DNA from: Echinarachnius parma
Taxonomy: Eukaryota > Echinodermata > Echinoidea > Clypeasteroida > Echinarachniidae
Direction: 5' to 3'
DNA length: 64,000 nt
Assembly (NCBI GenBank): GCA_037951105.1
Contig: JBAMJV010003376.1
Location: 124,001-188,000 of the forward strand
Shown: positions 1-64,000 of the stretch, one piece after another
Position numbering within the stretch: position 1 is the stretch's first letter
Layout: every line of letters begins with the position of its first letter
Translations under genes and position numbers: made by a program
The notes under the pieces: generated by a model
What the model saw: only the letters and a program-made list of their open reading frames with translations
Told to the model about the DNA's origin: nothing
Database searches by the model: none

Positions 1-1027
1 ATATTCATGCTGGTATGTTGGGAATGCAGATTTCAAAAGTCCACAGTTATGGTCTATATTGTATACATGATACTTCTGTAATTTCCTTACAACTATTATA
101 TTACTGTTGAAAAAGGCATACAAGGGTGGGGGGGGGGGGGGGGGGTGGATATGAGGAGGGGGAAGGGGGAATGGCTAGGAAGTTGCAGCCCCCCCTACCC
201 CAACAAGGATTTTGAAAATATACAATATTTGGGTAAAACTTCCACATTTTGGGGTAAAACCACAATTTCTGGCAAAATCATTCCCTTTTGTGCAATTCAA
301 GCTCCCTTGTCAAAATCAGCTCTTAAAAAAAAAAAAAAATTATAGTGAAATTAAGAAAAATATTATTTGAGAACTGTCCTTCATGTACTTCAGCTACTTG
401 TAGTCTTCCCTGGAAAAATCACCCATGCCTGTCTGATCCTGTCAATAACTTTGTGTATTTATGCAACCAATGAAACTGATATCATATACATCCGTGATCC
501 GTGAGCCCTTTTCAATGCATAGAAATGTTTATGATGATTGAGCATAACATTTATATTTATTGAAAACAAAACTATTATTGGAAGTACTTGGCATTCATCC
601 ATCTAGTATACAGACTTTGTACATTAATTTGTACTTTTTGAAAGTTCAAATTTGCATGGTTGTTCTATACAACATGTGTGTGGTAATAGAAATAATACAA
701 ACATAACATGTACAGTCCATGACGAGGTCCATAAAATCACACTGCTCAAACTCAAATATCTATTGTTGCAATTATGCGTTGCAGTGTGCCCTTGATAACT
801 GTTATGCATGAGCCTGCATGCTTAAAGCCTCAGCCTAAAGACCTGCCAACATGCCTACAAGCACACAATCATATACATGTATGCCTCAAAACATGCAAAA
901 TATCATAATTTATATGAGCCTAGCAGAATTTATCTGAGCCGTGTGGGTTAATTAAAATAAGAACGTTCTATGATCCCATCACACACATATCACAATCCCC
1001 TACAAATAAATTACAAACAAATATATT
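1..1027. other. Non-coding DNA with poly-G tract, A-run and duplicated segment
   Basis: Contains a poly-G run (128-145), an A-run at 326-340 of the kind left by a retroposed sequence, and a segment at about 768-858 (TGCAGTGTGCCCTTGATAAC) repeated diverged at about 1203-1345. No gene is supported. Confidence 0.5.
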
Positions 1028-1200
1028 ATTTATTTTTCTTGGGCTTCTTTTCAAGCTTGTCTGCATGAAAACAGACTCTAAATTTTTGTTTGCACCCTAT
1101 GCAAATTTATAGGGGCTCTTTTATGATTTTAGGGGGCTCTTTTTGGCATTTCAAGAGCTTATTCCCTCTGAGCCCCCGTGTATTTGTTTTCACTGAGGCA
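1028..1200 (+). mobile_element. GGGGCTCTTTT-type repeat element, copy 1
   Basis: A dispersed element built from iterations of GGGGCTCTTTT and TTTCAGGGGCT-like words with an end resembling GTGTATTTGTTTTCACTG. Related copies occur at 11177-11345, 17512-17690, 27330-27450, 42480-42750, 53340-53605 and 60900-61080, in both orientations. No coding capacity is visible, so it is non-autonomous. Confidence 0.6.
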
Positions 1201-1372
1201 TCTATATTATAGTTATTGTAATGCATTGCAGTGCGCCCTTGATAGCTGTTATGTATGCAATATGTTAAATGCATTCATGAGACTAAAGCCTCAGACTAGA
1301 GCCAGAGGCCGGGCTACATTACACGCCTACAAGCACCGCACACGTATCATACGCCTCCCTTCACACATGCAC

Positions 1373-1640
1373 TGTACATGACATCGGTTGACGTGTCTGA
1401 ATCAGTTTAAATGCAATCGTGTTATGCCCGGTTCACTAGCACTGCTGACAGTTCTGTCTTAGTTAAAGGCCCACAAGAGTTTTTGGAAGTATGTGAATAT
1501 TTTGTTGTCATACACAGTCTGTACATGACATCGGTTGACGTGTCGAATCAGTTTAAATGCAATCGTGTTATGCCCTGTTCACTGGCACTGCTGACAGTTC
1601 TGTCTTAAAGGTCCACAAGAGTTTTCGGAATGATGTGAAT
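1373..1640 (+). repeat. Tandem duplication, period ~147 bp
   Basis: Two near-identical units begin at the word GTACATGACATCGGTTGACG (1374 and 1521) and extend through ACAGTTCTGTCTTA and CCACAAGAGTTTT. Confidence 0.8.
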
Positions 1641-1740
1641 ATCATATGATGTGAATAAGAGTTTGAGAAATGTACACACTTTTCCAATAAGGCAGCTAAC
1701 ACTTCTGTTCAACTACAAGAGAAATATAATTCCTTATGCA

Positions 1741-2068
1741 GGGCTCCACACTTACCTTTTTTTTCCAGTGGCCCAGTTGGGCCAGTGAAATAATTTCTTC
1801 CCCTTTTCTAGTTGCCCTAAAGAAAAATTTACCGGCCAAAATTTTTATTTCATTCCGAGTAAAATTTTACTATTCAAAATATCACTCTTCCTGATCAGAC
1901 CTGTGATAAAAGATGAAGCATGATATGGAAGAAAACAAAATGTTTCTAATTTTGTCAAGTTAAAAATCTGCTTGCCAGATCGGGCCACCAAAATATGACT
2001 TTTATACATTTTTGTTGGCAAGAAGTGCAATTTCACTGGCCCCGGGCCAGCGGGCCAGTGTGGGTTAT
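1741..2068 (+). mobile_element. GGCCAGT-iterating element, copy 1
   Basis: About 330 bp with ends of the form GGGCTCCACACT and its approximate inverse. Words of the form TGGCCC-N-GGGCCAGTGAAAT recur near both ends and at internal positions (for example CAGATCGGGCCACCAAAATA). Other copies lie at about 3262-3566 (opposite orientation) and 31728-32062; fragments lie near 35148, 51470 and 63216. Short ORF peptides here (GPVGPV-type) are by-products of the motif. Confidence 0.7.
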
Positions 2069-2679
2069 GTGCCTTATGTGTAAATCTTGTCTAAGAGTAA
2101 GAAGCAAGAAAATTGCCAAGCAGATTGAGCTACCTAGAGGGTGATTCATTTTTTCTCTCTTTTGTTTCACGTTATTTGTTTGATGGTTCAAGTAAAATTG
2201 GAAAATTCATGGTTACACCCTTTTACTGTGGAAAATTGCATATAGATTATGTACTGGTATTGGATTATTGGGATTTCAGTAAATCTGCAAATACTTTGTA
2301 CACAGCCCACCCGCTCCCGTAGGCAAGGGGTTAATTACAAGTATTATGGAGGAGGAAATAAAACCATCTGCTTCAAGATCCATCTAAATCTGTGGGCAAT
2401 TATTGCTTCTTCAGAAGACACGTCTGAAGCAATTATCAGCGCTACTTAGAACGAGGAAGCGGGATTAAAAAGATGAATTATACCACACTTTGCAAGTTTA
2501 ATGCATTCTGTCGAAATATACAGACTCTATAGTATAATGACTGTTTTATATACTAGATAGTAGATACTGTAAATGCATAAATATGATAATATGAATGAAA
2601 ATTCCGTCCCATCTCATTCATCTGCTGGACAGACTCCTTTCCTAGTATGTATGTAAATTTGTGGAATTATGCTCCTTCT

Positions 2680-2866
2680 GGGTGGTATTGCATAAAAAGT
2701 TGCGATTAATCCCAAAGTTGCGATTAATTGCAGAGTTGCGATTAATCACTAGTCGGAAAAAATTAGATGAAATGTGCTAATCTGATTGGCTTAAAATGTG
2801 CGCATTTTAAAACTTGCAATAATCGCAACCTTGCGATTAATCGCAACTCTTTATGCAAGACCCCCC
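2680..2866. mobile_element. Small inverted-repeat element iterating GTTGCGATTAAT
   Basis: Ends are GGGTGGTATTGCATAAA and the inverse of GGGGGGTCTTGCATAAA. GTTGCGATTAAT occurs at 2699, 2717 and 2735 on one side, and its complement near 2815-2829 and 2834-2846 on the other. The neighbouring array unit at about 2400-2440 shows the uninterrupted flank. Confidence 0.65.
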
Positions 2867-3261
2867 AGAAGAAATGTCTGAAGCAATTATAATCACTGCT
2901 ACTTAGAGCAAGGAAACTGGATTAAAAGATATGTATTCACCCATACATTGCAAGTTTAATGAGCTCTGTCAGAATACAGACTATACATACAGTGACACTT
3001 TCATACTAGATGCTGTTCATGCGCATAATTGATGTGATATTGATCACAAATTTATATAGTCCATTGAGTCCAATCTCGTTTATTTGGCCATGTCTAGACC
3101 AGCACCTTTTCTACATGCTTCATGATACATAAAGCTGACATTGTTAGTGCTACTTGAAATGCAGAAACCAGGATTAAAAGATGAATTAAACCATACTTTT
3201 AAATTTTAATTATAATTATGTCACAGTACCAACTGTATGTAGAACTACATGTACAATAACG

Positions 3262-3566
3262 CAGGGCTCGACACTCACACTGGCCCGGGGCCAGTGAAAT
3301 TGCACTTCGGGCCAGCAAAAATGTATAAAAGTCATATTTTGGTGGCCCGATCGGGCCAGCAGATTTTTAACCTGAAATTGACAACATTTAAAAAATCATA
3401 GTTTTCTTCCATGTCACACTGCATTTATTATCACAGTTTTAATCAGGAAAGTGTGATATTTTGAATAGTAAAAAGTTTACTGATCAAATAATAATTATGG
3501 GCCAGTAAATTTTTCTTTTGGGCCACCAGAAAAGGGGAAGAAATTATTTCAAGGTAAGTGTGGAAC
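3262..3566 (-). mobile_element. GGCCAGT-iterating element, copy 2 (inverted)
   Basis: Begins GCAGGGCTCGACACTCACAC and ends GGTAAGTGTGGAACC. It carries GGTGGCCCGATCGGGCCAGC internally and aligns in reverse with the copies at 1741 and 31728. Confidence 0.7.
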
Positions 3567-3645
3567 CGTGAATGACAGTTACAAACAAGACGCTATAAAT
3601 CCACAAATATGATATGAAAGCAATATTTATCATTTATCAGGCCAT

Positions 3646-4192
3646 GGCGCCGTTGCAAAAAGAGATACAATCGATTGTAAGTTACAATTAATCTTAAAGG
3701 GATCTAGTAACTTTGTTGACATGTGCAAAAAGTGATGAATGGTTGATGCGATGTATATTGTTGTTATCTCATATGTCCACAGGGTATTGTGTGAAAATTT
3801 CAAGTCAAATGGACATTGTATGGCCAAGTAATGAGCAAAAACGCAAAGTGATATTCATTAACTCACTGCACTCACTTTGTACACAGAAGAAAAACTCGCC
3901 CGGAGTTTTTCTTATCTGAATACTTCAATCATACATATCTTTGTAACGAAAGGGAAATTTGAAAAACCGAAACCTGTCCTGTGATTTTATTGTTAATACG
4001 AATACAACAAGGTATATGGTAACCGCTAGAATTAGAATTTTATTTTGAGGATTTGGACAATGTTACTAAGTCCCTTTAAGTCAGAAAATTTGCGCGCTAT
4101 AACCAATCAGATTTGCGCATTTAGAACACGTGATCGGACTTACAATTAATTGTAACTTACAATCGATTGTATCTCTTTCTGTAACGGGGCCC
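3646..4192. mobile_element. GGGCCCCGTT-type MITE interrupted by a TTAA MITE
   Basis: Outer ends are GGCGCCGTTGCA and TGTAACGGGGCC, followed inward on both sides by AGAGATACAATCGATTGTAA and its inverse. It sits in an array unit whose empty version reads GGCCATGTCTAGACC (near 3085), implying a short (AT or CAT) target duplication. A second copy without the insertion is at about 22083-22220. The termini and short duplication are compatible with ISL2EU/IS4EU- or Harbinger-type elements; I cannot decide. Confidence 0.7.
3698..4075 (-). mobile_element. TTAA-flanked MITE, family A, copy 1 (nested)
   Basis: A 378-bp element with termini AGGGATCTAGTAAC and GTTACTAAGTCCCT, flanked on both sides by TTAA (3694-3697, 4076-4079). 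The TTAA target is that of piggyBac and Kolobok transposases. It is inserted within the outer MITE at 3646-4192. Other copies are at 9961, 26665, 49463, 54169 and 62675. Short ORFs inside it are not conserved between copies. Confidence 0.85.
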
Positions 4193-4687
4193 ATGTCTAG
4201 ACCAACACCTTTACTACATGCATCTAAATCTGTAGGGAATTATGTTTCGTCAGGATACATGAAGCAGTTATTGATATAGTGCTAAGTACTTGGAATGTAG
4301 AAACCAGCATTATGATTAATTACACTTATACAAAATAAACTAAACAAATAATTAATTAAACCACCCATGTACATTGTACTTTGGAAGTTTAATGATATGA
4401 GCTATATATGAGTTTAATGTGATATGTCAGAGTACAAACAATGACAGTTACATGATATTATGACACTAAATGCACAAATATGATATGAACATAACAGCCT
4501 GTGATCTTGTTTATTTAGCTATTTGGAGAATATCATGTTTCTAATACATGCATCAAAATCTGTGGGGGAATTATGCTGAATTTTTGAAAACAAGAATGAT
4601 GTTCAAAGCAATTACCAGTGCTACTTAGAATGAGGAAATATGATTAAAAGATGAATAATAACATACTTTTCAAGTTTAATGAGATAT

Positions 4688-7600
4688 GGGCAATTCCGTA
4701 TGAGAGAAGGCAAAAACACCACATCTCAAAGTTGAGCAATCTTCCCTAAATCAAACTGTTATCAATAGAGGAAAACTTGAATTTTAGGAAACTGAAAACC
4801 GTTTGTATATAGCTCGATTGGTTTTTCAAATATTTCTGCTTGAATTGAACAGAAATGTATGACCTTTTATTCATAAATCAGCTTCATTTTGTGAAAATAA
4901 AGTGAATTTTTTAATTCAATGACTGTTTCTGCTCATTTTCTCATATTTTCCATACGATGTTGTAACAAACACAAATTGTAAAGCATGGGCAGTAACTTCA
5001 TTGCATATTTTTTTGAGAAATTTTTTAAATCTATGCACATTTGATCGTAATTCCGTTACGATAAAACAATTTAAGTTTTTCTCAATATCTTATTACTTGT
5101 TCTTTAGTCATGTCATTGTGAATTCTCTTCCTTCACCATAGTCCTAAGAACTTCCAACATAATTTTCTGAAATAATGTCACTACTTTTTCCAAAAATGGC
5201 GTAACAGTATTAGTAATTCCGTTACGTAACGGAATTACATGCACATGGTTTTTAAGGTATTGAATGATATTGCTGAAAATAACATTTTTTCTTGTTCTGA
5301 ATGTAGAAATACCCTTTAAATAGCATGAACTGTAGCCATGTAGACAATAAGTCATTATACATACAGTGCATGTACTGTACAATGTTACTTTATCTGACTC
5401 ATTACCTCACATGCTTCATATTGCATCAATGGTGATTTAACTAAATTGATACACGATAGATAATTTCTCTAATTTCTCCACGAACATAATAGAGATGATA
5501 ATGTTCTATCATTAAATTAGTTTCCAGCAAGACCCACTTGACTGAAATTATGAAGATGCAGCAGATTCATGTTTGTACTTTAGAAAGGGAAAAACGAAAA
5601 CAATAACAACAATTTAAAAATATCCAGTAATTAGTATGACACTGGTTCTACATTTATTTTCTCACATTAATTTACATTGATGTATTTTAAGATATAAATC
5701 ATACCTTCAACTTTCAAGGAGATTTAATATTAATAATTTTGTATGTAGATTTGAATATCATTGATCAGTTAAGGGCTCATAACTCACCATTAATTATGTA
5801 AATTTGTATTAAACTGAAGCATATAAAATCAAACATAAATACAGAATAGGCTTCAAGATATTCAAAACTATACATAATACAGGCTAAGATATGTTTTATT
5901 CATTATCATTAAGTCAGAATTCATTGAGTGTTCAGTGTGCTTCTGTATGCAGATCAAAGAAGATGTACAAAGTATTTGCATTTTCAAATAGGAATTCCTA
6001 AAGGTGTCTTTCATTTTTTGCAATTTGATTTTTATATTTTATATGCCAACTTTTTGTATTTGGATCATACATGTTTATATCCGCATGTATGTATTTCATG
6101 AAATGAATGAAAACGCATTCTAAATTGATTTGAGAGTAAATTAAGATCACTTTAGGATGAATTTTTAAAAGAATAATTTTAGAATATAACAAGAGTTTAT
6201 ATAACAAATCTCGATTTGTTTGTAATTCTGTTACGCACACACATAGATTCAGGACTTGTTCTGGTCCTTATGTAAGAGTTTAACAATGCATACATTGTTT
6301 AACAATGCATACAAATTAACAATGCATACAAATTCTTTACTATAGACTGTACGCAGAAAAATGTAACCAAGAAATTGCATTTTCATGGGTGGATTCATGG
6401 GTGGATTTCACAGGCGTAATTCCGTTACAGTGACATTCGTTTGTCTTAAGGTAATTTCATAGGTTAAAATAGATCATTTCTGGAAAAAAGATGTACCAAA
6501 TTCAAGTTTGTAACTTAAATGATAAGTTTTTATTACCAATGAAGAATTTTTTTTGGTAGCTTTTGCAGAAAATCATTACAAAGTTAGTGTTGAATAAAAG
6601 ACCCCTTTCCGTTATGATTGTATTTTGGTCTCCTGACGCTACAGTGTTTAGATTTGTACCTCTAGTACCCCTGCCAGTTATTAAAGTTGTAAAAACTGTG
6701 GAAGTGAAAGGAATTTTAAATATGATTAAGAAAACAGAGCTAAAAATCACTTAGATGTCATTCTGTAACAGTGGAATTGCCCATTCACAATGCATTTCCA
6801 TTCACACAGATTTCCAATATTCAGGAAGTTTACGAGGCTTTATAGCATTGAAAGTTGAATTATTTGACCTGTTTGTGATTTTAAATTGTTTAAATGTTTC
6901 TTGATATTGATGATGTGCAGTTCTTTAGCATGTCACATAATGTAGGTACTTTTTTTTTTTTTTTTACTTTGGGTTTTTTCACAATTTAACCATTTTTCTT
7001 GAAGTAAAGGAAAAATTTAAAAATGTTGCTATTTTTTACTTCAAATATGGTTATTATTGTCAAATTATTGATTTTTGAAAAGTATTGAAGCTAAAATGTG
7101 AATTTGTTGTTGTTCATGTACCGATTTGTGGAAAAGTTGATCCCACTGCTCAAGTTGTGTAATTCCGTTACACACTTTAGTGGACATAGTTTCTAGGATT
7201 TTTCTTTCATTTAATTGATGCAATCCTTTTTAATTTCTTGCCTACTAATATGAAGCTGAAAATAAACCGAAATAAAGCTGGAGTTTAGCAATATTTTTTT
7301 CATATTTCACTCTTATTTGTATTTTGGCCATATTTTCATTTGTTTTACACATAACAAGTTCAAAAATTGCTTTACAGATATGTCAAATTATGGTTTATAT
7401 TCAAGTGCTAGATAGCCTTGATGTTTGCATTAGCATGTAAGAAAAGTTGAGTGCAAAATAATTGAGTTTTCCTTGTAACTTTCAGAGATGTAATTCCGTT
7501 ACAAATTTGTGTAATTCCGTTACAGTGGTCTTTTTTCAAAAAAGTGAATTTGTGAACTTATCATTGTGTTGTTTATGCACGTACTTGTTCCAAAATGAAG

Positions 7601-7913
7601 TTGACATTATCAAGATAGAAAAAATACATAAAATCAGTTTCAAAGTGTCTTATATTTCAGAGAAACTCAACGCAAACTTGTAGCAAAAAAAAAACTCCAT
7701 TCTCCGGTAATTCCGTTACGGTCACACATATTGGTCTAGTGTGCAACAACACATGGAAGATATAAAACCATTTCCCTATCATGTTGTAGCCTGGTTACCC
7801 GTGCAACTTATATAAGTATCAAAATTTACTTAAGTCATGAGAATATTGCGCAGGGAATGAAATAATGAGCAAAAAACGTCTCTGAATGTAATTCCGTTAT
7901 GGTGGAATTGCCC
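4688..7913. mobile_element. Large (3.2 kb) non-autonomous DNA element iterating GTAATTCCGTTAC
   Basis: Begins GGGCAATTCC and ends GGAATTGCCC, flanked by a 4-bp ATAT duplication (4684-4687, 7914-7917). Neighbouring array units (near 4431) show the empty site. About ten copies of the near-palindrome GTAATTCCGTTAC, eight of them exact, lie at 5046, 5213, 5226 (inverted), 6222, 6416, 7159, 7490, 7511, 7707 and 7888. An additional end-like sequence, GTAACAGTGGAATTGCCCA, at 6765-6783 suggests internal rearrangement. The interior is AT-rich with no credible ORF: the longest ORF, 89 aa on the minus strand at 5113-5382, spans the motifs and has no recognisable domain. The superfamily is unknown. Confidence 0.8.
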
Positions 7914-8181
7914 ATATGTCAGAGTAAAGACTATACAATGACAGTTACATTCAGTATATGACACGTTTGTCTGGCCACTTCAAGACCAACATCTTTTCTA
8001 CATGCATAGAACTGTAGGGAATCAATTCTGCTTGACGATACATGAATCAGTTGTTAATATAGTGCTACTTGGAATGCCGAAACCAGGATTAAAATATGAA
8101 TTACATGTAAACCATACTTTGCAAGTTTAATGAGTTCTGTCAGAATACAGACTCTACATTATAATGACTGTTATATAGATA

Positions 8182-8342
8182 CCGTATTTGTCGGTGTATT
8201 AACCGCTCCGGTGTATTAACCGCACCCCTAAAAAAAAATTTTTTTTTTAAAGTGCGGTTAATACGGTCGTGTATTAACCGCACCCCCTTTTTTTTCTTCT
8301 TTTTTTTGAAAAAAGGTGCGGTTAATACACCAGCAAATACGG
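8182..8342. mobile_element. MITE with CCGTATTTG ends iterating GTGTATTAACCGC, copy 1
   Basis: 161 bp, flanked by TA on both sides, with ends CCGTATTTGTCGGTGTATTA and its inverse. The word GTGTATTAACCGC (or complement) occurs at least four times. The centre is A/T homopolymer. A second copy of nearly equal length is at 59759-59921. Confidence 0.85.
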
Positions 8343-8371
8343 TACTGTAAATGCATAATATATGAGTTTAA

Positions 8372-8782
8372 AGGGGACCACCAGGCAAAGAACAACACAT
8401 TATTATATGTTTTGGTACCGTTTTGTGATATCAAATAGATACCCAACATTTTGCAAAGGGTTGTGTAATTCATAAACAAAGCAATTAATTTCCTCCACTT
8501 ACGGAACCACTACTATTTCCTGGTTCCATACGGGGCCAACCATTTGCGAGTGCGCCAATGCTATTCACGCGTACGTTTGTAGACAATAGATTCCCGGGCG
8601 ATTCGTTCGCTCTGCACACATTAGTCTTCGCAATTCAGACAGCATGCTTTAGAATGGTGATGCATTTTCCAATTATATATTTATTTTCTGGAAACATATT
8701 TTTGTGAACTTGTTGATGGAATGGAATACTGAAGATGTTACCTTTCTTTAATAAGAATATTATTTTTGGGTGGTGGTACCCT
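8372..8782 (+). mobile_element. TTAA-flanked MITE, family C, copy 1
   Basis: Ends are AGGGGACCACCAGGC and GGTGGTGGTACCCT between TTAA sequences (8368-8371, 8783-8786). The interior is relatively CpG-rich (GAGTGCGCCAATGCTATTCA and onward). Copies at 13577-14019 and 46425-46818 are in the opposite orientation. Confidence 0.85.
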
Positions 8783-9287
8783 TTAATGAGATACGTATGT
8801 CAGAGTACAAACTGTACAAACAATGACAGTTACATGATATTATGACACTAAATGCACAAATATGATATGAACACAAATAACAGTCTGTAATCTTGTTTAT
8901 TTAGCCATGTAGAGAATATCATGTTCCTACATGTATGCATCAACATCTGTGGGGGAATTATGCTTAACTTTAGAAAACATGAAAATGTTATTAGTGCAAC
9001 TCACAACAAGGAAACATACATGATTAAAAGCTGAATTAAACCATACTTTGCAAATTAAAAAAGTTCTGTCAGAGTACAGACTATGTACAATTTTTAAATG
9101 AACAATTATGATATGTAAAGAATACAATTTGAGATATGTTTATCTGGTAAGGTCTGGACTAGCACCTTTCCGGATATGTAGATTTCGGCGGATGTGGGAT
9201 TTATCTTCAAACACAACAAAGTTATCTATGGATGAAGTTTATGCAACAGGTGATACTGTATGTATCAATTGCAAGTATTGCAAGCCT

Positions 9288-9540
9288 CTACACTAACTAT
9301 TTCTTGTACTGGTCCGTTCGGGCAAGTAAAATCAAGCATTTTGTAATTTTACTTGCCCCATTGTGAAATTCACTTGCCCCCTTACTTCTATATGAGATTT
9401 CAATGTATAAAATAACAAAGTTCTCTCGTAGTATAATAATTATTTAGTTGCCCAATCAGGCAGGCAAACTAGGAATTTTATGAAATTTTACTTGCCCGAT
9501 ACCAATTTTTACTTGCCCCGGGCAAGTGTTCGTGAGTATT
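9288..9540 (+). mobile_element. GGCAAGT-iterating element, copy 1
   Basis: Layout resembles the GGCCAGT family but with the motif changed to ACTTGCCC-N-GGGCAAGT, present at both ends and internally. Related copies are at 18430-18706 and 28255-28497. Confidence 0.65.
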
Positions 9541-9960
9541 GTACTGACAAAAACATAATTTCAGAGTGGTATTCCACCTATTTCCTTGATTCTTATGATC
9601 ATGCTGTCCTGCTGCAATCTGGAGTTATTTGTACAGTAGTCTATAGACTACAACATTTGTCATTCATTCCCTAACAAAATGGACCTGAAAAGAGATTTGA
9701 CAACTTTTTTCTTGTATAAAGCCACATACGTTATTTACAATAAATATCCAGGAGCGATCATTTAGACTTTGACTTGTGGAATTCAATGCAAGGTGTAAAA
9801 TAAATGTTTGTTTCCATTAAAAAAATCTAGTTTCTGTATTAAATGCAATTGATAGGTTATTTATAGCCCATTCAGGGCGGGCACACATGATGATGTTCCA
9901 AACAGTTTAAAAACTAGTTTCTATATTAAATGTGAATGATTATTAATTATAGCCCATTAA
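9541..9960. repeat. AT-rich DNA with short tandem duplication (CTAGTTTCT...TATAGCCCATT)
   Basis: The words CTAGTTTCTGTATTAAATG and TATTTATAGCCCATTCA recur at about 9827-9880 and 9914-9958, and again after the MITE at about 10325-10360, giving an empty-site reference for the MITE at 9961. No gene is seen. Confidence 0.55.
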
Positions 9961-10324
9961 AGGGATCTAGTATTAACATTGTCTAAATCCTGGAAACTTA
10001 CTTGGAACTCTAGCGGTTCTCTTATACATTATTGTATTTGTATTAGAAGCATGGGACAGGTTTCAGTTTTTCCAATTTCTCTTTCGTTAAAAAGGTATTT
10101 ACGATTGAAGTGTTCCGATGTTAAACTATCCACTGGATAGTTGTAACTGTGTACAAAGTCAGTGCAATGAGTGAGTGAATATCACTTTGCATTTTTGCTC
10201 ATTACTCTGCCATATCAGTACTTAACGTCCATTTAACTTATAAATTTTCACACAATACCCAGTGACATTGAATCAACCACTCATCACTTTTGCACATGTA
10301 TGTCAACAAAGTTACTAGATCCCT
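9961..10324 (+). mobile_element. TTAA-flanked MITE, family A, copy 2
   Basis: Complete copy between TTAA at 9957-9960 and 10325-10328, in the orientation with the CTCTAGCGGTTCT segment near the left end. Confidence 0.85.
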
Positions 10325-10328
10325 TTAA

Positions 10329-11176
10329 ATGTGAATGATGGTTATTTATAGCCCATCAACGTTCAAGCTACCTAGTATAGCCCTCTCAAGATTTCATTGT
10401 GCCATAAATAAAACATTTAATGAGTTACTTATCAAGTTAATTATAAATACATTTGTACTCAATTGTAGTTTCACTTCATTTCCATATACCTGTATACCAA
10501 TAACAGGCAGGTTGAATATTATGGTTTGATCCCTAACAAACTGGACAAAAACAACAAAATGCTTTATTACTTTTTCTATGATGCAGATTCATGTAATAAA
10601 TGCAAATTAAATTACAAGAATATTATGCATACAATTTTGGTAGAATTTGTCTTAGACTCATTTTTACAACAAATCAAATATATATATATACAGGGATTAT
10701 TGGACATACATGGACCAAAACGGTCATTTTTTAGGAAAATTGTTCAGCTTTAAAATATAGATTTGTTATTCAATGTTTGTAGAGGAGGCCTAGCTACATA
10801 GGGCGTTTGGACCATAGGTTTTCGTTTTAAAAGATGCTCCCTGCATATTGGTCATCACAAAAAAGGCTTAAATAACAAGGATCTAATGAAATCTTCCATG
10901 AAAGTCGCTCATTATACATGCATGATCTGCATTCTAAGATCGAATCTATAATTAACGAGCAATGAATGACCTGATTTGTTGTAGATACTAGGAAGTAGTT
11001 TTACATAATTTACGAGACCTACATGTACATACTTTTATTACATTATTTCACATTATTTAACACGTCTGCAAATACATTTGTGACAAGAGAAAGGATAAAT
11101 TACATGTAAACGTAGCATCATGTGATTTTTGATGTTATTATTATGATGTGTTTTGGGTTAGTATCATGAAGCAGTG
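10329..11176. other. AT-rich non-coding DNA
   Basis: I see no gene or clear element; a short (TA)n-like run lies at about 10678-10690. Confidence 0.4.
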
Positions 11177-11345
11177 AAAAAAATATACGGGGGCGTGGGG
11201 CGAATTCGCCCCCGAAGTGCAAAAAAAAGCCCGCGAAAACCATAAAAGAGCCCCTGAAAATTTGCATAGGGCTCAATGTAAATCAAATTTTGGTAGTGTG
11301 ATTTTCATGCAGGCAAGCTTGAATTTAAGTAGCCCCCGAAAAGTA
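11177..11345 (-). mobile_element. GGGGCTCTTTT-type repeat element, copy 2
   Basis: Starts CAGTGAAAAAAATATACGGG and contains GAATTCGCCCCCGAAGTGC, AAAGAGCCCCTGAAAATTTG and TGCAGGCAAGCTTGAA. Confidence 0.65.
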
Positions 11346-12240
11346 AATTTTAATCTTTTCACTGTCATGAAGTAATTTTCCCTTTCGAAACCTATATCTG
11401 AAAATAAATGTGACATTCGATGCATCTGTGACAAAAAAAAACCCAACTGTTTACGTACATGTACAATGTAATCTAATATCAGCATCATGTGATCAGCAGT
11501 GTGCACTAGATCCATTTTTTCCCTTCTCATCTTGGCAATAAATGTGTGAGTCACGTGTGTTGAAAATCCAATAACTATTTGATGAAGTCTTGCCTTATGA
11601 GCAGGCCTACAGTAATTGATGAGGCTAGATATTATTAGCCCTTATAAATGTCCTTCACTATAGCGCCACGTACTGTAGCAAGAGTGCATGTGACATTCAT
11701 AATCAATACATAACGCTATTCTTGTACATCTGTAGCACAAGAGATCTACTCAACGTACAAACATAAAAAATCCTGGAGTATTTTCCTATGTGCTTTATTG
11801 CCCTAGTCGTTGTTGGTACAGTTCAAACCTGCACTGCCTGCCTTGGCTAAGTATATATTATGTTCTTCTTGTGACTCCACACTTTGATCATTTTGTGCCG
11901 TTGCTTTCCACATGCTATCCATGTGCGCATGAATTCTCCCATGCTTATCAACTAATCGTATTTCAAACATTTGATTGATAAAATATAGTTCAAATTTGAG
12001 CCTATTTTTTCAACATTAATATAGATATTTAATTTGTTTAAATAAAGGTGATTCTGAAATAATAGTGTTATTCTTACCAATTCATATTATTTTGGTATTT
12101 GATTGCTTAAAATGTCCACTTAGTTTTTAGTGAATCTCTTGTACTTTTTTTGTAAAAACTGAACAACTGTTGTGTAACTTAATGTGCCCATGGTAATTAG
12201 AATGTTAATTGAAATGTCATGGAGATGTTATTAGTATGAA
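11346..12240. other. AT-rich non-coding DNA
   Basis: Small ORFs here lack recognisable domains and splice context. Nothing further can be supported. Confidence 0.4.
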
Positions 12241-12780
12241 CCTTTAGACAGTTTAACGTCCTGTCTGGCTTGAGATCAACAATGGGGGCTGGGACAGGGT
12301 AGGTACATTGTTGTGTTGTGTTCACACGTAACCTTTAATTTGGAATTCACCTTGACCCCTTGTCTACAGGAACCAGAAGGGTTATGGATTTCAGAAACTT
12401 GTAGGAACGGGGTAACCGTCTGAATACTGACCATCGATATGTCATAGTGTTGCTTAATGATAATGTGTCATTGTGATTGGAGGGTTAACAACCAGTCTGG
12501 TTATCAATCAACAATGTAAGGGGGTGGAGCCTGGGTAGATCTACAGTAATGCTGTGTTCACACGTAACCTTTAATTTGGAATTCAACTTAACCGACTGGG
12601 TACCCACCAACTAATATGTCAGGTAGAGTTACTTTATAATAATCTGTCATTGTGATTGGAGGGTTAACGGCCAGTCTGATAATCAATCAACAATGTGAGG
12701 GGGCAGGGACAGGTTAGATACATTTATGTTGCATTCACACCAAGTTTTTAGTTCGGGATTCATCTTATTCTATATTATTT
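12241..12780. repeat. Tandem array of ~180-235 bp units (3 copies, diverged)
   Basis: Shared words include GTGTTCACACGTAACCTTTA (12317, 12552; diverged near 12728), GTGATTGGAGGGTTAAC (near 12472, 12653) and ATCAACAATG followed by GGGGG(C/T)GG. Confidence 0.7.
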
Positions 12781-13090
12781 ATTGTGCCCATGATAGTAAG
12801 AATTAGATTACTTCTTAGCAAGTCTGCTGGCATTACAGTGAAACCGGCACTCTGGACATTGCTCTGTAAGGAACCCCAAAAGATGCTAATTTATGGTTGC
12901 TTTTTAGTGATTTTCAGGAGCCGTCTCTCAGAGGTTAAATGGTCCCAAGTCGCCTAGTATTTAGGAAAGCAGTGTGTTATCGCTGTAGATGCTACCTTGA
13001 GTAAATTATAATTTGATTAAAATTGCTATGAACAACACTTATCTGAGCAGTGTTAGACATTTGACTGTGTGGACGCATGAATAGACTGCT

Positions 13091-13349
13091 ATCATTTGCA
13101 AAAGTTTAAGACCACCTGGGAATTTGTGGGTATTTCAATAATTTGGAATGCATTCTTTTGTCTCATTGAATGATTACATAACATGTTTACTACAGTGGTC
13201 ATGGAAACAATGTAAAAGAGCAGTTCAAGTGTGATACAAAGGTTATGCGTTGAAAATAAAAGTATGTCTGAAAAATATATATGTTTAACTTTGTTTTTTC
13301 TTTGAGTTATTGCATTTTGGAAGGGTGGTCTTAAACTTTTGCAAATGAT
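13091..13349. mobile_element. Tc1-like MITE
   Basis: 259 bp with about 26-bp terminal inverted repeats of the form ATCATTTGCAAAAGTTTAAG followed by ACCACC. The GCAAAAGTTT-AAGACCACC core is reminiscent of Tc1-type termini. The exact target duplication is unclear. Confidence 0.7.
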
Positions 13350-13576
13350 GGTACTGTATATACACAGTCACTGCTGTACACATCAGTCTGTGATCATGCC
13401 AGTAATGATCTATCATAATCCTCTGTCATAATGGCTTCTGTGCGCCAACGATATACATTGATTATACCGTCTCTCTCACATGCTATACATGAGGAGCATT
13501 GGTTGGCAAGGTTTGACATCAAGAATTAAATTGATCTTGTACTTGTTTTACCGAAAATGTGTGATGCGTACCTTAA

Positions 13577-14019
13577 AGGGTACCACCACCGAAAAATAAT
13601 ATTCTTATTAAAGAAAGGTAACATCTTTAGTATTCCATTCCATCAACAAGTTCACAAAAATATGTTTCCAGAAAAAAAAGAAAACAAAATTGGAAACGCA
13701 TCACCATTCTAAAGCATGCGTTCATGCGGTCTGAATTACGCAGACTGCTATGTGTTCGGTGAATTGCAACGTGTGCAGAGCGAACAAATCGCCCGGGAAT
13801 CTATTGATTACAAACGTGCGCGTGAATAGCATTGGCGCACTCGCAAATGGTTGGTCCGTATATGGAACCAGGAAATAGTAGTGGTTCCGTAAGTGGTGGA
13901 AATGAATTGCTTTGTTTATGAATTACATAACCCTTTGCAAAATGTTGGGTATCTATTTGATATCACAAAACGGTACCAAAACATATAATAATGTGTTGTT
14001 CTTTGCCTGGTGGTCCCCT
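13577..14019 (-). mobile_element. TTAA-flanked MITE, family C, copy 2
   Basis: Inverted relative to the copy at 8372; TTAA at 13573-13576 and 14020-14023. It carries an A-run expansion near 13670. Confidence 0.85.
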
Positions 14020-15579
14020 TTAAGTATAAAAATGTTATTTGTTGGTGTGCAACCATGCCATTTATCTGCTGTCATTATAAGCATGCCTTCATGATCATGA
14101 AGGCTTGCAAGCCCTCATAACCCAAACTCATAAATGGCTTATGTGCACATATAAAATACAGCGTATCCCCTCACTCACATAATATGTGCAGATATTATTG
14201 GTTTGTCATTAATAATTAAACTGATCATGTAATTATTTTACTGAAATTTGTGATGTGTTGACACTGTGACCATCCCAATTATGATCCATCATAAGCCGGG
14301 CTTCATGTTTGCTTGTTTGCCCTCATAACTCAAGCTCATTTTAATAGCTTCAGTGCGGAAATGATATACATTATATCTTCTCTCCACATGCTATACGTGT
14401 ATGTGGAGCATTGGTTGGCAGGGCTTTTTGTTATGAGTTAAACTGATCCCATATTTTTTTTAACTGAAAATTGTCGTGCAAACATTCAAATGGACCGCTA
14501 TTTCAGAATTCAAGAGCACTACATGATTGTTTGTTTGCCAAAACAATACACCATAATAATGTTTTTGTGCACATATGATGTACAGCTCATCCCTTCACTT
14601 CAATTAGATCTGACTCTGTGATTATCTTGTACTGAAATATTTGCTGTGTTGATACTGTGAGTGTGACCATCCAAATTATGACCCACCATAAGCCTGCTGG
14701 CCTCATGATTACTTACAGTGTGCCCTCATAACTCAAACTCATAATCACTTCTGTGCACAGATGATTTATAATATATGCATCCCCTAACTCATATGTATGC
14801 ATGCTACACATGTTGAGCATCTGCAACGTTTGTGATTAAACCGATCTTCAGGATCCTGTAATTATTTTACTGAAAATATGTGGTGTGGACCTTAGAGTTT
14901 AAATGTGAAATACTATGTGGGTGCTTTACTTCTTTAATAAGCATGGCTTCATGATTGCTCAAGTGCCTCGTATCTCAAGCTCATAAATATGCTGCTATGT
15001 CAGTATTTCAGTGTGCAACCATGTCGGTTACTATCAATCGGAACCCTGGGTTTTGGTTAGCTTGCATGCCTTCTGTGCACACATTTAAACCCCAAGAAGC
15101 ATAGAATTGAGAAAATACAATATAATGGATTTTCATTATTTGAGTTACATGTAAACTTGAATTATTCCACTGAAATTTGGTATGTCAACAGTCAAATGGA
15201 CTTCTACCTACATTGTATGTCAGTCTTTGACCAATGTTCCAAATTTCCAATTATCATTCATCAGATACCTAGCTATTATCCATTATATGATTGCTTGTTT
15301 GCTTTCATAATGGCTTCCATGCCCAGAAGAAATGCTGTATTACACACATGATCATGTAGTATTTGACTATTAGGCATGCATGGTTTGTCATTAAGAATTC
15401 AACTGACCCTGTAATTGATTTTACTTAAATTGTGCATTATTATTATTATGGATGGTCAAATAGACTGGATTGTAGTTGTACTTGTAGGACAATTCAATTT
15501 ATCATCCATAAGAAGCCTATAGGTACGTGATTGCTTATTTGCTCTCATAATTATCTTTAGTAGCTAATGAAGGCTTCTA

Positions 15580-15635
15580 CCGTAAAACTCCGTGTATAAG
15601 ACGCACTCGTGTATAAGACGCACCCCCAACTTTCT

Positions 15636-15676
<41 letters not shown>

Positions 15677-16039
15677 TTTTTTTTTTTTTTTTAGAATATT
15701 TTTTTTTCATGAATATTCATATATTCATGAGGTAGCAATGCTCATTAAATATGCAAAATACTAAATTCATTAATAACTTTTTTGTTGAGAAAAATGTATA
15801 ACCACTGTTTAGAAAATTGAATATTAAATGAGTGCTGCTACTCATGAATATCTGAATATTCAATTAGTAGCAGTGTTACTGCTTAAAAACTTGCATTTTG
15901 CTTTGCTAACCACTATAATTTATGTAGGACAAAGGTATATTTTGATAAATGTTCCCCCTTATATCAAGCTCTTGTCATGCCCTAGACCAGTTTAATATGC
16001 ATTAAACATGACTACCGGGTGTCGCCAAAAAAAAAATCT

Positions 16040-16088
<49 letters not shown>

Positions 16089-16172
16089 GCTGTACCTGTG
16101 TATAAGACGCACCCCCCACTTTCCGAATTTTCCGACGGAAAAAAAGTGCGTCTTATACACGGAGTTTTACGG
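15580..16172. mobile_element. MITE with CCGTAAAACTCC ends iterating GTGTATAAGACGCAC
   Basis: 593 bp flanked by TA, with terminal inverted repeats CCGTAAAACTCCGTGTATAA continuing GACGCAC. The motif occurs twice at the left end, and at the right end as one direct copy (16098) plus the terminal inverted copy. Long poly-A and poly-T runs lie at 15640-15692 and 16039-16087. The minus-strand ORF over the poly-T is not coding. Confidence 0.85.
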
Positions 16173-16380
16173 TATATATGCCCAGATGAAATACTGTACA
16201 TACTAGATATCCTTAGCTTGTCCTGTAACATTGAGCATGCATGGTTCGTCATTAAGAATTTAACTGAACCGGTAATTGTTTGATTGAAATGTGCATTTTG
16301 GACATTGGACAATCTAATTGACTGCTATTTTAATGTGTTACCATAGTGATTAACATCCATAACTAGCCTAGCTACATGAT

Positions 16381-16418
<38 letters not shown>

Positions 16419-16600
16419 CTAGTATTAACTCAAACTCATAATAGTTTTCTGTGTCCATATGGAATACTTTATTACACATAGAGATCACGTCTTCATGCAT
16501 TTGGCATGCATGGTTTGCCATTAAAAAGAGTTGAACTGATTATTATTTTGTTTTACTTTAAATATCTGGATGGACCCTTGCAATAGACTGCTATGTCAGT

Positions 16601-17511
16601 GTATGATAGTGACTATTTCAATGAGACAATTGCTCTACATCTTAAGCTAAGCTTGCATTATTTACATTCAATTCAGTTTCTAATAATTTCATAAAATATC
16701 TAATAACATTTGAAATATTAATTTACTACAAATGCGACTAGGAAATTACACAAAAAGCCAATGGCTTGAGAAAAGTAATGATCTGTGCCTTCATAACTCG
16801 AGCTTGTGTGACACAGCTCTACATCCCAAGTCGCATATTCCTATTTTTATTCAATTATTACGCTCATATCAAAGCCAGAAGTAATCAATATTCCATGATT
16901 CTTCACAAGTCATTTTGCATACAATGTACATGACAATGAAAGTGAAATTTACTCACCAACTCAATGTTTCTACTCAATATGCATGACAACTGATTTTATC
17001 CCAGGTCCCTTTATTTAAACATCTTTATTATTTAATCTCTTTTTATTTAATTTTGCTCATATCGAAGCCAGAAGTAATCTTCCATGAAATCTTCACAAGC
17101 TATTTTGCATAACAAATAAGACAATGAAAGTGAAATTTGCCCCACCTACTAATGTTTCTACACATTACACAATACATTATGCATTGCAACTGATCTTATC
17201 CCAGGTCCCTTTGTTTGAACACTGTACAATATCTCAAATTTCACATCCAACAAGGAACATAAAACCTATAGTACCGTTATTTTTTTTTTATAGTTGTGGA
17301 TTTGATTTCTTTAAAATAATATATTGTAACACAGGGGCAGCCCAGAATAAGTAAACGATATGGATGTTTATGAAACCATTATGCTGGTACCCGGTAGCAA
17401 CAACTGACAACTGTACAGTCAACATAATCAGAAACATAAATTTAGAAAAAGGGACTGTTAAACTGTCATATTTATGTGCATATCATACTTCCTAGTTACA
17501 TGATTATTGAA
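16601..17511. repeat. AT-rich DNA with tandem duplication, period ~195 bp
   Basis: Units at about 16857-17020 and 17050-17220 share GCTCATATCAAAGCCAGAAG, GACAATGAAAGTGAAATTT and TTATCCCAGGTCCCTTTATT. Confidence 0.7.
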
Positions 17512-18240
17512 CCAGTGAAAACAATACACTGGAGCTTGGCTAAAGCCCACTAAATGCCAAAAAGACTTCTCCCCCCCCCCCCCCCCCCCCCCAATCATAA
17601 AAGAGCCCCTGTAATTTGTTTTACATAGAATTCTATGTTTAACAAATTTCAGAGTGCTAATTTGATGTAGGCAAGCTTGAAAAGCAAAATAACTAGCTGA
17701 AATGAAAAGAAATTGTCATTAACTTCATAATATACGTATACACACTTTTTAATATTTGTTTTGTGCTGACCTACTTCAAATCTATGGACAGAATTTTAAA
17801 AGTTTGTACCCATATTTTATGAAGTTAATTTTAATTTCCAATAATTTTAGCTAGTATTTCAACAGTTTTGGACCTTCTTGTCAGCATACATATCAGAAAC
17901 CAAATATAATAGAAGATGACTATAACTTTTAGATGTACAGTACATACACATAGCTAATACTGAAATGTTGTAGTGAAATAATTGAAATTATTGAAATAAG
18001 TAGTGACCTACTTTTCAATTTTCACCTCTTATTTTATTAGAATTTCCCATCATTTTAGCTAGTGATTGAAGCGTTTTGGACCTTCTTTAGTGCAAATTAT
18101 TGAACTAGGCCTTTCCTCCGTGGGCAATGTCACTTCAATTATCCTGTATCATTGATTGCATAATACCTTGTTTCCGGCTGTGTCTGCGGTTCAAATCTTG
18201 TTAGACTTGCTCTAGAGCTTATATGTACAGCGTCGGTTGA
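17512..18240. repeat. GGGGCTC-type fragment, poly-C tract and a short duplication
   Basis: A copy of the GGGGCTCTTTT family (17512-17690) contains a poly-C run (17571-17592). Further right, ATTTTAGCTAGT...GTTTTGGACCTTCTT recurs at about 17845-17881 and 18050-18091. Confidence 0.5.
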
Positions 18241-18429
18241 GAAAGAGAAGGGCGCTATGTCACTATCTGTCCTTTGAAGATAATTTTGTTTAAAGTTTGG
18301 GACCCCTGTAGTAATTTATGTAGCACTCTTTCATTTTGATCAATATTTCAAAAAATAAAAAACTATTATTAGCTGAAATTTTAGCTTATGAAATAGAGGA
18401 GGCTCCAACCTGCAAGATGGTATGTATAA

Positions 18430-18706
18430 CTCAAGCCTCCACGCTAACTTTTTTCTCTGCTAGCCCGGTAGGGCAAATAAGATCATTAATGTTCAAATTT
18501 TACTTGCCCAAACAGAAAAGTTACTAGCCCGCTTAGGTGTAGATTAGATTTACACATGTAAGGAATACCATTCTACTTGCGCAGTTGAAGAGAAATTTAA
18601 GTTGCCCAATCGGGCAAGCATACTAGACCATTTATGAAATTTTACTTGCCCGACACCAATTTTTACTTGCCACGGGCAAGCAGGCATGTGCTAGCCTTGC
18701 ATAATT
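18430..18706 (+). mobile_element. GGCAAGT-iterating element, copy 2
   Basis: Begins AAGCCTCCACGCTAAC and ends with ACTTGCCACGGGCAAGCAGG. Several ACTTGCCC words and GCCCAATCGGGCAAGC lie internally. Confidence 0.65.
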
Positions 18707-19279
18707 TAATTTAGCAAAATATAGACTTGACGGCCTTCTTACTCTCACCCGCCGACATGTAAATGTATGTTTGTGCGTCATTCGCAGATAGAATCTTGGA
18801 TGTTATAAGTATGAATGGCAAGTGAGGGACATGCAAAATGGAGAACAGCCGGGATATTCTCTTTTAAAGCATCACATGTTTTATGAATTATGTGCAATGT
18901 ACACACCATCACATTGCCATGGTTACATGTACATGTACATGTGTTTTGTTTAGCGCTATCAATTTCTGATCTGTCATTTCATGACATTTGATTCACTTAC
19001 TGAGACGTTTGATAATGAAATCATTTCGTAATAGCCATTTTTTTTTACAATTCCAGTATTCCATACATGTATAAGTTAATAATTGACAATTTACTGTGGT
19101 ATCATGTTGATGTTGTTAAGACTATGGTAATATATATGTACATGTAGTTTCAAATTACACAAATGCTTTACGTTTAGCCCCTGAAATCACCCCTCCCCCC
19201 AAAACAAAACAAAATAGCCCCATAAATTTGTTGTAAAGATCCATATTCCAAGTTCTATTCAAATGGAAGTAAGATTTAA
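18707..19279. other. AT-rich non-coding DNA
   Basis: Includes a fragment of the GCCCCTGAAA type (19177-19230). No gene is seen. Confidence 0.4.
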
Positions 19280-19560
19280 AGGGATAGTTGAGTTTTGGTA
19301 TAATATTTTTTGTGAGATAATGAAAAACTGAGTGTCAAATTCGAAAGAGCATACAATTTTAATGACAGAATAAACTTTATTTGATCAAAATCGGTTCAGA
19401 AATGGCTGAAATATTTTTTAAAAACTTTTTACTTAGTGATTAGTAATTTTGTATTCCTTTCGAGCATGGTTGCGTTATAACTACGTATCAGTTTGTAATG
19501 AAATGGTGCAGGTTTTCGTTACTAAAATTCAGTTTGGCCAAAACTTTTTAGCTTGGGAAA
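19280..19560 (+). mobile_element. TTAA MITE, family B, truncated copy
   Basis: Starts AGGGATAGTTGAGTTTTGG after TTAA (19276-19279) and aligns in reverse with the right part of the complete copy at 34542-35092. The right terminus is missing. Confidence 0.7.
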
Positions 19561-19879
19561 AATGTAAATTTACTAAAATTGCGCAGTATGAAGCAATGCA
19601 TGCTCTGTGATCCATCTCACTGATCATCTATTGTGTAGAATATCCATCAACATCTATAGAACCCACCGCGTTTGCATTGTGTATATCTACTGTATATCTC
19701 TGTGTGTCATGATTTGTCATCGGGTCCACCCGACTGAATCTGGGTTGCTGCTGTTAGTTTATACTCCCTGTAGGGGATGCTGTAACTGGGGGATCCCCTA
19801 ATATCTGTATGATGTCATACTTAAATACACATACATGTATCTCTACCCAGTGGATTAGTGGACTGCTGGTTAATAACAT

Positions 19880-21100
19880 CATAGGGGACATATGAAGCAT
19901 TGTCACTTTCCGTCATACTTCATGATAGTACTGCCTGACAGAGACCATATTGCCACTGTTTGAACTACTCTTTGCACATGGAGATTCTGTACTGGAGGAA
20001 AGCCCTGATATATTGTTACGTACAGTAACTAGTGCTTATGGACTTCACTGTTTAATAGTGTAAGACATGAAGCATTTGCACAAATTAAAATCGTTCCTTG
20101 ATATTCATGAGTGATCATACGTGTACTTGACATAAGCCAGGTTACCACTGCTTGATTTATATACTATCTGGAGTATCGAGGAATTATATAATACTGGGAG
20201 AATGCCCTACATATCTCGTACTGTATATGTTTTTTACCTATACTTGGCTGTTAATGAAAGGGAAATGAAGCATTTTCACAAATTAAAATCTTTCCTGGAT
20301 GCTCATGAATGATCATACTTGACAGAATACAGGAATACCACTGCTAGACTACTATCTTCAAGGAATCTATACTGGGAGAATTCCCTATATCTACTTTATT
20401 GTTTTACCTACTGTTACTACATGTAGTTGACTTCGCTGTTAGTGAAAGGGAAATGAAGCATTTTCACAAATTAAAATCTTTCCTGGATGCTCCTGAATGA
20501 TCATACTTGACAAAATACAGGAATACCACTGCTAGACTACTATCTTCAAGGAATCTATACTGGGAGAATTCCCTATAAATTATCTACATTATTGTTTTAC
20601 CTACTGTTACTACATGTACATGTAGTTGACTTCGCTGTTAGCGAAAGGAAAATGAAGCATTTTCACAAATTTAAATCTTTGATAATCATGAATGATTGTA
20701 TATGAAGGAAGCCAGGCTACTACTGCTTGATTACTATCCGCAAGGAATCTGAATGCCCATATATTTTTGTGGTCAGAGACATCACTGTTAGTGTAAAGGA
20801 AATGAACAATTTTCACAAATTAAAATCTTTGATAATCATGAATGATTGTACCTAACATTGAAGCCATGTTGCCACTGTTTCATTACTTTTCACAATGGAC
20901 ATGTTTTGGGGGAATCCCCGGAAATATTTGTTTGGTGTCATGAATTACCTGCTTTAATAACAAGCTGAGTGGACTTAGTGGACTTTGTTCAAGCTCAATT
21001 TTCTTTCCTCATGTAGTACATTTAGGGGACTTTGCTGTTATGAGATGAAGCATTTTCACAAATTCAAATCTGATCTCAATACTCATACTATGATTTTACG
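19880..21100. repeat. Tandem array (~190-bp units, about 7 copies)
   Basis: Units share GAAATGAAGCATTTTCACAA, AATTAAAATCTTTCCTGGAT, TGAATGATCATACTTGACA and ACTATCTTCAAGGAATCT. Clear copies begin near 20050, 20255, 20445, 20640, 20795 and 21040. Confidence 0.8.
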
Positions 21101-21372
21101 CAGTGTATGTGCCATGTTGCATACATGCATGTACAAGTACTTCGTGCATACATGTAACTCCGCAAATTTGATTCTACTGGGACTTGGTTGTTTACAGGAA
21201 ATGAAGCGATTTAACAATTCAAATTGATCCACTTTGTACATTTGCATAGTACCAGGTTGAACCATTTCTGTATCAATGTACCATGAGATATTTCAGGATG
21301 TTTATTTCATTTATTTTATGTTAAGTATGAAACTTACTATTCCATTGTTTTTTTTTTTCTTCATTTTCACAG

Positions 21373-21612
21373 ATGAGGATGGACCCAACTCAAAAGTGAA
21401 TGGAAAGGATTCTTAAAACAGGAATACAACTCTCTGATCTGGTGGCCGGATTTTCTCTCCGATATTTCCGTCTGTCGAAGGACGTGGATTTATATCTCAT
21501 TTCTATGTTGGAGCCGGGCACTTGAGTCTGCACTTCTAAGTTCTAGCACAATGACTACATGGAAACCATGGCAACCATGCAGCCTTAGCAGTTGTAGAAA
21601 TATTTGAAGCAG
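21373..21612 (+). other. Probable exon with strong splice signals, not open in any frame
   Basis: The acceptor is excellent: a branch-point-like CTTACTA, about 20 pyrimidines and TTTTCACAG (AG at 21371-21372). A consensus donor, AAGCAG|GTAAGAAG, lies at 21612/21613. One frame reads EDGPNSKVNGKDS and then TAA at 21414-21416, which looks like a hydrophilic C-terminus. Another frame starts ATGAGGATGGACCC but stops after eight codons. It may be the last coding exon of a gene to the left whose 3' UTR is sometimes spliced, or a non-coding leader exon of the gene whose ATG is at 39606. ATTAAA (21783) and AATAAA (21959) downstream could serve as polyadenylation signals if the exon is terminal. Confidence 0.5.
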
Positions 21613-22082
21613 GTAAGAAGTGGCATGTGGACTATTAAAAACAAAATAATAATGGCCAATATTTTCCCCAACATAATCAGAATAAGATTTTTGTGATGGC
21701 AATGCCTTTTGCTAGCTCTGTGCCATTAGTTTGTACTCAGTTTGGATGATCCCTGAGTTGTTATGGTTTTTTTCTTCTTCAAATTAAATCATAACTATTT
21801 CTATAACAAAGAGAAAGTTTGAAAAAGCAAAGCTGGTTTCATACTTCTATTAATAGCAAGAGGAAAACTACCAGGCATGAAAGAATCACTAGAGATGTAA
21901 ATGAGTTTGGTCGATTGAAATAGCATTCATAGATCCCTTTACTTTAGGACTGAAAGAAAATAAAGTAGATGATTGGCTTTGGAGGAGCATTACATTTATA
22001 AACGCTTGAATCATACAAAATCAAATATTGTCATATCTCTGATATTTTCTCTTATAAATTTCACCAAAAGTTTTGTATTACC
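21613..22082. other. Unique sequence after the probable exon; partial diverged family A relative
   Basis: The segment at about 21820-21945 (GGTTTCATACTTCTATTAAT ... CATAGATCCCTTTA) resembles the right half of a TTAA family element and the one at 24494-24818. Confidence 0.4.
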
Positions 22083-22220
22083 AGGCCAAGTCCTTGTTGC
22101 AGAAAGAGATACAATCAACTGTAAGTCTGAAATTGTGTGTGTTTCAATCAATCAGATTGGCCCATTTAGAACACATGATCTGACTTACAATTAATAATAT
22201 CCCTCTCTGCAACGGGGCCC
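22083..22220. mobile_element. GGGCCCCGTT-type MITE, copy 2
   Basis: Right end TGCAACGGGGCCC with TTGTTGCAGAAAGAGATACA at the left; same family as the outer element at 3646-4192 but without the nested insertion. Confidence 0.65.
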
Positions 22221-22557
22221 ATAATTGGACGATTGCTATTTCACCTAAAATTTAGGAACTAAACGGTTTTACTATTTGTCCTCTGACAATGTTTACCGTA
22301 TGTTTGATAATTAAAGCCGACTGCACATGGCACATTATGTATGTAGCCCCTCACACCTGGGGCAGGTGAGGTCTCAATGGTGTCATTCAATATTGCCATG
22401 CGGATCATTCGCATTCATTATTATACAGCGGTCTCAACTTAATTGGATGGGCTTTTGCAGAGTTTTTTTAAAACCTGTTTCATGATTGCCATGCATAGGT
22501 ATCACTGCGGTCCACGTTGATTAATTAGTCTAATTTGTGCACACTACACGACATACT

Positions 22558-22849
22558 CATACCTGCCAACCAGTCCGATTTTGTCGTATTCAGTCCGATT
22601 TTTTACTCAAAAAAGGGTACAAAATCGGACGAGTACGATTTTTTAAGTCTGGAAAAAAAAGAAAAAAAAATACACACATACATATTCAGTGTGGTCATAT
22701 GTTGAAAAATAAGGCTAAGATAGCACAAGAGAGCATCTAGAACCCTAGAGCTGGACCCCGGCTGCAAAGGACTTCGTGCTTCGCGCTCGTGATGCGCGCT
22801 TCGCTCACATGAGAGTAAGATTTTTCATTTTCAAATGTTGGCAGGTATG
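22558..22849. mobile_element. MITE with CATACCTGCCAAC ends iterating AGTCCGATTTT
   Basis: 292 bp bounded by CATACCTGCCAAC and GTTGGCAGGTATG, flanked by an apparent 6-bp duplication CATACT (22552-22557, 22850-22855). AGTCCGATTTT occurs twice near the left end and as CAAAATCGGAC in inverse. Confidence 0.75.
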
Positions 22850-22859
22850 CATACTGTGG

Positions 22860-23420
22860 CAGTGTGGCGTATTTCGCACTGGGCTCAAGGCATTCACAAG
22901 AGGGCACCGCATGTCTGATTAATGAAATCAAACCACCTTTATTATGATTGTAAGAGGGTATTCAAGGTACTTGGTAAAATTGTTGATCAATGGACGAATT
23001 GCGAATTAGTAAATTCTCTTCATTTTGGTCTATGAACTATTAGTAGTCATGCTTTCTATGTGCAATTGCTTCTTATTACAAAAGATTTTTCAACAAAGTT
23101 ATCAAGGTATGAAAATATATCCATGACTTGGTATGAAAGCACTAAATGCAACAGTTTGATGTGCTTTTTGTTCTTTTGAAGAACATATTCTGTTTACATT
23201 CCATAGGCTCATAACTTAGCCAATTTAGTAATCATTATTTATTTCACAGACTGTTTTGCAAGAGCATAGACAATTAAACTGATAATTCAAATCCACATTT
23301 CCGATTATTTGTTTTCACATGACATCAAAGCTATTTCATACCTCAAAGCTCTCTCTTTTAAATAAATATATTAAATAACAATTAGTTTTGGATGGTTCAA
23401 ATACTGCATACAAATGTACA
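22860..23420. other. AT-rich non-coding DNA
   Basis: Nothing recognisable on either strand. Confidence 0.4.
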
Positions 23421-23429
23421 GCGAGTGCT

Positions 23430-24200
23430 TCCTTATTGAAGGTATTCAAAAACATAACAAAAGCACAATAACAAATGATGAGATTGTTCTACTTTCACAT
23501 TAATATGCTTCTGAAGTTTATTCACGTTCCCATAAATGCAACTACAGTCCTTACAACAATGATAATACAACATTATTATACAAATTAATGAGAATGAGAA
23601 AGTGACTTGAAAGCGCAATTACCAGCCTCGATCAAAATGGCAAAATAAACATAATTGTTATCACTTGTAGAAAATGTATGCTCAATGTTTACCAGCAAAA
23701 AATAACAAATTACTTGACCTAGAACTTGTGTAAGACTACAAAACATCTATGCTTCTGAAGTTCATTCAAGTTCCCATAAATGCAATTGTATGTGAATACT
23801 TCATAGTATAACAATGATAATACAACAATAATAGAAATGAATGAGAATGAGGAAATGACTTGAAAGAGTAATTACGAGGCTTAATGAAAAAAACATATTT
23901 GTTATCACTAGTAGAAAATGTATGCTTGGTTTACTAGCAAAAAAATAACAAATTACGTGACCTGGAACTTGTGCAATACTACAAAACATCTACATGTATG
24001 CTTCTGAAGTTCATTCAAGTTCCCATAAATGCCATTGTACATCTTCATAGTATAACAATGAGAATGAGGAAGTGACTTAAAAGAGCCTTGATCAAAATAA
24101 ACTAATATTTGTTATCACTTAGAAAATGTATGCTCAATGTTTACTAGCAAAATATAATAAATTACCTGACCTAGAACTTGTGCAAGACTACAAAACATTA
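23430..24200. repeat. Tandem array (~245-bp units, 3-4 copies)
   Basis: ATGCTTCTGAAGTTCATTCA followed by AGTTCCCATAAATGC begins at about 23507, 23750 and 23999; TAGAAAATGTATGCTCAATG and TTGTGCAAGACTACAAAAC recur. Confidence 0.8.
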
Positions 24201-24493
24201 TTTTGGGAATAGAATATATTTAATACCCACATTTAAATATGTGGTAAAGCAATAATGGATGGGAGTGCGTTGTTTGTTAAACCAATTAAACTTCTTCTCA
24301 AAAACAGGTAGTCCGTTTATCTCAGTGATTTCCTGTTTTTACCGACGTTGTTTTTTTTTGTTTTTTGTTTGTTCTGGTGTTCAAAGGTGTATCAGTTGGA
24401 TATTAAAGGACTGAAAAGGGGTTGATAACATACTGATTAATCATTTTTTATTGAGCAGGGACAGGTTATAGTGTGAATATTTTGTAAGGGTGT

Positions 24494-24818
24494 CTATTAA
24501 AGGGCTGATGAAATGTGTATTTCTGTGATCTAAAATGCCCACTAAGTGAACTTTGTGGGGAAATTTCATGTCGTGATATGACCAAGTAATGAACAAAAAT
24601 ACTGCAAAGAGCTACATTGTATTTGCCATTACTCATTGCCATAAGTATGTTCACAGTTGAAATAATCCCTCATATTTTTTTCAAATTAAATAATACATTT
24701 GTTTAAATAGCCAAGTTGGTTTCATACCCTACTGTAAGAGGAAAACACAAGGTATGAAAGAACGATTGGAGATGCAAGTGAATTTGGTCCATTCAGACAC
24801 AGTTAATAGATCCCTTTA
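24494..24818. mobile_element. TTAA-flanked MITE, diverged relative of family A
   Basis: AGGGCTGATG and ATAGATCCCT termini between TTAA sequences; the interior shares only general layout with family A. Confidence 0.5.
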
Positions 24819-25994
24819 ATCCCAATAGAAATCCTTTCTCTGCACAGTAAACAGCAATCACTTCCCTGTACGTATTTTAAAAATTAAAACCCATCATAAC
24901 ATGTAGACGCACTCTGGAACATGTGAAATTGAAAGTTACCAAGATATCTGAGAATATTTACTATTTAGTGCTCAGTGGTTTTAAATTTCAAAATCAAATA
25001 CAGTATAAAATTAATCAAAGCATTTTCTATTTTCGGTATTCAATCCCTTGTTTAAAGCCAAATTACACTATTGGGAAAGTTACAAAAAGCTCATCTTTAT
25101 TGGCCAAACTAATTGATCAATATTGTTGACATAGTATTACAAAGGATGTGTGTGGTAAAATCCGAACCTTAGTATTGTTAAAGTAGAAATGTTGGTTGAA
25201 ACTTCAATTCCCACTGTCACCCATCAGCATGCCGCTGAAATTGGGCCTAAATTCACCGCTCGTGGGCTGTGTATTGGTCGACAAGCCCATATGCAATGCA
25301 CACAGCATATAATGCAGTTGAATTGAATCATGGGAATACACATTTTGTATTCTGATCATTTTATTGCTCAAAGAGTCAATGACAAAGCAGTTTTTGTCAA
25401 ATCTTTACATTATCAGATAAGTTATTCTTTCACAAGGTAGGTAATAAAAGCATATTTTTCATATTTTGCGCGTGGGTTTTTTCCCAATAAGTATGTTATT
25501 TGGCTTTCAACATGAAATTCTGGATAATTTGTAACATTTTTTTCTTTGGATTTTGATACTGTGTTTATCGTACTTTGCGGTCTGTGTATTTGTCAGTTTG
25601 TATTGTGTAGTGGAGATCAATATCAACAGAAAAGGGAACTTTAAAAAAAGTTAAAATGTAAAAAAAAAGAAGGAAGAGGAAATTTGGTTTGTGTGTCACC
25701 GGTAAAAGGAAGTGATTGTAAAACCGCTACTTTGTTTACCACATGACACTACGACTACGTAAATGATTTTTTTCTCCTTCTTTTTAATACATTGTATTTC
25801 TCCTTCTTTTTAATACATTGTATATGTTATAAAAATGGACTAATCTTAACAGATTTCCCTTTTTAAATGTAAATCATGAATGAAATTCATTCACTGTATG
25901 TCAACACAAATTTTGTGATGTTGTTTGCTACGGTGGCCAATACAATACATGCAGACGATACACATTGTATGATTTGTTTTCCTAACCAGTGTAA
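24819..25994. other. AT-rich non-coding DNA
   Basis: A short duplication of TTTCTCCTTCTTTTTAATAC occurs at about 25770-25820. The small ORF at 24923-25129 has no recognisable domain. Confidence 0.4.
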
Positions 25995-26267
25995 TGTAGC
26001 AGTCACACCGCCAAACCGACACCAGACCGAACTAAAGTACAAATTTCCGCTTTTATATCGGGCACCGACAAAAGCCCGAACTGGGGTTAGCAGTCACACC
26101 AAAAGAGACTGACAATTCCGATACCACACCGACACCAAACTGACGGCACCACGAACGTCCCTGAACGTCCCTGAACGTCCCCGAACGTCCCCGAACGTCC
26201 CCGAAATGTGCCCGAATGGTTCTGTCTGGTGTCGGTTTGGGTTCGGTTTAGCGGTGTGACTGTTACA
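25995..26267. mobile_element. Harbinger-like MITE, copy 1
   Basis: 273 bp with termini TGTAGCAGTCACACCGCCAA and inverse, flanked by the 3-bp TAA typical of PIF/Harbinger (25992-25994, 26268-26270). It contains five tandem GAACGTCCC(T/C) decamers at 26152-26204. A truncated copy is at about 51150-51377. Confidence 0.8.
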
Positions 26268-26299
26268 TAAAGGGATTTAGCTCAACGTTGTCCAAATTA

Positions 26300-26650
26300 A
26301 GGCTGTAGTGAAACTGTTACACGACGGTTAACCGACCGGCATCGGCAAAAAGTTTTCATTTTCACGGTTTCGGTTAGCCGAAAAAATAAAAATAAACAAA
26401 TGGTAAGAGGATTAATGAATAGATTAGACCTGGTAGAGCCAAATTTAGAAGAATCATTTGTGATGAGATATCTGAAGGCTTTCATCTTGACAGCGGTTTG
26501 TAGACTAACATGGCACTGCCCTGCTGATTCCAATTGAAAAAACGGACAGATATTGAATGGTATATCCGAGAAAAAAAAAAAAAAAAAAATTTAACCGGTT
26601 TTTGCCGTCGGTTAACCGGTTTTCCAAATAACCGACTTACTACAGACTTA
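26300..26650. mobile_element. Repeat iterating GGTTAACCGG-type palindromes
   Basis: CGGTTAACCGACCGGCAT at the left and CGGTTAACCGGTTTTCCA at the right enclose about 250 bp of unrelated AT-rich DNA with an A-run at 26571-26589. No target duplication could be fixed. Confidence 0.45.
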
Positions 26651-26664
26651 GTCCAAATCCACAA

Positions 26665-27024
26665 CTCTCACCCAGATCTCTAGATAGTGGTTCTATCATA
26701 CCTTGTTGTATTCTTATTACTAATAGAAGCATGGAACAGGTTTTAGTTTTTGTCTAATTTCTCTTTCGTTAAAAAGACATTAACAATTGAAGTGTTCAGA
26801 TTTGTAATTATCCCCTGGAAAGTTATAACTGTAAAAAGTTAGTGCATGCAATGAGTTAACGAGATCTCTGTACATTTTTCGCTCAGTACTTGACCGTATA
26901 ATATCTATTTAACGTGAAATGTTCACACATTACATTACACAGTGGACATATCGGATCACATTAGTACACATTTTATCAACCATTCATCACTTTTTGCACA
27001 TGTCAACAAAGTTACTAGATCCCA
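26665..27024 (+). mobile_element. TTAA MITE, family A, copy 3 (left end damaged)
   Basis: Right end CTAGATCCCATTAAATG. The CATACCTTGTTGTATTCTTA segment and the central part match the other copies; the left terminus is not recognisable. Confidence 0.75.
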
Positions 27025-27329
27025 TTAAATGTTGGATTAATTGGTCTTTAATTTACAAGGTACATGGAGAAAGGTGATTGGTGGAAATTTCAATAACAAT
27101 TAAAGATGCCAAATGATGTGTAATTAATAAATGTATGAACTATGTTTCAAAGCAAGAAAGTATACTGTACACAATTGCTGTATAATCTTTTGATCACAAG
27201 CTTAATAAACCAAACCTCACCCATTACGTAGGATGTTCTTCAGTAATATTCAGTAATACTCAGAAGGATCAATAAATTTAATGAAATCAAATATGTTCAC
27301 AAAATACTACATCTAATGCATAAATTATA

Positions 27330-27450
27330 AACCAGTGAAAAGAAATAAATGGGGGCTCATGGAGATTTAGCCCTCGGAAAGACAAAAAGAGCCCCCTGAA
27401 AATCGTAAATGTGCATAGAGTTCAATGCAAAACATTCTAGCCCCCGAGAA
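27330..27450 (-). mobile_element. GGGGCTCTTTT-type element fragment
   Basis: Starts ACCAGTGAAAAGAAATAAAT and contains AAAGAGCCCCCTGAAAATCG and TCTAGCCCCCGAGAAA. Confidence 0.6.
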
Positions 27451-27841
27451 ATAATCTTTATTTCCCTGCCATAAACAATGACATACTGTACATGTATACA
27501 ATTGTGGCGAGGGATTTGCACAGAGCTCTAGAAATAACTAGTTAATAAGTGGTTTGATTGGTCGTACAAGTACATGTATGAACATTGTAGGATACAGTAA
27601 TCAGTAATATTTAATGTGATCATATGTATCAAGTATGTACGGTACACAAAATACTCTACATGTATGTAATGCAGTTATAAACAATGGCATACATACATGT
27701 ACGACTGTGGCCAGGGATTTGCACAGTATGGATACAGGTGTTGTTTGGCAGAGACAGGACTAGTTTAATTAAGGTTTTAATTGGTCTTGTACATGTGTAC
27801 ACTGTAGGAGACAGTAATCAGCTGTTGCTAGCTTGTATTAA

Positions 27842-28138
27842 CACTTTGTGCGCCGTATGCGACGATAGTCACAAACAGCGGCGCGCTTCGTTCGACTTTA
27901 GTCACAGACATAGCAGGTATTGTGTGCATGTGCGTGCACACAATATACGATGCATGCGGTGCGCGCGCGTGCACACAATATACGATGCGCGCGCGCGATG
28001 CTAGTGACCGTAATGACCAAGCGCGAGTCACGGGGAGCTAGCCGCCTAGGGTGCGGGCGCCAGAGTATGGGTACACGTTTGAACTAGCGCCTAAAATAAT
28101 CTGGCCACGGCGGGATCTACTGCACAGCGCGCAAAGTG
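27842..28138. mobile_element. CpG-rich TTAA-flanked MITE (CACTTTGTGCGC ends)
   Basis: 297 bp between TTAA sequences, with ends CACTTTGTGCGC and GCGCGCAAAGTG. The interior is unusually CpG-rich with alternating purine-pyrimidine runs (27950-28005). The overlapping ORFs on both strands follow from this composition. Confidence 0.7.
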
Positions 28139-28254
28139 TTAATTTGTTTGATAAAGAGGAGTCATTAATGTTAGACAGTCAACAAGTGTCTGTTGCTATG
28201 TTCTGGTTGCACTACTAAAATACACCAGAGCTCTCTGCGATCACTACATGTAAA

Positions 28255-28497
28255 AATTGAAGTCGGGCTAGTAAAATTTCATAAATGGACTAATCTGGTT
28301 GCCCGATCGGGCAAGTAACATTTCTTTTCAACTATGAGAGTAAAATGTTATTCCTATTTCTCCAGAAACAAGAGAGGCATTTGCCAAATAAATTGAGCTA
28401 CCTAGCAGAATTATGGGCAAGTAAATTTGAAAATCCCTGATTTTGCTTGCCCGAATAGGCAAGTAGAAGGAAAAGTTAGTGTGGAGGCTTGTCTAAC
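28255..28497 (-). mobile_element. GGCAAGT-iterating element, copy 3 (inverted)
   Basis: Contains GGTTGCCCGATCGGGCAAGT and ends AAAAGTTAGTGTGGAGGCTT. Confidence 0.65.
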
Positions 28498-28499
28498 TG

Positions 28500-29365
28500 A
28501 TGTTCACAGAAAACACTTCCAATATTTTGATGTTGTTTTGTGCTATGTGCCTTGATGTGCCCAACTTAGCAAAGTGGCATACTGCCATCTAGTGGTGAGA
28601 AGTGGACAGTGATCTGTACTAGTTATTCCCTCTGTGATGTATAATATTCCACTCTAAGTAGTTTCTGATGGATAGACAGTCATTGACATTTAACAGACTG
28701 TATGTAATGGACTTGACACTTATACCTGTAACATATATTCTATGATTGTTCTCAATACATTATGTTGTGGAATTGTAATACTTATGTTCATTCAATGATT
28801 TTAGGCATGTTGTAAAAAAGGTTTCTGTCTTTCTGATTAACATGCCTGAAAGAAACATTGTGGACCGACCAAGTGTTTTTTCAAATTTTTGAAAAATATT
28901 TATAAAAACATTGAATAAAGTGCAAATCAGAATTTACAACCAGATACTGACTTGATCTTTACCAAGCAACTTCAAGAACTTCAAGATTATAAAACTTGTT
29001 GAATTTTTTTATTGATTTTCTTTTTCATTCTGGTAAAATTCATAATATAGCATCGGATCTTTAGATAGGTTCACTAAGCGTTCCTATTTCATCCCTGCAT
29101 ACCTTTTAATTATAAGCAACGCATATGTCTGTTTACATTGCTCTCATAGATTTATCATCATCTCGTTAAGTTAATAAATTGCTAGTTAGTGTTCTAATTT
29201 GTCATAAAGTTCAACGAACGTTATTTGAAGCCTTCTTCCAGGTTCTATGACATTTGAATCCATGTCTTTATGATAGATGTACATGGTTGTATTTGTCGTG
29301 TTGAAAGACCAAACGTTAAAGGCTCTTTCAGGGTTTTCCACTTGGAGGAAAAAAGATAATGTTCA
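28500..29365. other. AT-rich non-coding DNA
   Basis: Contains AATAAA at about 28914. No exon or repeat family is recognised. Confidence 0.35.
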
Positions 29366-29373
29366 CCCTTCAT

Positions 29374-30379
29374 TAGTGGTGTCGATTTCGGGAGTATTTA
29401 CCTCCCGGGACTCGCGATAATTTTTTGACCGAGTCACAGGTACCCGAAATTTACCCATTTGTTGATTTCGCTATCGGCATGTCACGCCGCTGTGAAAACA
29501 TGTTCATTCAAGTGACAAAAATGCAGTGCATGTATGACAATAAATCATTTCTAAAATACAGCAAATTCGTAAATCAATTATAGTTTTAGCATTTCTGACG
29601 GAATTTTTAACGGAATTATGGTAACATGCTAGTCAAATTTACCTCGATTACAAAATTTCTGACGAAAATCGGACATAAATGACGATCGTTTCTTCAACAC
29701 ACTTCGGCGAATGTGATTGTCATGCATAGGCATCGCGCCGCTATTTCTGGTTATTTTCTGCCAGCGAGCTTCATTCGCTTGTGTACATGCAATAAATCAA
29801 TGACTCCGATACAATTTCATTTTCTATTCGTAATACGTAGTTCAACGTCAGTAGCGAAAACCGCATACACGCATATGCGGTTTTCGCTGCTGCGCCTGCT
29901 CATGAGTTGAACTACGTAATATGAATGAAAAATGTAATTGTATTGGGAGTCAACGATTCATTGCATGTACACAAACGAATGACGCTCGCTGGCAGAAAAT
30001 AGCCAAAAATAGCGGCGCGATGCCTATGCATGACAATCACATTCGCCGAAGTGTGCTGAAGAAACGATCGTCATTTATGTCCATTTTTCGTCAGAAATTT
30101 CGTAATCGAGGTAAATTTGAACAGCATGTTACCACAATTCCGCTAAAATCATGTCAGAAATGCTAAAACTATAATTGATTAACGAATTTGCTGTATTTTA
30201 GAAGATGATTTATTGTCATAAATGCGCTGCATTTTTGTCACTTGAATGAACATGATAACTCTGGCGGTCAAAGAGGAGCCTTTTGCTTTTTTTTTCGGGA
30301 TATCGAGTATTGATTTTTGCGCCCGGGAGTCAACATTTTTCGGCGGGACCCAGGTACCCGTGACTCACCAACACCACTA
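29374..30379. mobile_element. hAT-like foldback element, 1006 bp
   Basis: An almost complete inverted repeat centred near 29880, where GCGAAAACCGCATA meets TATGCGGTTTTCGC. Arms of several hundred bp pair across the centre, for example GACAAAAATGCAGTGCATG with its inverse near 30230 and CGAATGTGATTGTCATGCAT with its inverse near 30040. Termini are TAGTGGTGTCG and CAACACCACTA, flanked by the 8-bp duplication CCCTTCAT (29366-29373, 30380-30387). An 8-bp duplication and TA-G-G-type ends are typical of hAT. No transposase ORF is present; ORFs within the arms mirror each other. Confidence 0.85.
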
Positions 30380-30689
30380 CCCTTCATATATAAAGATGCA
30401 TCTGAATGTTAAATAGTTCTACAAATGTTTGCATTTAAGATCTTATAACAAGTTACCATCATCATTCACTATCTTCATTTACTATGAAATGGCAAGAAAT
30501 AATCGTGTGTTGCGAAGTAAATTAATTTCTTATCTCTTGAAGTGTACATGATCAAAAGTATAGGGCAACTTGGATTAGAGTAAGAATTTTGAGGTGGTCA
30601 GTACTGGTCATCATGGTCAATTTAAAGGACAATTTAGATGGTTAGAAAGAACTTGCAAACTGCAAAGCCTGAATATGCCTTTAAATACT

Positions 30690-31110
30690 AGAGTGTGACG
30701 TCAAATCTCTGATCTAACGTTTATGATTTGAAAATATATCTAGGGGTTTGCAACGTCACATCGAGGATCTAAAGATATCTCGCGCGATTTGCTCGAGTTA
30801 TCTGAACTGCTAATTTTCTTAACCTTGGGCAGCGAATTATCGTGGTGTGGTCTGCGGTAGCATTCCGCGAGTCGTCGCATTGTGTTTAAAAGGCGACGAC
30901 GGTCTTGGCTAGCGTACAGTATTCCCTGCACTGTTTCGCGTTTTAAATTGAGAGTGATGAGCACGATGCGTCGAGCTTGTCATTTTATGAGTGATGATAG
31001 TTTGACATCACTCATTATTATGGGATCTCAGGACAGACGCAAGATCCAGTTTATATGCATGCAGATAACATCTATCGGGCTTCATTAGGACCCTGTTTAC
31101 GCGACAGTTA
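30690..31110 (+). promoter_or_regulatory. Candidate promoter: CpG-richer unique DNA with CRE and TATA-like box
   Basis: This stretch is visibly richer in CG dinucleotides than its surroundings and shows no inverted termini of a transposon. It holds a perfect cAMP-response element (TGACGTCA at 30696-30703), a half-site AACGTCAC near 30753, and TTTAAAAGG at 30885-30893 in TATA position to a possible start near 30915-30925. A 9-bp hairpin (TGAGTGATG / CATCACTCA, 30988-31014) follows. It lies on the correct side of the 39-kb gene to supply its first exon, but no specific donor site could be chosen. Confidence 0.35.
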
Positions 31111-31727
31111 TTAGGTCTAGTATAGAGGAATATTTAGAACATGATGCTTGCTTTGGTGTTATTTATTTGCATGGAATGTATCCCTATTCAATAATAATAG
31201 CTACAAATGTAACCAATCTTGGCTGTGTGGATCAAACTTTGCTGACTAGAAACCAGCTTTAGGAGCCCCCCCCCCCCCCCCAACAACTTTACCCAGTTGC
31301 TCTTAATTTTATATTTAATATCTTTGGTTGCATAAACTTTAGGTAGGCCGTGTCCAGTAGACCAGTACTAATTTTAAAGTCCTACTTTTCAGGACTTTGC
31401 AAACGGTATTCCTTTTTATTCAAGCATCAGCTTTGCTTTATAAATTGTTTCATTTACTTAACTTAAGTAGTGATTCATGACATGTTTATGCCTGTAAACT
31501 TGTACTGTATGGGGGCATATGAAATGCCACCCCTTTCCTACATGTAACTTGATATGAAAAGTATTTGAACAGAAAAAAGATGTTCTGTACCTTTATAAAT
31601 CTCTTTTTAAACCTTTGTTTCCCAATATTCAATAGCTGGAATCTAAAATATCCCATTTTCCTAGAATTAAATTTGATAATGAATCAAAATCGACCTTTAG
31701 CCCCATCTCAAAACACTCTCATATATC
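31111..31727. other. AT-rich non-coding DNA with poly-C run
   Basis: A C-run lies at 31266-31281. Nothing else is recognised. Confidence 0.35.
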
Positions 31728-32062
31728 AGGGCTCCACACTCACCTTTTTAGTCAGTGGCCCGGTCGGGCCAGTGAAATAGATTCTTCCCATATTCCGGTG
31801 GCCCAAAAGAAAATTTACTGGGCCCAAAATTGTATTTTATGAGTAAGCTTTTTACTATTCAAAATATCACTCTTCCCTGATCAAACCTGTGATTACGGAT
31901 GAAGCACGACATAAAAGAAAACAAGATTTTTAAATGTTGTCAATGTGGGGTTGAAAATCTGCTTGCCCGATCGGGCCACCAAAATATGACTTTTATACAT
32001 TTCGCTGGCCCCAAGTGTAATTTCACTGGCCCCGGGCCTGCGGGCCAGTGCGAGTGTCGAGC
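31728..32062 (+). mobile_element. GGCCAGT-iterating element, copy 3
   Basis: Begins CAGGGCTCCACACTCACC and ends GGGCCAGTGCGAGTGTCGAG. This is the best preserved copy for judging the terminal inverted repeat GCTC(C/G)ACACTC. Confidence 0.7.
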
Positions 32063-34541
32063 GCATATATGCAGTGTGCATTAAATAGGCCCCATGTTTA
32101 TGAATTTCACGCATATGATAAATGACCATGTACTGTGTGTGGGGGATATCCATTTGCAAGCCATAGGTCAGTTACCAAGTGTACAGTCATTAAAGACCAA
32201 TCACAGGTAAAACTTATCTCTTATGACCATTTATCAATCTTATGACCATTAAACTACGCTCATATATCACTTTTTTTGACCGGTTTTAATGAGAAAGTCC
32301 AAATGCATTTTGATGGGAGCCGTAAACAAAAGATGGGCTCACATAAATATTTTGCACCAATTATAGTGTCCAATCGTAAAAGGAAATATTAGTTGTAAAT
32401 TGTATCATCAGATTTTGATTCTGTGTCTAATCATATTGAACGTGCATAATAAATATGTTTTCTTAAGAGTTAATGTAACTTTCAGATGGCTCGCGTCCTT
32501 GTGAGTCCTACATTATGCACTCTTCTCTTGAACTACAAAGTGAAAAAAGGACACTTAACTCTACAAGATAATTGCGCAGGTTTGAAGTGTACCCCAAATT
32601 AAATAGCGTGTCTCCTTCCCTCCCCGCCCCTCCCCCCATCCCTCCCCCAAATCGGTACACTTACTGATTTGTGCGAGTAATACGCAGACCTTCTTATCCA
32701 AGTGATAATGTAACTTTCAGATGGCACATTTGTCCTTCAGAGCCCTACATTATGCCCTTTGCTCTTTCTATTAAAATGAAAAAGGACACTTAACTCTACA
32801 CTTATGATTGATGCAAGACCTGTTGAAGAATGATACGCCTTTATGCACGCTTCATAATAGAGAAATTCTTGTGTGGGCTTCTTTACGAACGATGCGCATC
32901 AAACGTCCACTAGTATGTGGGCCGGGCAACGATGACCGCACGTTTTTAGCTGGTGCCTTTGCGTTAGTCTGTTTCTCTTGTTCATTACCAGAGTCTGGAT
33001 TCAGCAAAACATATAATTTGTTCTAATTTAAAAAGCGAATCAAAGCTTGCACAAAATTTGTAGAATATTAACCATTCCCCGAGTTCTTATGTTTGATTCT
33101 TTGAGAAGCCCAATTTTTTTTATTTATGTATTTCTGGTCGGTTTCTTCTTTGTCTGAATTTATAGAACATTGTCAAATACAGATATTTTTTATATCGAGT
33201 TCTGTATCATTTCATTCATCAAGTTAAGCAAATGTTTAATACAAAAATGACCATAGGCCTAAGACAAATAATGATATTATAATGACAAATTAATGATATT
33301 ATTGTTGAATTAAATGCATGTACGTTTTTATTTCCCTAAAAATCAAAAGTTTTTTCTAGGCTCTGTATACTTTGATGCATACATAACATTTTCCCCTGAA
33401 GCAGTCTATGTGAAATAAATCCCCTGATTGGAAATGTTGTAGAATATTATAAAATACCAACATTTTGAAGATGTAGTACTTACATGTACCCTTTCGCCTC
33501 TTAAGTTACTAAAAATGTTACGAGGATGTCCCCAGGCCTAAGAAAATGAATGACTAAGATGTATTACAAACTATGTTTACATTTGTATTTTTTCAAAAGT
33601 CTATGTTGGAATGAATGACATAGATGTATTACCACTGTGAATACATTCTGCAACTTTTCTTAAGGCGATGTTTGAATGAATGACATGGATGTTATTTTCC
33701 TAAAGTCTATGTTTTTCCAGCTGTTATCATGATATTTAATGTTTCCTGAAGCAGACTGAATTCAAATTATGAGTTCTCATTAAAATTACATTGAGGACAA
33801 AATTAATCATAGGGAATATTTTGTCTCTACTTTTTGGAGTTTTTGATGACATTGGAAGACATTTTTATAGAGAATATAATTATACATCCCATTTTTTGTG
33901 AAATTGGAGGACAAAATTTGTAGAGAAGAATATGATTGACATATTTTTCTTTCCTCCCAAAATTGTCTCTGACCCTGTCTTGGTAGCATCTGTGTTTATG
34001 TGTGTTGGTGTTGACTGAAATTGATAAAAGGATTTTAACTTGCCACTTGGTCTATACCAATGCAGGAATTAATTTTTAATTTTAGGGGGCTACTTTTCCA
34101 ATCTGATGGATGTTCAGAAAATGTTCACATAGTACCATATGGTAATTTTAAGGGCTACCTACTGATTTCAGCCCCCATTTATTTCCTACCCTGGTATATC
34201 TATACCCATGTTGTCTGCTTGCAAAATCAGAACTTAATCATATGTCATGAAATTTAAACTTTTTGAATGTTTGAAAAGAAAGATGACAATATTTCTTTAT
34301 TTGAGCTACACCTTTGTTAATACCATATTTTTTCATTTCATATAATTTATTTTGACAAGTACTATTCGTTAAGAATATGAAGATTTTTGTTATCTTTTGC
34401 TTCACAAACAACTCACAATGTATTTAAAGATTTGTATGAAAATATAACAATTCAAAATATGCAATTAAAACAAATAGGGCTTTGTTTGAAAATGTGCAAT
34501 AGCACCCTCTATATTACAGAATCGCACAACCTCAATCTTAA
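32063..34541. other. Non-coding DNA with a ~230-bp spaced duplication
   Basis: TAATGTAACTTTCAGATGGC through AAGGACACTTAACTCTACA occurs at about 32471-32570 and 32708-32800. The ORF at 32808-33026 has no domain and no clear splice context. A GGGGGCTACTTTTCC fragment lies near 34085. Confidence 0.45.
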
Positions 34542-35092
34542 AGGGATAGTTGAGTTCTGGTAAAGAGAGTACAGTTTTGGTAAAACTGTATTTTAGTTAC
34601 CAAAACCTGCACTATTACATTACAAACTAATAGTTATAACTCTACCATGCTCGAAAGGTATAGCAAATTACAAATGACTAAGTAAAAAGCCTGTTATCAT
34701 TCAAAAAGAGCCGTTACAACTCAAGAGGGTGCTCTCTAAACACTCATCGGTTTCAACCATTTAAAATAAAATATTGTGCATGTGATGTTGAAATAGTTAT
34801 TAGATAGAGAGATAACTATTTAAAAACCTCTTTTGTAAATTTTTGAAAAGAGGAAGCATTTAAAAAAAATTTTAACGGCTGGTTCAAAAATATTGAATAA
34901 ATGTGGGGCCCCACATTTATTACAAATTGCTATGTTTATGGATATTTCAGCCATTTCTGAACCGATTTCGATCAAATAAAGTTTATTCTGTCATTAAAAT
35001 TGTATGCTCTTCTGAATTTGACACTCAGTTTTTCATTATCTCACAAAAAATATTTTGTGTAGCGCCCTCTATACCAAAACTCAACTATCCCT
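34542..35092 (+). mobile_element. TTAA-flanked MITE, family B, complete copy
   Basis: 551 bp with ends AGGGATAGTTGAGTTCTGG and CCAAAACTCAACTATCCCT between TTAA at 34538-34541 and 35093-35096. Confidence 0.85.
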
Positions 35093-35147
35093 TTAAACCA
35101 TCATATATTTCATGGTACATCTAATCCACATTTACATGTAGAAAGTC

Positions 35148-35824
35148 AGGGCTCAAAATTAGCACTGGTTTGTTGGCTTAGGGCCACCAAAAAAATAAAG
35201 CTTCAGGCTGCCACTTGCCCAACTGGGCAACCACATTTAAGAACATTTTTTAAATATTTGTTTATGTTTTAGGACATCCAATTCTGGTTTGATAACTCTC
35301 CAAGGGGTGGAGAAAAAAAGTGAATTTTTACTTTGAAAAAAAGTGAACAGATTCAAAGTCATTGACCTTGCTTTGGGACCTACAAACAATTCTACAGAAA
35401 AAAGTGCTGATAAATTAGCTCTAACTATTACTCCCTTGTGCAAAGATCAAATGGAAAAAAAACCCTCTTCTTTCCATTCTTCAATGGACTTTACATTTTA
35501 TGATGGCTGTCGATCTGGCTTACTCTTTGATTAGCTTTAAAAATATTTTGATTACAGTGAAAATGATAATGCCCTCCATGAATTTCACTTAATTTTCTCT
35601 TTGTTATCAAGATTTTTTAGATTTTTTATTTGAAACAATATTAACTGTGTACAGACTTGTGTGGCAATGAGTTGGAACAGCAATTTGCATTTTTTTGCTC
35701 ATAACTCGGCCATATGACATCCATTTTACATGGAATTTTCACACATCACTCGATGGACATATCGGATCCCCAAAATACATATTTTATCAACCATTTGCCA
35801 GTTTTTGCATATATTGATCCCTTT
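35148..35824. repeat. GGCCAGT-like fragment and 3' part of a family A element
   Basis: A partial element with TTGCCCAACTGGGCAAC lies at 35148-35240. The segment at about 35640-35824 (GCTCATAACTCGGCCATATG ... TTGATCCCTTTAAA) matches the right half of TTAA family A. Confidence 0.5.
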
Positions 35825-36320
35825 AAAATTCTATGACTTTGTGTAATGGCTGTGTTATCGGATGTGATTTATGTGATGTATCCCCTCAGAGAATGTTTGG
35901 CACTTTTTGCGGTGGTCTAATTCCAAGAATTAAAACAATACACAAACTTGCTAATACTATCTAAACACTACGGTAAAACACCAATAATTCACAATTGACA
36001 CTTTGGTGTGGGAGGCAGATTATTGACTGTGCTATAATTGGAAGCTTCAAATGTCTTGTTGATTTTACATACATTACAACCTTTAAGTTTCATGGAAAAA
36101 AAAATGAAATTCCTTTTTCTAAATATTAACATCATATTTATAAGGGACAGAATAAAACTATCCTCTACTAATGCAAGACTAACAGGTTCTTTGGCCTTTC
36201 CCCTAAGATAAAAGTACAGTAACTATTGAGAGTGAAAATAAAGCATCAATTCCTCTTCTATGTTTTATTGCTAGACCAAAAATAAGCAATTTAGATTTTG
36301 ATCAATTTTGTGATATATTA
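35825..36320. other. AT-rich non-coding DNA
   Basis: Nothing recognised. Confidence 0.35.
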
Positions 36321-36322
36321 TA

Positions 36323-36559
36323 CAGGGTGGCCCAGAAATAACGGAACGGTGTGCTTGCTATAATGAAGACACATGATGCCTGTCATAGCAACTAGTAACG
36401 TTCAATGCGTGCGCCATTGTTAGTACCCTTTCTTCTCTATACACCGCTGAACGCACACTCACAATGGAGCACAGTTGATCGTTACCTGATGCAGTATGGC
36501 GGGCATCATGAGTCTTTAGTATGGCAAGCACCCCGTTCCGTTATTTCTGGGCCACCCTG
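36323..36559. mobile_element. Mariner-like MITE, 237 bp
   Basis: Termini CAGGGTGGCCCAGAAATAAC extend as a nearly perfect inverted repeat of about 58 bp, flanked by TA. The CAGGGTG start and TA target fit the Tc1/mariner superfamily. The internal ORF crosses the terminal repeat and is not a gene. Confidence 0.85.
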
Positions 36560-36561
36560 TA

Positions 36562-37096
36562 TTATATCAGAAATAAAAACATCCTTTAAATGCAGGGATG
36601 GAATTCAGAATGAGAAAATATGTGTGGCACCCATTTATCTCAGATGTTTTCTTTATTTCATTACCAAATCAACTTCCCACTTCTAAACAATTTAAATTCT
36701 GATCAAGTTAGTGGTATAAGAGGAGAATAAAACCATACTTTAAATGCAGGATTAACAGCTCCCCTGGAGGGCAAAAATATAATTCTGGGTGAAAAAATAG
36801 CACCCATTCATAAATTTCTCTTCTTATCTCTTTTCTTGATTACATTACCAAATCAAATTTCCACTTGAAAACAATTTAAATACAAGTGCGTGTACTTCTT
36901 TGGGTATATTTAGAGTGGACACAAGATGCAGTTGGTGTCCAGTATTTTGTTTTTAAGGTGTTGCTCCAATTGTTCGTCCAGTAAATTTTGGCTAGTAGGG
37001 GGTAAATTTGTACCCATAGGCAAGTTTGCTGGACCCACATCCTATGAGGGATATTATCAAAAGTAGCCCTTCTGATTTGGGGGAAATAAGTTTGAT
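36562..37096. other. AT-rich non-coding DNA
   Basis: A short local duplication of TTTAAATGCAGG (about 36588, 36740) and TACCAAATCAA (36662, 36846) is visible. No gene is seen. Confidence 0.4.
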
Positions 37097-37098
37097 AT

Positions 37099-38692
37099 AC
37101 AGAGTGTTTCGAGAAAAAAAACGGAACCCAACTTCCACCAGCAGTATCTCGTCTAATAAACATAATTATGTTTATGGCAATATGTCATATAAAAGATGAA
37201 TTCATGATCTTTTGTTTGATACCACATGTTTCGATAGCGTCATGCATGAATGAATATAAATGACTTTTAACAGATTAATGTAAAAAGTAGTTTGCGCACA
37301 AGAGTAGAAAGTTATTGTTTAATGCAATTATTGCAAATCATGAAACATAGAGAAAGTCAAATGATATTTCATGGTGTTTCTGTATCCATAGCTTGACATT
37401 TATTCAACCTCGAAAAGAGTTCAGGGTCCATAATTATCCCCAATGTCCTTCCACATGACCCGCTTGTCTGTCCGCACAGTTTTGTGCTTGTGTCACCATG
37501 GCTCTCATAGCCCGTCTGACAACATTCCCCTGCTGGCACGATTTGGCATCGAACTCCCTGATGATGCGATTGCGAATGTCATAAGCTACCCTGACACTTG
37601 CACGAATTTTGTTCCCGCAATGCCATGCAATGCGTCGTGCCAATGAGTAAAGTCTTCGTGAACGAGTGTGAAGAGTGTGTGAAGTGTGCAGGGGTGCGTG
37701 CCATGTCGTAGAGAGAATTTTGAAATGTTCCAAAATTTGGTACGCATCAATTTTCGTACCATGTGCGTGCACTTACGTGAACCATGCGTGAACACTTCGC
37801 GTACTCGGCGCGAACACTGTGTAAATGCGTGAATGCAGCGCAAACTTGCGCGAACACAACGTGAACAGCTCGTGAACAATGCGTGGCATGGCATCTAGTG
37901 TCAGGGTGGTTTTAGGTGTGAAACGACAGGCTATGCATTATAGCGTGCCACCAAGCGGGACAAAGCGTGACTAAAAATTGCCCCGACGACTTCACGCATG
38001 CGGGAACTATGCGTGGCATGCTTGACACTGCGGGACAATGCGGTACGGTAGACGTGAACAATGCGCAAACTTTAACTATGTGTGAACAAGTAGTGCCATT
38101 GCGTGCCAAAGTGTGCCAATGCGGCCCATTATTGGCCGAGCATTGCGTAGACAGTGCGTAACTATGCGTGTACAGTGCACGAACAGGTCGCAAACGCTCC
38201 GCGATGTAGCACCGAAATGGCACGCTTTGCCACGACGCATTCCGTGGCAATGGGGGGACAACATTCGTGCAAGTGTCATGGTGGCTTTATGTATCTTTCG
38301 GCTGAGTGATCTAGACCTTTGTCTTCATATGATCCCAGTGGTGTCCGAATGGACCCTCTCAGAACAACCCTTGTTTAGATTCAGACTAGTCCCTTCCATT
38401 TCATACTTCCTCATATTCCCCCAAAATGTGGATTTTGAGGGTGTATCACAAAGGTATCACAAAGGTTTCAATGAATTAACATTATTTATGACTGTGTTGA
38501 TCAGTAGATCTAAATCTCGTGTGCATTGCTAATTCAAAAGGTTTGCAGTTTGATAACCACAAGCTCAATACTTACGAATATGGTATCATATGAAAGAGTA
38601 ATAAATTATCTTTGCGATGGCATATTGCGATAAACATAGTTATGTTTATTAGATATTGCTAGTGGAAGTTGGGTTCCGCTTTTTTGTAACCA
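37099..38692. mobile_element. Mariner-like foldback element with CpG-rich core, ~1.6 kb
   Basis: Ends CAGAGTG and CACTCTG are flanked by TA. Inward, CGGAACCCAACTTCCAC and TAATAAACATAATTATGTTT recur inverted near 38620-38675, giving long terminal inverted repeats. A second inverted pair lies further in (about 37560-37640 against 38215-38290). The core (37640-38220) is CpG-rich and iterates GTGAAC and GCGTG words. A transposase remnant is present at the left. Confidence 0.75.
37437..37620 (-). pseudogene. Remnant of the C-terminal part of a mariner-like transposase
   Basis: On the minus strand the peptide contains IRASVRVAYDIRNRIIREFD and ends with a C-x-x-R-x-x-G-H-x-E-G pattern followed by a stop. 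The spacing of NRI, an RRAMRAM-like segment, a cysteine and G-H-(V/F)-E matches the extreme C-terminus of many Tc1/mariner-type transposases, as known from that family. The catalytic DDE region is absent, being replaced by the GTGAAC-rich core. The ORF continues upstream to 37772 but that part is repeat-derived. Confidence 0.5.
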
Positions 38693-38699
38693 CTCTGTA

Positions 38700-39038
38700 T
38701 GTTATTCTATACATGAGGGAACCCTTTGGGGAAATCATAACGCTTATGGTACATAAACTTTCATTCATTATGTGTGAAGAACAAATTGATTCATTACAAA
38801 CATTGGAATAATGCTAAGTATTTAGTATGAATCTTATTCTGTTTTTGTATGATGTTGATGTACATGGATGAAGGAAACTTCAGGAAAATTAAACATATGG
38901 TATCTGATACGATTAATTGCATAACCTTTTATGTATTCCTCATTTTCAGAAGAACTAATTGAAGTATGTACTTAAAATTAATGCCTAATAGTGATTCTAT
39001 TCTTTCTTCTTTGTTTCTCATTCTGTTATGTTGTACAG
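38700..39038. other. AT-rich DNA ending in the acceptor of the leader exon
   Basis: Pyrimidine-rich from 38995 (TCTATTCTTTCTTCTTTG) to the AG at 39037-39038. Confidence 0.5.
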
Positions 39039-39605
39039 GAAGTAAAAAACTGTCCGTCTCATCCCGGCTGCTCCACGTCAAATCTGTCTCTGCCCACACA
39101 TCAATTTAATCTATCTGAAGGAAGGAAGGAAGAAGAGAAAGAGAAGGAAGGACAAGAACGTACAAGGAAGAAGGGGGAAAGAAAGGAACTGACTGAAGGG
39201 TGTAATGAGTTAACTGAAGACAGAATAAGGAGTGCTATCGGAAACAAAAGGAAAAGGAGAAGTTGCAAGGAATGGAAACAAAGGAAGGAGGAAGAATAGA
39301 AGGAAAGACATACAAAAAGGATTTTCAATAGGACAGATACAAAAAGGAGTAGGACCAAATAGACTTCATTTGCTCGTCATTGATAACGAAGGAGCAACAA
39401 TTTGCCCTCCTTCGATTAAGGGTGAATATTTGCCCTCTATTGACAATAAAAGGTTGGGCATTTGCCCTGCCTTGGATAACGCAGGGGCAATAGTTTGCAC
39501 TCTTTTGATAACGGAGGACCGCAGATTTGCCCTCTGATAACAGAGGGGTGAACACTTGCCCTCCTTTGATAGCACAGGGGCAGATATTTGCCCTCCATTG
39601 CCAAG
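39039..39605 (+). other. 5' leader (exon portion before the start codon) of the 39-41 kb gene
   Basis: The exon opens after a long pyrimidine tract ending TTGTACAG (AG at 39037-39038). All three frames contain stops before 39606, and the frame of the downstream ATG has a TAG at 39570, so this part is read as untranslated. Its first half is purine-rich (GGAAG-type runs, about 39115-39310). Its second half is an array of about seven imperfect 31-nt repeats (39380-39600) capable of forming hairpins. It contains upstream ATGs such as the one near 39206. The transcription start is not in this exon because the exon begins at a splice acceptor; at least one upstream non-coding exon is expected. Confidence 0.6.
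39380..39600 (+). repeat. Tandem ~31-nt hairpin repeat array in the 5' leader (about 7 units)
   Basis: Units begin near 39382, 39414, 39442, 39475, 39506, 39536 and 39568. The consensus is close to GATAACGGAGGGGCAA followed by a short loop and TTTGCCCTCC, so each unit contains complementary arms (GGGGCA/TTTGCCC type). Units differ by substitutions that often leave partial pairing. The array ends about 6 nt before the start codon. It could be a minisatellite or a translational control structure in the leader. Confidence 0.75.
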
Positions 39606-39743
39606 ATGGAGGCCTTCTCTCCGATGGGGGAGACCGTAATGGACACATCGTCCCTCGCCAGCCCACAGCCGCACATGATGATGGGGATGGTGGATGAATC
39701 AATGGACACGCTGGTTATGTCACCGCAGCCCACGGACCGAGAG
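39606..39743 (+). CDS. First coding exon (46 codons), N-terminus of a Met/Pro-rich protein
   Basis: The ATG at 39606 lies in a good eukaryotic start context (A at -3, G at +4) and is the first ATG after an in-frame stop at 39570. It encodes 46 residues beginning MEAFSPMGETVMDTSS and ending QPTDRE. The peptide is rich in methionine, serine and proline, has acidic patches, and shows no signal peptide or membrane segment. The exon ends GAG|GTAATG, a consensus donor, in phase 0, matching the phase of the next exon. Codons use more G and C than the surrounding AT-rich DNA. The function is not recognised; the composition would suit a disordered N-terminus of a nuclear protein, which is inference. 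Confidence 0.75.
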
Positions 39744-40551
39744 GTAATGTTATATCTGACACCTGCTCTTTTGTGTCAATAGAATTGTTCGCTTTCACAT
39801 TGCTTGAAATTACCACAGGTCCATGCACAAACTTGCGGTCAGGTCATTCCTGTTAACAAACAATGAAATGTTTGAATTACTATAAACTGCACAGGTCATT
39901 ACATTAAATTTCATCTGATATGTCCAGCCTGCCTTTTTCAGAAAGGTCACGCAGCGATTAATTTCACATTAATTATTCAAAGGTCGGGTCCTAGACCTTT
40001 TGGTCTGCTGTAGGTATCGAGTGAGATGGTCAGTTGTAATTAACCAGTCATTAAGAGCCCATCACTTAATTAATCGGGTCATTATGTCGGTATGACGGTC
40101 AAGTTTACAAATCTAGGTCATTAACACTGAGTACTGGCTAACTAGGTCAATAAACAGGTCAATACATGGGTCAGATTTCCAATTAATGTTACAATAGTTT
40201 AGGTTGGAGAAGATTGAAAGAATAACAGAGATAACAAAAGGGGGAAAATGTGTTTAATGTTGCAAATTGTGTCAATGTTGCATGTTGCTGTTATATTGGT
40301 ATGATGAACATTGTACCTTGTTTTGAACAAAATGGGAAAATTACTTAACCATGCTATGATCATCCAAATGTTTTTGCAATGATCTGGAAGATTAGATGGT
40401 CATTTAACCATTCATACGGTTGAGTTTTATTAGTTCTAAAGAATGGATTCTTAAGAATTGTTTCAAGAGCAATGAAATGTATGCAACATTAAACATTCAT
40501 TTGCACTTGATCCATGTTTACATCACCAAATTTTCTTTGATTCTGTTCCAG
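39744..40551 (+). other. Intron between the two coding exons
   Basis: An 808-bp GT-AG intron in phase 0 with a pyrimidine-rich 3' end. It is AT-rich and contains several AGGTCA-like words (around 39893, 39949, 40027 and 40100-40170, for example TAGGTCATTAA and CTAGGTCAATAAACAGGTCA). These resemble nuclear-receptor half-sites, but no functional claim is supported. I see no transposon here, unlike most of the window. Confidence 0.7.
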
Positions 40552-41350
40552 ATCATCCAGCAAGCGGCACCTACTCCAGTCTTCACACAAGAGGGAGCTG
40601 TTGCAAGTCAGGGGCTAGGCACGTCATTCACAGGGTGCCTGTCCAACATGGTTTTACCGGGATTACCGAACGCCAGCGGAACTCCGTTTTTGCTCAACGC
40701 AACTAGTCCGACTACGGTCGGGGCTCCGTTTCTTCTAAACCAATCAACATTCACAGGAGCACCGCAGGCTCATGCACCTCAATTTCTCATGAATGGGAAT
40801 CCAAACACAACATTTTTCTTGAACACCAACCCAGGTTGTGGGAACATGCAGACGTTCTTACTTTCGAACCCCAACTTGGGGGCGCAGGGGACGCCGTTCA
40901 TGGTGCAAACTCCGGTGACAAACACCACCACTTTTTTGGTGAACTCGGGCATGCTCAACACGAGTCCCAACACGTTGCTTCTGACGCACCCCAGCTTGGC
41001 TGGGTCGAACAGTACCCTAATGCTGACAACTAACCACGGTGCAGCGGTACCGCAGCAGGTGCACCCAGCACCGGCGATACCGGCTGAAACCCTCTTGGAC
41101 GCTTCCGGCGAGATCAAAGCGCATGCGAGCGCAAGCGAAGGTGGCGGCATTCAACTCCAAACAGTGCAATTACCATTGTCGGCGGTTTCTGGGGCACCGA
41201 TGTTACCGACAGAGATGGCTCAGAACTTTGTCCTTCAGAACTTACCCTTGAGGTCCGACAGTAGGTCATCGTCTATTTCGATACCGGAGTTGGAGCAGGC
41301 GGTGGTCGAGGAGAACTCACTGATGGCTAACATCAAGGAGAACAAAGACA
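40552..41350 (+). CDS. Second coding exon (799 nt): low-complexity region with nine ~14-residue F-L-L-N-like repeats
   Basis: The exon starts after TTCTGTTCCAG (AG at 40550-40551) and ends AAAGACA|GTAAGT, a perfect donor. It is open throughout: 266 codons plus one base, so it leaves phase 1. Joined to the first coding exon it continues TDRE-IIQQAAPTPV. The sequence is rich in Asn, Thr, Pro, Gln, Leu and Gly. Motifs of the type TPFLLN, QFLMN, TFFLN, TFLLS, PFMVQ, TFLVN, TLLLT and TLMLT recur at about residues 92, 106, 124, 134, 148, 162, 174, 188 and 202 of the joined protein. A Gln/Leu/Val-rich stretch (IQLQTVQLPL) follows, then an acidic, Ser-rich tail. No zinc finger, homeodomain or other folded domain is visible, so any DNA-binding part would lie in later exons. 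This resembles the activation region of a transcription factor, but I cannot name the family. Confidence 0.85.
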
Positions 41351-41514
41351 GTAAGTGCCCTTTCTTGACATTCATATTTGTTCTGATTTTCTGATTGCTT
41401 TTGCTCTTATTTCATTCTTGTCCTGTTTTCTTTTTCTTTGTCTTTTTTCTCTTTTTTTATTGCTTTTATCAAGGAAAATGAAGACAATAAGAACCCTTCT
41501 TGACATTACATCCT
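41333..41514 (+). repeat. Tandem duplication of the exon end and donor site, second copy decayed
   Basis: The segment at 41333-41374 (AAGGAGAACAAAGACAGTAA onward) is repeated at 41473-41514 (AAGGAAAATGAAGACAATAA onward), followed in both by a CCTT(T)CTTGACATT run. The second copy has lost the donor GT (GT to AT), so only the first can act as a 5' splice site. The spacing is about 140 bp. Confidence 0.6.
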
Positions 41515-41760
41515 TTCTTTTTGTTTTCTTTTTGTACTGTTTCATGCCTGGTTCCTTGTGTGATTCTTCAGGGGCTAAATCGCGTGGAGCTCCAGTGTCT
41601 GTTCACTGTGTTTTTCCTACCCCCAGTCCCCCACCCCCCCCCCCCCCCCCCCCACCTTACCCTTTTTCTGTTCAGACTGTGAATGCTATATCCACTCTTA
41701 CAAATATATAATGTATATATACCACCACCATCAATATCGCCTGCTCCCAGCGGTCCTATC
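41351..41760 (+). other. Start of the next intron, pyrimidine-rich
   Basis: After the donor at 41351 the sequence is strongly pyrimidine-biased (41390-41470, 41505-41540) and contains a poly-C run at 41634-41653 followed by CACCTTACCC. No continuing open exon is seen. The following exon was not found in the window with confidence. Confidence 0.5.
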
Positions 41761-42250
41761 ATATCTCGTTACCACCAATTAGTCTCAACGGAGTCTGGTT
41801 CTCACCCAACCGTCCAACCGCACATCATTAAAACCGATTAGTCTCAACCAATGGGCGGTAGTAGGGGAGGAGTCTGCACACTCGAGGATCACTCTTGCCG
41901 AACCGCATTTATTTCGAGCTTACAATTGGATTTTCTTCCGGCCGGCCAATCGCACATCATTAAAACCAATTAGCCTCAACCGACAGGCGTTTGTGGGGGA
42001 GGAGTATGGCATCAGAATCTGTCCTACTTTGACGGAGTTAATGATTCCCACCCAACCGTCCAATCGGGCATCATTAAAACCGATTAGTCTCAACCAAGAG
42101 GGGTTCAAAAGGGGAGGAGTCTAAATACTCAACCTCTGTCCTGCTTTACTGTATTCATACTCTGTGTTAATGATTGGATTCTCTCCGGACCGGCCAATCA
42201 CGAGTCATTACTTCTAATTAGGCCTCGAGTGAGTTAGAGTCTCTACCAAT
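41760..42250. repeat. Tandem array with CCAAT-bearing units (4 copies)
   Basis: CGCACATCATTAAAACCGAT followed by TAGTCTCAACCAA and GGGGAGGAGTCT recurs at about 41818, 41950, 42060 and (diverged) 42190, with GGCCAATC or GTCCAATC at each unit start. It is intronic to the 39-kb gene if that gene continues rightward. Confidence 0.75.
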
Positions 42251-42479
42251 AGAAAGGCAAGTAGGGTGCTTTAATAACGCATTTAATGATCGGTCCTGCC
42301 GCATTCATATCCATGGGCATAACAATGTTATTGACCGCATGAATCAGGCCAGTTAGTGATTTTAATCAAATTATTGGTGTGGGTACGATGCTACGATACA
42401 AATGATCAACAGAATTATGGGGGCGGTAGAAGGAGGACAGCATCTCACAGTGGATCCATTAACTTTATCAAGTTCAACC

Positions 42480-42750
42480 AAAACAGCGAAAAAATTAATA
42501 TTTTTATTTCGGGGGCTCCTTTTCGGGGGCTACTTTTCCAACTTTCAGGGGCTACACATTTCCGGGCTCTTTTTCCAATTTCAGGGGCTTCTATTAAGCT
42601 CTAATGCTGTAAGTGATCATCTTATATAAGCATTTGATCACGATCCAAACAGAAAATCCAACAAAAATCCCCAAATTAAAAATAAATAAATTGAAAAAAT
42701 TTTTAAAAATTAAAAAAATTGGGGGGCTCTTTTGGGCATTTCGTTATTTT
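42480..42750 (+). mobile_element. GGGGCTCTTTT-type element, long copy
   Basis: Contains CGGGGGCTCCTTTTCGGGGG, TCAGGGGCTACACATTTCC and GATCACGATCCAAACAG. It aligns in reverse with 53340-53605. Confidence 0.65.
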
Positions 42751-43600
42751 TAACTTGCAGCATTCACATTACTCTTGTACCACCTTGTTTAATGGTCACA
42801 GAAGAATGAAACAGGTTTTTATTTTTTTCAAATGTCTCCCTCATTATAATGGAACATTTTTCGACTGTCAAGATGAATGGGCAAAAAGTGAGAAAATCTG
42901 ACCTGTAATTTCACTTTTTTTCACTAGGTAACAGTGTTCTGTTTGCTATGACACTATTGCCCATCATTCAGTGGGAACTTTCAGTGATATTGGTATATAT
43001 GATCGAAGTCTCAAACACCACTTTTGGTTAATCTGATAAGGTTAGTGGATCGCTGTAATCCTCCATTCATATGCAATGAATAGAAAGAAGCTTGGTAAAA
43101 AGTCAAGGGTGTATAAATATGATCCATTCCACACTTTTGTGCACATTGAAGAGCAGATCCAAAGTTCTAATTGTGTGAACATTGTGACTTCAGCCAACCA
43201 TGGCAGTTAGAGGGTTACCATGTTGTTCATAATGTAATTTGTTGTTTCCCGGAAATGAGATAATGTGATCCAGTATGTTCCCTCTTGATCTTCTGCTTCA
43301 CATTATTATATGATATTATTTAAATATGATCCAAAGTTCTAATTCTTTGAACATTGTGACTTTAGCCGACCATGGCACTCATGTTGTTCATGTACTCGGT
43401 TGTTTCCCGGAAATCGGATAATGTGATCCAGTATTTTCCCTCTTGATCGCCCCACTGAGGCTCACATTATATTCTGTTGCACATTATTCTTGGTAGTCCC
43501 GCTTGATGAGCATAATTAAGTTTTAATGTCATTCTCAATTAACACTCTACTAAAAGGTTGAGAAATTAAAAAGACAAGTCAGAGGTCTAGTTCTAGATTG
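42751..43600. repeat. Diverged family A-like remnant and tandem duplication (period ~175 bp)
   Basis: The stretch at about 42760-43060 resembles TTAA family A. ATCCAAAGTTCTAATT through TTCCCTCTTGATC occurs at 43156-43293 and 43329-43449. Confidence 0.6.
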
Positions 43601-43609
43601 AATGTTGGG

Positions 43610-43795
43610 TGGATGGATGGATGGATGGATAGCTAGGTAGATAGACCTATAGCTAGCTAGCTAGTTAGCTAGAAAGAAAAGGATGGATGGAGAGATGGAT
43701 GGATGGAAGGATAGATGGATGGATTGATCGATAGATGGACAGATGGACGAGCGTACAGATAGATAGCCAGATAGATAGATATGTTACAAAAGGGA
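43610..43795. repeat. GATG/TAGA microsatellite region
   Basis: Imperfect (GGAT)n, (TAGC)n and (GATA)n tracts run continuously from 43614 to 43783. Confidence 0.9.
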
Positions 43796-45838
43796 AAAGT
43801 TTCAAACAAAATATTGTTAAATGAAAAAAAAGAGGAAAAATATTCTTTGGATGATTTGCAAATTAACGAGTGTCATTAACTGTAAGAGAACAAAAATATG
43901 GAAAGAAAAGAATTGGATCAAGGCTCATGGCTATTGTAACAAGATGCACATCAAGGACATGATGCAGTGGGAAGATGGATTAGATATAGGGGATGCTATC
44001 CCTCATCCGTTGAGAAAGCAGGAGCTCATCAACATCATAAAACTCTTTACCAGACAGTAATTGATCAATAAGAGCTTTTTTATTGCCACGTCCACATTGA
44101 CAACTGGAACTGGAATTCAGCCTTAGAAAACACTTATTCCTTGTTTGAGTTATGGTATTTAATAGTAGTAATAATAACATTATATTATTGTGATTATTTT
44201 ATCCATTAACCTAACTGTTTCTCATGTATCACAACACATGTAAAATATAGCTCTCATTCATGTCACTTTTATGTATTTATTGCAGCAAAGAGTAAAAGAC
44301 ATGGCTCATTTACAACATAAAACATTTTAAACCTTCAAGTGCATGTTGATTTTGGCACCAACCTTCATTTTAAACTGATTACGTGTACAGTATTTCCACA
44401 TCTCACTTAGATCATTTAATTTTTTGCCCAGGGCCCTGTTTCTCAAATGATCGTGCCCGATCAAATTTAATATAAATTGCCTAAATCCTAGTAAGTATCT
44501 AGTATTTGTAGCCTTATGCCCAATTATATGGCTTGCTGAGTTTGTCTTCATTTCACATAGATGATTTATCACTAAAATGAAGAAGAAAAAAACAATATGC
44601 CCTTCTCAGCAAGCTGTGCCTGACCAAAAATCAAACATCAAGTTGCAAATAACCCAGTAAGCATCTAGTATTTGTAAACTTATGCTCAATTCTGTTGATT
44701 GCAAAGTGTTGTGCGATAGACCCCAGATGTGATAGTTGTGTACCTGCTGTCTCATCTTGTTGACCTTGACATTGTGAGCATTCTCAAACAGTTGATTGTA
44801 GTGACCTTTGACCTCACCTACCAGGTGTTAATTCTCAAATCATTTTTTTGTTTCTACAGTTAATGTGTACCAGTAAAATGCAATCTTTAGTAGATATTAA
44901 GTAATAAATAAGACAAAAAATATCATGTACATTACATTCTTTGGCATGCACACGTATGCCATGTCAAAAATGTGATGGAATTCTTGGAATGGAAGAGCTG
45001 GGAAGAAGTTTAATATGATCATTAAGATATATTATCCTGTACCATGCTAGATTTTGCAAACCCAGTAGAGTTAATACAGGACCCACCGGGTTCCCCTAGG
45101 CAATGGGTGAAATAATTTTAAAACATCATGTTTATATGCATTTGTGTTGGTACTCGGGTGGTATTTTTGCAGGTCTATTAAGATGTATAGGAAGTCATTC
45201 CATTGAATATTTTAAAGTAATTTACAAGGACCCTACAGAAGGACCCTAGGTAGGAATAAGCAACATCATCCCCTAGCAGAAGTGTAACTTCTTTGATAAA
45301 CGTATTACATAATTTTAGAGTGGGTTTTACACACCTATATTGTGTTTGTGTTTCTTTCAATTTGTGCAAATAAGAGCAATTTTATCATTGCACTAGTTTT
45401 CTTTCTTAACTCTCTTTAACCCATTTAAGACTATTTGATCGTGAGATAACATGAATTCTTCATAGAACCCGATCCCAAGTTCTTTTTTCCGGACCAGTCC
45501 TAAATGGGTTGAATGGTTTGACCTGTTGAACTCTCTCTGGTCAAGCATTGACCCACATAGACGTTATTGATCCGCTTGACCGCTGGGCTGGACAGTGGAC
45601 AAATAGAGATCAATTATTCTGACCTTCATGGGTGGTAATAAGAGTAATAAGTGTATTTACACCTTTGTGATCTAATTGCAAACGAGGCCAGGTCAATTGA
45701 CCCGTTGAAGACTGTGTGATTTTGTTATATATTCGCACAGTGACCATTTACCCCCGGCCAAAGTAGACGATTTCTCATGTGTAGCACGTCATGCCTGAGT
45801 TTGTAGTTCACCTCTCCAAACTAAGGCTGAGTCATGTC
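43796..45838. other. AT-rich non-coding DNA; one ORF of uncertain status
   Basis: The + strand ORF at 43821-44060 ends with a peptide of protein-like composition (IKDMMQWEDGLDIGDAIPHP) but has no known domain and no convincing acceptor. ATCTAGTATTTGTA recurs near 44497 and 44667. A copy of the ~80-bp TTAACCC family lies at about 45031-45113. Confidence 0.35.
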
Positions 45839-45970
45839 GGATATTTTATAAACCGGGTTCCGATAAACTGGTTCCGATCGGAACCCGATATTCCGATTAA
45901 AAAATAAAAAATAAATCGAAACCGGGACCCGATTGTAACGGTCGGGAACCGATTTGATCGACTGAACCGA
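45839..45970. repeat. Palindrome-rich repeat with GGTTCCGATCGGAACC
   Basis: A perfect 16-bp palindrome at 45871-45886 is surrounded by CCGGGTTCCGATAAAC, CCCGATATTCCGATT, CCGGGACCCGATT and GGTCGGGAACCGAT. These are variants of one motif on both sides of an A-rich spacer. Confidence 0.6.
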
Positions 45971-46204
45971 CTCGGCCTTACTCCAAACCTACGTAACCAA
46001 CATAACTAGGCTAGATTGTGCACACTTACATAACAGTGAGACACTGTGTATTTTGCGCATGTGCAAGCTGTTTGCAAGATGGCACCCCATGTCTGATTTA
46101 CGAATCAGACCTCCCTCCAGGCAACTAAAATCATTTACTCAAAATTCAATTTCATCCTTTAACTTTCTGCCATTTAAAATTGTACTCCGTTTATTCGTCA
46201 GTTT

Positions 46205-46286
46205 GTACATGTTCCCTACTAGATATTACAATTGCCATCTAGAGTTAATGTAGGACCTACCAGTTTCCTGTAGGCAACGGGTTAAC
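46205..46286. mobile_element. ~80-bp TTAACCC-type mini-element (representative copy)
   Basis: Pattern TTCCCTACTAGATATT... then ACCTACCAGTTTCCTGTAGG and CAACGGGTTAAC. Similar copies are at about 2284-2333, 45031-45113, 48159-48234, 50576-50656, 50654-50735, 55171-55252, 61330-61412 and 61890-61970 (inverted). Ends approximate TTAACCCGTT and its inverse, so TTAA may be the target. Confidence 0.6.
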
Positions 46287-46319
46287 ATGCAACATGTGCA
46301 ACACATTTACTAACAGACA

Positions 46320-47060
46320 TGCATTAATGTGGTGCATATTTTGAATGTCTACACCTGTTACTAAACTACATGCATTACACTTACATAAATGGGTTTAACA
46401 TACACATATGCAATACATTCTTAAGGTACCACCACCCAAAAATAATATTCTTATAAATGAAAGGTAACATCTTTAGAATTCCATTCCATCAACAAGTTCA
46501 CCAAAATATGTTTCCAGAAAAAAATATATAATCGGAAAACGCATCACCATTCTAAAGCACGGTCTGAATGAACGAGACTAATTTGTGCAGAGCGAACGAA
46601 TCGCCCGGGATTCCATTGTCTCCAAACGTACGCGTGAATAGCATTGGCGCACTCGCAAAACAGGAACCAGGAAATAGTAGTGGTTCCGTAAGTGGTGGAA
46701 ATTAATTGCTTTGTTTATGAATTACACAAACCTTTGCAAAATGTTGTGTATCTATTTGATATCACAAAACGGTAACAAAACATATAATTATGTGTTGTTC
46801 TTTGCCTGGTGGTCCCCTTTAACATGATACATATATGAATTCACATAACAAATATTTTGAGTGTCAACACCTGTGTCATTGCTACATGCTTGTAAATTGC
46901 TAATCAGACTCAACACTTCATCTATATTTACATAAATACAATAACACAATAACATATATATGTAACACATTCTTTAACATTGATATGAATTAACATATTT
47001 TGAGTGTCAACACCTGTCTAATAGTTATATGATTGTAAATTGCTAATTATCAGACTCAAC
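46320..47060. repeat. Tandem array split by a TTAA MITE
   Basis: ATATTTTGAGTGTCAACACC recurs near 46336 (diverged), 46853 and 46993. The unit at about 46965 (CATTCTTTAACATTGATATG) shows the empty TTAA site for the MITE at 46425-46818. Confidence 0.75.
46425..46818 (-). mobile_element. TTAA-flanked MITE, family C, copy 3
   Basis: TTAA at 46421-46424 and 46819-46822; ends GGTACCACCACCC and CCTGGTGGTCCCCT. Confidence 0.85.
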
Positions 47061-47084
47061 ACTTGCTGTGAACACTTCATTGGT

Positions 47085-47730
47085 ATTCACCATGCTCCAA
47101 ATTATTTTCTCACCACCTTCATCTTGCATTGAAATTCCTCTCGCACCCAAATTCCAGTGTCTGTTGTGACATATGGCAGGCAGGGATGACCTAACAACAT
47201 AAGAATGCCATGTCCCAGCAAAATTATGTTACAATAGAAAGAAAAAGAAAGTTAAAAAACACAAATTTAGAATAGATTAGCTGGGAAATGTTGGAGCAAA
47301 GTGATAATCAAACCAAGTACTTCAACAGTGTTTAATTTGTGTATTGTTTTAGCCACCATTCATCTTGCATTGAAATTCCTCACGCACCAAAATTCCAGTG
47401 TCTGTTGTGACATATGGCAGGCAGGGATGACCAAACAACATAAGAATGCCATGTCCCAGCAAAATTATGTTACAATAGAAAGAAAAAGGAAACATTTTAG
47501 AAGAAATGAAATAGATTAGCTGGGAAATGTTAGGGAAAAGTGATAATCAAAATCAAACCCAGCACTTCAGCAGTGTTTAATTCTTGTATTTTTTTTAGCC
47601 ACCACCATTCATCTTGCATTGAAATTCCTCACGCACCAACATTCCAGTGTCTGTTGTGACATATGGCAGGCAGGGATGACCCAACAACATAAGAATGCCA
47701 CGACCCTATAATATCACATTTCAATAGAAA
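47085..47730. repeat. Tandem array, 3 units of ~245 bp
   Basis: CATCTTGCATTGAAATTCCT begins at 47120, 47361 and 47610. Units are highly similar through ATATGGCAGGCAGGGATGAC and AACATAAGAATGCCA. Confidence 0.9.
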
Positions 47731-49462
47731 GAAAGAAGAAAACATTTCATATTAAAAAGAGATTAGCTAGAGGATAGAGGGTGAAAGAGATAGACTAGGA
47801 AAGAGAAGAAAATAGAAGTGTTGATGAGATATAAACTAGGAGAGAGAGGGGCAGAGAAAAGGAAACAAGAAATAGATTAAACACTGGGAGAAGAGAAAGA
47901 GGGAAAGAGAGGGTTGAAGAAAAGGGAGAGGAATATTGTAATGACATTTGTTATATAGACAGAGACAGAGGGAGAGAAAGAAAAGGAAAAGATTAAAAAG
48001 AGATTAGGGGGAGAAAGAAGTAGAACACATCTGCTATAGATCCTTTACCCCAGAGGCCTGGGCAGCTAGAGATATGGTCAAACTAACAAACCATTAATTA
48101 ACCTTCATTGCGTATAAAATAATTTTGTATGTGTAATGTGAATTCATACGAATGTTAACCCATTCACTTTGAGATTCTAAAATCCCCATAGACTTTGTTC
48201 ATAGCCAACCCGGTTCCCGTAAGCAACGTGTTAATGAATGTGTTGCATATTGCAAACCCACTGGGATTGCAATATCCAGTACGGAACAGGTTATGTATTT
48301 CATGTTATGTATGCAGGGCTTGACACTATCACTTGCACTTGAGGCTTGGGCAGCTAGAGATATGGTCAAACTGGAAACAAATATATTGTCTATAGAGGTC
48401 ACCTGTCTATAGTGGCCACTTTCTTGTTTCCCTTGGGTGGTCACTATACACAGGTTTGACTGTTGTAGATACTAATAGTAAAAATGGAGTGGACTAGGGC
48501 AGGGGGGGGGGGGGGGGGGGTTGTAGCCCTCACAGAGTTGACATTGACACTACATACCGATGATTGATGGTCACCCACTGACGATATACGGCCCGTGTTA
48601 AATAGCATGGTGTGCATGCTAACTACTGTTCATCAGTGGCCGAGAGCACGATCATGACCCAGGACCAGCTCTAGTTCCACTGATCTCTAGATATGCCTGT
48701 GTAATCCTCTACGGTTCTACTTCTACTTCTATGGTAATACTCATCAACGCCTGTTCAGCATCTAGATGAGGGTAAAGCATAGAGTTGTTATATACAGCTC
48801 TATGCGGTACAGTTCCTGAAAGGGAACTAGATTGTTTCAAGAGCCACCTTGAACTGATCCAAATGGCCGTATTTGTGCTCTGCTACGTTCTGTTGATTTG
48901 TATGTTAATCTAGCATATTGACATCGATGAGTTACGTTGTAGAGCTAATGATGCTAATTACCATGGCAAATGTCGCTGGTCCGTAATCGGGCCCCTGGGC
49001 CCAGTTCCCATTGAGTCTCTTGGCATACTACTTGGCCGTACCCAGGACCAAACTACCCTGGTTAACGCCTGTCACATGTAATTTGGTTGTCGCATTGTTA
49101 GCTAAGTCTTCTTGGCACATGTTCAGCTCCTATAAATGTAGCTAATGATAATGAATGGAACGGAGCGTTGACCAGGGTAGGGCTGTAAATAGCCCTTACT
49201 ATAATGATTAACCCATACAAGACTAGTGGTAGTCAGAAAAATTGTTTGGTTCAGATCTACAGAAAATGCATGTTGCAAGAAAATCAAACCATTTTCTTCT
49301 TGTTTTCTGCTAATATTTCTTGAGAAGTTTGAAGTAATGGAAGAAATGGAAGTAAAATGGAAGGCATACAGCTGTACTATGAATTTCTGTCTTCAAAAAA
49401 TATGATAGTCATGTTACAAACAATATATCCTTGAATGATATTCACTTCTAAAATACATTTAA
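47731..49462. other. Purine-rich stretch, poly-G tract and AT-rich DNA
   Basis: 47730-48020 is GA-rich (GGAGAGAGAGGGGCAGAG type). A poly-G run lies at 48501-48520, and TAGAGATATGGTCAAACT is duplicated (48067, 48353). No gene is seen. Confidence 0.45.
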
Positions 49463-49838
49463 AGGGACTTAGTAACATTGTCCAAATCCTCAAAATAAAA
49501 TGTTCGTTCTAGCGGTTCCCTCATACCTTGTTGTATTCGTATTAACAATAAAATCATGGGACAGGTTTCGGTTTTTCAAATTTCCCTTTCGTTACAAAGA
49601 TATGTTCGATCGAAGTATTCAGATAAGAAAAACTCCGGGCGAGTTTTTCTTCTGTGTACAAAGTGAGTGCAGTGAGTTATTGAATATCACTTTGCATTTT
49701 CGCTCATTACTTGGCCATGCAATGTCCATTTGACTTGAAATTTTCACACAATACCTGTGGACATATGAGATAACAATAATATACATTGCATCAACCATTC
49801 ATCACTTTTTGCACATGTCAACAAAGTTACTAGATCCC
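49463..49838 (+). mobile_element. TTAA-flanked MITE, family A, copy 4
   Basis: Starts AGGGACTTAGTAACATTGTC after TTAA (49459-49462) and ends GTTACTAGATCCC before TTAA (49839-49842). Confidence 0.85.
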
Positions 49839-49971
49839 TTAAAGTAATTTTTGGAAAATGAGTCCATATCTTATGTAGATGATACAACTAATAATGAATG
49901 TATAGCATTTATAGTGTACGAGTCAAATTTTGCACTAGTGAAAATTAAAGTCCTTCCCGTGCCAATTTTTG

Positions 49972-50384
49972 CTAGAGAACCAGGCCGGGGGGGGGGAGAA
50001 CCTGACGAGCAAAATGACAACGATGACTTTGAATTAGATTTGCTGAGAATGCGCTGAACATGTGCATCGAAACTCATATCAATCGATTCATCTGCTTATT
50101 ACTCATTATTACTTATTATAAAATATGTGCTTTTTGCTGCACTGTCTTCTTCCTGGTTATCCAGAAATCCACTTTTAAAGTCGGCCGTTACGATCCAAAA
50201 ATTTGATAGTTTCTATTTTTCTCATGATTTATTGGAAAGTTCAATTCGTAGGACCTTGATTCTCGCTTTTGTAGATCTCCGCTTTATTGTTCATTCCGAT
50301 AAAAGGAAAACCCGGCCACATCGCACAGCGTTTGTAAAATGGCAATGGCGCACTGAGCTGTGTGTGACTGGCCAGGTTCTCTAG
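49972..50384. mobile_element. Possible element with CTAGAGAACC inverted ends
   Basis: CTAGAGAACCAGGCC at the left is matched in inverse by GGCCAGGTTCTCTAG at the right (14 of 15 paired). No target duplication is evident. The interior includes a poly-G run at 49985-49997 and a small ORF ending in an acidic stretch. Confidence 0.4.
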
Positions 50385-50399
50385 CATCTACAGTACATT

Positions 50400-51149
50400 G
50401 AACCAGGGTCCATGATTGAACACAGTACATGTAAGAGATTTTGGCCTACTTTATTCTGACCCCAAGGGATACATTGTGAAAGAATGCAATGAGAAAGAAA
50501 TTGGCTGTGAGGACTGACCTAACATGACACAACAGTTATCTGCCCCCCACCGGGAACGGACTTACGGATTCTTTTGTAACCTGTTCCCTACTAGACTTTG
50601 CAATCCCTATAGAGATGATGCAGGTCCCGCCAGATTCCCATTGGCAATGTGTTAACCGGATCCCTACTTTATTTTGCAATCCTCAAATTGATTATATACA
50701 GGACTCACCAGGTTACCATAGGCTATGGGTCAACCAGTTCCTGAGGTCATTTCAGGGTGCTCCAGAAGGCATTTCAGGTGCTCCTAAGTTCATTTCAAGG
50801 AAAAAGGAAAAAAGCAAGAGGGAATATGTACATTCAATACATGTACCTATTTTGTAATATCACACCTTATTTACTAACCCTAGGAATCTCAAGCTCATTC
50901 ATCTATCAATTCAAATGAGTTCTTCATAAACAAATAAACAAAACAAGTAAAACATATAATATTACAAGTCGCTGCACTAATTGTATACAGTGAATGATAC
51001 ATCAATGGAGGGCAGCAAAAACAGGGGTGACATGGATAGAGGGTAAAGGGATATCTTATGTAGAGCAAATAATAACATGGGTGAGAAGGGGTAAGGGGGT
51101 AAATGGCCGATTGGTCTACACCCATTGGGTGGAATTCACAAAGGAGGTT
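50400..51149. other. Non-coding DNA with two adjacent TTAACCC mini-elements
   Basis: The two copies (50576-50656, 50654-50735) are head to tail. No gene is seen. Confidence 0.5.
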
Positions 51150-51377
51150 TGTAGGAGGTTTCAAATCCAAACAGAAACCAGACCAAACTTCCTCTTTATC
51201 GGGCACCGACAAGAGCCCGAACTGGGGTTAGCAGTCACAACAAAAGAGACCGACAATTCCGATACCACTCCGACACCAAACTGCTAGCACCCCGAACGAC
51301 CCCGAACGTCCCCGAAACGTCCCTGAATTATTCGGTCTCGTGTCGGTTTGGATTCGGTTTGGCGGTGTGACTGCTAC
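51150..51377. mobile_element. Harbinger-like MITE, copy 2 (left-truncated)
   Basis: Right end GGCGGTGTGACTGCTACA followed by TTA. It shares GGGCACCGACAAGAGCCCGA and CGAACGTCCCCGAA with the copy at 25995. Confidence 0.75.
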
Positions 51378-51779
51378 ATTAGGATGGGGGATTAGGAAAT
51401 GCTCGCAAATAGCACGGGCCTGCTTGCCAAGCACCACTAAAAAAATAGGGCAATGAAATTATGTCTTGCTTTATCTGGGGCCATCATCACTGGCCCACTA
51501 GAATGTGAATCTTGTTTTTACTTGCCCGTCTGGGCCACAAGGCAAACAAGCTTCTGGCATTGGAATAGGATTATTGTTACGGGTCTAATTTAGAATTAGC
51601 ATTATGTCAAGTTTTGTTGAGGGAAATGTAAAAGTTTTTGGGCATCGGGTAGTAGACCAAATTGAATTGAGACTTAGACCCGATGGGTGTAGACCAAGCG
51701 AACATAAGCCGGTAAGGGGAAACCATTGCATACATGATCTACAGCCCTGTCCAGACCAGCTGGCAAGTTGCTCGACAGA

Positions 51780-52085
51780 CCGACCGTTGATGATGCAGTG
51801 CATGCTGGGAAGGTTGGCACCCCTCTCAGCGGTGTCACTGAGCAAGGTGCAGCATTTGGTGCCTTGAACATTGTAGTAATTTGTAATCTGTATAGTGTTT
51901 ACTAGAACTTAAAGGCACTGAGTTGTCATGTCAGAGGGCGCTTCCATCCATCGACCGTTGATGAAGCAGTGCATGCTGGGAAGGTTGGCACCCCTCTCAG
52001 CGGTGTCACTGAGCAAGGTGCGGCATTTGGTTCCTTGGACATTGTAGTAATTTGCAATCTGTACAGTGTTTACTAGAACTTTAAG
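51780..52085 (-). repeat. Tandem duplication (period ~172 bp) with conserved reading frame on the minus strand
   Basis: Two ~130-bp segments (about 51778-51910 and 51950-52083) are nearly identical. Both keep an open minus-strand frame containing LLSDTAERGANLPSMHC and ING, preceded by CTGTACAG or CTATACAG acceptor-like ends and a pyrimidine-poor tract. Several differences between copies are synonymous in that frame. This may be a duplicated exon or a coincidentally open repeat; the protein is not recognised. Confidence 0.35.
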
Positions 52086-52260
52086 AGATCCATTAACTTC
52101 TGTCAAATTCAAACAAAATCAATTGGTAATTTTACATTGATCTTATACCTTGCTGTTTGGCTTATGGTAAAAGAAGAGTGATTTTTATTTTTCAAATGTC
52201 TCCCTAATGATAGAGATATTTATGATTGAATGAAAATGCTTCCATGAACGATTGCAGTCC
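52086..52260. repeat. Diverged TTAA family A relative
   Basis: TTATACCTTGCTGTTTGGCT ... TTTTCAAATGTCTCCCTAAT resembles the left half of family A elements. Confidence 0.4.
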
Positions 52261-52550
52261 AAATTGATGGATGGATTGATGGATGGATGGAGGGATGGAT
52301 ACATGGATAAGAAGGGGGGAGGATCAGGGGATGGATCTGAATGAAGAAATGATAGATTAGAGAAAGGAATATGTTTGGTGGGATGAAGAAATGGATGGAT
52401 GGATAAATGGATAGGTTGATAGATAGATGGATGGATGGATAGGTCATATTCTATGAAAGAATACAAAGGGGGAGGAGCGGGGGATGGTTCCGAATGGAGA
52501 AGGGAAAGGAAGAGTAAGAAAAGGATGAAAGAATGGATGGATGGATACAT
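52261..52550. repeat. GGAT/GATG microsatellite region
   Basis: Imperfect (GGAT)n with interspersed GGGGGAGG words. The minus-strand HPSIHPSI-type ORFs are its translation. Confidence 0.9.
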
Positions 52551-53339
52551 GACATTCACATCTTTTTAATCGGGTCTGGGTCACGGTCTTGCGTTAGACT
52601 AAGGAGGGGGAGGGGCAGGGGGATGGCTGAGGGATGGAGAAAGGGGGAGAAAGGTTAGTCAGTTGATGGAACGGTCTAGTGGGTGGACGGTGGACATACG
52701 TTATGTGGGCCAGGCCAGGGTCTAAGGAATCTCGGTAGCGCTGGAATGTAGTTAGCTGGTGGTTTGGTTACGCAGTGGGCATGCACTGACTGCAGGATGG
52801 TAGATGGTAAGTTTGAAGATATCTATTCTGTTTTATAATTAACTCTCAAATGGGCTCCTTACGCCTAGGAAGGTGATACGATTGTGGCATCTAGAATCTA
52901 TTGTAGATGAGTTGAGTGTGGTATTTTTTATCCCCTTGTTGATGATTTAACGGTGCTTTTTTAAAATCCCATTAAAGATGATTCGAAGATGATTTGAACG
53001 TGATATGGATAATAATTTGTAGACAATTTGATTTGGGTATTCATAACCCTTTGAAGGTTGTTTGATTGAGATATTTATGACCGGTTATATACAGAAACTT
53101 TTGAATTTGGTATTTATAACCCATTACAGGAAGATTGTTTTATTACAACTTACATTCTCCAAAGAACTCCATCCTGAGAATATTGCCCAATATCCTTAGC
53201 CAGGCTAAGATAAAAAAGTTGTAAGGGGTATTTTTCTTAAGATTTATAATTTGTTAAAGGCGATTTGATTTTGGTAAAGCACACATTCTCCATAGACTCA
53301 TGCAAATTATCTTTGGCGCTGTGCTTCAATTGCGCGGGA
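52551..53339. other. Non-coding DNA
   Basis: G-rich at 52590-52660, then AT-rich. Words such as GATTTGAT(T)...GGTATTTATAACCC recur loosely at 53030-53120. No gene is seen. Confidence 0.4.
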
Positions 53340-53605
53340 TCCAGGGAAAAAAATACACGGGGGCGGCGGGCGAATTCGCCCCCGAAATGCACAAAAGAGC
53401 CCCCGAAAAAGTTTTTGTTTTTTGTTTTTTGTATTGGATCGTGATCGAATGCCGATCAGATGATCACTTACAGCATTAGAGCTTAATAGTAGCCCCTGAA
53501 ATTAAAAAAAGAGCCCCGGAAATTTGTAGCCCCGAGATAATAAAAGTTGGAAAAGTAGCCCCCGAAAAGGAGCCCCCGAAATAAAAATATTAATTTTTTC
53601 CCTGG
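53340..53605 (-). mobile_element. GGGGCTCTTTT-type element, long copy (inverted)
   Basis: Bounded by CCAGGGAAAAAAATACACGG and ATTAATTTTTTCCCTGG, so both ends carry an inverted CCAGGGAAAAAA-like terminus. It contains GAATTCGCCCCCGAAATGCA and repeated GAGCCCC. Confidence 0.7.
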
Positions 53606-53767
53606 CGGGATCGCATGAAGTGATGCAGCTTTTTTGCATCACTTTGTGTGATCCCGCGCACATTCTTTAGAAATGTTGATTTAATTATCCTTGGGTTAGT
53701 GCCCGGTTTATATAGCTTCTTACTATTCAAGCAATGAACAGGGTTTCATGGAAACGTCTCCTATTCA

Positions 53768-53845
53768 AGGGTCTTTGTAGCTCGATGGTTGAGGCTTGAG
53801 CACCGGTCTAGCAATCCAGACATCGCTCATTTTCAATCATAGATC
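53768..53845 (+). repeat. tRNA-like or SINE-like sequence
   Basis: GTCTTTGTAGCTCGATGGTT followed by GAGGCTTGAGCACCGG resembles a tRNA D-arm and internal A box. A GTCT/AGAC stem follows, but the B-box region (TTTTCAATCATAG) is poor and no complete cloverleaf forms. It is read as a tRNA-derived relic. Confidence 0.3.
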
Positions 53846-54168
53846 TTAGATCTCTTGGAAGCTCCCACTCTGACTCCCTGAGATATGCATCTCTTCTTGC
53901 ATTGTCATGAGTTGGCTAATAATTAAATGCTGAGTTTATTTCAGGGGAGTGTGTCACTAACACCAAAATCAATTTTAGCATCAATTTTATGTGATGATCG
54001 TCCTATTGAATTGATCCTTAAATAGATTTAAGTGTTTACAGAACCCCCCCCCCCCCCCTCCCCTTTGTGCAGACATTAACTGAAACATATTTACCCAGTA
54101 TACACATTTTTTCTGCTACATAGAGGCTCATGATTCACCCAATGAAATTGTTTTGATTTCGATATTAA
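53846..54168. other. AT-rich DNA with poly-C tract
   Basis: A poly-C run lies at 54044-54058. No gene or element is recognised. Confidence 0.4.
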
Positions 54169-54765
54169 AGGGACTTAGTAACATTGTCCAAATCCTCAAA
54201 ATCCATTTGGAATTCTAGCGGTTTCCTCATACCGTAGAACACCATCGTCAAGCACCCCCAAGCACCTATACGCATCTTGCTTTTAAAGACGTTTCCATGA
54301 GATTCACCTCCATTATTATCCTCATGAATATTCCTCACCATTATTTGCATTCTTGATTAAAGTTTCCCGTTTGGACAGAGAGCGGGCGCTCTTTAAAAGC
54401 AAGATGCATATTGGTGCTTGGGGGTGCTTGACGATGGTGTTCTACGGTACCTTGTTGTATTTGTATTAACAATAAAATCATATGAAAGGTTTCGGTTTTT
54501 CAAATTTCCCTTTCGTTAAAAAGATATTTACGATTGAAGTGTTCAGATGTTAAATAATCCAACGGATCGCGAAAATGGTGTACAAAGTGAGTGCAATGAG
54601 TTTGTGAACATCACTTTGCATTTTTGCTCATTACTCTGCCATATAACGTCCATTTGACTTGAAATTTTCACACAATACCCTGTGGACATATCAGATAACA
54701 ATATACATTGTATCAACCATTCATCACTTTTTGCACGGTTTTGTCAACAAAGTTACTAGATCCCT
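54169..54765 (+). mobile_element. TTAA MITE, family A, copy 5, interrupted
   Basis: Left TTAA at 54165-54168; the right flank is TTCA. The element is split by a 216-bp MITE at 54232-54447 within the word CCTCATACCTTGTTG. Confidence 0.8.
54232..54447. mobile_element. MITE with CCGTAGAACACC ends (nested)
   Basis: 216 bp with inverted ends CCGTAGAACACCATCGTCAA extending to about 57 bp, flanked by TA. Other copies of the host element give the empty site. Confidence 0.85.
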
Positions 54766-55319
54766 TTCAATGTTTTTTTCAGACTTCTCACTCTCAGTAG
54801 ACCCTATCCTAAGTGTATATGGGACCGGTCCAGGGCAATCCTGCGGTCCAGAACGGGTTAATGTGAGTGTCTAGACACGCACGCACACACCAAAAATGCC
54901 AGAGCAGTGCTGAGATTTGTACATTGTTACCCACATTTTTTAATGTGACATAAATAGCAAACACATGCTTTCTTCCTGTCCGGAGCATTCCAAAGTTTAT
55001 CTATAGATCGGCTTCAGAATGTTTCCCAGAAAAGAAAAAAGAATGTACTCTGCGCATATATATTTTGCGATTTTGGGATGCCTGTGGTTTTGTATAAGTA
55101 TTTCTGTCAGAATTTGGTATGTCAAGAATATAATGTGCCCCCGTCCTGCATGTTGCCTTCTTTCCTATGTTAACCTGTTTCCAACTTTATTTTGCAATCC
55201 TTGTAGATGTGATACAGAACCCACTAGATTCCCGTAGGCATTGGGTCGACTTTTTGCCATCAGTTTGTCATAGCATCGTAATTCTTGAAATAACATGAAT
55301 GTTTACTCCAGTCGGTACT

Positions 55320-55620
55320 AAACACATAATCAGCATCAGCATCGTCGTCAGTAGGAGAAGCAGCATCACTATCTTCACCGTTATCATCGTCATCTTCCTC
55401 ATTCTCATCAGCATCATCAACATCATCATTTTCCTCATTCTAGTCAGCATCATCATCATCATGAACATCATCATGAGCATTAGCACCACCATCATACCTA
55501 CCGTCATAGTTAACATCATCATAAAAAACAACATCAACATCACTCTCGTAATCATCATCGTCGTTGTCATTGGCATCACCACCATCAGCATCATCATCAT
55601 CTTTTTTTATTAACCCATCA
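55320..55620. repeat. (CAT/ATC)n microsatellite
   Basis: Imperfect trinucleotide tract of about 300 bp. ORFs on both strands are its translations (Ile/Ser or Met/Asp-rich). Confidence 0.95.
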
Positions 55621-55629
55621 TTATCACTC

Positions 55630-56902
55630 AAATAACTAGTGGTATTAATACCACAAGCGCATCATAAATGTTCATATGCAATAAAGAAGCAAGAGTTTTT
55701 TTAACAATGTATTCATTAATTGTTTATTATGACTCTTTAGCTCTGAGAGGTAATGGGTACCATATTGGAATCAAGTGGTGTCCATATCTGTGTCAATATC
55801 AAACCGTCAATGTGAAAAGTTCACTTGTAAGTTGAAATCAATAGGGTTCCAAATCAACAAACACAACCACACTGATCTGCAGGTTTCAATGTCATACCTC
55901 CATGCTTGTGTACTAAAAATAAATAATTGAATGCCTATCGCTCTTCCTGCTGCTTTGTCTTCACCATCCAAAATTAAAAGCTGTGATCCTAGTGATAATT
56001 CTTTATTTTGGCAGCAGGGTGGATCAACTACAACTAGATGACATTTACTGAATTTCACATGCCACCTCCCCCCCCCCCCCTTCCCCCAGTGTAATTCCCA
56101 AAAGCAATCAAATATATATGTGGGGAAAATCCTTAAAGAATATTAAAATATGCCATTGTTTTCAGTTTTTGTGTAGCAACTTGAAGCTGGGTCAGGGTAA
56201 ATCAGGATTTAATAAAAATTAAAAATAAAAATATGAATTTGACTATTAGAGAACAGTCTAGCTTTATTAGACCGGCATTAGCCATTCTAGTAAATTGTAC
56301 ACAGAGCATTCCAAATTTCTTTTTAAAATGATGGCCCCATGACACATGCCCAGCATTCTGTGTAAGAGAGTTTCACTGATTAATGGTGTCTTATCATTTG
56401 GATGAGAATAGTTGAGCTATGTTTTATTTGACCAGCATACATGTTTAAGTTCCTATGTTTTATATGACAAGCATCAGTTAAAATGTTTTATCCAACCATC
56501 ATCAGTCACTCTAGAAGTCTAACACGGAGTATAAATTTGCAATTGCTCTTTTAAATAGCTAGGGCTTTATGACAAATGCCCAGCATTCTGTGAGGAAGAA
56601 TTTCACTGATTGTTATTTAACAGGGTCTGATTTATGGTGTCTTATCGTTTAGATGTCTGAAGCATCATTTCACTCGCCCAGTGAGAAGTTCCTTGAATTG
56701 TAGAGTAAAAATTTCCTTGAATTCTTCTTACAGTGTCGTTTGGTTTGTGCTTAAATGCATACTCTAATTGGGCCATGATAGTTCTAAAACTTCCCGCGCA
56801 TTCCACAGTCAACTTTATTTTGACTTTATGATGATTGCTTCACTTCACCTATCTATTGAGGAAATTCTTAAAATTATTTGTATCATGTTGTTTTGTGTTT
56901 TT
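55630..56902. repeat. AT-rich DNA with tandem duplication (period ~245 bp)
   Basis: CATGACACATGCCCAGCATT and TGGTGTCTTATCATTTGGAT occur at 56338-56405 and, diverged, at 56568-56655. A poly-C run lies at 56068-56080. No gene is seen. Confidence 0.55.
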
Positions 56903-58631
56903 GGGCAGGTCCAAGCTATTTGACTTGTGACGTACGGGACATTCACAGCTTTCAATTGAATATTATTCAAAGGAAGGAGCTATGATCTGGAATCTTTTTG
57001 GTGCTTTGGAAAGCTACTTGTAGTCCCTTCCTAAAATTCCAAAAAAATATTCAAAACGCTCGTTAAAATTTAATTATGCTAATAAATATGCAGCGTGACG
57101 TACGGGACCAGAGAAATTATGACTTTAACAACAAAATGTGTATTATGAAAACTCTCTGAATCTACATGGCAGATAACAACTTATTCCTGATATATGCATT
57201 TAGTAACCATTAATATACGCACTGCAAAAAAAAAAAAAAATTGTGACCTTTTATCCCATGATAATTAATGAAAGAAAATAGGTATGCGCGTGACGTACGG
57301 GACATGTGACGTACGGGACATTTTTCTCTCATGTTTTATTTGTCATTTTCCTGCTTTTATTTTTAAATCTTTGGGTCCATTTTGCAATATATTTGTTCTT
57401 ATTGTATTTATTCAATATTGTGATGATTTAAAACTCAAAAACAGCTTCCACAATACAATATAATAAGACTTTAACAAATTGAAGCTCTGAAATCCGATAA
57501 TTTGCATTAATTATGCTAATAACTAATTAAGAATTAATATTTTATTTGGCTTCAAAAGATGTGGGATACATCTATCTGATGTAAATTACTTTCAATATTG
57601 ACAAAAAAGATTTGAATATGAGAAAATTAAACAGAATCATCATAAATTTGGCAACTTACATGAAATCCTACACATGGGACTATTAGAAGAAAAACTAAAT
57701 ATATTTTGTGCCTTTTAGCACTTTCTTGCAGTTTTTGAACCTGTTTGGAAGGTCTTGGTGTACTGAACCAATGTAATACTATATTTCCTTCATTGACATG
57801 CAGTTTCCCTACTCAAATTGACTGTCTAGTATTTTAGATAATTATTTAAAGGTAATTATGAGGTATTTCAAATTTCCCCCTCCAGACACCTTTTCATCAG
57901 TATGTAGCTATAACGCGAAGTATGATGTGGTAATTATGTAATTACTTTTAGAGGTAACTCCTAAAGGTAAGACCTATTTATTCTGAAATTTGTAATACTA
58001 TCTAAGCAAGAATTATTATGATAATCAGTGGTAAAACACAAACAAATAATTTTCACCTGGCTTGCCATTGCTTTAACACTGAAAATGTCCCGTACGTCAC
58101 ACTTTTGTCCCGTACGTCACATGTCTTAATTAGCTAATAAAATAAAAACGAAAAATGCTGTTTTCATAAACTTAGCTAGCCAGTCAAGAGTATGATAAAT
58201 TAGAACTTCACAAAATATGAAAGAAAAAAATTAAGTGTTTCATACTGAAATATTAAAAAAAGGTGTTCATTTTTGTGACGTACGGGACATTGCAGTTTGG
58301 ACACGCCCTAAATAGCATAATTAATTAATTTTGACACTTAAAAATTTGGTCAACTATTGCTAGTGATTAGTTTTACTAGTCCCCATATATGAAATTAAAG
58401 CTTGATTGATAAAATAAAAATTAAAAATAGAAATACAATGTCCCGTACGTCACGCTAATATTTGAAATATGCAAATTAGATGCTCACTACTCGTTAAATA
58501 TGCATATTATGCAAATTTCTGTACTAAAAATCTGAACTTCAGACTTTTAGCTTTAAAATGATACCAAATTTGTAAAGCTAAAATGAAGATGAATTTTCAC
58601 CATCAAGGGGGACATTAGCTTGGACCTGCCC
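56903..58631. mobile_element. Non-autonomous DNA element (1.7 kb) iterating GTGACGTACGGGACA
   Basis: Ends GGGCAGGTCCAAGCTA and the perfect inverse, flanked by TTTT (56899-56902, 58632-58635). Seven exact copies and one single-mismatch copy of GTGACGTACGGGACA occur: + at 56927, 57095 (final base changed), 57290, 57306 and 58275; inverted at 58086, 58106 and 58439. Spacing is irregular. There is no ORF of note; the interior is AT-rich. Confidence 0.85.
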
Positions 58632-58909
58632 TTTTACATCTTCATGCATAACATGTACTTTGTGAAAACTGTCCCTATCCAAATCCTCAATTCTTCCCTG
58701 CCACACTCTCACTATGGCCACCTTATATAAATTGTACTTACATATATAGATTTTTAAAAATGAATAATAATGATAATAACAAAAATAATGAATGTTGAAA
58801 TTCTATCTTCACCCTACCCCATATAACTAACGTTACATTGTTATCTGTTAATACCTTATTCCCTATATTTTGTAACTACAACCCACTTTACCCTCCCCAC
58901 CCCCCTCAA

Positions 58910-59530
58910 GTCACTACCTAAAATTAATAAATCAGCCAATCACGGTAACATTTATTATGGTACTTATCCCCCACCGGACCCCTACTCGTTCTACATTACT
59001 CTATAAATACTATTCTTTCCAAGTATTAACTAGTATTTGTTTTTACTAATACACCCACTACACCCACTACACCCACTACACCCACTACACATACAAATGC
59101 ATAAGAAGCATAAATCAGTCATGGGGGTGGATGGGCAACATTTATTGTGATATTACTAATGCACCCACCATAAACCCCTCACTCCCAATATAACTAGCCT
59201 CTGCCTAACAATCATAAAATAGTAATAGGAGGGGGGGGGGGGGGCAACATTTATTGTGATATTATTTTGAGATATTGCCCCTGCTACCCCCCTCACCCCC
59301 TAAAAGATACTTCTACTGTAATCAGCCCTGCCTAATAGTCATAAGGGGGGGGGGGCAACATTTATTTTGATATTTGCCACTATTGCCACTATATAACTCC
59401 CTTAACCCCTTAAAATAAATCTGGGTTAACTCGAAAAATAACCAACCCATCCTTAATGAAAATTCATAAATCAGTAATGCTGGCGCAACATTTATTGTGA
59501 TATTGGGAGATATTGCCACGGTTATTGATG
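58910..59530. repeat. Tandem array with CAACATTTATTGTGATATT (4-5 units) and G-runs
   Basis: The word occurs near 59139, 59247, 59356 and 59486, with a diverged form near 58948. CACCCACTA is repeated in tandem at 59048-59090. G-runs at 59230-59243 and 59345-59355 precede some units. Confidence 0.8.
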
Positions 59531-59758
59531 ACCTTTTCCTGCCATTATTGGCCAATTAGCCATGGATGCTGTTCTTAGCAAGGAATTTTTGTTTTATTTT
59601 GTTTGTTTTTGTTTTTTGAAAGCTTTCTAGATTCTAGCTCATAACTTTTCCATGGATCGTAATTGGCATCTTTCCATGCTGAATGATCTCCCTATTTTAA
59701 GATTGGCATGCTTCGGGATGTAGAGGGCGTACTGAATCTCACAGAACATTTGTGAGTA

Positions 59759-59921
59759 CCGTATTTGCTGGTGTATTAACCGCAGCTTTTTTCAAAAAAA
59801 AAAAAAAAAAAAGGGGGTGCGGTTAATACACGACCGTATTATTACCACCATTTTTTTTTTTTTTTTTTTTTTTAGGGGTGCGGTTAATACACCGGAGCGA
59901 TTAATACACCGACAAATACGG
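59759..59921. mobile_element. MITE with CCGTATTTG ends, copy 2
   Basis: 163 bp, TA-flanked, inverted relative to 8182-8342, with A and T homopolymers at the corresponding places. Confidence 0.85.
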
Positions 59922-60535
59922 TAGATCAGTTTGTGCACATAACATGTCACTGCGCCAGTGTGCATTTCATACTACGCGCAAGGACGTTTGCAAGTTGGCA
60001 CTGCACATCAGATTGACAAATCTGAACTACCTTTAGTAAGAAGTAACTATTGAGTATGATAGTTAACTTTTTGGCAGAAGGACCAGATAAATTGTGAATC
60101 AAGTATGATTGTGGATTTTTAAAATTTTATTTGCCCTAATGATTATGCTATCTAGGTGATCTGTATATTATTTCTTTCTTTTAAGCTTATACTCGTAAAA
60201 CAATTATATATCTTAATAATTATATTTGTTAAACAGAGCTTCAAGTTCTAACATTTTTTTCATAACTTTTTCATAACTCAGTTGAGCTATGTATGCCTGT
60301 CTTTATTTGATAAAAGAAGTGAAATTTTGTGTGTTTAAACCCACTGATGAATTCCTAAATGATGGAGAATATCTTTCATTTGCAAATCCGAAAATCCCAA
60401 AGAAAACAAACTCCTTTTTAATAGCTGATTGAGGACATCATTTCACATACGTTTGTCGAGGAAATGTCAGATTATTGTGGTTGAGAAACTAGCACAAAAA
60501 ATATTAAAGAATACAAACATAGCATTTGTCTAATC
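59922..60535. other. AT-rich non-coding DNA
   Basis: Nothing recognised. Confidence 0.35.
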
Positions 60536-60544
60536 TTGATGGGT

Positions 60545-60780
60545 TATGGAGTAATGGGGGAGGGGGGGGGAGGGGGAGGGGGGGAGGGGGGAGGGGAGAA
60601 AAGTAATGGTTGGGGGTGCAGAGATGCGATCTTTGATCTTGGGGGGGGGGAGGGGAGTAAATTAATGGTTGGGGTGCAGAGATGCGATCTTGGATCTTGG
60701 GGGGGGGGGGGGGGGGGGGAGGGGAGTAAAGTAATGGTTGGGGGTGCAGAGATGCGATCTGGGATCTTTGAAGGGGGTAA
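60545..60780. repeat. G-rich tandem repeat (~60-68 bp, 3 units)
   Basis: AGTAATGGTTGGGGGTGCAG followed by AGATGCGATCTTTGATCTTG and a G-run occurs at 60602, about 60660 and 60730. The glycine-rich ORF here is not credible as a gene. Confidence 0.9.
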
Positions 60781-60899
60781 CCATCATAAACAACACTGGT
60801 GGCATAAACAAACTGAAGACCCCATCTAACTCAAATCTGCCTTGCATCTATTTGCATGAGGACTGTTCACACGAGGGAATAAATCAACATTTTTTTTTT

Positions 60900-61080
60900 T
60901 TTTTGGGGGGGGGGGGGGGCTGCTTTTCAAGCTCGCCTGCATGAAAATTAGCAAGCAATGTTTGTTTTGCATTGAACTCTATGCAATTTACTGAGGGCTC
61001 TTTTATGATTTTGGGGGGGCTCTTTTGGGCATTTCAGGGGCTAAATCGCCCTAGCCCTGTATATTTTTTTTCCCACTGGT
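60900..61080 (+). mobile_element. GGGGCTCTTTT-type element
   Basis: Contains AAGCTCGCCTGCATGAAAAT, GAGGGCTCTTTTATGATTTT and a TGTATATTTTTTTTCCCACT end. A poly-G run lies at 60905-60919. Confidence 0.65.
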
Positions 61081-61109
61081 TCATACTAGGATCATTGGCT
61101 GCATTTTGA

Positions 61110-61735
61110 TAGAATTGACTAGCTCAGAATCAACATCACAGTAATCATAACCGACCTTAACCTACGAAAGGGAAAAGAAAGGGGAGTCTGGACTTGGCAC
61201 ACTAACACCTGCATATACGTACAAGAATTAAAAAGGTGAATAATCCTCCCCCCCCCCAATAAAAAATCAGATATAATAAAAAGTTAATTAGTAAATAAAT
61301 TTAAACAAATTATTTTTAAACTCATGATTTAACCAGTTTCCTTCAAGTTTCTGAAAATCCCCATAGACTTTGTACATATCCTACCCGGTTCCCGTAGTCA
61401 AGGGGTTATTAGTACATATTCCATTTAGTTTTGTGTGAAACCACCCCCATTCTGCATGGCAGTAATCATAACCGACCTTAACCTCCGAAATAAAAAGAAA
61501 AAAGATGAGTCTGGACTAGGCACGCACACGAGGCACGCTTCCACCCACGCACACACACACACACGTGCGAAAACCCGTGATTGTACATTTATATTAGTGT
61601 GAATCCACCCTTACACTGCATCGCAGTAATCATAACCGACCTTAACCTCTGAAAGAAAAAGAAAAAAGATGAGTCTGGACTAGGCACGCACACTAGGCAC
61701 GCTTCCACCCACGCACACACGTGCCAACATTCCAT
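61110..61735. repeat. Tandem array (3 units) with CAGTAATCATAACCGACC
   Basis: The word occurs near 61139, 61461 and 61625, each followed by TTAACCT, an A/G-rich run and GAGTCTGGACTAGGCACGC. A (CA)n run lies at 61549-61563. Confidence 0.8.
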
Positions 61736-61739
61736 TACC

Positions 61740-62583
61740 CCCCTGTGGCGTCCCACCCCATCCAGAAAAAAAAAAGTTGTACTTTGCAGAAAAAAAAGAA
61801 AAAGAAAAAAGTACTATCCAGAAAAAGTAGGAAATAATGTATAATCTAGAAAAGGGAAAAGAACATAAGAGTTATGAAGGGGGAGGATAGTTAACCCGTT
61901 GCATACGGGAACCTGGTGAGTCCTGTTGTAACTCTGGGGATTGAACATTTTAGTAGGGAACGTGTTATCTAGAAGATGTTTTAAAAGGGAAATTAAATAC
62001 ACATGTAGAACCACCCAGGCTCCAGCAAAAAAGAAGAAAAAAAAAAACCCACGAATTTGTATCATCTCAAAAAAAAAAAACTTTTTGTTTACATTGTCTG
62101 CAGACTACAGATAGATACATTTTGATTTGATCTGCAGCATTTTTGAACTCTCTACGGCAGTTTGATATTGAAAAGTTAGTTTGTATGCATTTACAATTAT
62201 GTATTTGTTCATAATTTGATTTCTGTAACACATTTGTGCTAGAGCTATAGCTCAGAAGGTTCGTGTGTAAGCACAAAAGTGAAAAAGCTGAAAGCAAAAT
62301 ACTTAGATTTTTATTTTTGACTTGTGACAAATGATATGTATTTGACGTCTGAATTTATTGTTTATGTTTGTTAGAAGTGGAACATTCTTATTCTTATTGA
62401 TGAGTATTGATTCTTTGCTTCACATTCCAATCTCATTAGAAATGCTTTATTCTCCTTCTTGTTGAATCCAAGAATTCGTATCTAGAGTCTAGAAGAAACC
62501 ATGTTTCTGATTTTATAGTCATGTTTGTTCGTCTTAGTAGATCCATCTTATTTTATGATCCAATTCTATGAAAAGGAAATGTT
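61740..62583. other. A-rich and AT-rich non-coding DNA
   Basis: A-runs at 61765-61800 and 62038-62080. TATAGCTCAGAAGGTTCG at 62246 is faintly tRNA-like but has no cloverleaf. Confidence 0.4.
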
Positions 62584-62674
62584 GTGCCAGGTGCATTGTT
62601 CATAACATTTTCCAAGCATTGGTCCATTTGGGTGAGTAGGTTTCAAAGCATTCAAAACAGAGCTATCCGGTTAA
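62584..62674 (+). pseudogene. Fragment of a non-LTR retrotransposon reverse transcriptase (C-terminal region)
   Basis: The frame reads WVSRFQSIQNRAIRL, resembling the LQxIQNRAIRLI segment found near the end of many LINE ORF2 proteins. It is cut by insertion of a TTAA MITE directly after CGG. A second in-frame-like relic, SLERLHWLSTLQ then stop (63481-63519), resembles the LKELHWLPV segment that follows it in those proteins. Confidence 0.4.
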
Positions 62675-63051
62675 AGGGATTTAGTAACATTGTCCAAAAC
62701 CTAAAAACTTACTTGGAACTCAGTGGTTCTCTCATACCTTGTCATATTCATATTAACAATAAAAGCGCGGGACAGGTTTTGGTTTTTCAAATTTCCATTT
62801 TGTTCAAAAGATATTAACGATTGAAAGTGTTCAGACGTTAAACTGTCTACGGGATAATGCCGTGTACAAAGCCAGTGCAATGAGTTAGCGAATATCACTT
62901 TGCATTTTTGCTCATTTCTCGGCCACAAAACATCCAATTTAACGTGAAATTTTCCCACATTACTTTGTGGACATATCAGATCACAGCAATACACATTTTA
63001 TTAATCACTCATCACTTTTTTTACACTTGTCAACAAAGTTACTAGATCCCT
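62675..63051 (+). mobile_element. TTAA-flanked MITE, family A, copy 6
   Basis: TTAA at 62671-62674 and 63052-63055; ends AGGGATTTAGTAACATTGTC and GTTACTAGATCCCT. Confidence 0.85.
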
Positions 63052-64000
63052 TTAACAGGCTACATGTATGAGCAAATATTTACCCCAGAGTCAGAAATAG
63101 AAAAGTACTGTTGATGTATAAACCATTTAGTTCACTACGGCACATGACTGTTTTCTTAGTATCGCACTATGAACTTGACAATGAGTTACTACATGTGTAT
63201 ATGATATGTTCTTAGTCAGGCCTCCGCACTGTATTGTTTTTGGTCCGTTGCCCAGTCGGGCCAGTAAAATGCTTTCCTTTGAACTTTTTGTTGTTGAGGG
63301 GGGGGGGGGGGACAGAAACAGACATCTAACTACGGTCCCTCCCCCCCCCCCCCCCCCCCCCCCCCCCACAAAAACACACACCAAAAAAAACAGAAACACA
63401 TTTTATTTGCAGACTATCAACTTTGTAGAAATCTCACTTCTTCTGTTTTTTCAATTTTTTAAAATCAACTTGAAGTTGAATCTCTAGAAAGATTGCACTG
63501 GTTATCTACCCTGCAGTAAATGTGATTAGAGCCCTCTTGAGGCAGACTTTAGACAGTGAAGTGGCTGTACTAATAATTGGCAGTGGGGACGCAGTAACAT
63601 GTACTGCATTGTACTGCTGATCATGGAGAAGATGGGTTTGCCATGACATTATATTTTTTTCCCGCAAGTGAAAGTGACAGTAGAAATTTTGCAATTTTTC
63701 AAGCACTTTGTTAACCCTTTGTCAGGTACATATAAACTTGAAATTGTTACTTACTATATTTTGTAGGCTTCCGGATCTCCAGTTTCAGCCTTTCAGGCCA
63801 GCCATGCAAATCTTGAAATCTTGTTTTCATTTTCACACTGGGTCACAAAGTAGAAAATTGTGTTTTGAGCATCGCCATATTAACTCTCTCTCCCCTCGAC
63901 AATTTCAATATTTACCCTCGTTCTAAGTTTCGAACTAGAACGTTAAAGTTGTTTTAGGAGGTATCATCGTTTAAGTAGATTTTTTACTGCACATGCCAGA
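63052..64000. other. Non-coding DNA with GGCCAGT fragment and G/C homopolymers
   Basis: A partial GGCCAGT element (about 63216-63275), a poly-G run at 63299-63311, a poly-C run at 63342-63367 and the LINE relic at 63481-63519. The ORFs overlapping the homopolymers are not genes. Confidence 0.5.

Follow-up and report, generated by a model that had tools for sequence, protein, structure and literature searches.

What short words repeated within small mobile elements do, and why related elements should carry different ones, is the question raised by the 64-kb stretch of Echinarachnius parma DNA analysed here (the window). The first-pass annotation listed nine such motifs, and the copies it described were found again in the window at the positions it had given (Table 1). 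Iteration of short words in these elements is observed directly. In the window, 190 11-mers have at least three copies inside 3.5 kb, whereas 20 shuffles gave 0.75 on average and never more than 2, and the motif count per element was higher than in every shuffle for 17 of the 18 element/motif pairs; H2, the remaining pair, was only level with its shuffle maximum. Genome-wide, using the same pattern read backwards as control and giving counts as forward/reverse, we found 3397/3403 copies of GTAATTCCGTTAC (control 10/9), 890/876 of GTGACGTACGGGACA (2/4), 3901/3971 of GTGTATTAACCGC (46/27), 4471/4464 of the A3 word (23/21), and 850/828 of the A4 word (1/1). Controls were 0/0 for GTGTATAAGACGCAC (1538/1617), GTTGCGATTAATCNCAA (326/291), paired AGTCCGATTTT (69/73), paired GGGGCTCTTTT (334/306), and GCTGGCCCGATCGGGCCA (196/241). 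Thus, eight of the nine motifs, four of them as longer or paired words, are far above their reversed controls genome-wide; for ACTTGCCC the evidence is the window test.

Table 1. Elements and word sites in the 64-kb window.
Feature	Position	Strand	Details
H1	1030..1190	.	GGGGCTCTTTT sites
F1	1741..2075	.	TGGCCC array
E	2676..2873	.	GTTGCGATTAAT x6, ≤1 mismatch
F2	3262..3560	.	TGGCCC array
E'	3646..4192	.	End skeleton of E; words of TTACAATTAATTGTAA type
A1	4688..7913	.	3226 bp; termini GGGCAATTCC; TSD ATAT
A1 sites	starts 5047, 5213, 5226 (reverse), 6222, 6416, 7159, 7490, 7511, 7707, 7888		GTAATTCCGTTAC, ≤1 mismatch, n = 10
C1	8187..8347	.	Short; TACCGTA termini; GTGTATTAACCGC x4, two in 17-bp tandem
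I	9300..9550	.	CTTGCCC array; aligns with F
D	15579..16175	.	GTGTATAAGACGCAC x4; 17-bp tandem layout of C, different word
I2	18455..18690	.	Second CTTGCCC copy
G	22560..22850	.	AGTCCGATTTT x4, ≤1 mismatch
F3	31729..32075	.	TGGCCC array
B	56903..58631	.	1729 bp; termini GGGCAGGTCC; TSD TTTT
B sites	starts 56927, 57095, 57290, 57306, 58086 (reverse), 58106 (reverse), 58275, 58439 (reverse)		GTGACGTACGGGACA, n = 8
C2	59758..59925	.	Second C copy; 4 sites, ≤1 mismatch
Other H copies tested	11180-11360, 42490-42760, 53355-53605, 60905-61080

Other parts of the original description fared less well. The motifs had been called near-palindromic, a property that we rejected because a permutation test on ten words explained it by letter content: nine of them, the A3 word included, scored no higher for palindromy than permuted versions of themselves, and the B word was marginal (44 of 1000 permutations, uncorrected). 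The reported presence of copies in both orientations breaks down in H, the weakest family, whose five window copies have 1 to 3 GGGGCTCTTTT sites in a single orientation within each copy. "Small" is a poor fit for A1 and B, given their lengths. Nor are the families "many" and "unrelated", since the A/B elements share termini, length of the target-site duplication (TSD), and site map, while C aligns with D, E with E', and F with I. In the latter pair site steps are equal and the core differs in the base at the second position. By eye, the F and I copies in the window have CAGGGCTC-like termini, and no clean TSD was seen for them; CAGGG-type termini and an 8-bp TSD are the rule for hAT elements. 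C1, C2, and D have TA, the target-site duplication of Tc1/mariner-type elements, at both borders, where, without an empty site, it is inseparable from the terminus. An Rfam search of the whole window gave no match, and neither did a Pfam search with the long open frame at 40408-41391.

A1 and B belong to a group of five related non-autonomous families (A1, A2, A3, A4, and B) with GGGCA termini and a 4-bp target duplication, among which four different words of 13-15 bp are found. Their termini are GGGCAATTCC or GGGCAGGTCC, with one base changed in one A2 copy and in some B ends. All 31 listed copies, a list that leaves out L038 as failing the termini/TSD test, have an identical 4-bp TSD on both sides; these duplications are varied 4-bp words, none of which is TTAA. 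Thirty of the 31 elements contain one word only, and the exception, L037, has two because an A4 element is nested inside it. The repeated motif is present near both ends in A/B, but absent in L073 and only partial in L074 and L077. As L073 (341 bp) has GGGCAATTCC termini, matching ATTT flanks, and no repeated word beyond the termini, the array may not be necessary for each member of the group.

The main new result is that these related families share a site map while their words differ. At end 1, sites are centred near 20, 199, and 396 bp from the terminus, with a further one, near 412 bp, 14-21 bp inward of the third, and at end 2 they lie near 366 and 530-550 bp; ~10 to 25 bp separate the outermost site from the terminus. 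Despite differing words, this map is common to A1, A2, A3, and B. A4 was found by a scan blind to the map, yet fits it. For both A4 and B, none of 200,000 random placements was as good at both ends, although B end 2 taken alone was weaker (5,460 of 200,000). In two of the six A4 copies (L069 and L071) the map is broken. Common descent could explain part of the shared map.

The words themselves are conserved beyond their surroundings in several comparisons. At end 1, A1 and A2 agree at 51/52 positions in the word columns, compared with 295/561 outside the words, and full A3 and a shortened form, A3-mini, agree at 52/52, compared with 296/364 elsewhere. Within families, word columns were less diverged in A2 and A3, with 24 and 42 of 10,000 random block sets, respectively, being equally conserved; in A1 we did not find significant extra word conservation (2259 of 10,000). 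A3-mini retains bases 1-416 of full A3, stopping at site 4, plus the end-2 tip.

We therefore consider it probable that the words are arrays of binding sites for the transposase of each family, placed at or just inside the ends of non-autonomous elements. The first-pass annotation had proposed transposase-binding sites, and this idea is well supported because the map is shared across families, word columns are conserved in A2, in A3, and between families, and A3-mini keeps exactly the end-1 block; the A1 conservation test counts against it. We infer that it is the transposase that binds, that movement depends on the sites, and that the end complex is assembled by way of the map. A transposase encoded elsewhere would recognise several sites, bring the two ends together, and cut the DNA; copies losing sites would stop moving, so that moving copies would be those that retain them. 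The same map with different words in related families would be expected if transposase specificity and all of the sites had changed jointly. Subterminal arrays of transposase-binding sites are already known: in Herves (PMC3143072) and in Sleeping Beauty (PMC7827188), transposase is described as binding short motifs that are repeated close to the ends. A single mechanism across superfamilies, as first suggested, is not needed, since similar function would suffice. Against the array being simply an aid, some subterminal sites may restrict movement, according to the account in PMC11707139.

The autonomous partners that the annotation anticipated, with the same motif beside a transposase, were not found. 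Six-frame scans of A1, A2, A4, and B copies detected no Pfam family at all, which counts against the binding-site reading, and two A2 open frames gave sub-threshold matches only. Three long B copies were rejected as candidates: the extra length of L037 and L039 lies at differing places and represents inserts, the nested A4 making up part of it in L037, and L038 carries a reverse-transcriptase-like frame.

Other origins for the words have to be weighed against binding by transposase. The words could have spread by inward copying of terminal sequence, through template switching or gap repair in transposition, which would make binding unnecessary. Such copying, also raised in the first-pass annotation, is seen in A3, where an inner second copy of part of the end block forms a repeat of ~600 bp and the flanks match in three pairs of sites (14/615, 193/794, and 390/992), and in A1, where the end is copied internally near 1132; in addition, L068 switches partner near site 2 and the likeness of A3 to A3-mini stops at site 4. 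However, most sites lack shared flanks (mean 20-bp flank identity 0.24-0.32), and in six elements just four of the 166 site pairs separated by more than 40 bp had flanks at least 60% identical over 20 bp, three of them being the A3 pairs. As most sites have only the word in common, inward copying is not their general source; moreover, it predicts neither a spacing kept constant among families that differ in word nor the reduced divergence of words in A2 and A3, and we regard it as improbable. A separate and somewhat less doubtful, though still tentative, possibility is that the arrays behave as cassettes within an unchanging map, so that a family would get a new word by acquiring a whole end-1 block from another family, through exchanges at word copies, and not by site-by-site mutation. 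Starting from the terminus, full A3 resembles A3-mini as far as site 4, beyond which the two differ, while L074 and A3-mini have a common interior (70%) but different end-1 blocks with different words; together with the partner switch of L068, these are pointers to block exchange. The near-constant steps of ~165-200 bp may also mean that the end complex makes use of a nucleosome-length spacing.

It seems similarly improbable that the words would bind a host factor, such as a repressor or a chromatin protein, instead of transposase, with the steps of ~165-200 bp corresponding to nucleosome spacing. Several inter-site steps are indeed 164-198 bp, and the Pfam scans of A1, A2, A4, and B found no A/B transposase, but a different word per related family suits an element-specific protein better, and the position of the outermost site so close to the terminus also counts against a host factor. 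Finally, chance or low-complexity clusters in AT-rich or simple-repeat DNA are a scarcely credible source. H is weak, consisting in part of runs of G and T, and is the weakest case, but for A, B, C, D, E, and G this explanation was ruled out: wherever the reversed pattern occurs at all (GTAATTCCGTTAC, GTGACGTACGGGACA, GTGTATTAACCGC, and the A3 and A4 words), the observed counts are ~100- to 840-fold those of this control, site positions recur across independent copies, and shuffles do not reproduce the arrays.

Arrays of this kind can be compared with known systems. Like A/B, Herves, a hAT element cited alongside Ac, Tol2, and Tag1, is described as having short repeats near both ends, unequal ends, and element-specific words, and its repeats are bound by transposase (PMC3143072). 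Its motifs are reported within ~100 bp of the ends (PMC3143072), whereas the A/B sites extend over ~420-580 bp per end, and several related A/B families share a map with different words, unlike the description of Herves (PMC3143072). With a TSD of 4 bp, A/B are not placed in hAT. In Sleeping Beauty, the inner and outer sites are ~165 bp apart. This element likewise has unequal ends, with an outer and an inner site in each, all needed for movement in the account of PMC7827188; in contrast to A/B, it is described there with a TA target and, besides a half site, two sites at each end, while A/B have at least four sites at end 1 and, in the A families, the terminal 350 bp of end 2 carry none. Repeated subterminal motifs are also reported for piggyBac and piggyBat (PMC11707139), but the piggyBac target is given as TTAA (PMC2872659, PMC9587614), a TSD found in 0/31 A/B copies. 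Kolobok is defined by the same TTAA duplication (PMC9587614), and membership of A/B was rejected for this reason, although their GG ... CC termini are of the Kolobok 5'-RR ... YY-3' type. KolobokP resembles A/B in having 5'-RR/YY-3' termini, target duplications of 3-5 bp, and independently mobile end blocks a few hundred bp long, but is described as having two long terminal direct repeats (PMC9587614), whereas in A/B we noticed only short inverted termini. A/B ends 1 and 2 differ in site map, and A3 has the inner copy of the end-1 block. Coral CMITEs resemble A/B as non-autonomous members of one group with differing TIRs and a common internal feature; what they conserve, by the published description, is internal sequence (PMC2872659), while A/B keep spacing and differ in words and intervening sequence. 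Our literature search found no paper describing these families by title or abstract start, and no transposon paper, by title, among the matches listed for the string gggcaattcc in published text.

These families bear on the problem of how transposase specificity and scattered binding sites change jointly. A single genome contains several related families that differ in word but not in map, with hundreds to thousands of word copies, and its mini-elements are natural deletion maps, so that the number of sites, their spacing, and the change of word all become open to test. The map also offers a route to further families without knowledge of their word, and to the grouping of elements that look unrelated.

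The fetched copies of GGGCA-ended elements fell into five families with four iterated words, GTAATTCCGTTAC in A1 and A2, GTCCTTCCGTTAC in A3, GTAACGTTACTAACC in A4 and GTGACGTACGGGACA in B, whose sites occupy similar distances from both ends (table). Genome-wide forward/reverse counts were 1100/1075 for the A-type end, 4471/4464 for the A3 word and 850/828 for the A4 word (controls 0/0, 23/21 and 1/1), and A4-type termini made up nearly all the places listed for a pattern occurring 132/136 times (control 0/0). Copies were selected by word or terminus, except for A4, where the scan demanded equal flanks. The 4-bp target-site duplications (TSDs), varied in sequence, were identical in 31/31 tabulated copies, a table that leaves aside L038 (an insert-bearing B copy, flanks unmatched), L057 (far end outside the stretch) and single-end loci. 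Thirty of these copies held exact occurrences of just one of the four words, the exception being L037, which contains a nested A4. A3 and B were related at end 2 (67% identity across 91 bp, E 1.7e-6, with an identical 16-bp run; the reversed control of this pair gave one match, E 0.005). As no transposase was found in six-frame Pfam scans of A1, A2, A4 and B copies, A/B elements were not placed in a named superfamily. Open frames inside the A4 copy of L037 (4743, reverse, ~105 aa) and an A2 copy (L016, 1115, reverse, ~129 aa) had no Pfam match above cut-off and are perhaps captured host sequence.

Features, ends and site positions (window coordinates unless a copy or contig is named)
Feature	Position or length	Description	Site starts, end 1	Site starts, end 2
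Window	C3375:124001-188000	assembly 1.2 Gb, 14,790 contigs		
A1	4688-7913	termini GGGCAATTCC, TSD ATAT	14, 195, 391, 412	360, 526, 539
A2			14, 192, 392, 412	360, 515, 531, 548
A3			14, 193, 390, 404	360, 524, 547 (547 with 2 mismatches)
B	56903-58631	termini GGGCAGGTCC, TSD TTTT	25, 193, 388, 404	179, 343, 512, 532
A4	L037, 1208-3825	TSD ATAG, eight exact sites	13, 192, 378, 393	371, 536, 553, 585 (centres)
A3-mini (L064, L065, L067)	771-782 bp	TSDs ATTA, TAAA, AGTT		
A3-mini relative (L056)	1585 bp	~820 added bases after 141, 3 sites		
E'	3644-4193	interior part of a high-copy repeat		
E' relatives	9957-10328, 26698-27043, 49459-49849, 54165-54767, 62671-63055			
TACCGTA-ended element	54225-54455	60-bp arms 97% complementary, AAGCACC word repeated; nested in E' relative		
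H-word tandem runs	G000:C731:55474-55551, C691:61681-61741, C258:127878-127949	3-4 copies, unit ~16-21 bp		
Palindrome	29499-30254	large, near-perfect, ~750 bp in total; nested inverted arms 203, 59, 50 nt, 93-96% complementary		
Tandem repeats, ~2 copies each	20242-20680, 23504-24065, 47111-47747, 61422-61720	units 188, 244, 241, 164 bp		
Long open frame	40408-41391	N-, T-, P-, L-rich, no Pfam match		

Conservation of this map while the word changes is new, as far as literature searches on these families show. When B was first compared with the A families, 8 of 200,000 random placements were as good at end 1 and 4,325 of 200,000 at end 2. A4 emerged from a scan of the retrieved DNA for equal 4-bp flanks around GGGC termini, in which repeated 11-mers were counted and the map was left unused. 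With the remaining families as the template, none of 200,000 random placements did as well as A4 at both ends (end 1 alone, 1; end 2, 718), and none of 200,000 did as well as B (2 and 5,460, respectively). When slots were scored with at most 2 mismatches and tolerances of 13 and 17 bp, all four end-1 slots were complete in 8/9 A1, 4/5 A2, 8/8 A3, 3/4 A3-mini-type, 1/1 A4 and 3/4 B copies, and all three end-2 slots in 7/9, 5/5, 8/8, 0/4, 1/1 and 3/4, the single end-2 match in the 771-782-bp minis being an end-1 site viewed from the opposite side. Among five further A4 ends, L068, L070 and L072 kept the map; against it, exact sites lay at 13 and 380 alone in L069 and at 13, 309 and 324 in L071. 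With the first A4, the map is thus kept in four of six copies.

Between A1 and A2, 51/52 word columns were identical at end 1 (295/561 outside) and 34/39 at end 2 (271/521 outside), and between full A3 and A3-mini 52/52 (296/364 outside). Word columns were also less diverged within A2 (5 copies) and A3 (8 copies), where 24 and 42 of 10,000 random block sets were equally conserved; within A1 (9 copies) no significant conservation was detected (2259/10,000). Detectable similarity between L069 and A4 was confined to 1-35, 192-229 and 380-410, which are the site positions.

The A3-minis, 90-96% identical to one another, serve as a natural deletion map. Bases 1-416, ending on the final base of the fourth site, are common to all three and full A3, whose last 26 bp are also present in L064 and L067; the remaining BLAST matches correspond to an inner end-block copy within full A3. 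They lack end-2 sites, yet similar copies lie at separate locations, each with its own TSD. A unit made of the four-site block and the end-2 tip appears to suffice. Against a strict array rule, the 341-bp L073 has GGGCAATTCC at both termini and ATTT on each side, and no word was repeated in it apart from the termini. L067 also carries a GGTCCGTTAGCTCAGTCGGCAGAGC-like word three times (30, 548 and 1159), which we take to resemble the A box in tRNA-derived SINEs.

Some copies appear composite. L074 and L077, 99.7% identical and perhaps one event, share their interior with A3-mini (70% over 268 columns, 69% over 223), starting right after its site 4; their end-1 block differs and carries CGGTAACTC(G/A)CGTTA at 171 and 359. 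L068 is similar to L072 (93%) as far as 231 and to L069 (86.5%) from 195, and therefore changes partner near site 2; a further match to L072, at 94%, covers 374-427. These patterns are suggestive of mosaics rather than proof. Terminal sequence was copied inward in A3, where three pairs of sites have flanks in common, and in A1; elsewhere, site flanks were unrelated.

Comparable pairs occurred in other groups. C and D have CCGTA termini and a 17-bp tandem in common, with a different word at each of the two repeats, and E and E' have one skeleton but different words. F and I align over ~200 bp with similar site steps (10, 33, 21 and 10, 34, 21, 7); the second base of their TNGCC(C/A) sites is G in 20/24 F sites (three copies, otherwise T, excluding one CGGCCA in F1) and T in 26/30 I sites (four copies, otherwise A). 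The same layout with another word therefore recurs across several groups. The E' interior gave 57 BLAST matches in the ~310 kb compared, overlapping loci counted.

The first-pass annotation had described at least nine unrelated families iterating near-palindromic words 3-10 times in both orientations. The iteration was borne out: all nine words clustered in the window, where 190 11-mers had at least three copies inside 3.5 kb (20 local shuffles: mean 0.75, maximum 2). Eighteen element/motif pairs were each compared with 100-300 shuffles, and every shuffle fell below A1 (10 sites), B (8), F (6-7), E (6), I (4-6) and C1, C2, D, E' and G (4 each). The H word occurred 1-3 times, in a single orientation within each copy, and H2 did not exceed its shuffles; tandem runs of the word elsewhere in the genome look as if it had expanded by slippage. 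Compared with reversed controls, eight of nine motifs were in large genome-wide excess (A, B, C and D unaltered, E and F as lengthened words, G and H as paired words), the ninth, ACTTGCCC, being tested in the window alone. The near-palindromic character did not hold up, since for 9/10 words permuting the letters gave sequences just as palindromic, B being marginal (44/1000).

The AT-rich window contains a single open frame of at least 150 aa, and no tRNA or Rfam match was found in it; we read it as non-coding animal DNA with many transposons. The frame at 40408-41391 is probably an exon.

Binding of transposase to subterminal motifs is established in the accounts given of Herves and other hAT elements cited there (PMC3143072) and of Sleeping Beauty (PMC7827188), and a further account cautions that some sites may inhibit movement (PMC11707139). 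The elements described here probably work like Herves and Sleeping Beauty, their words being putative transposase sites.
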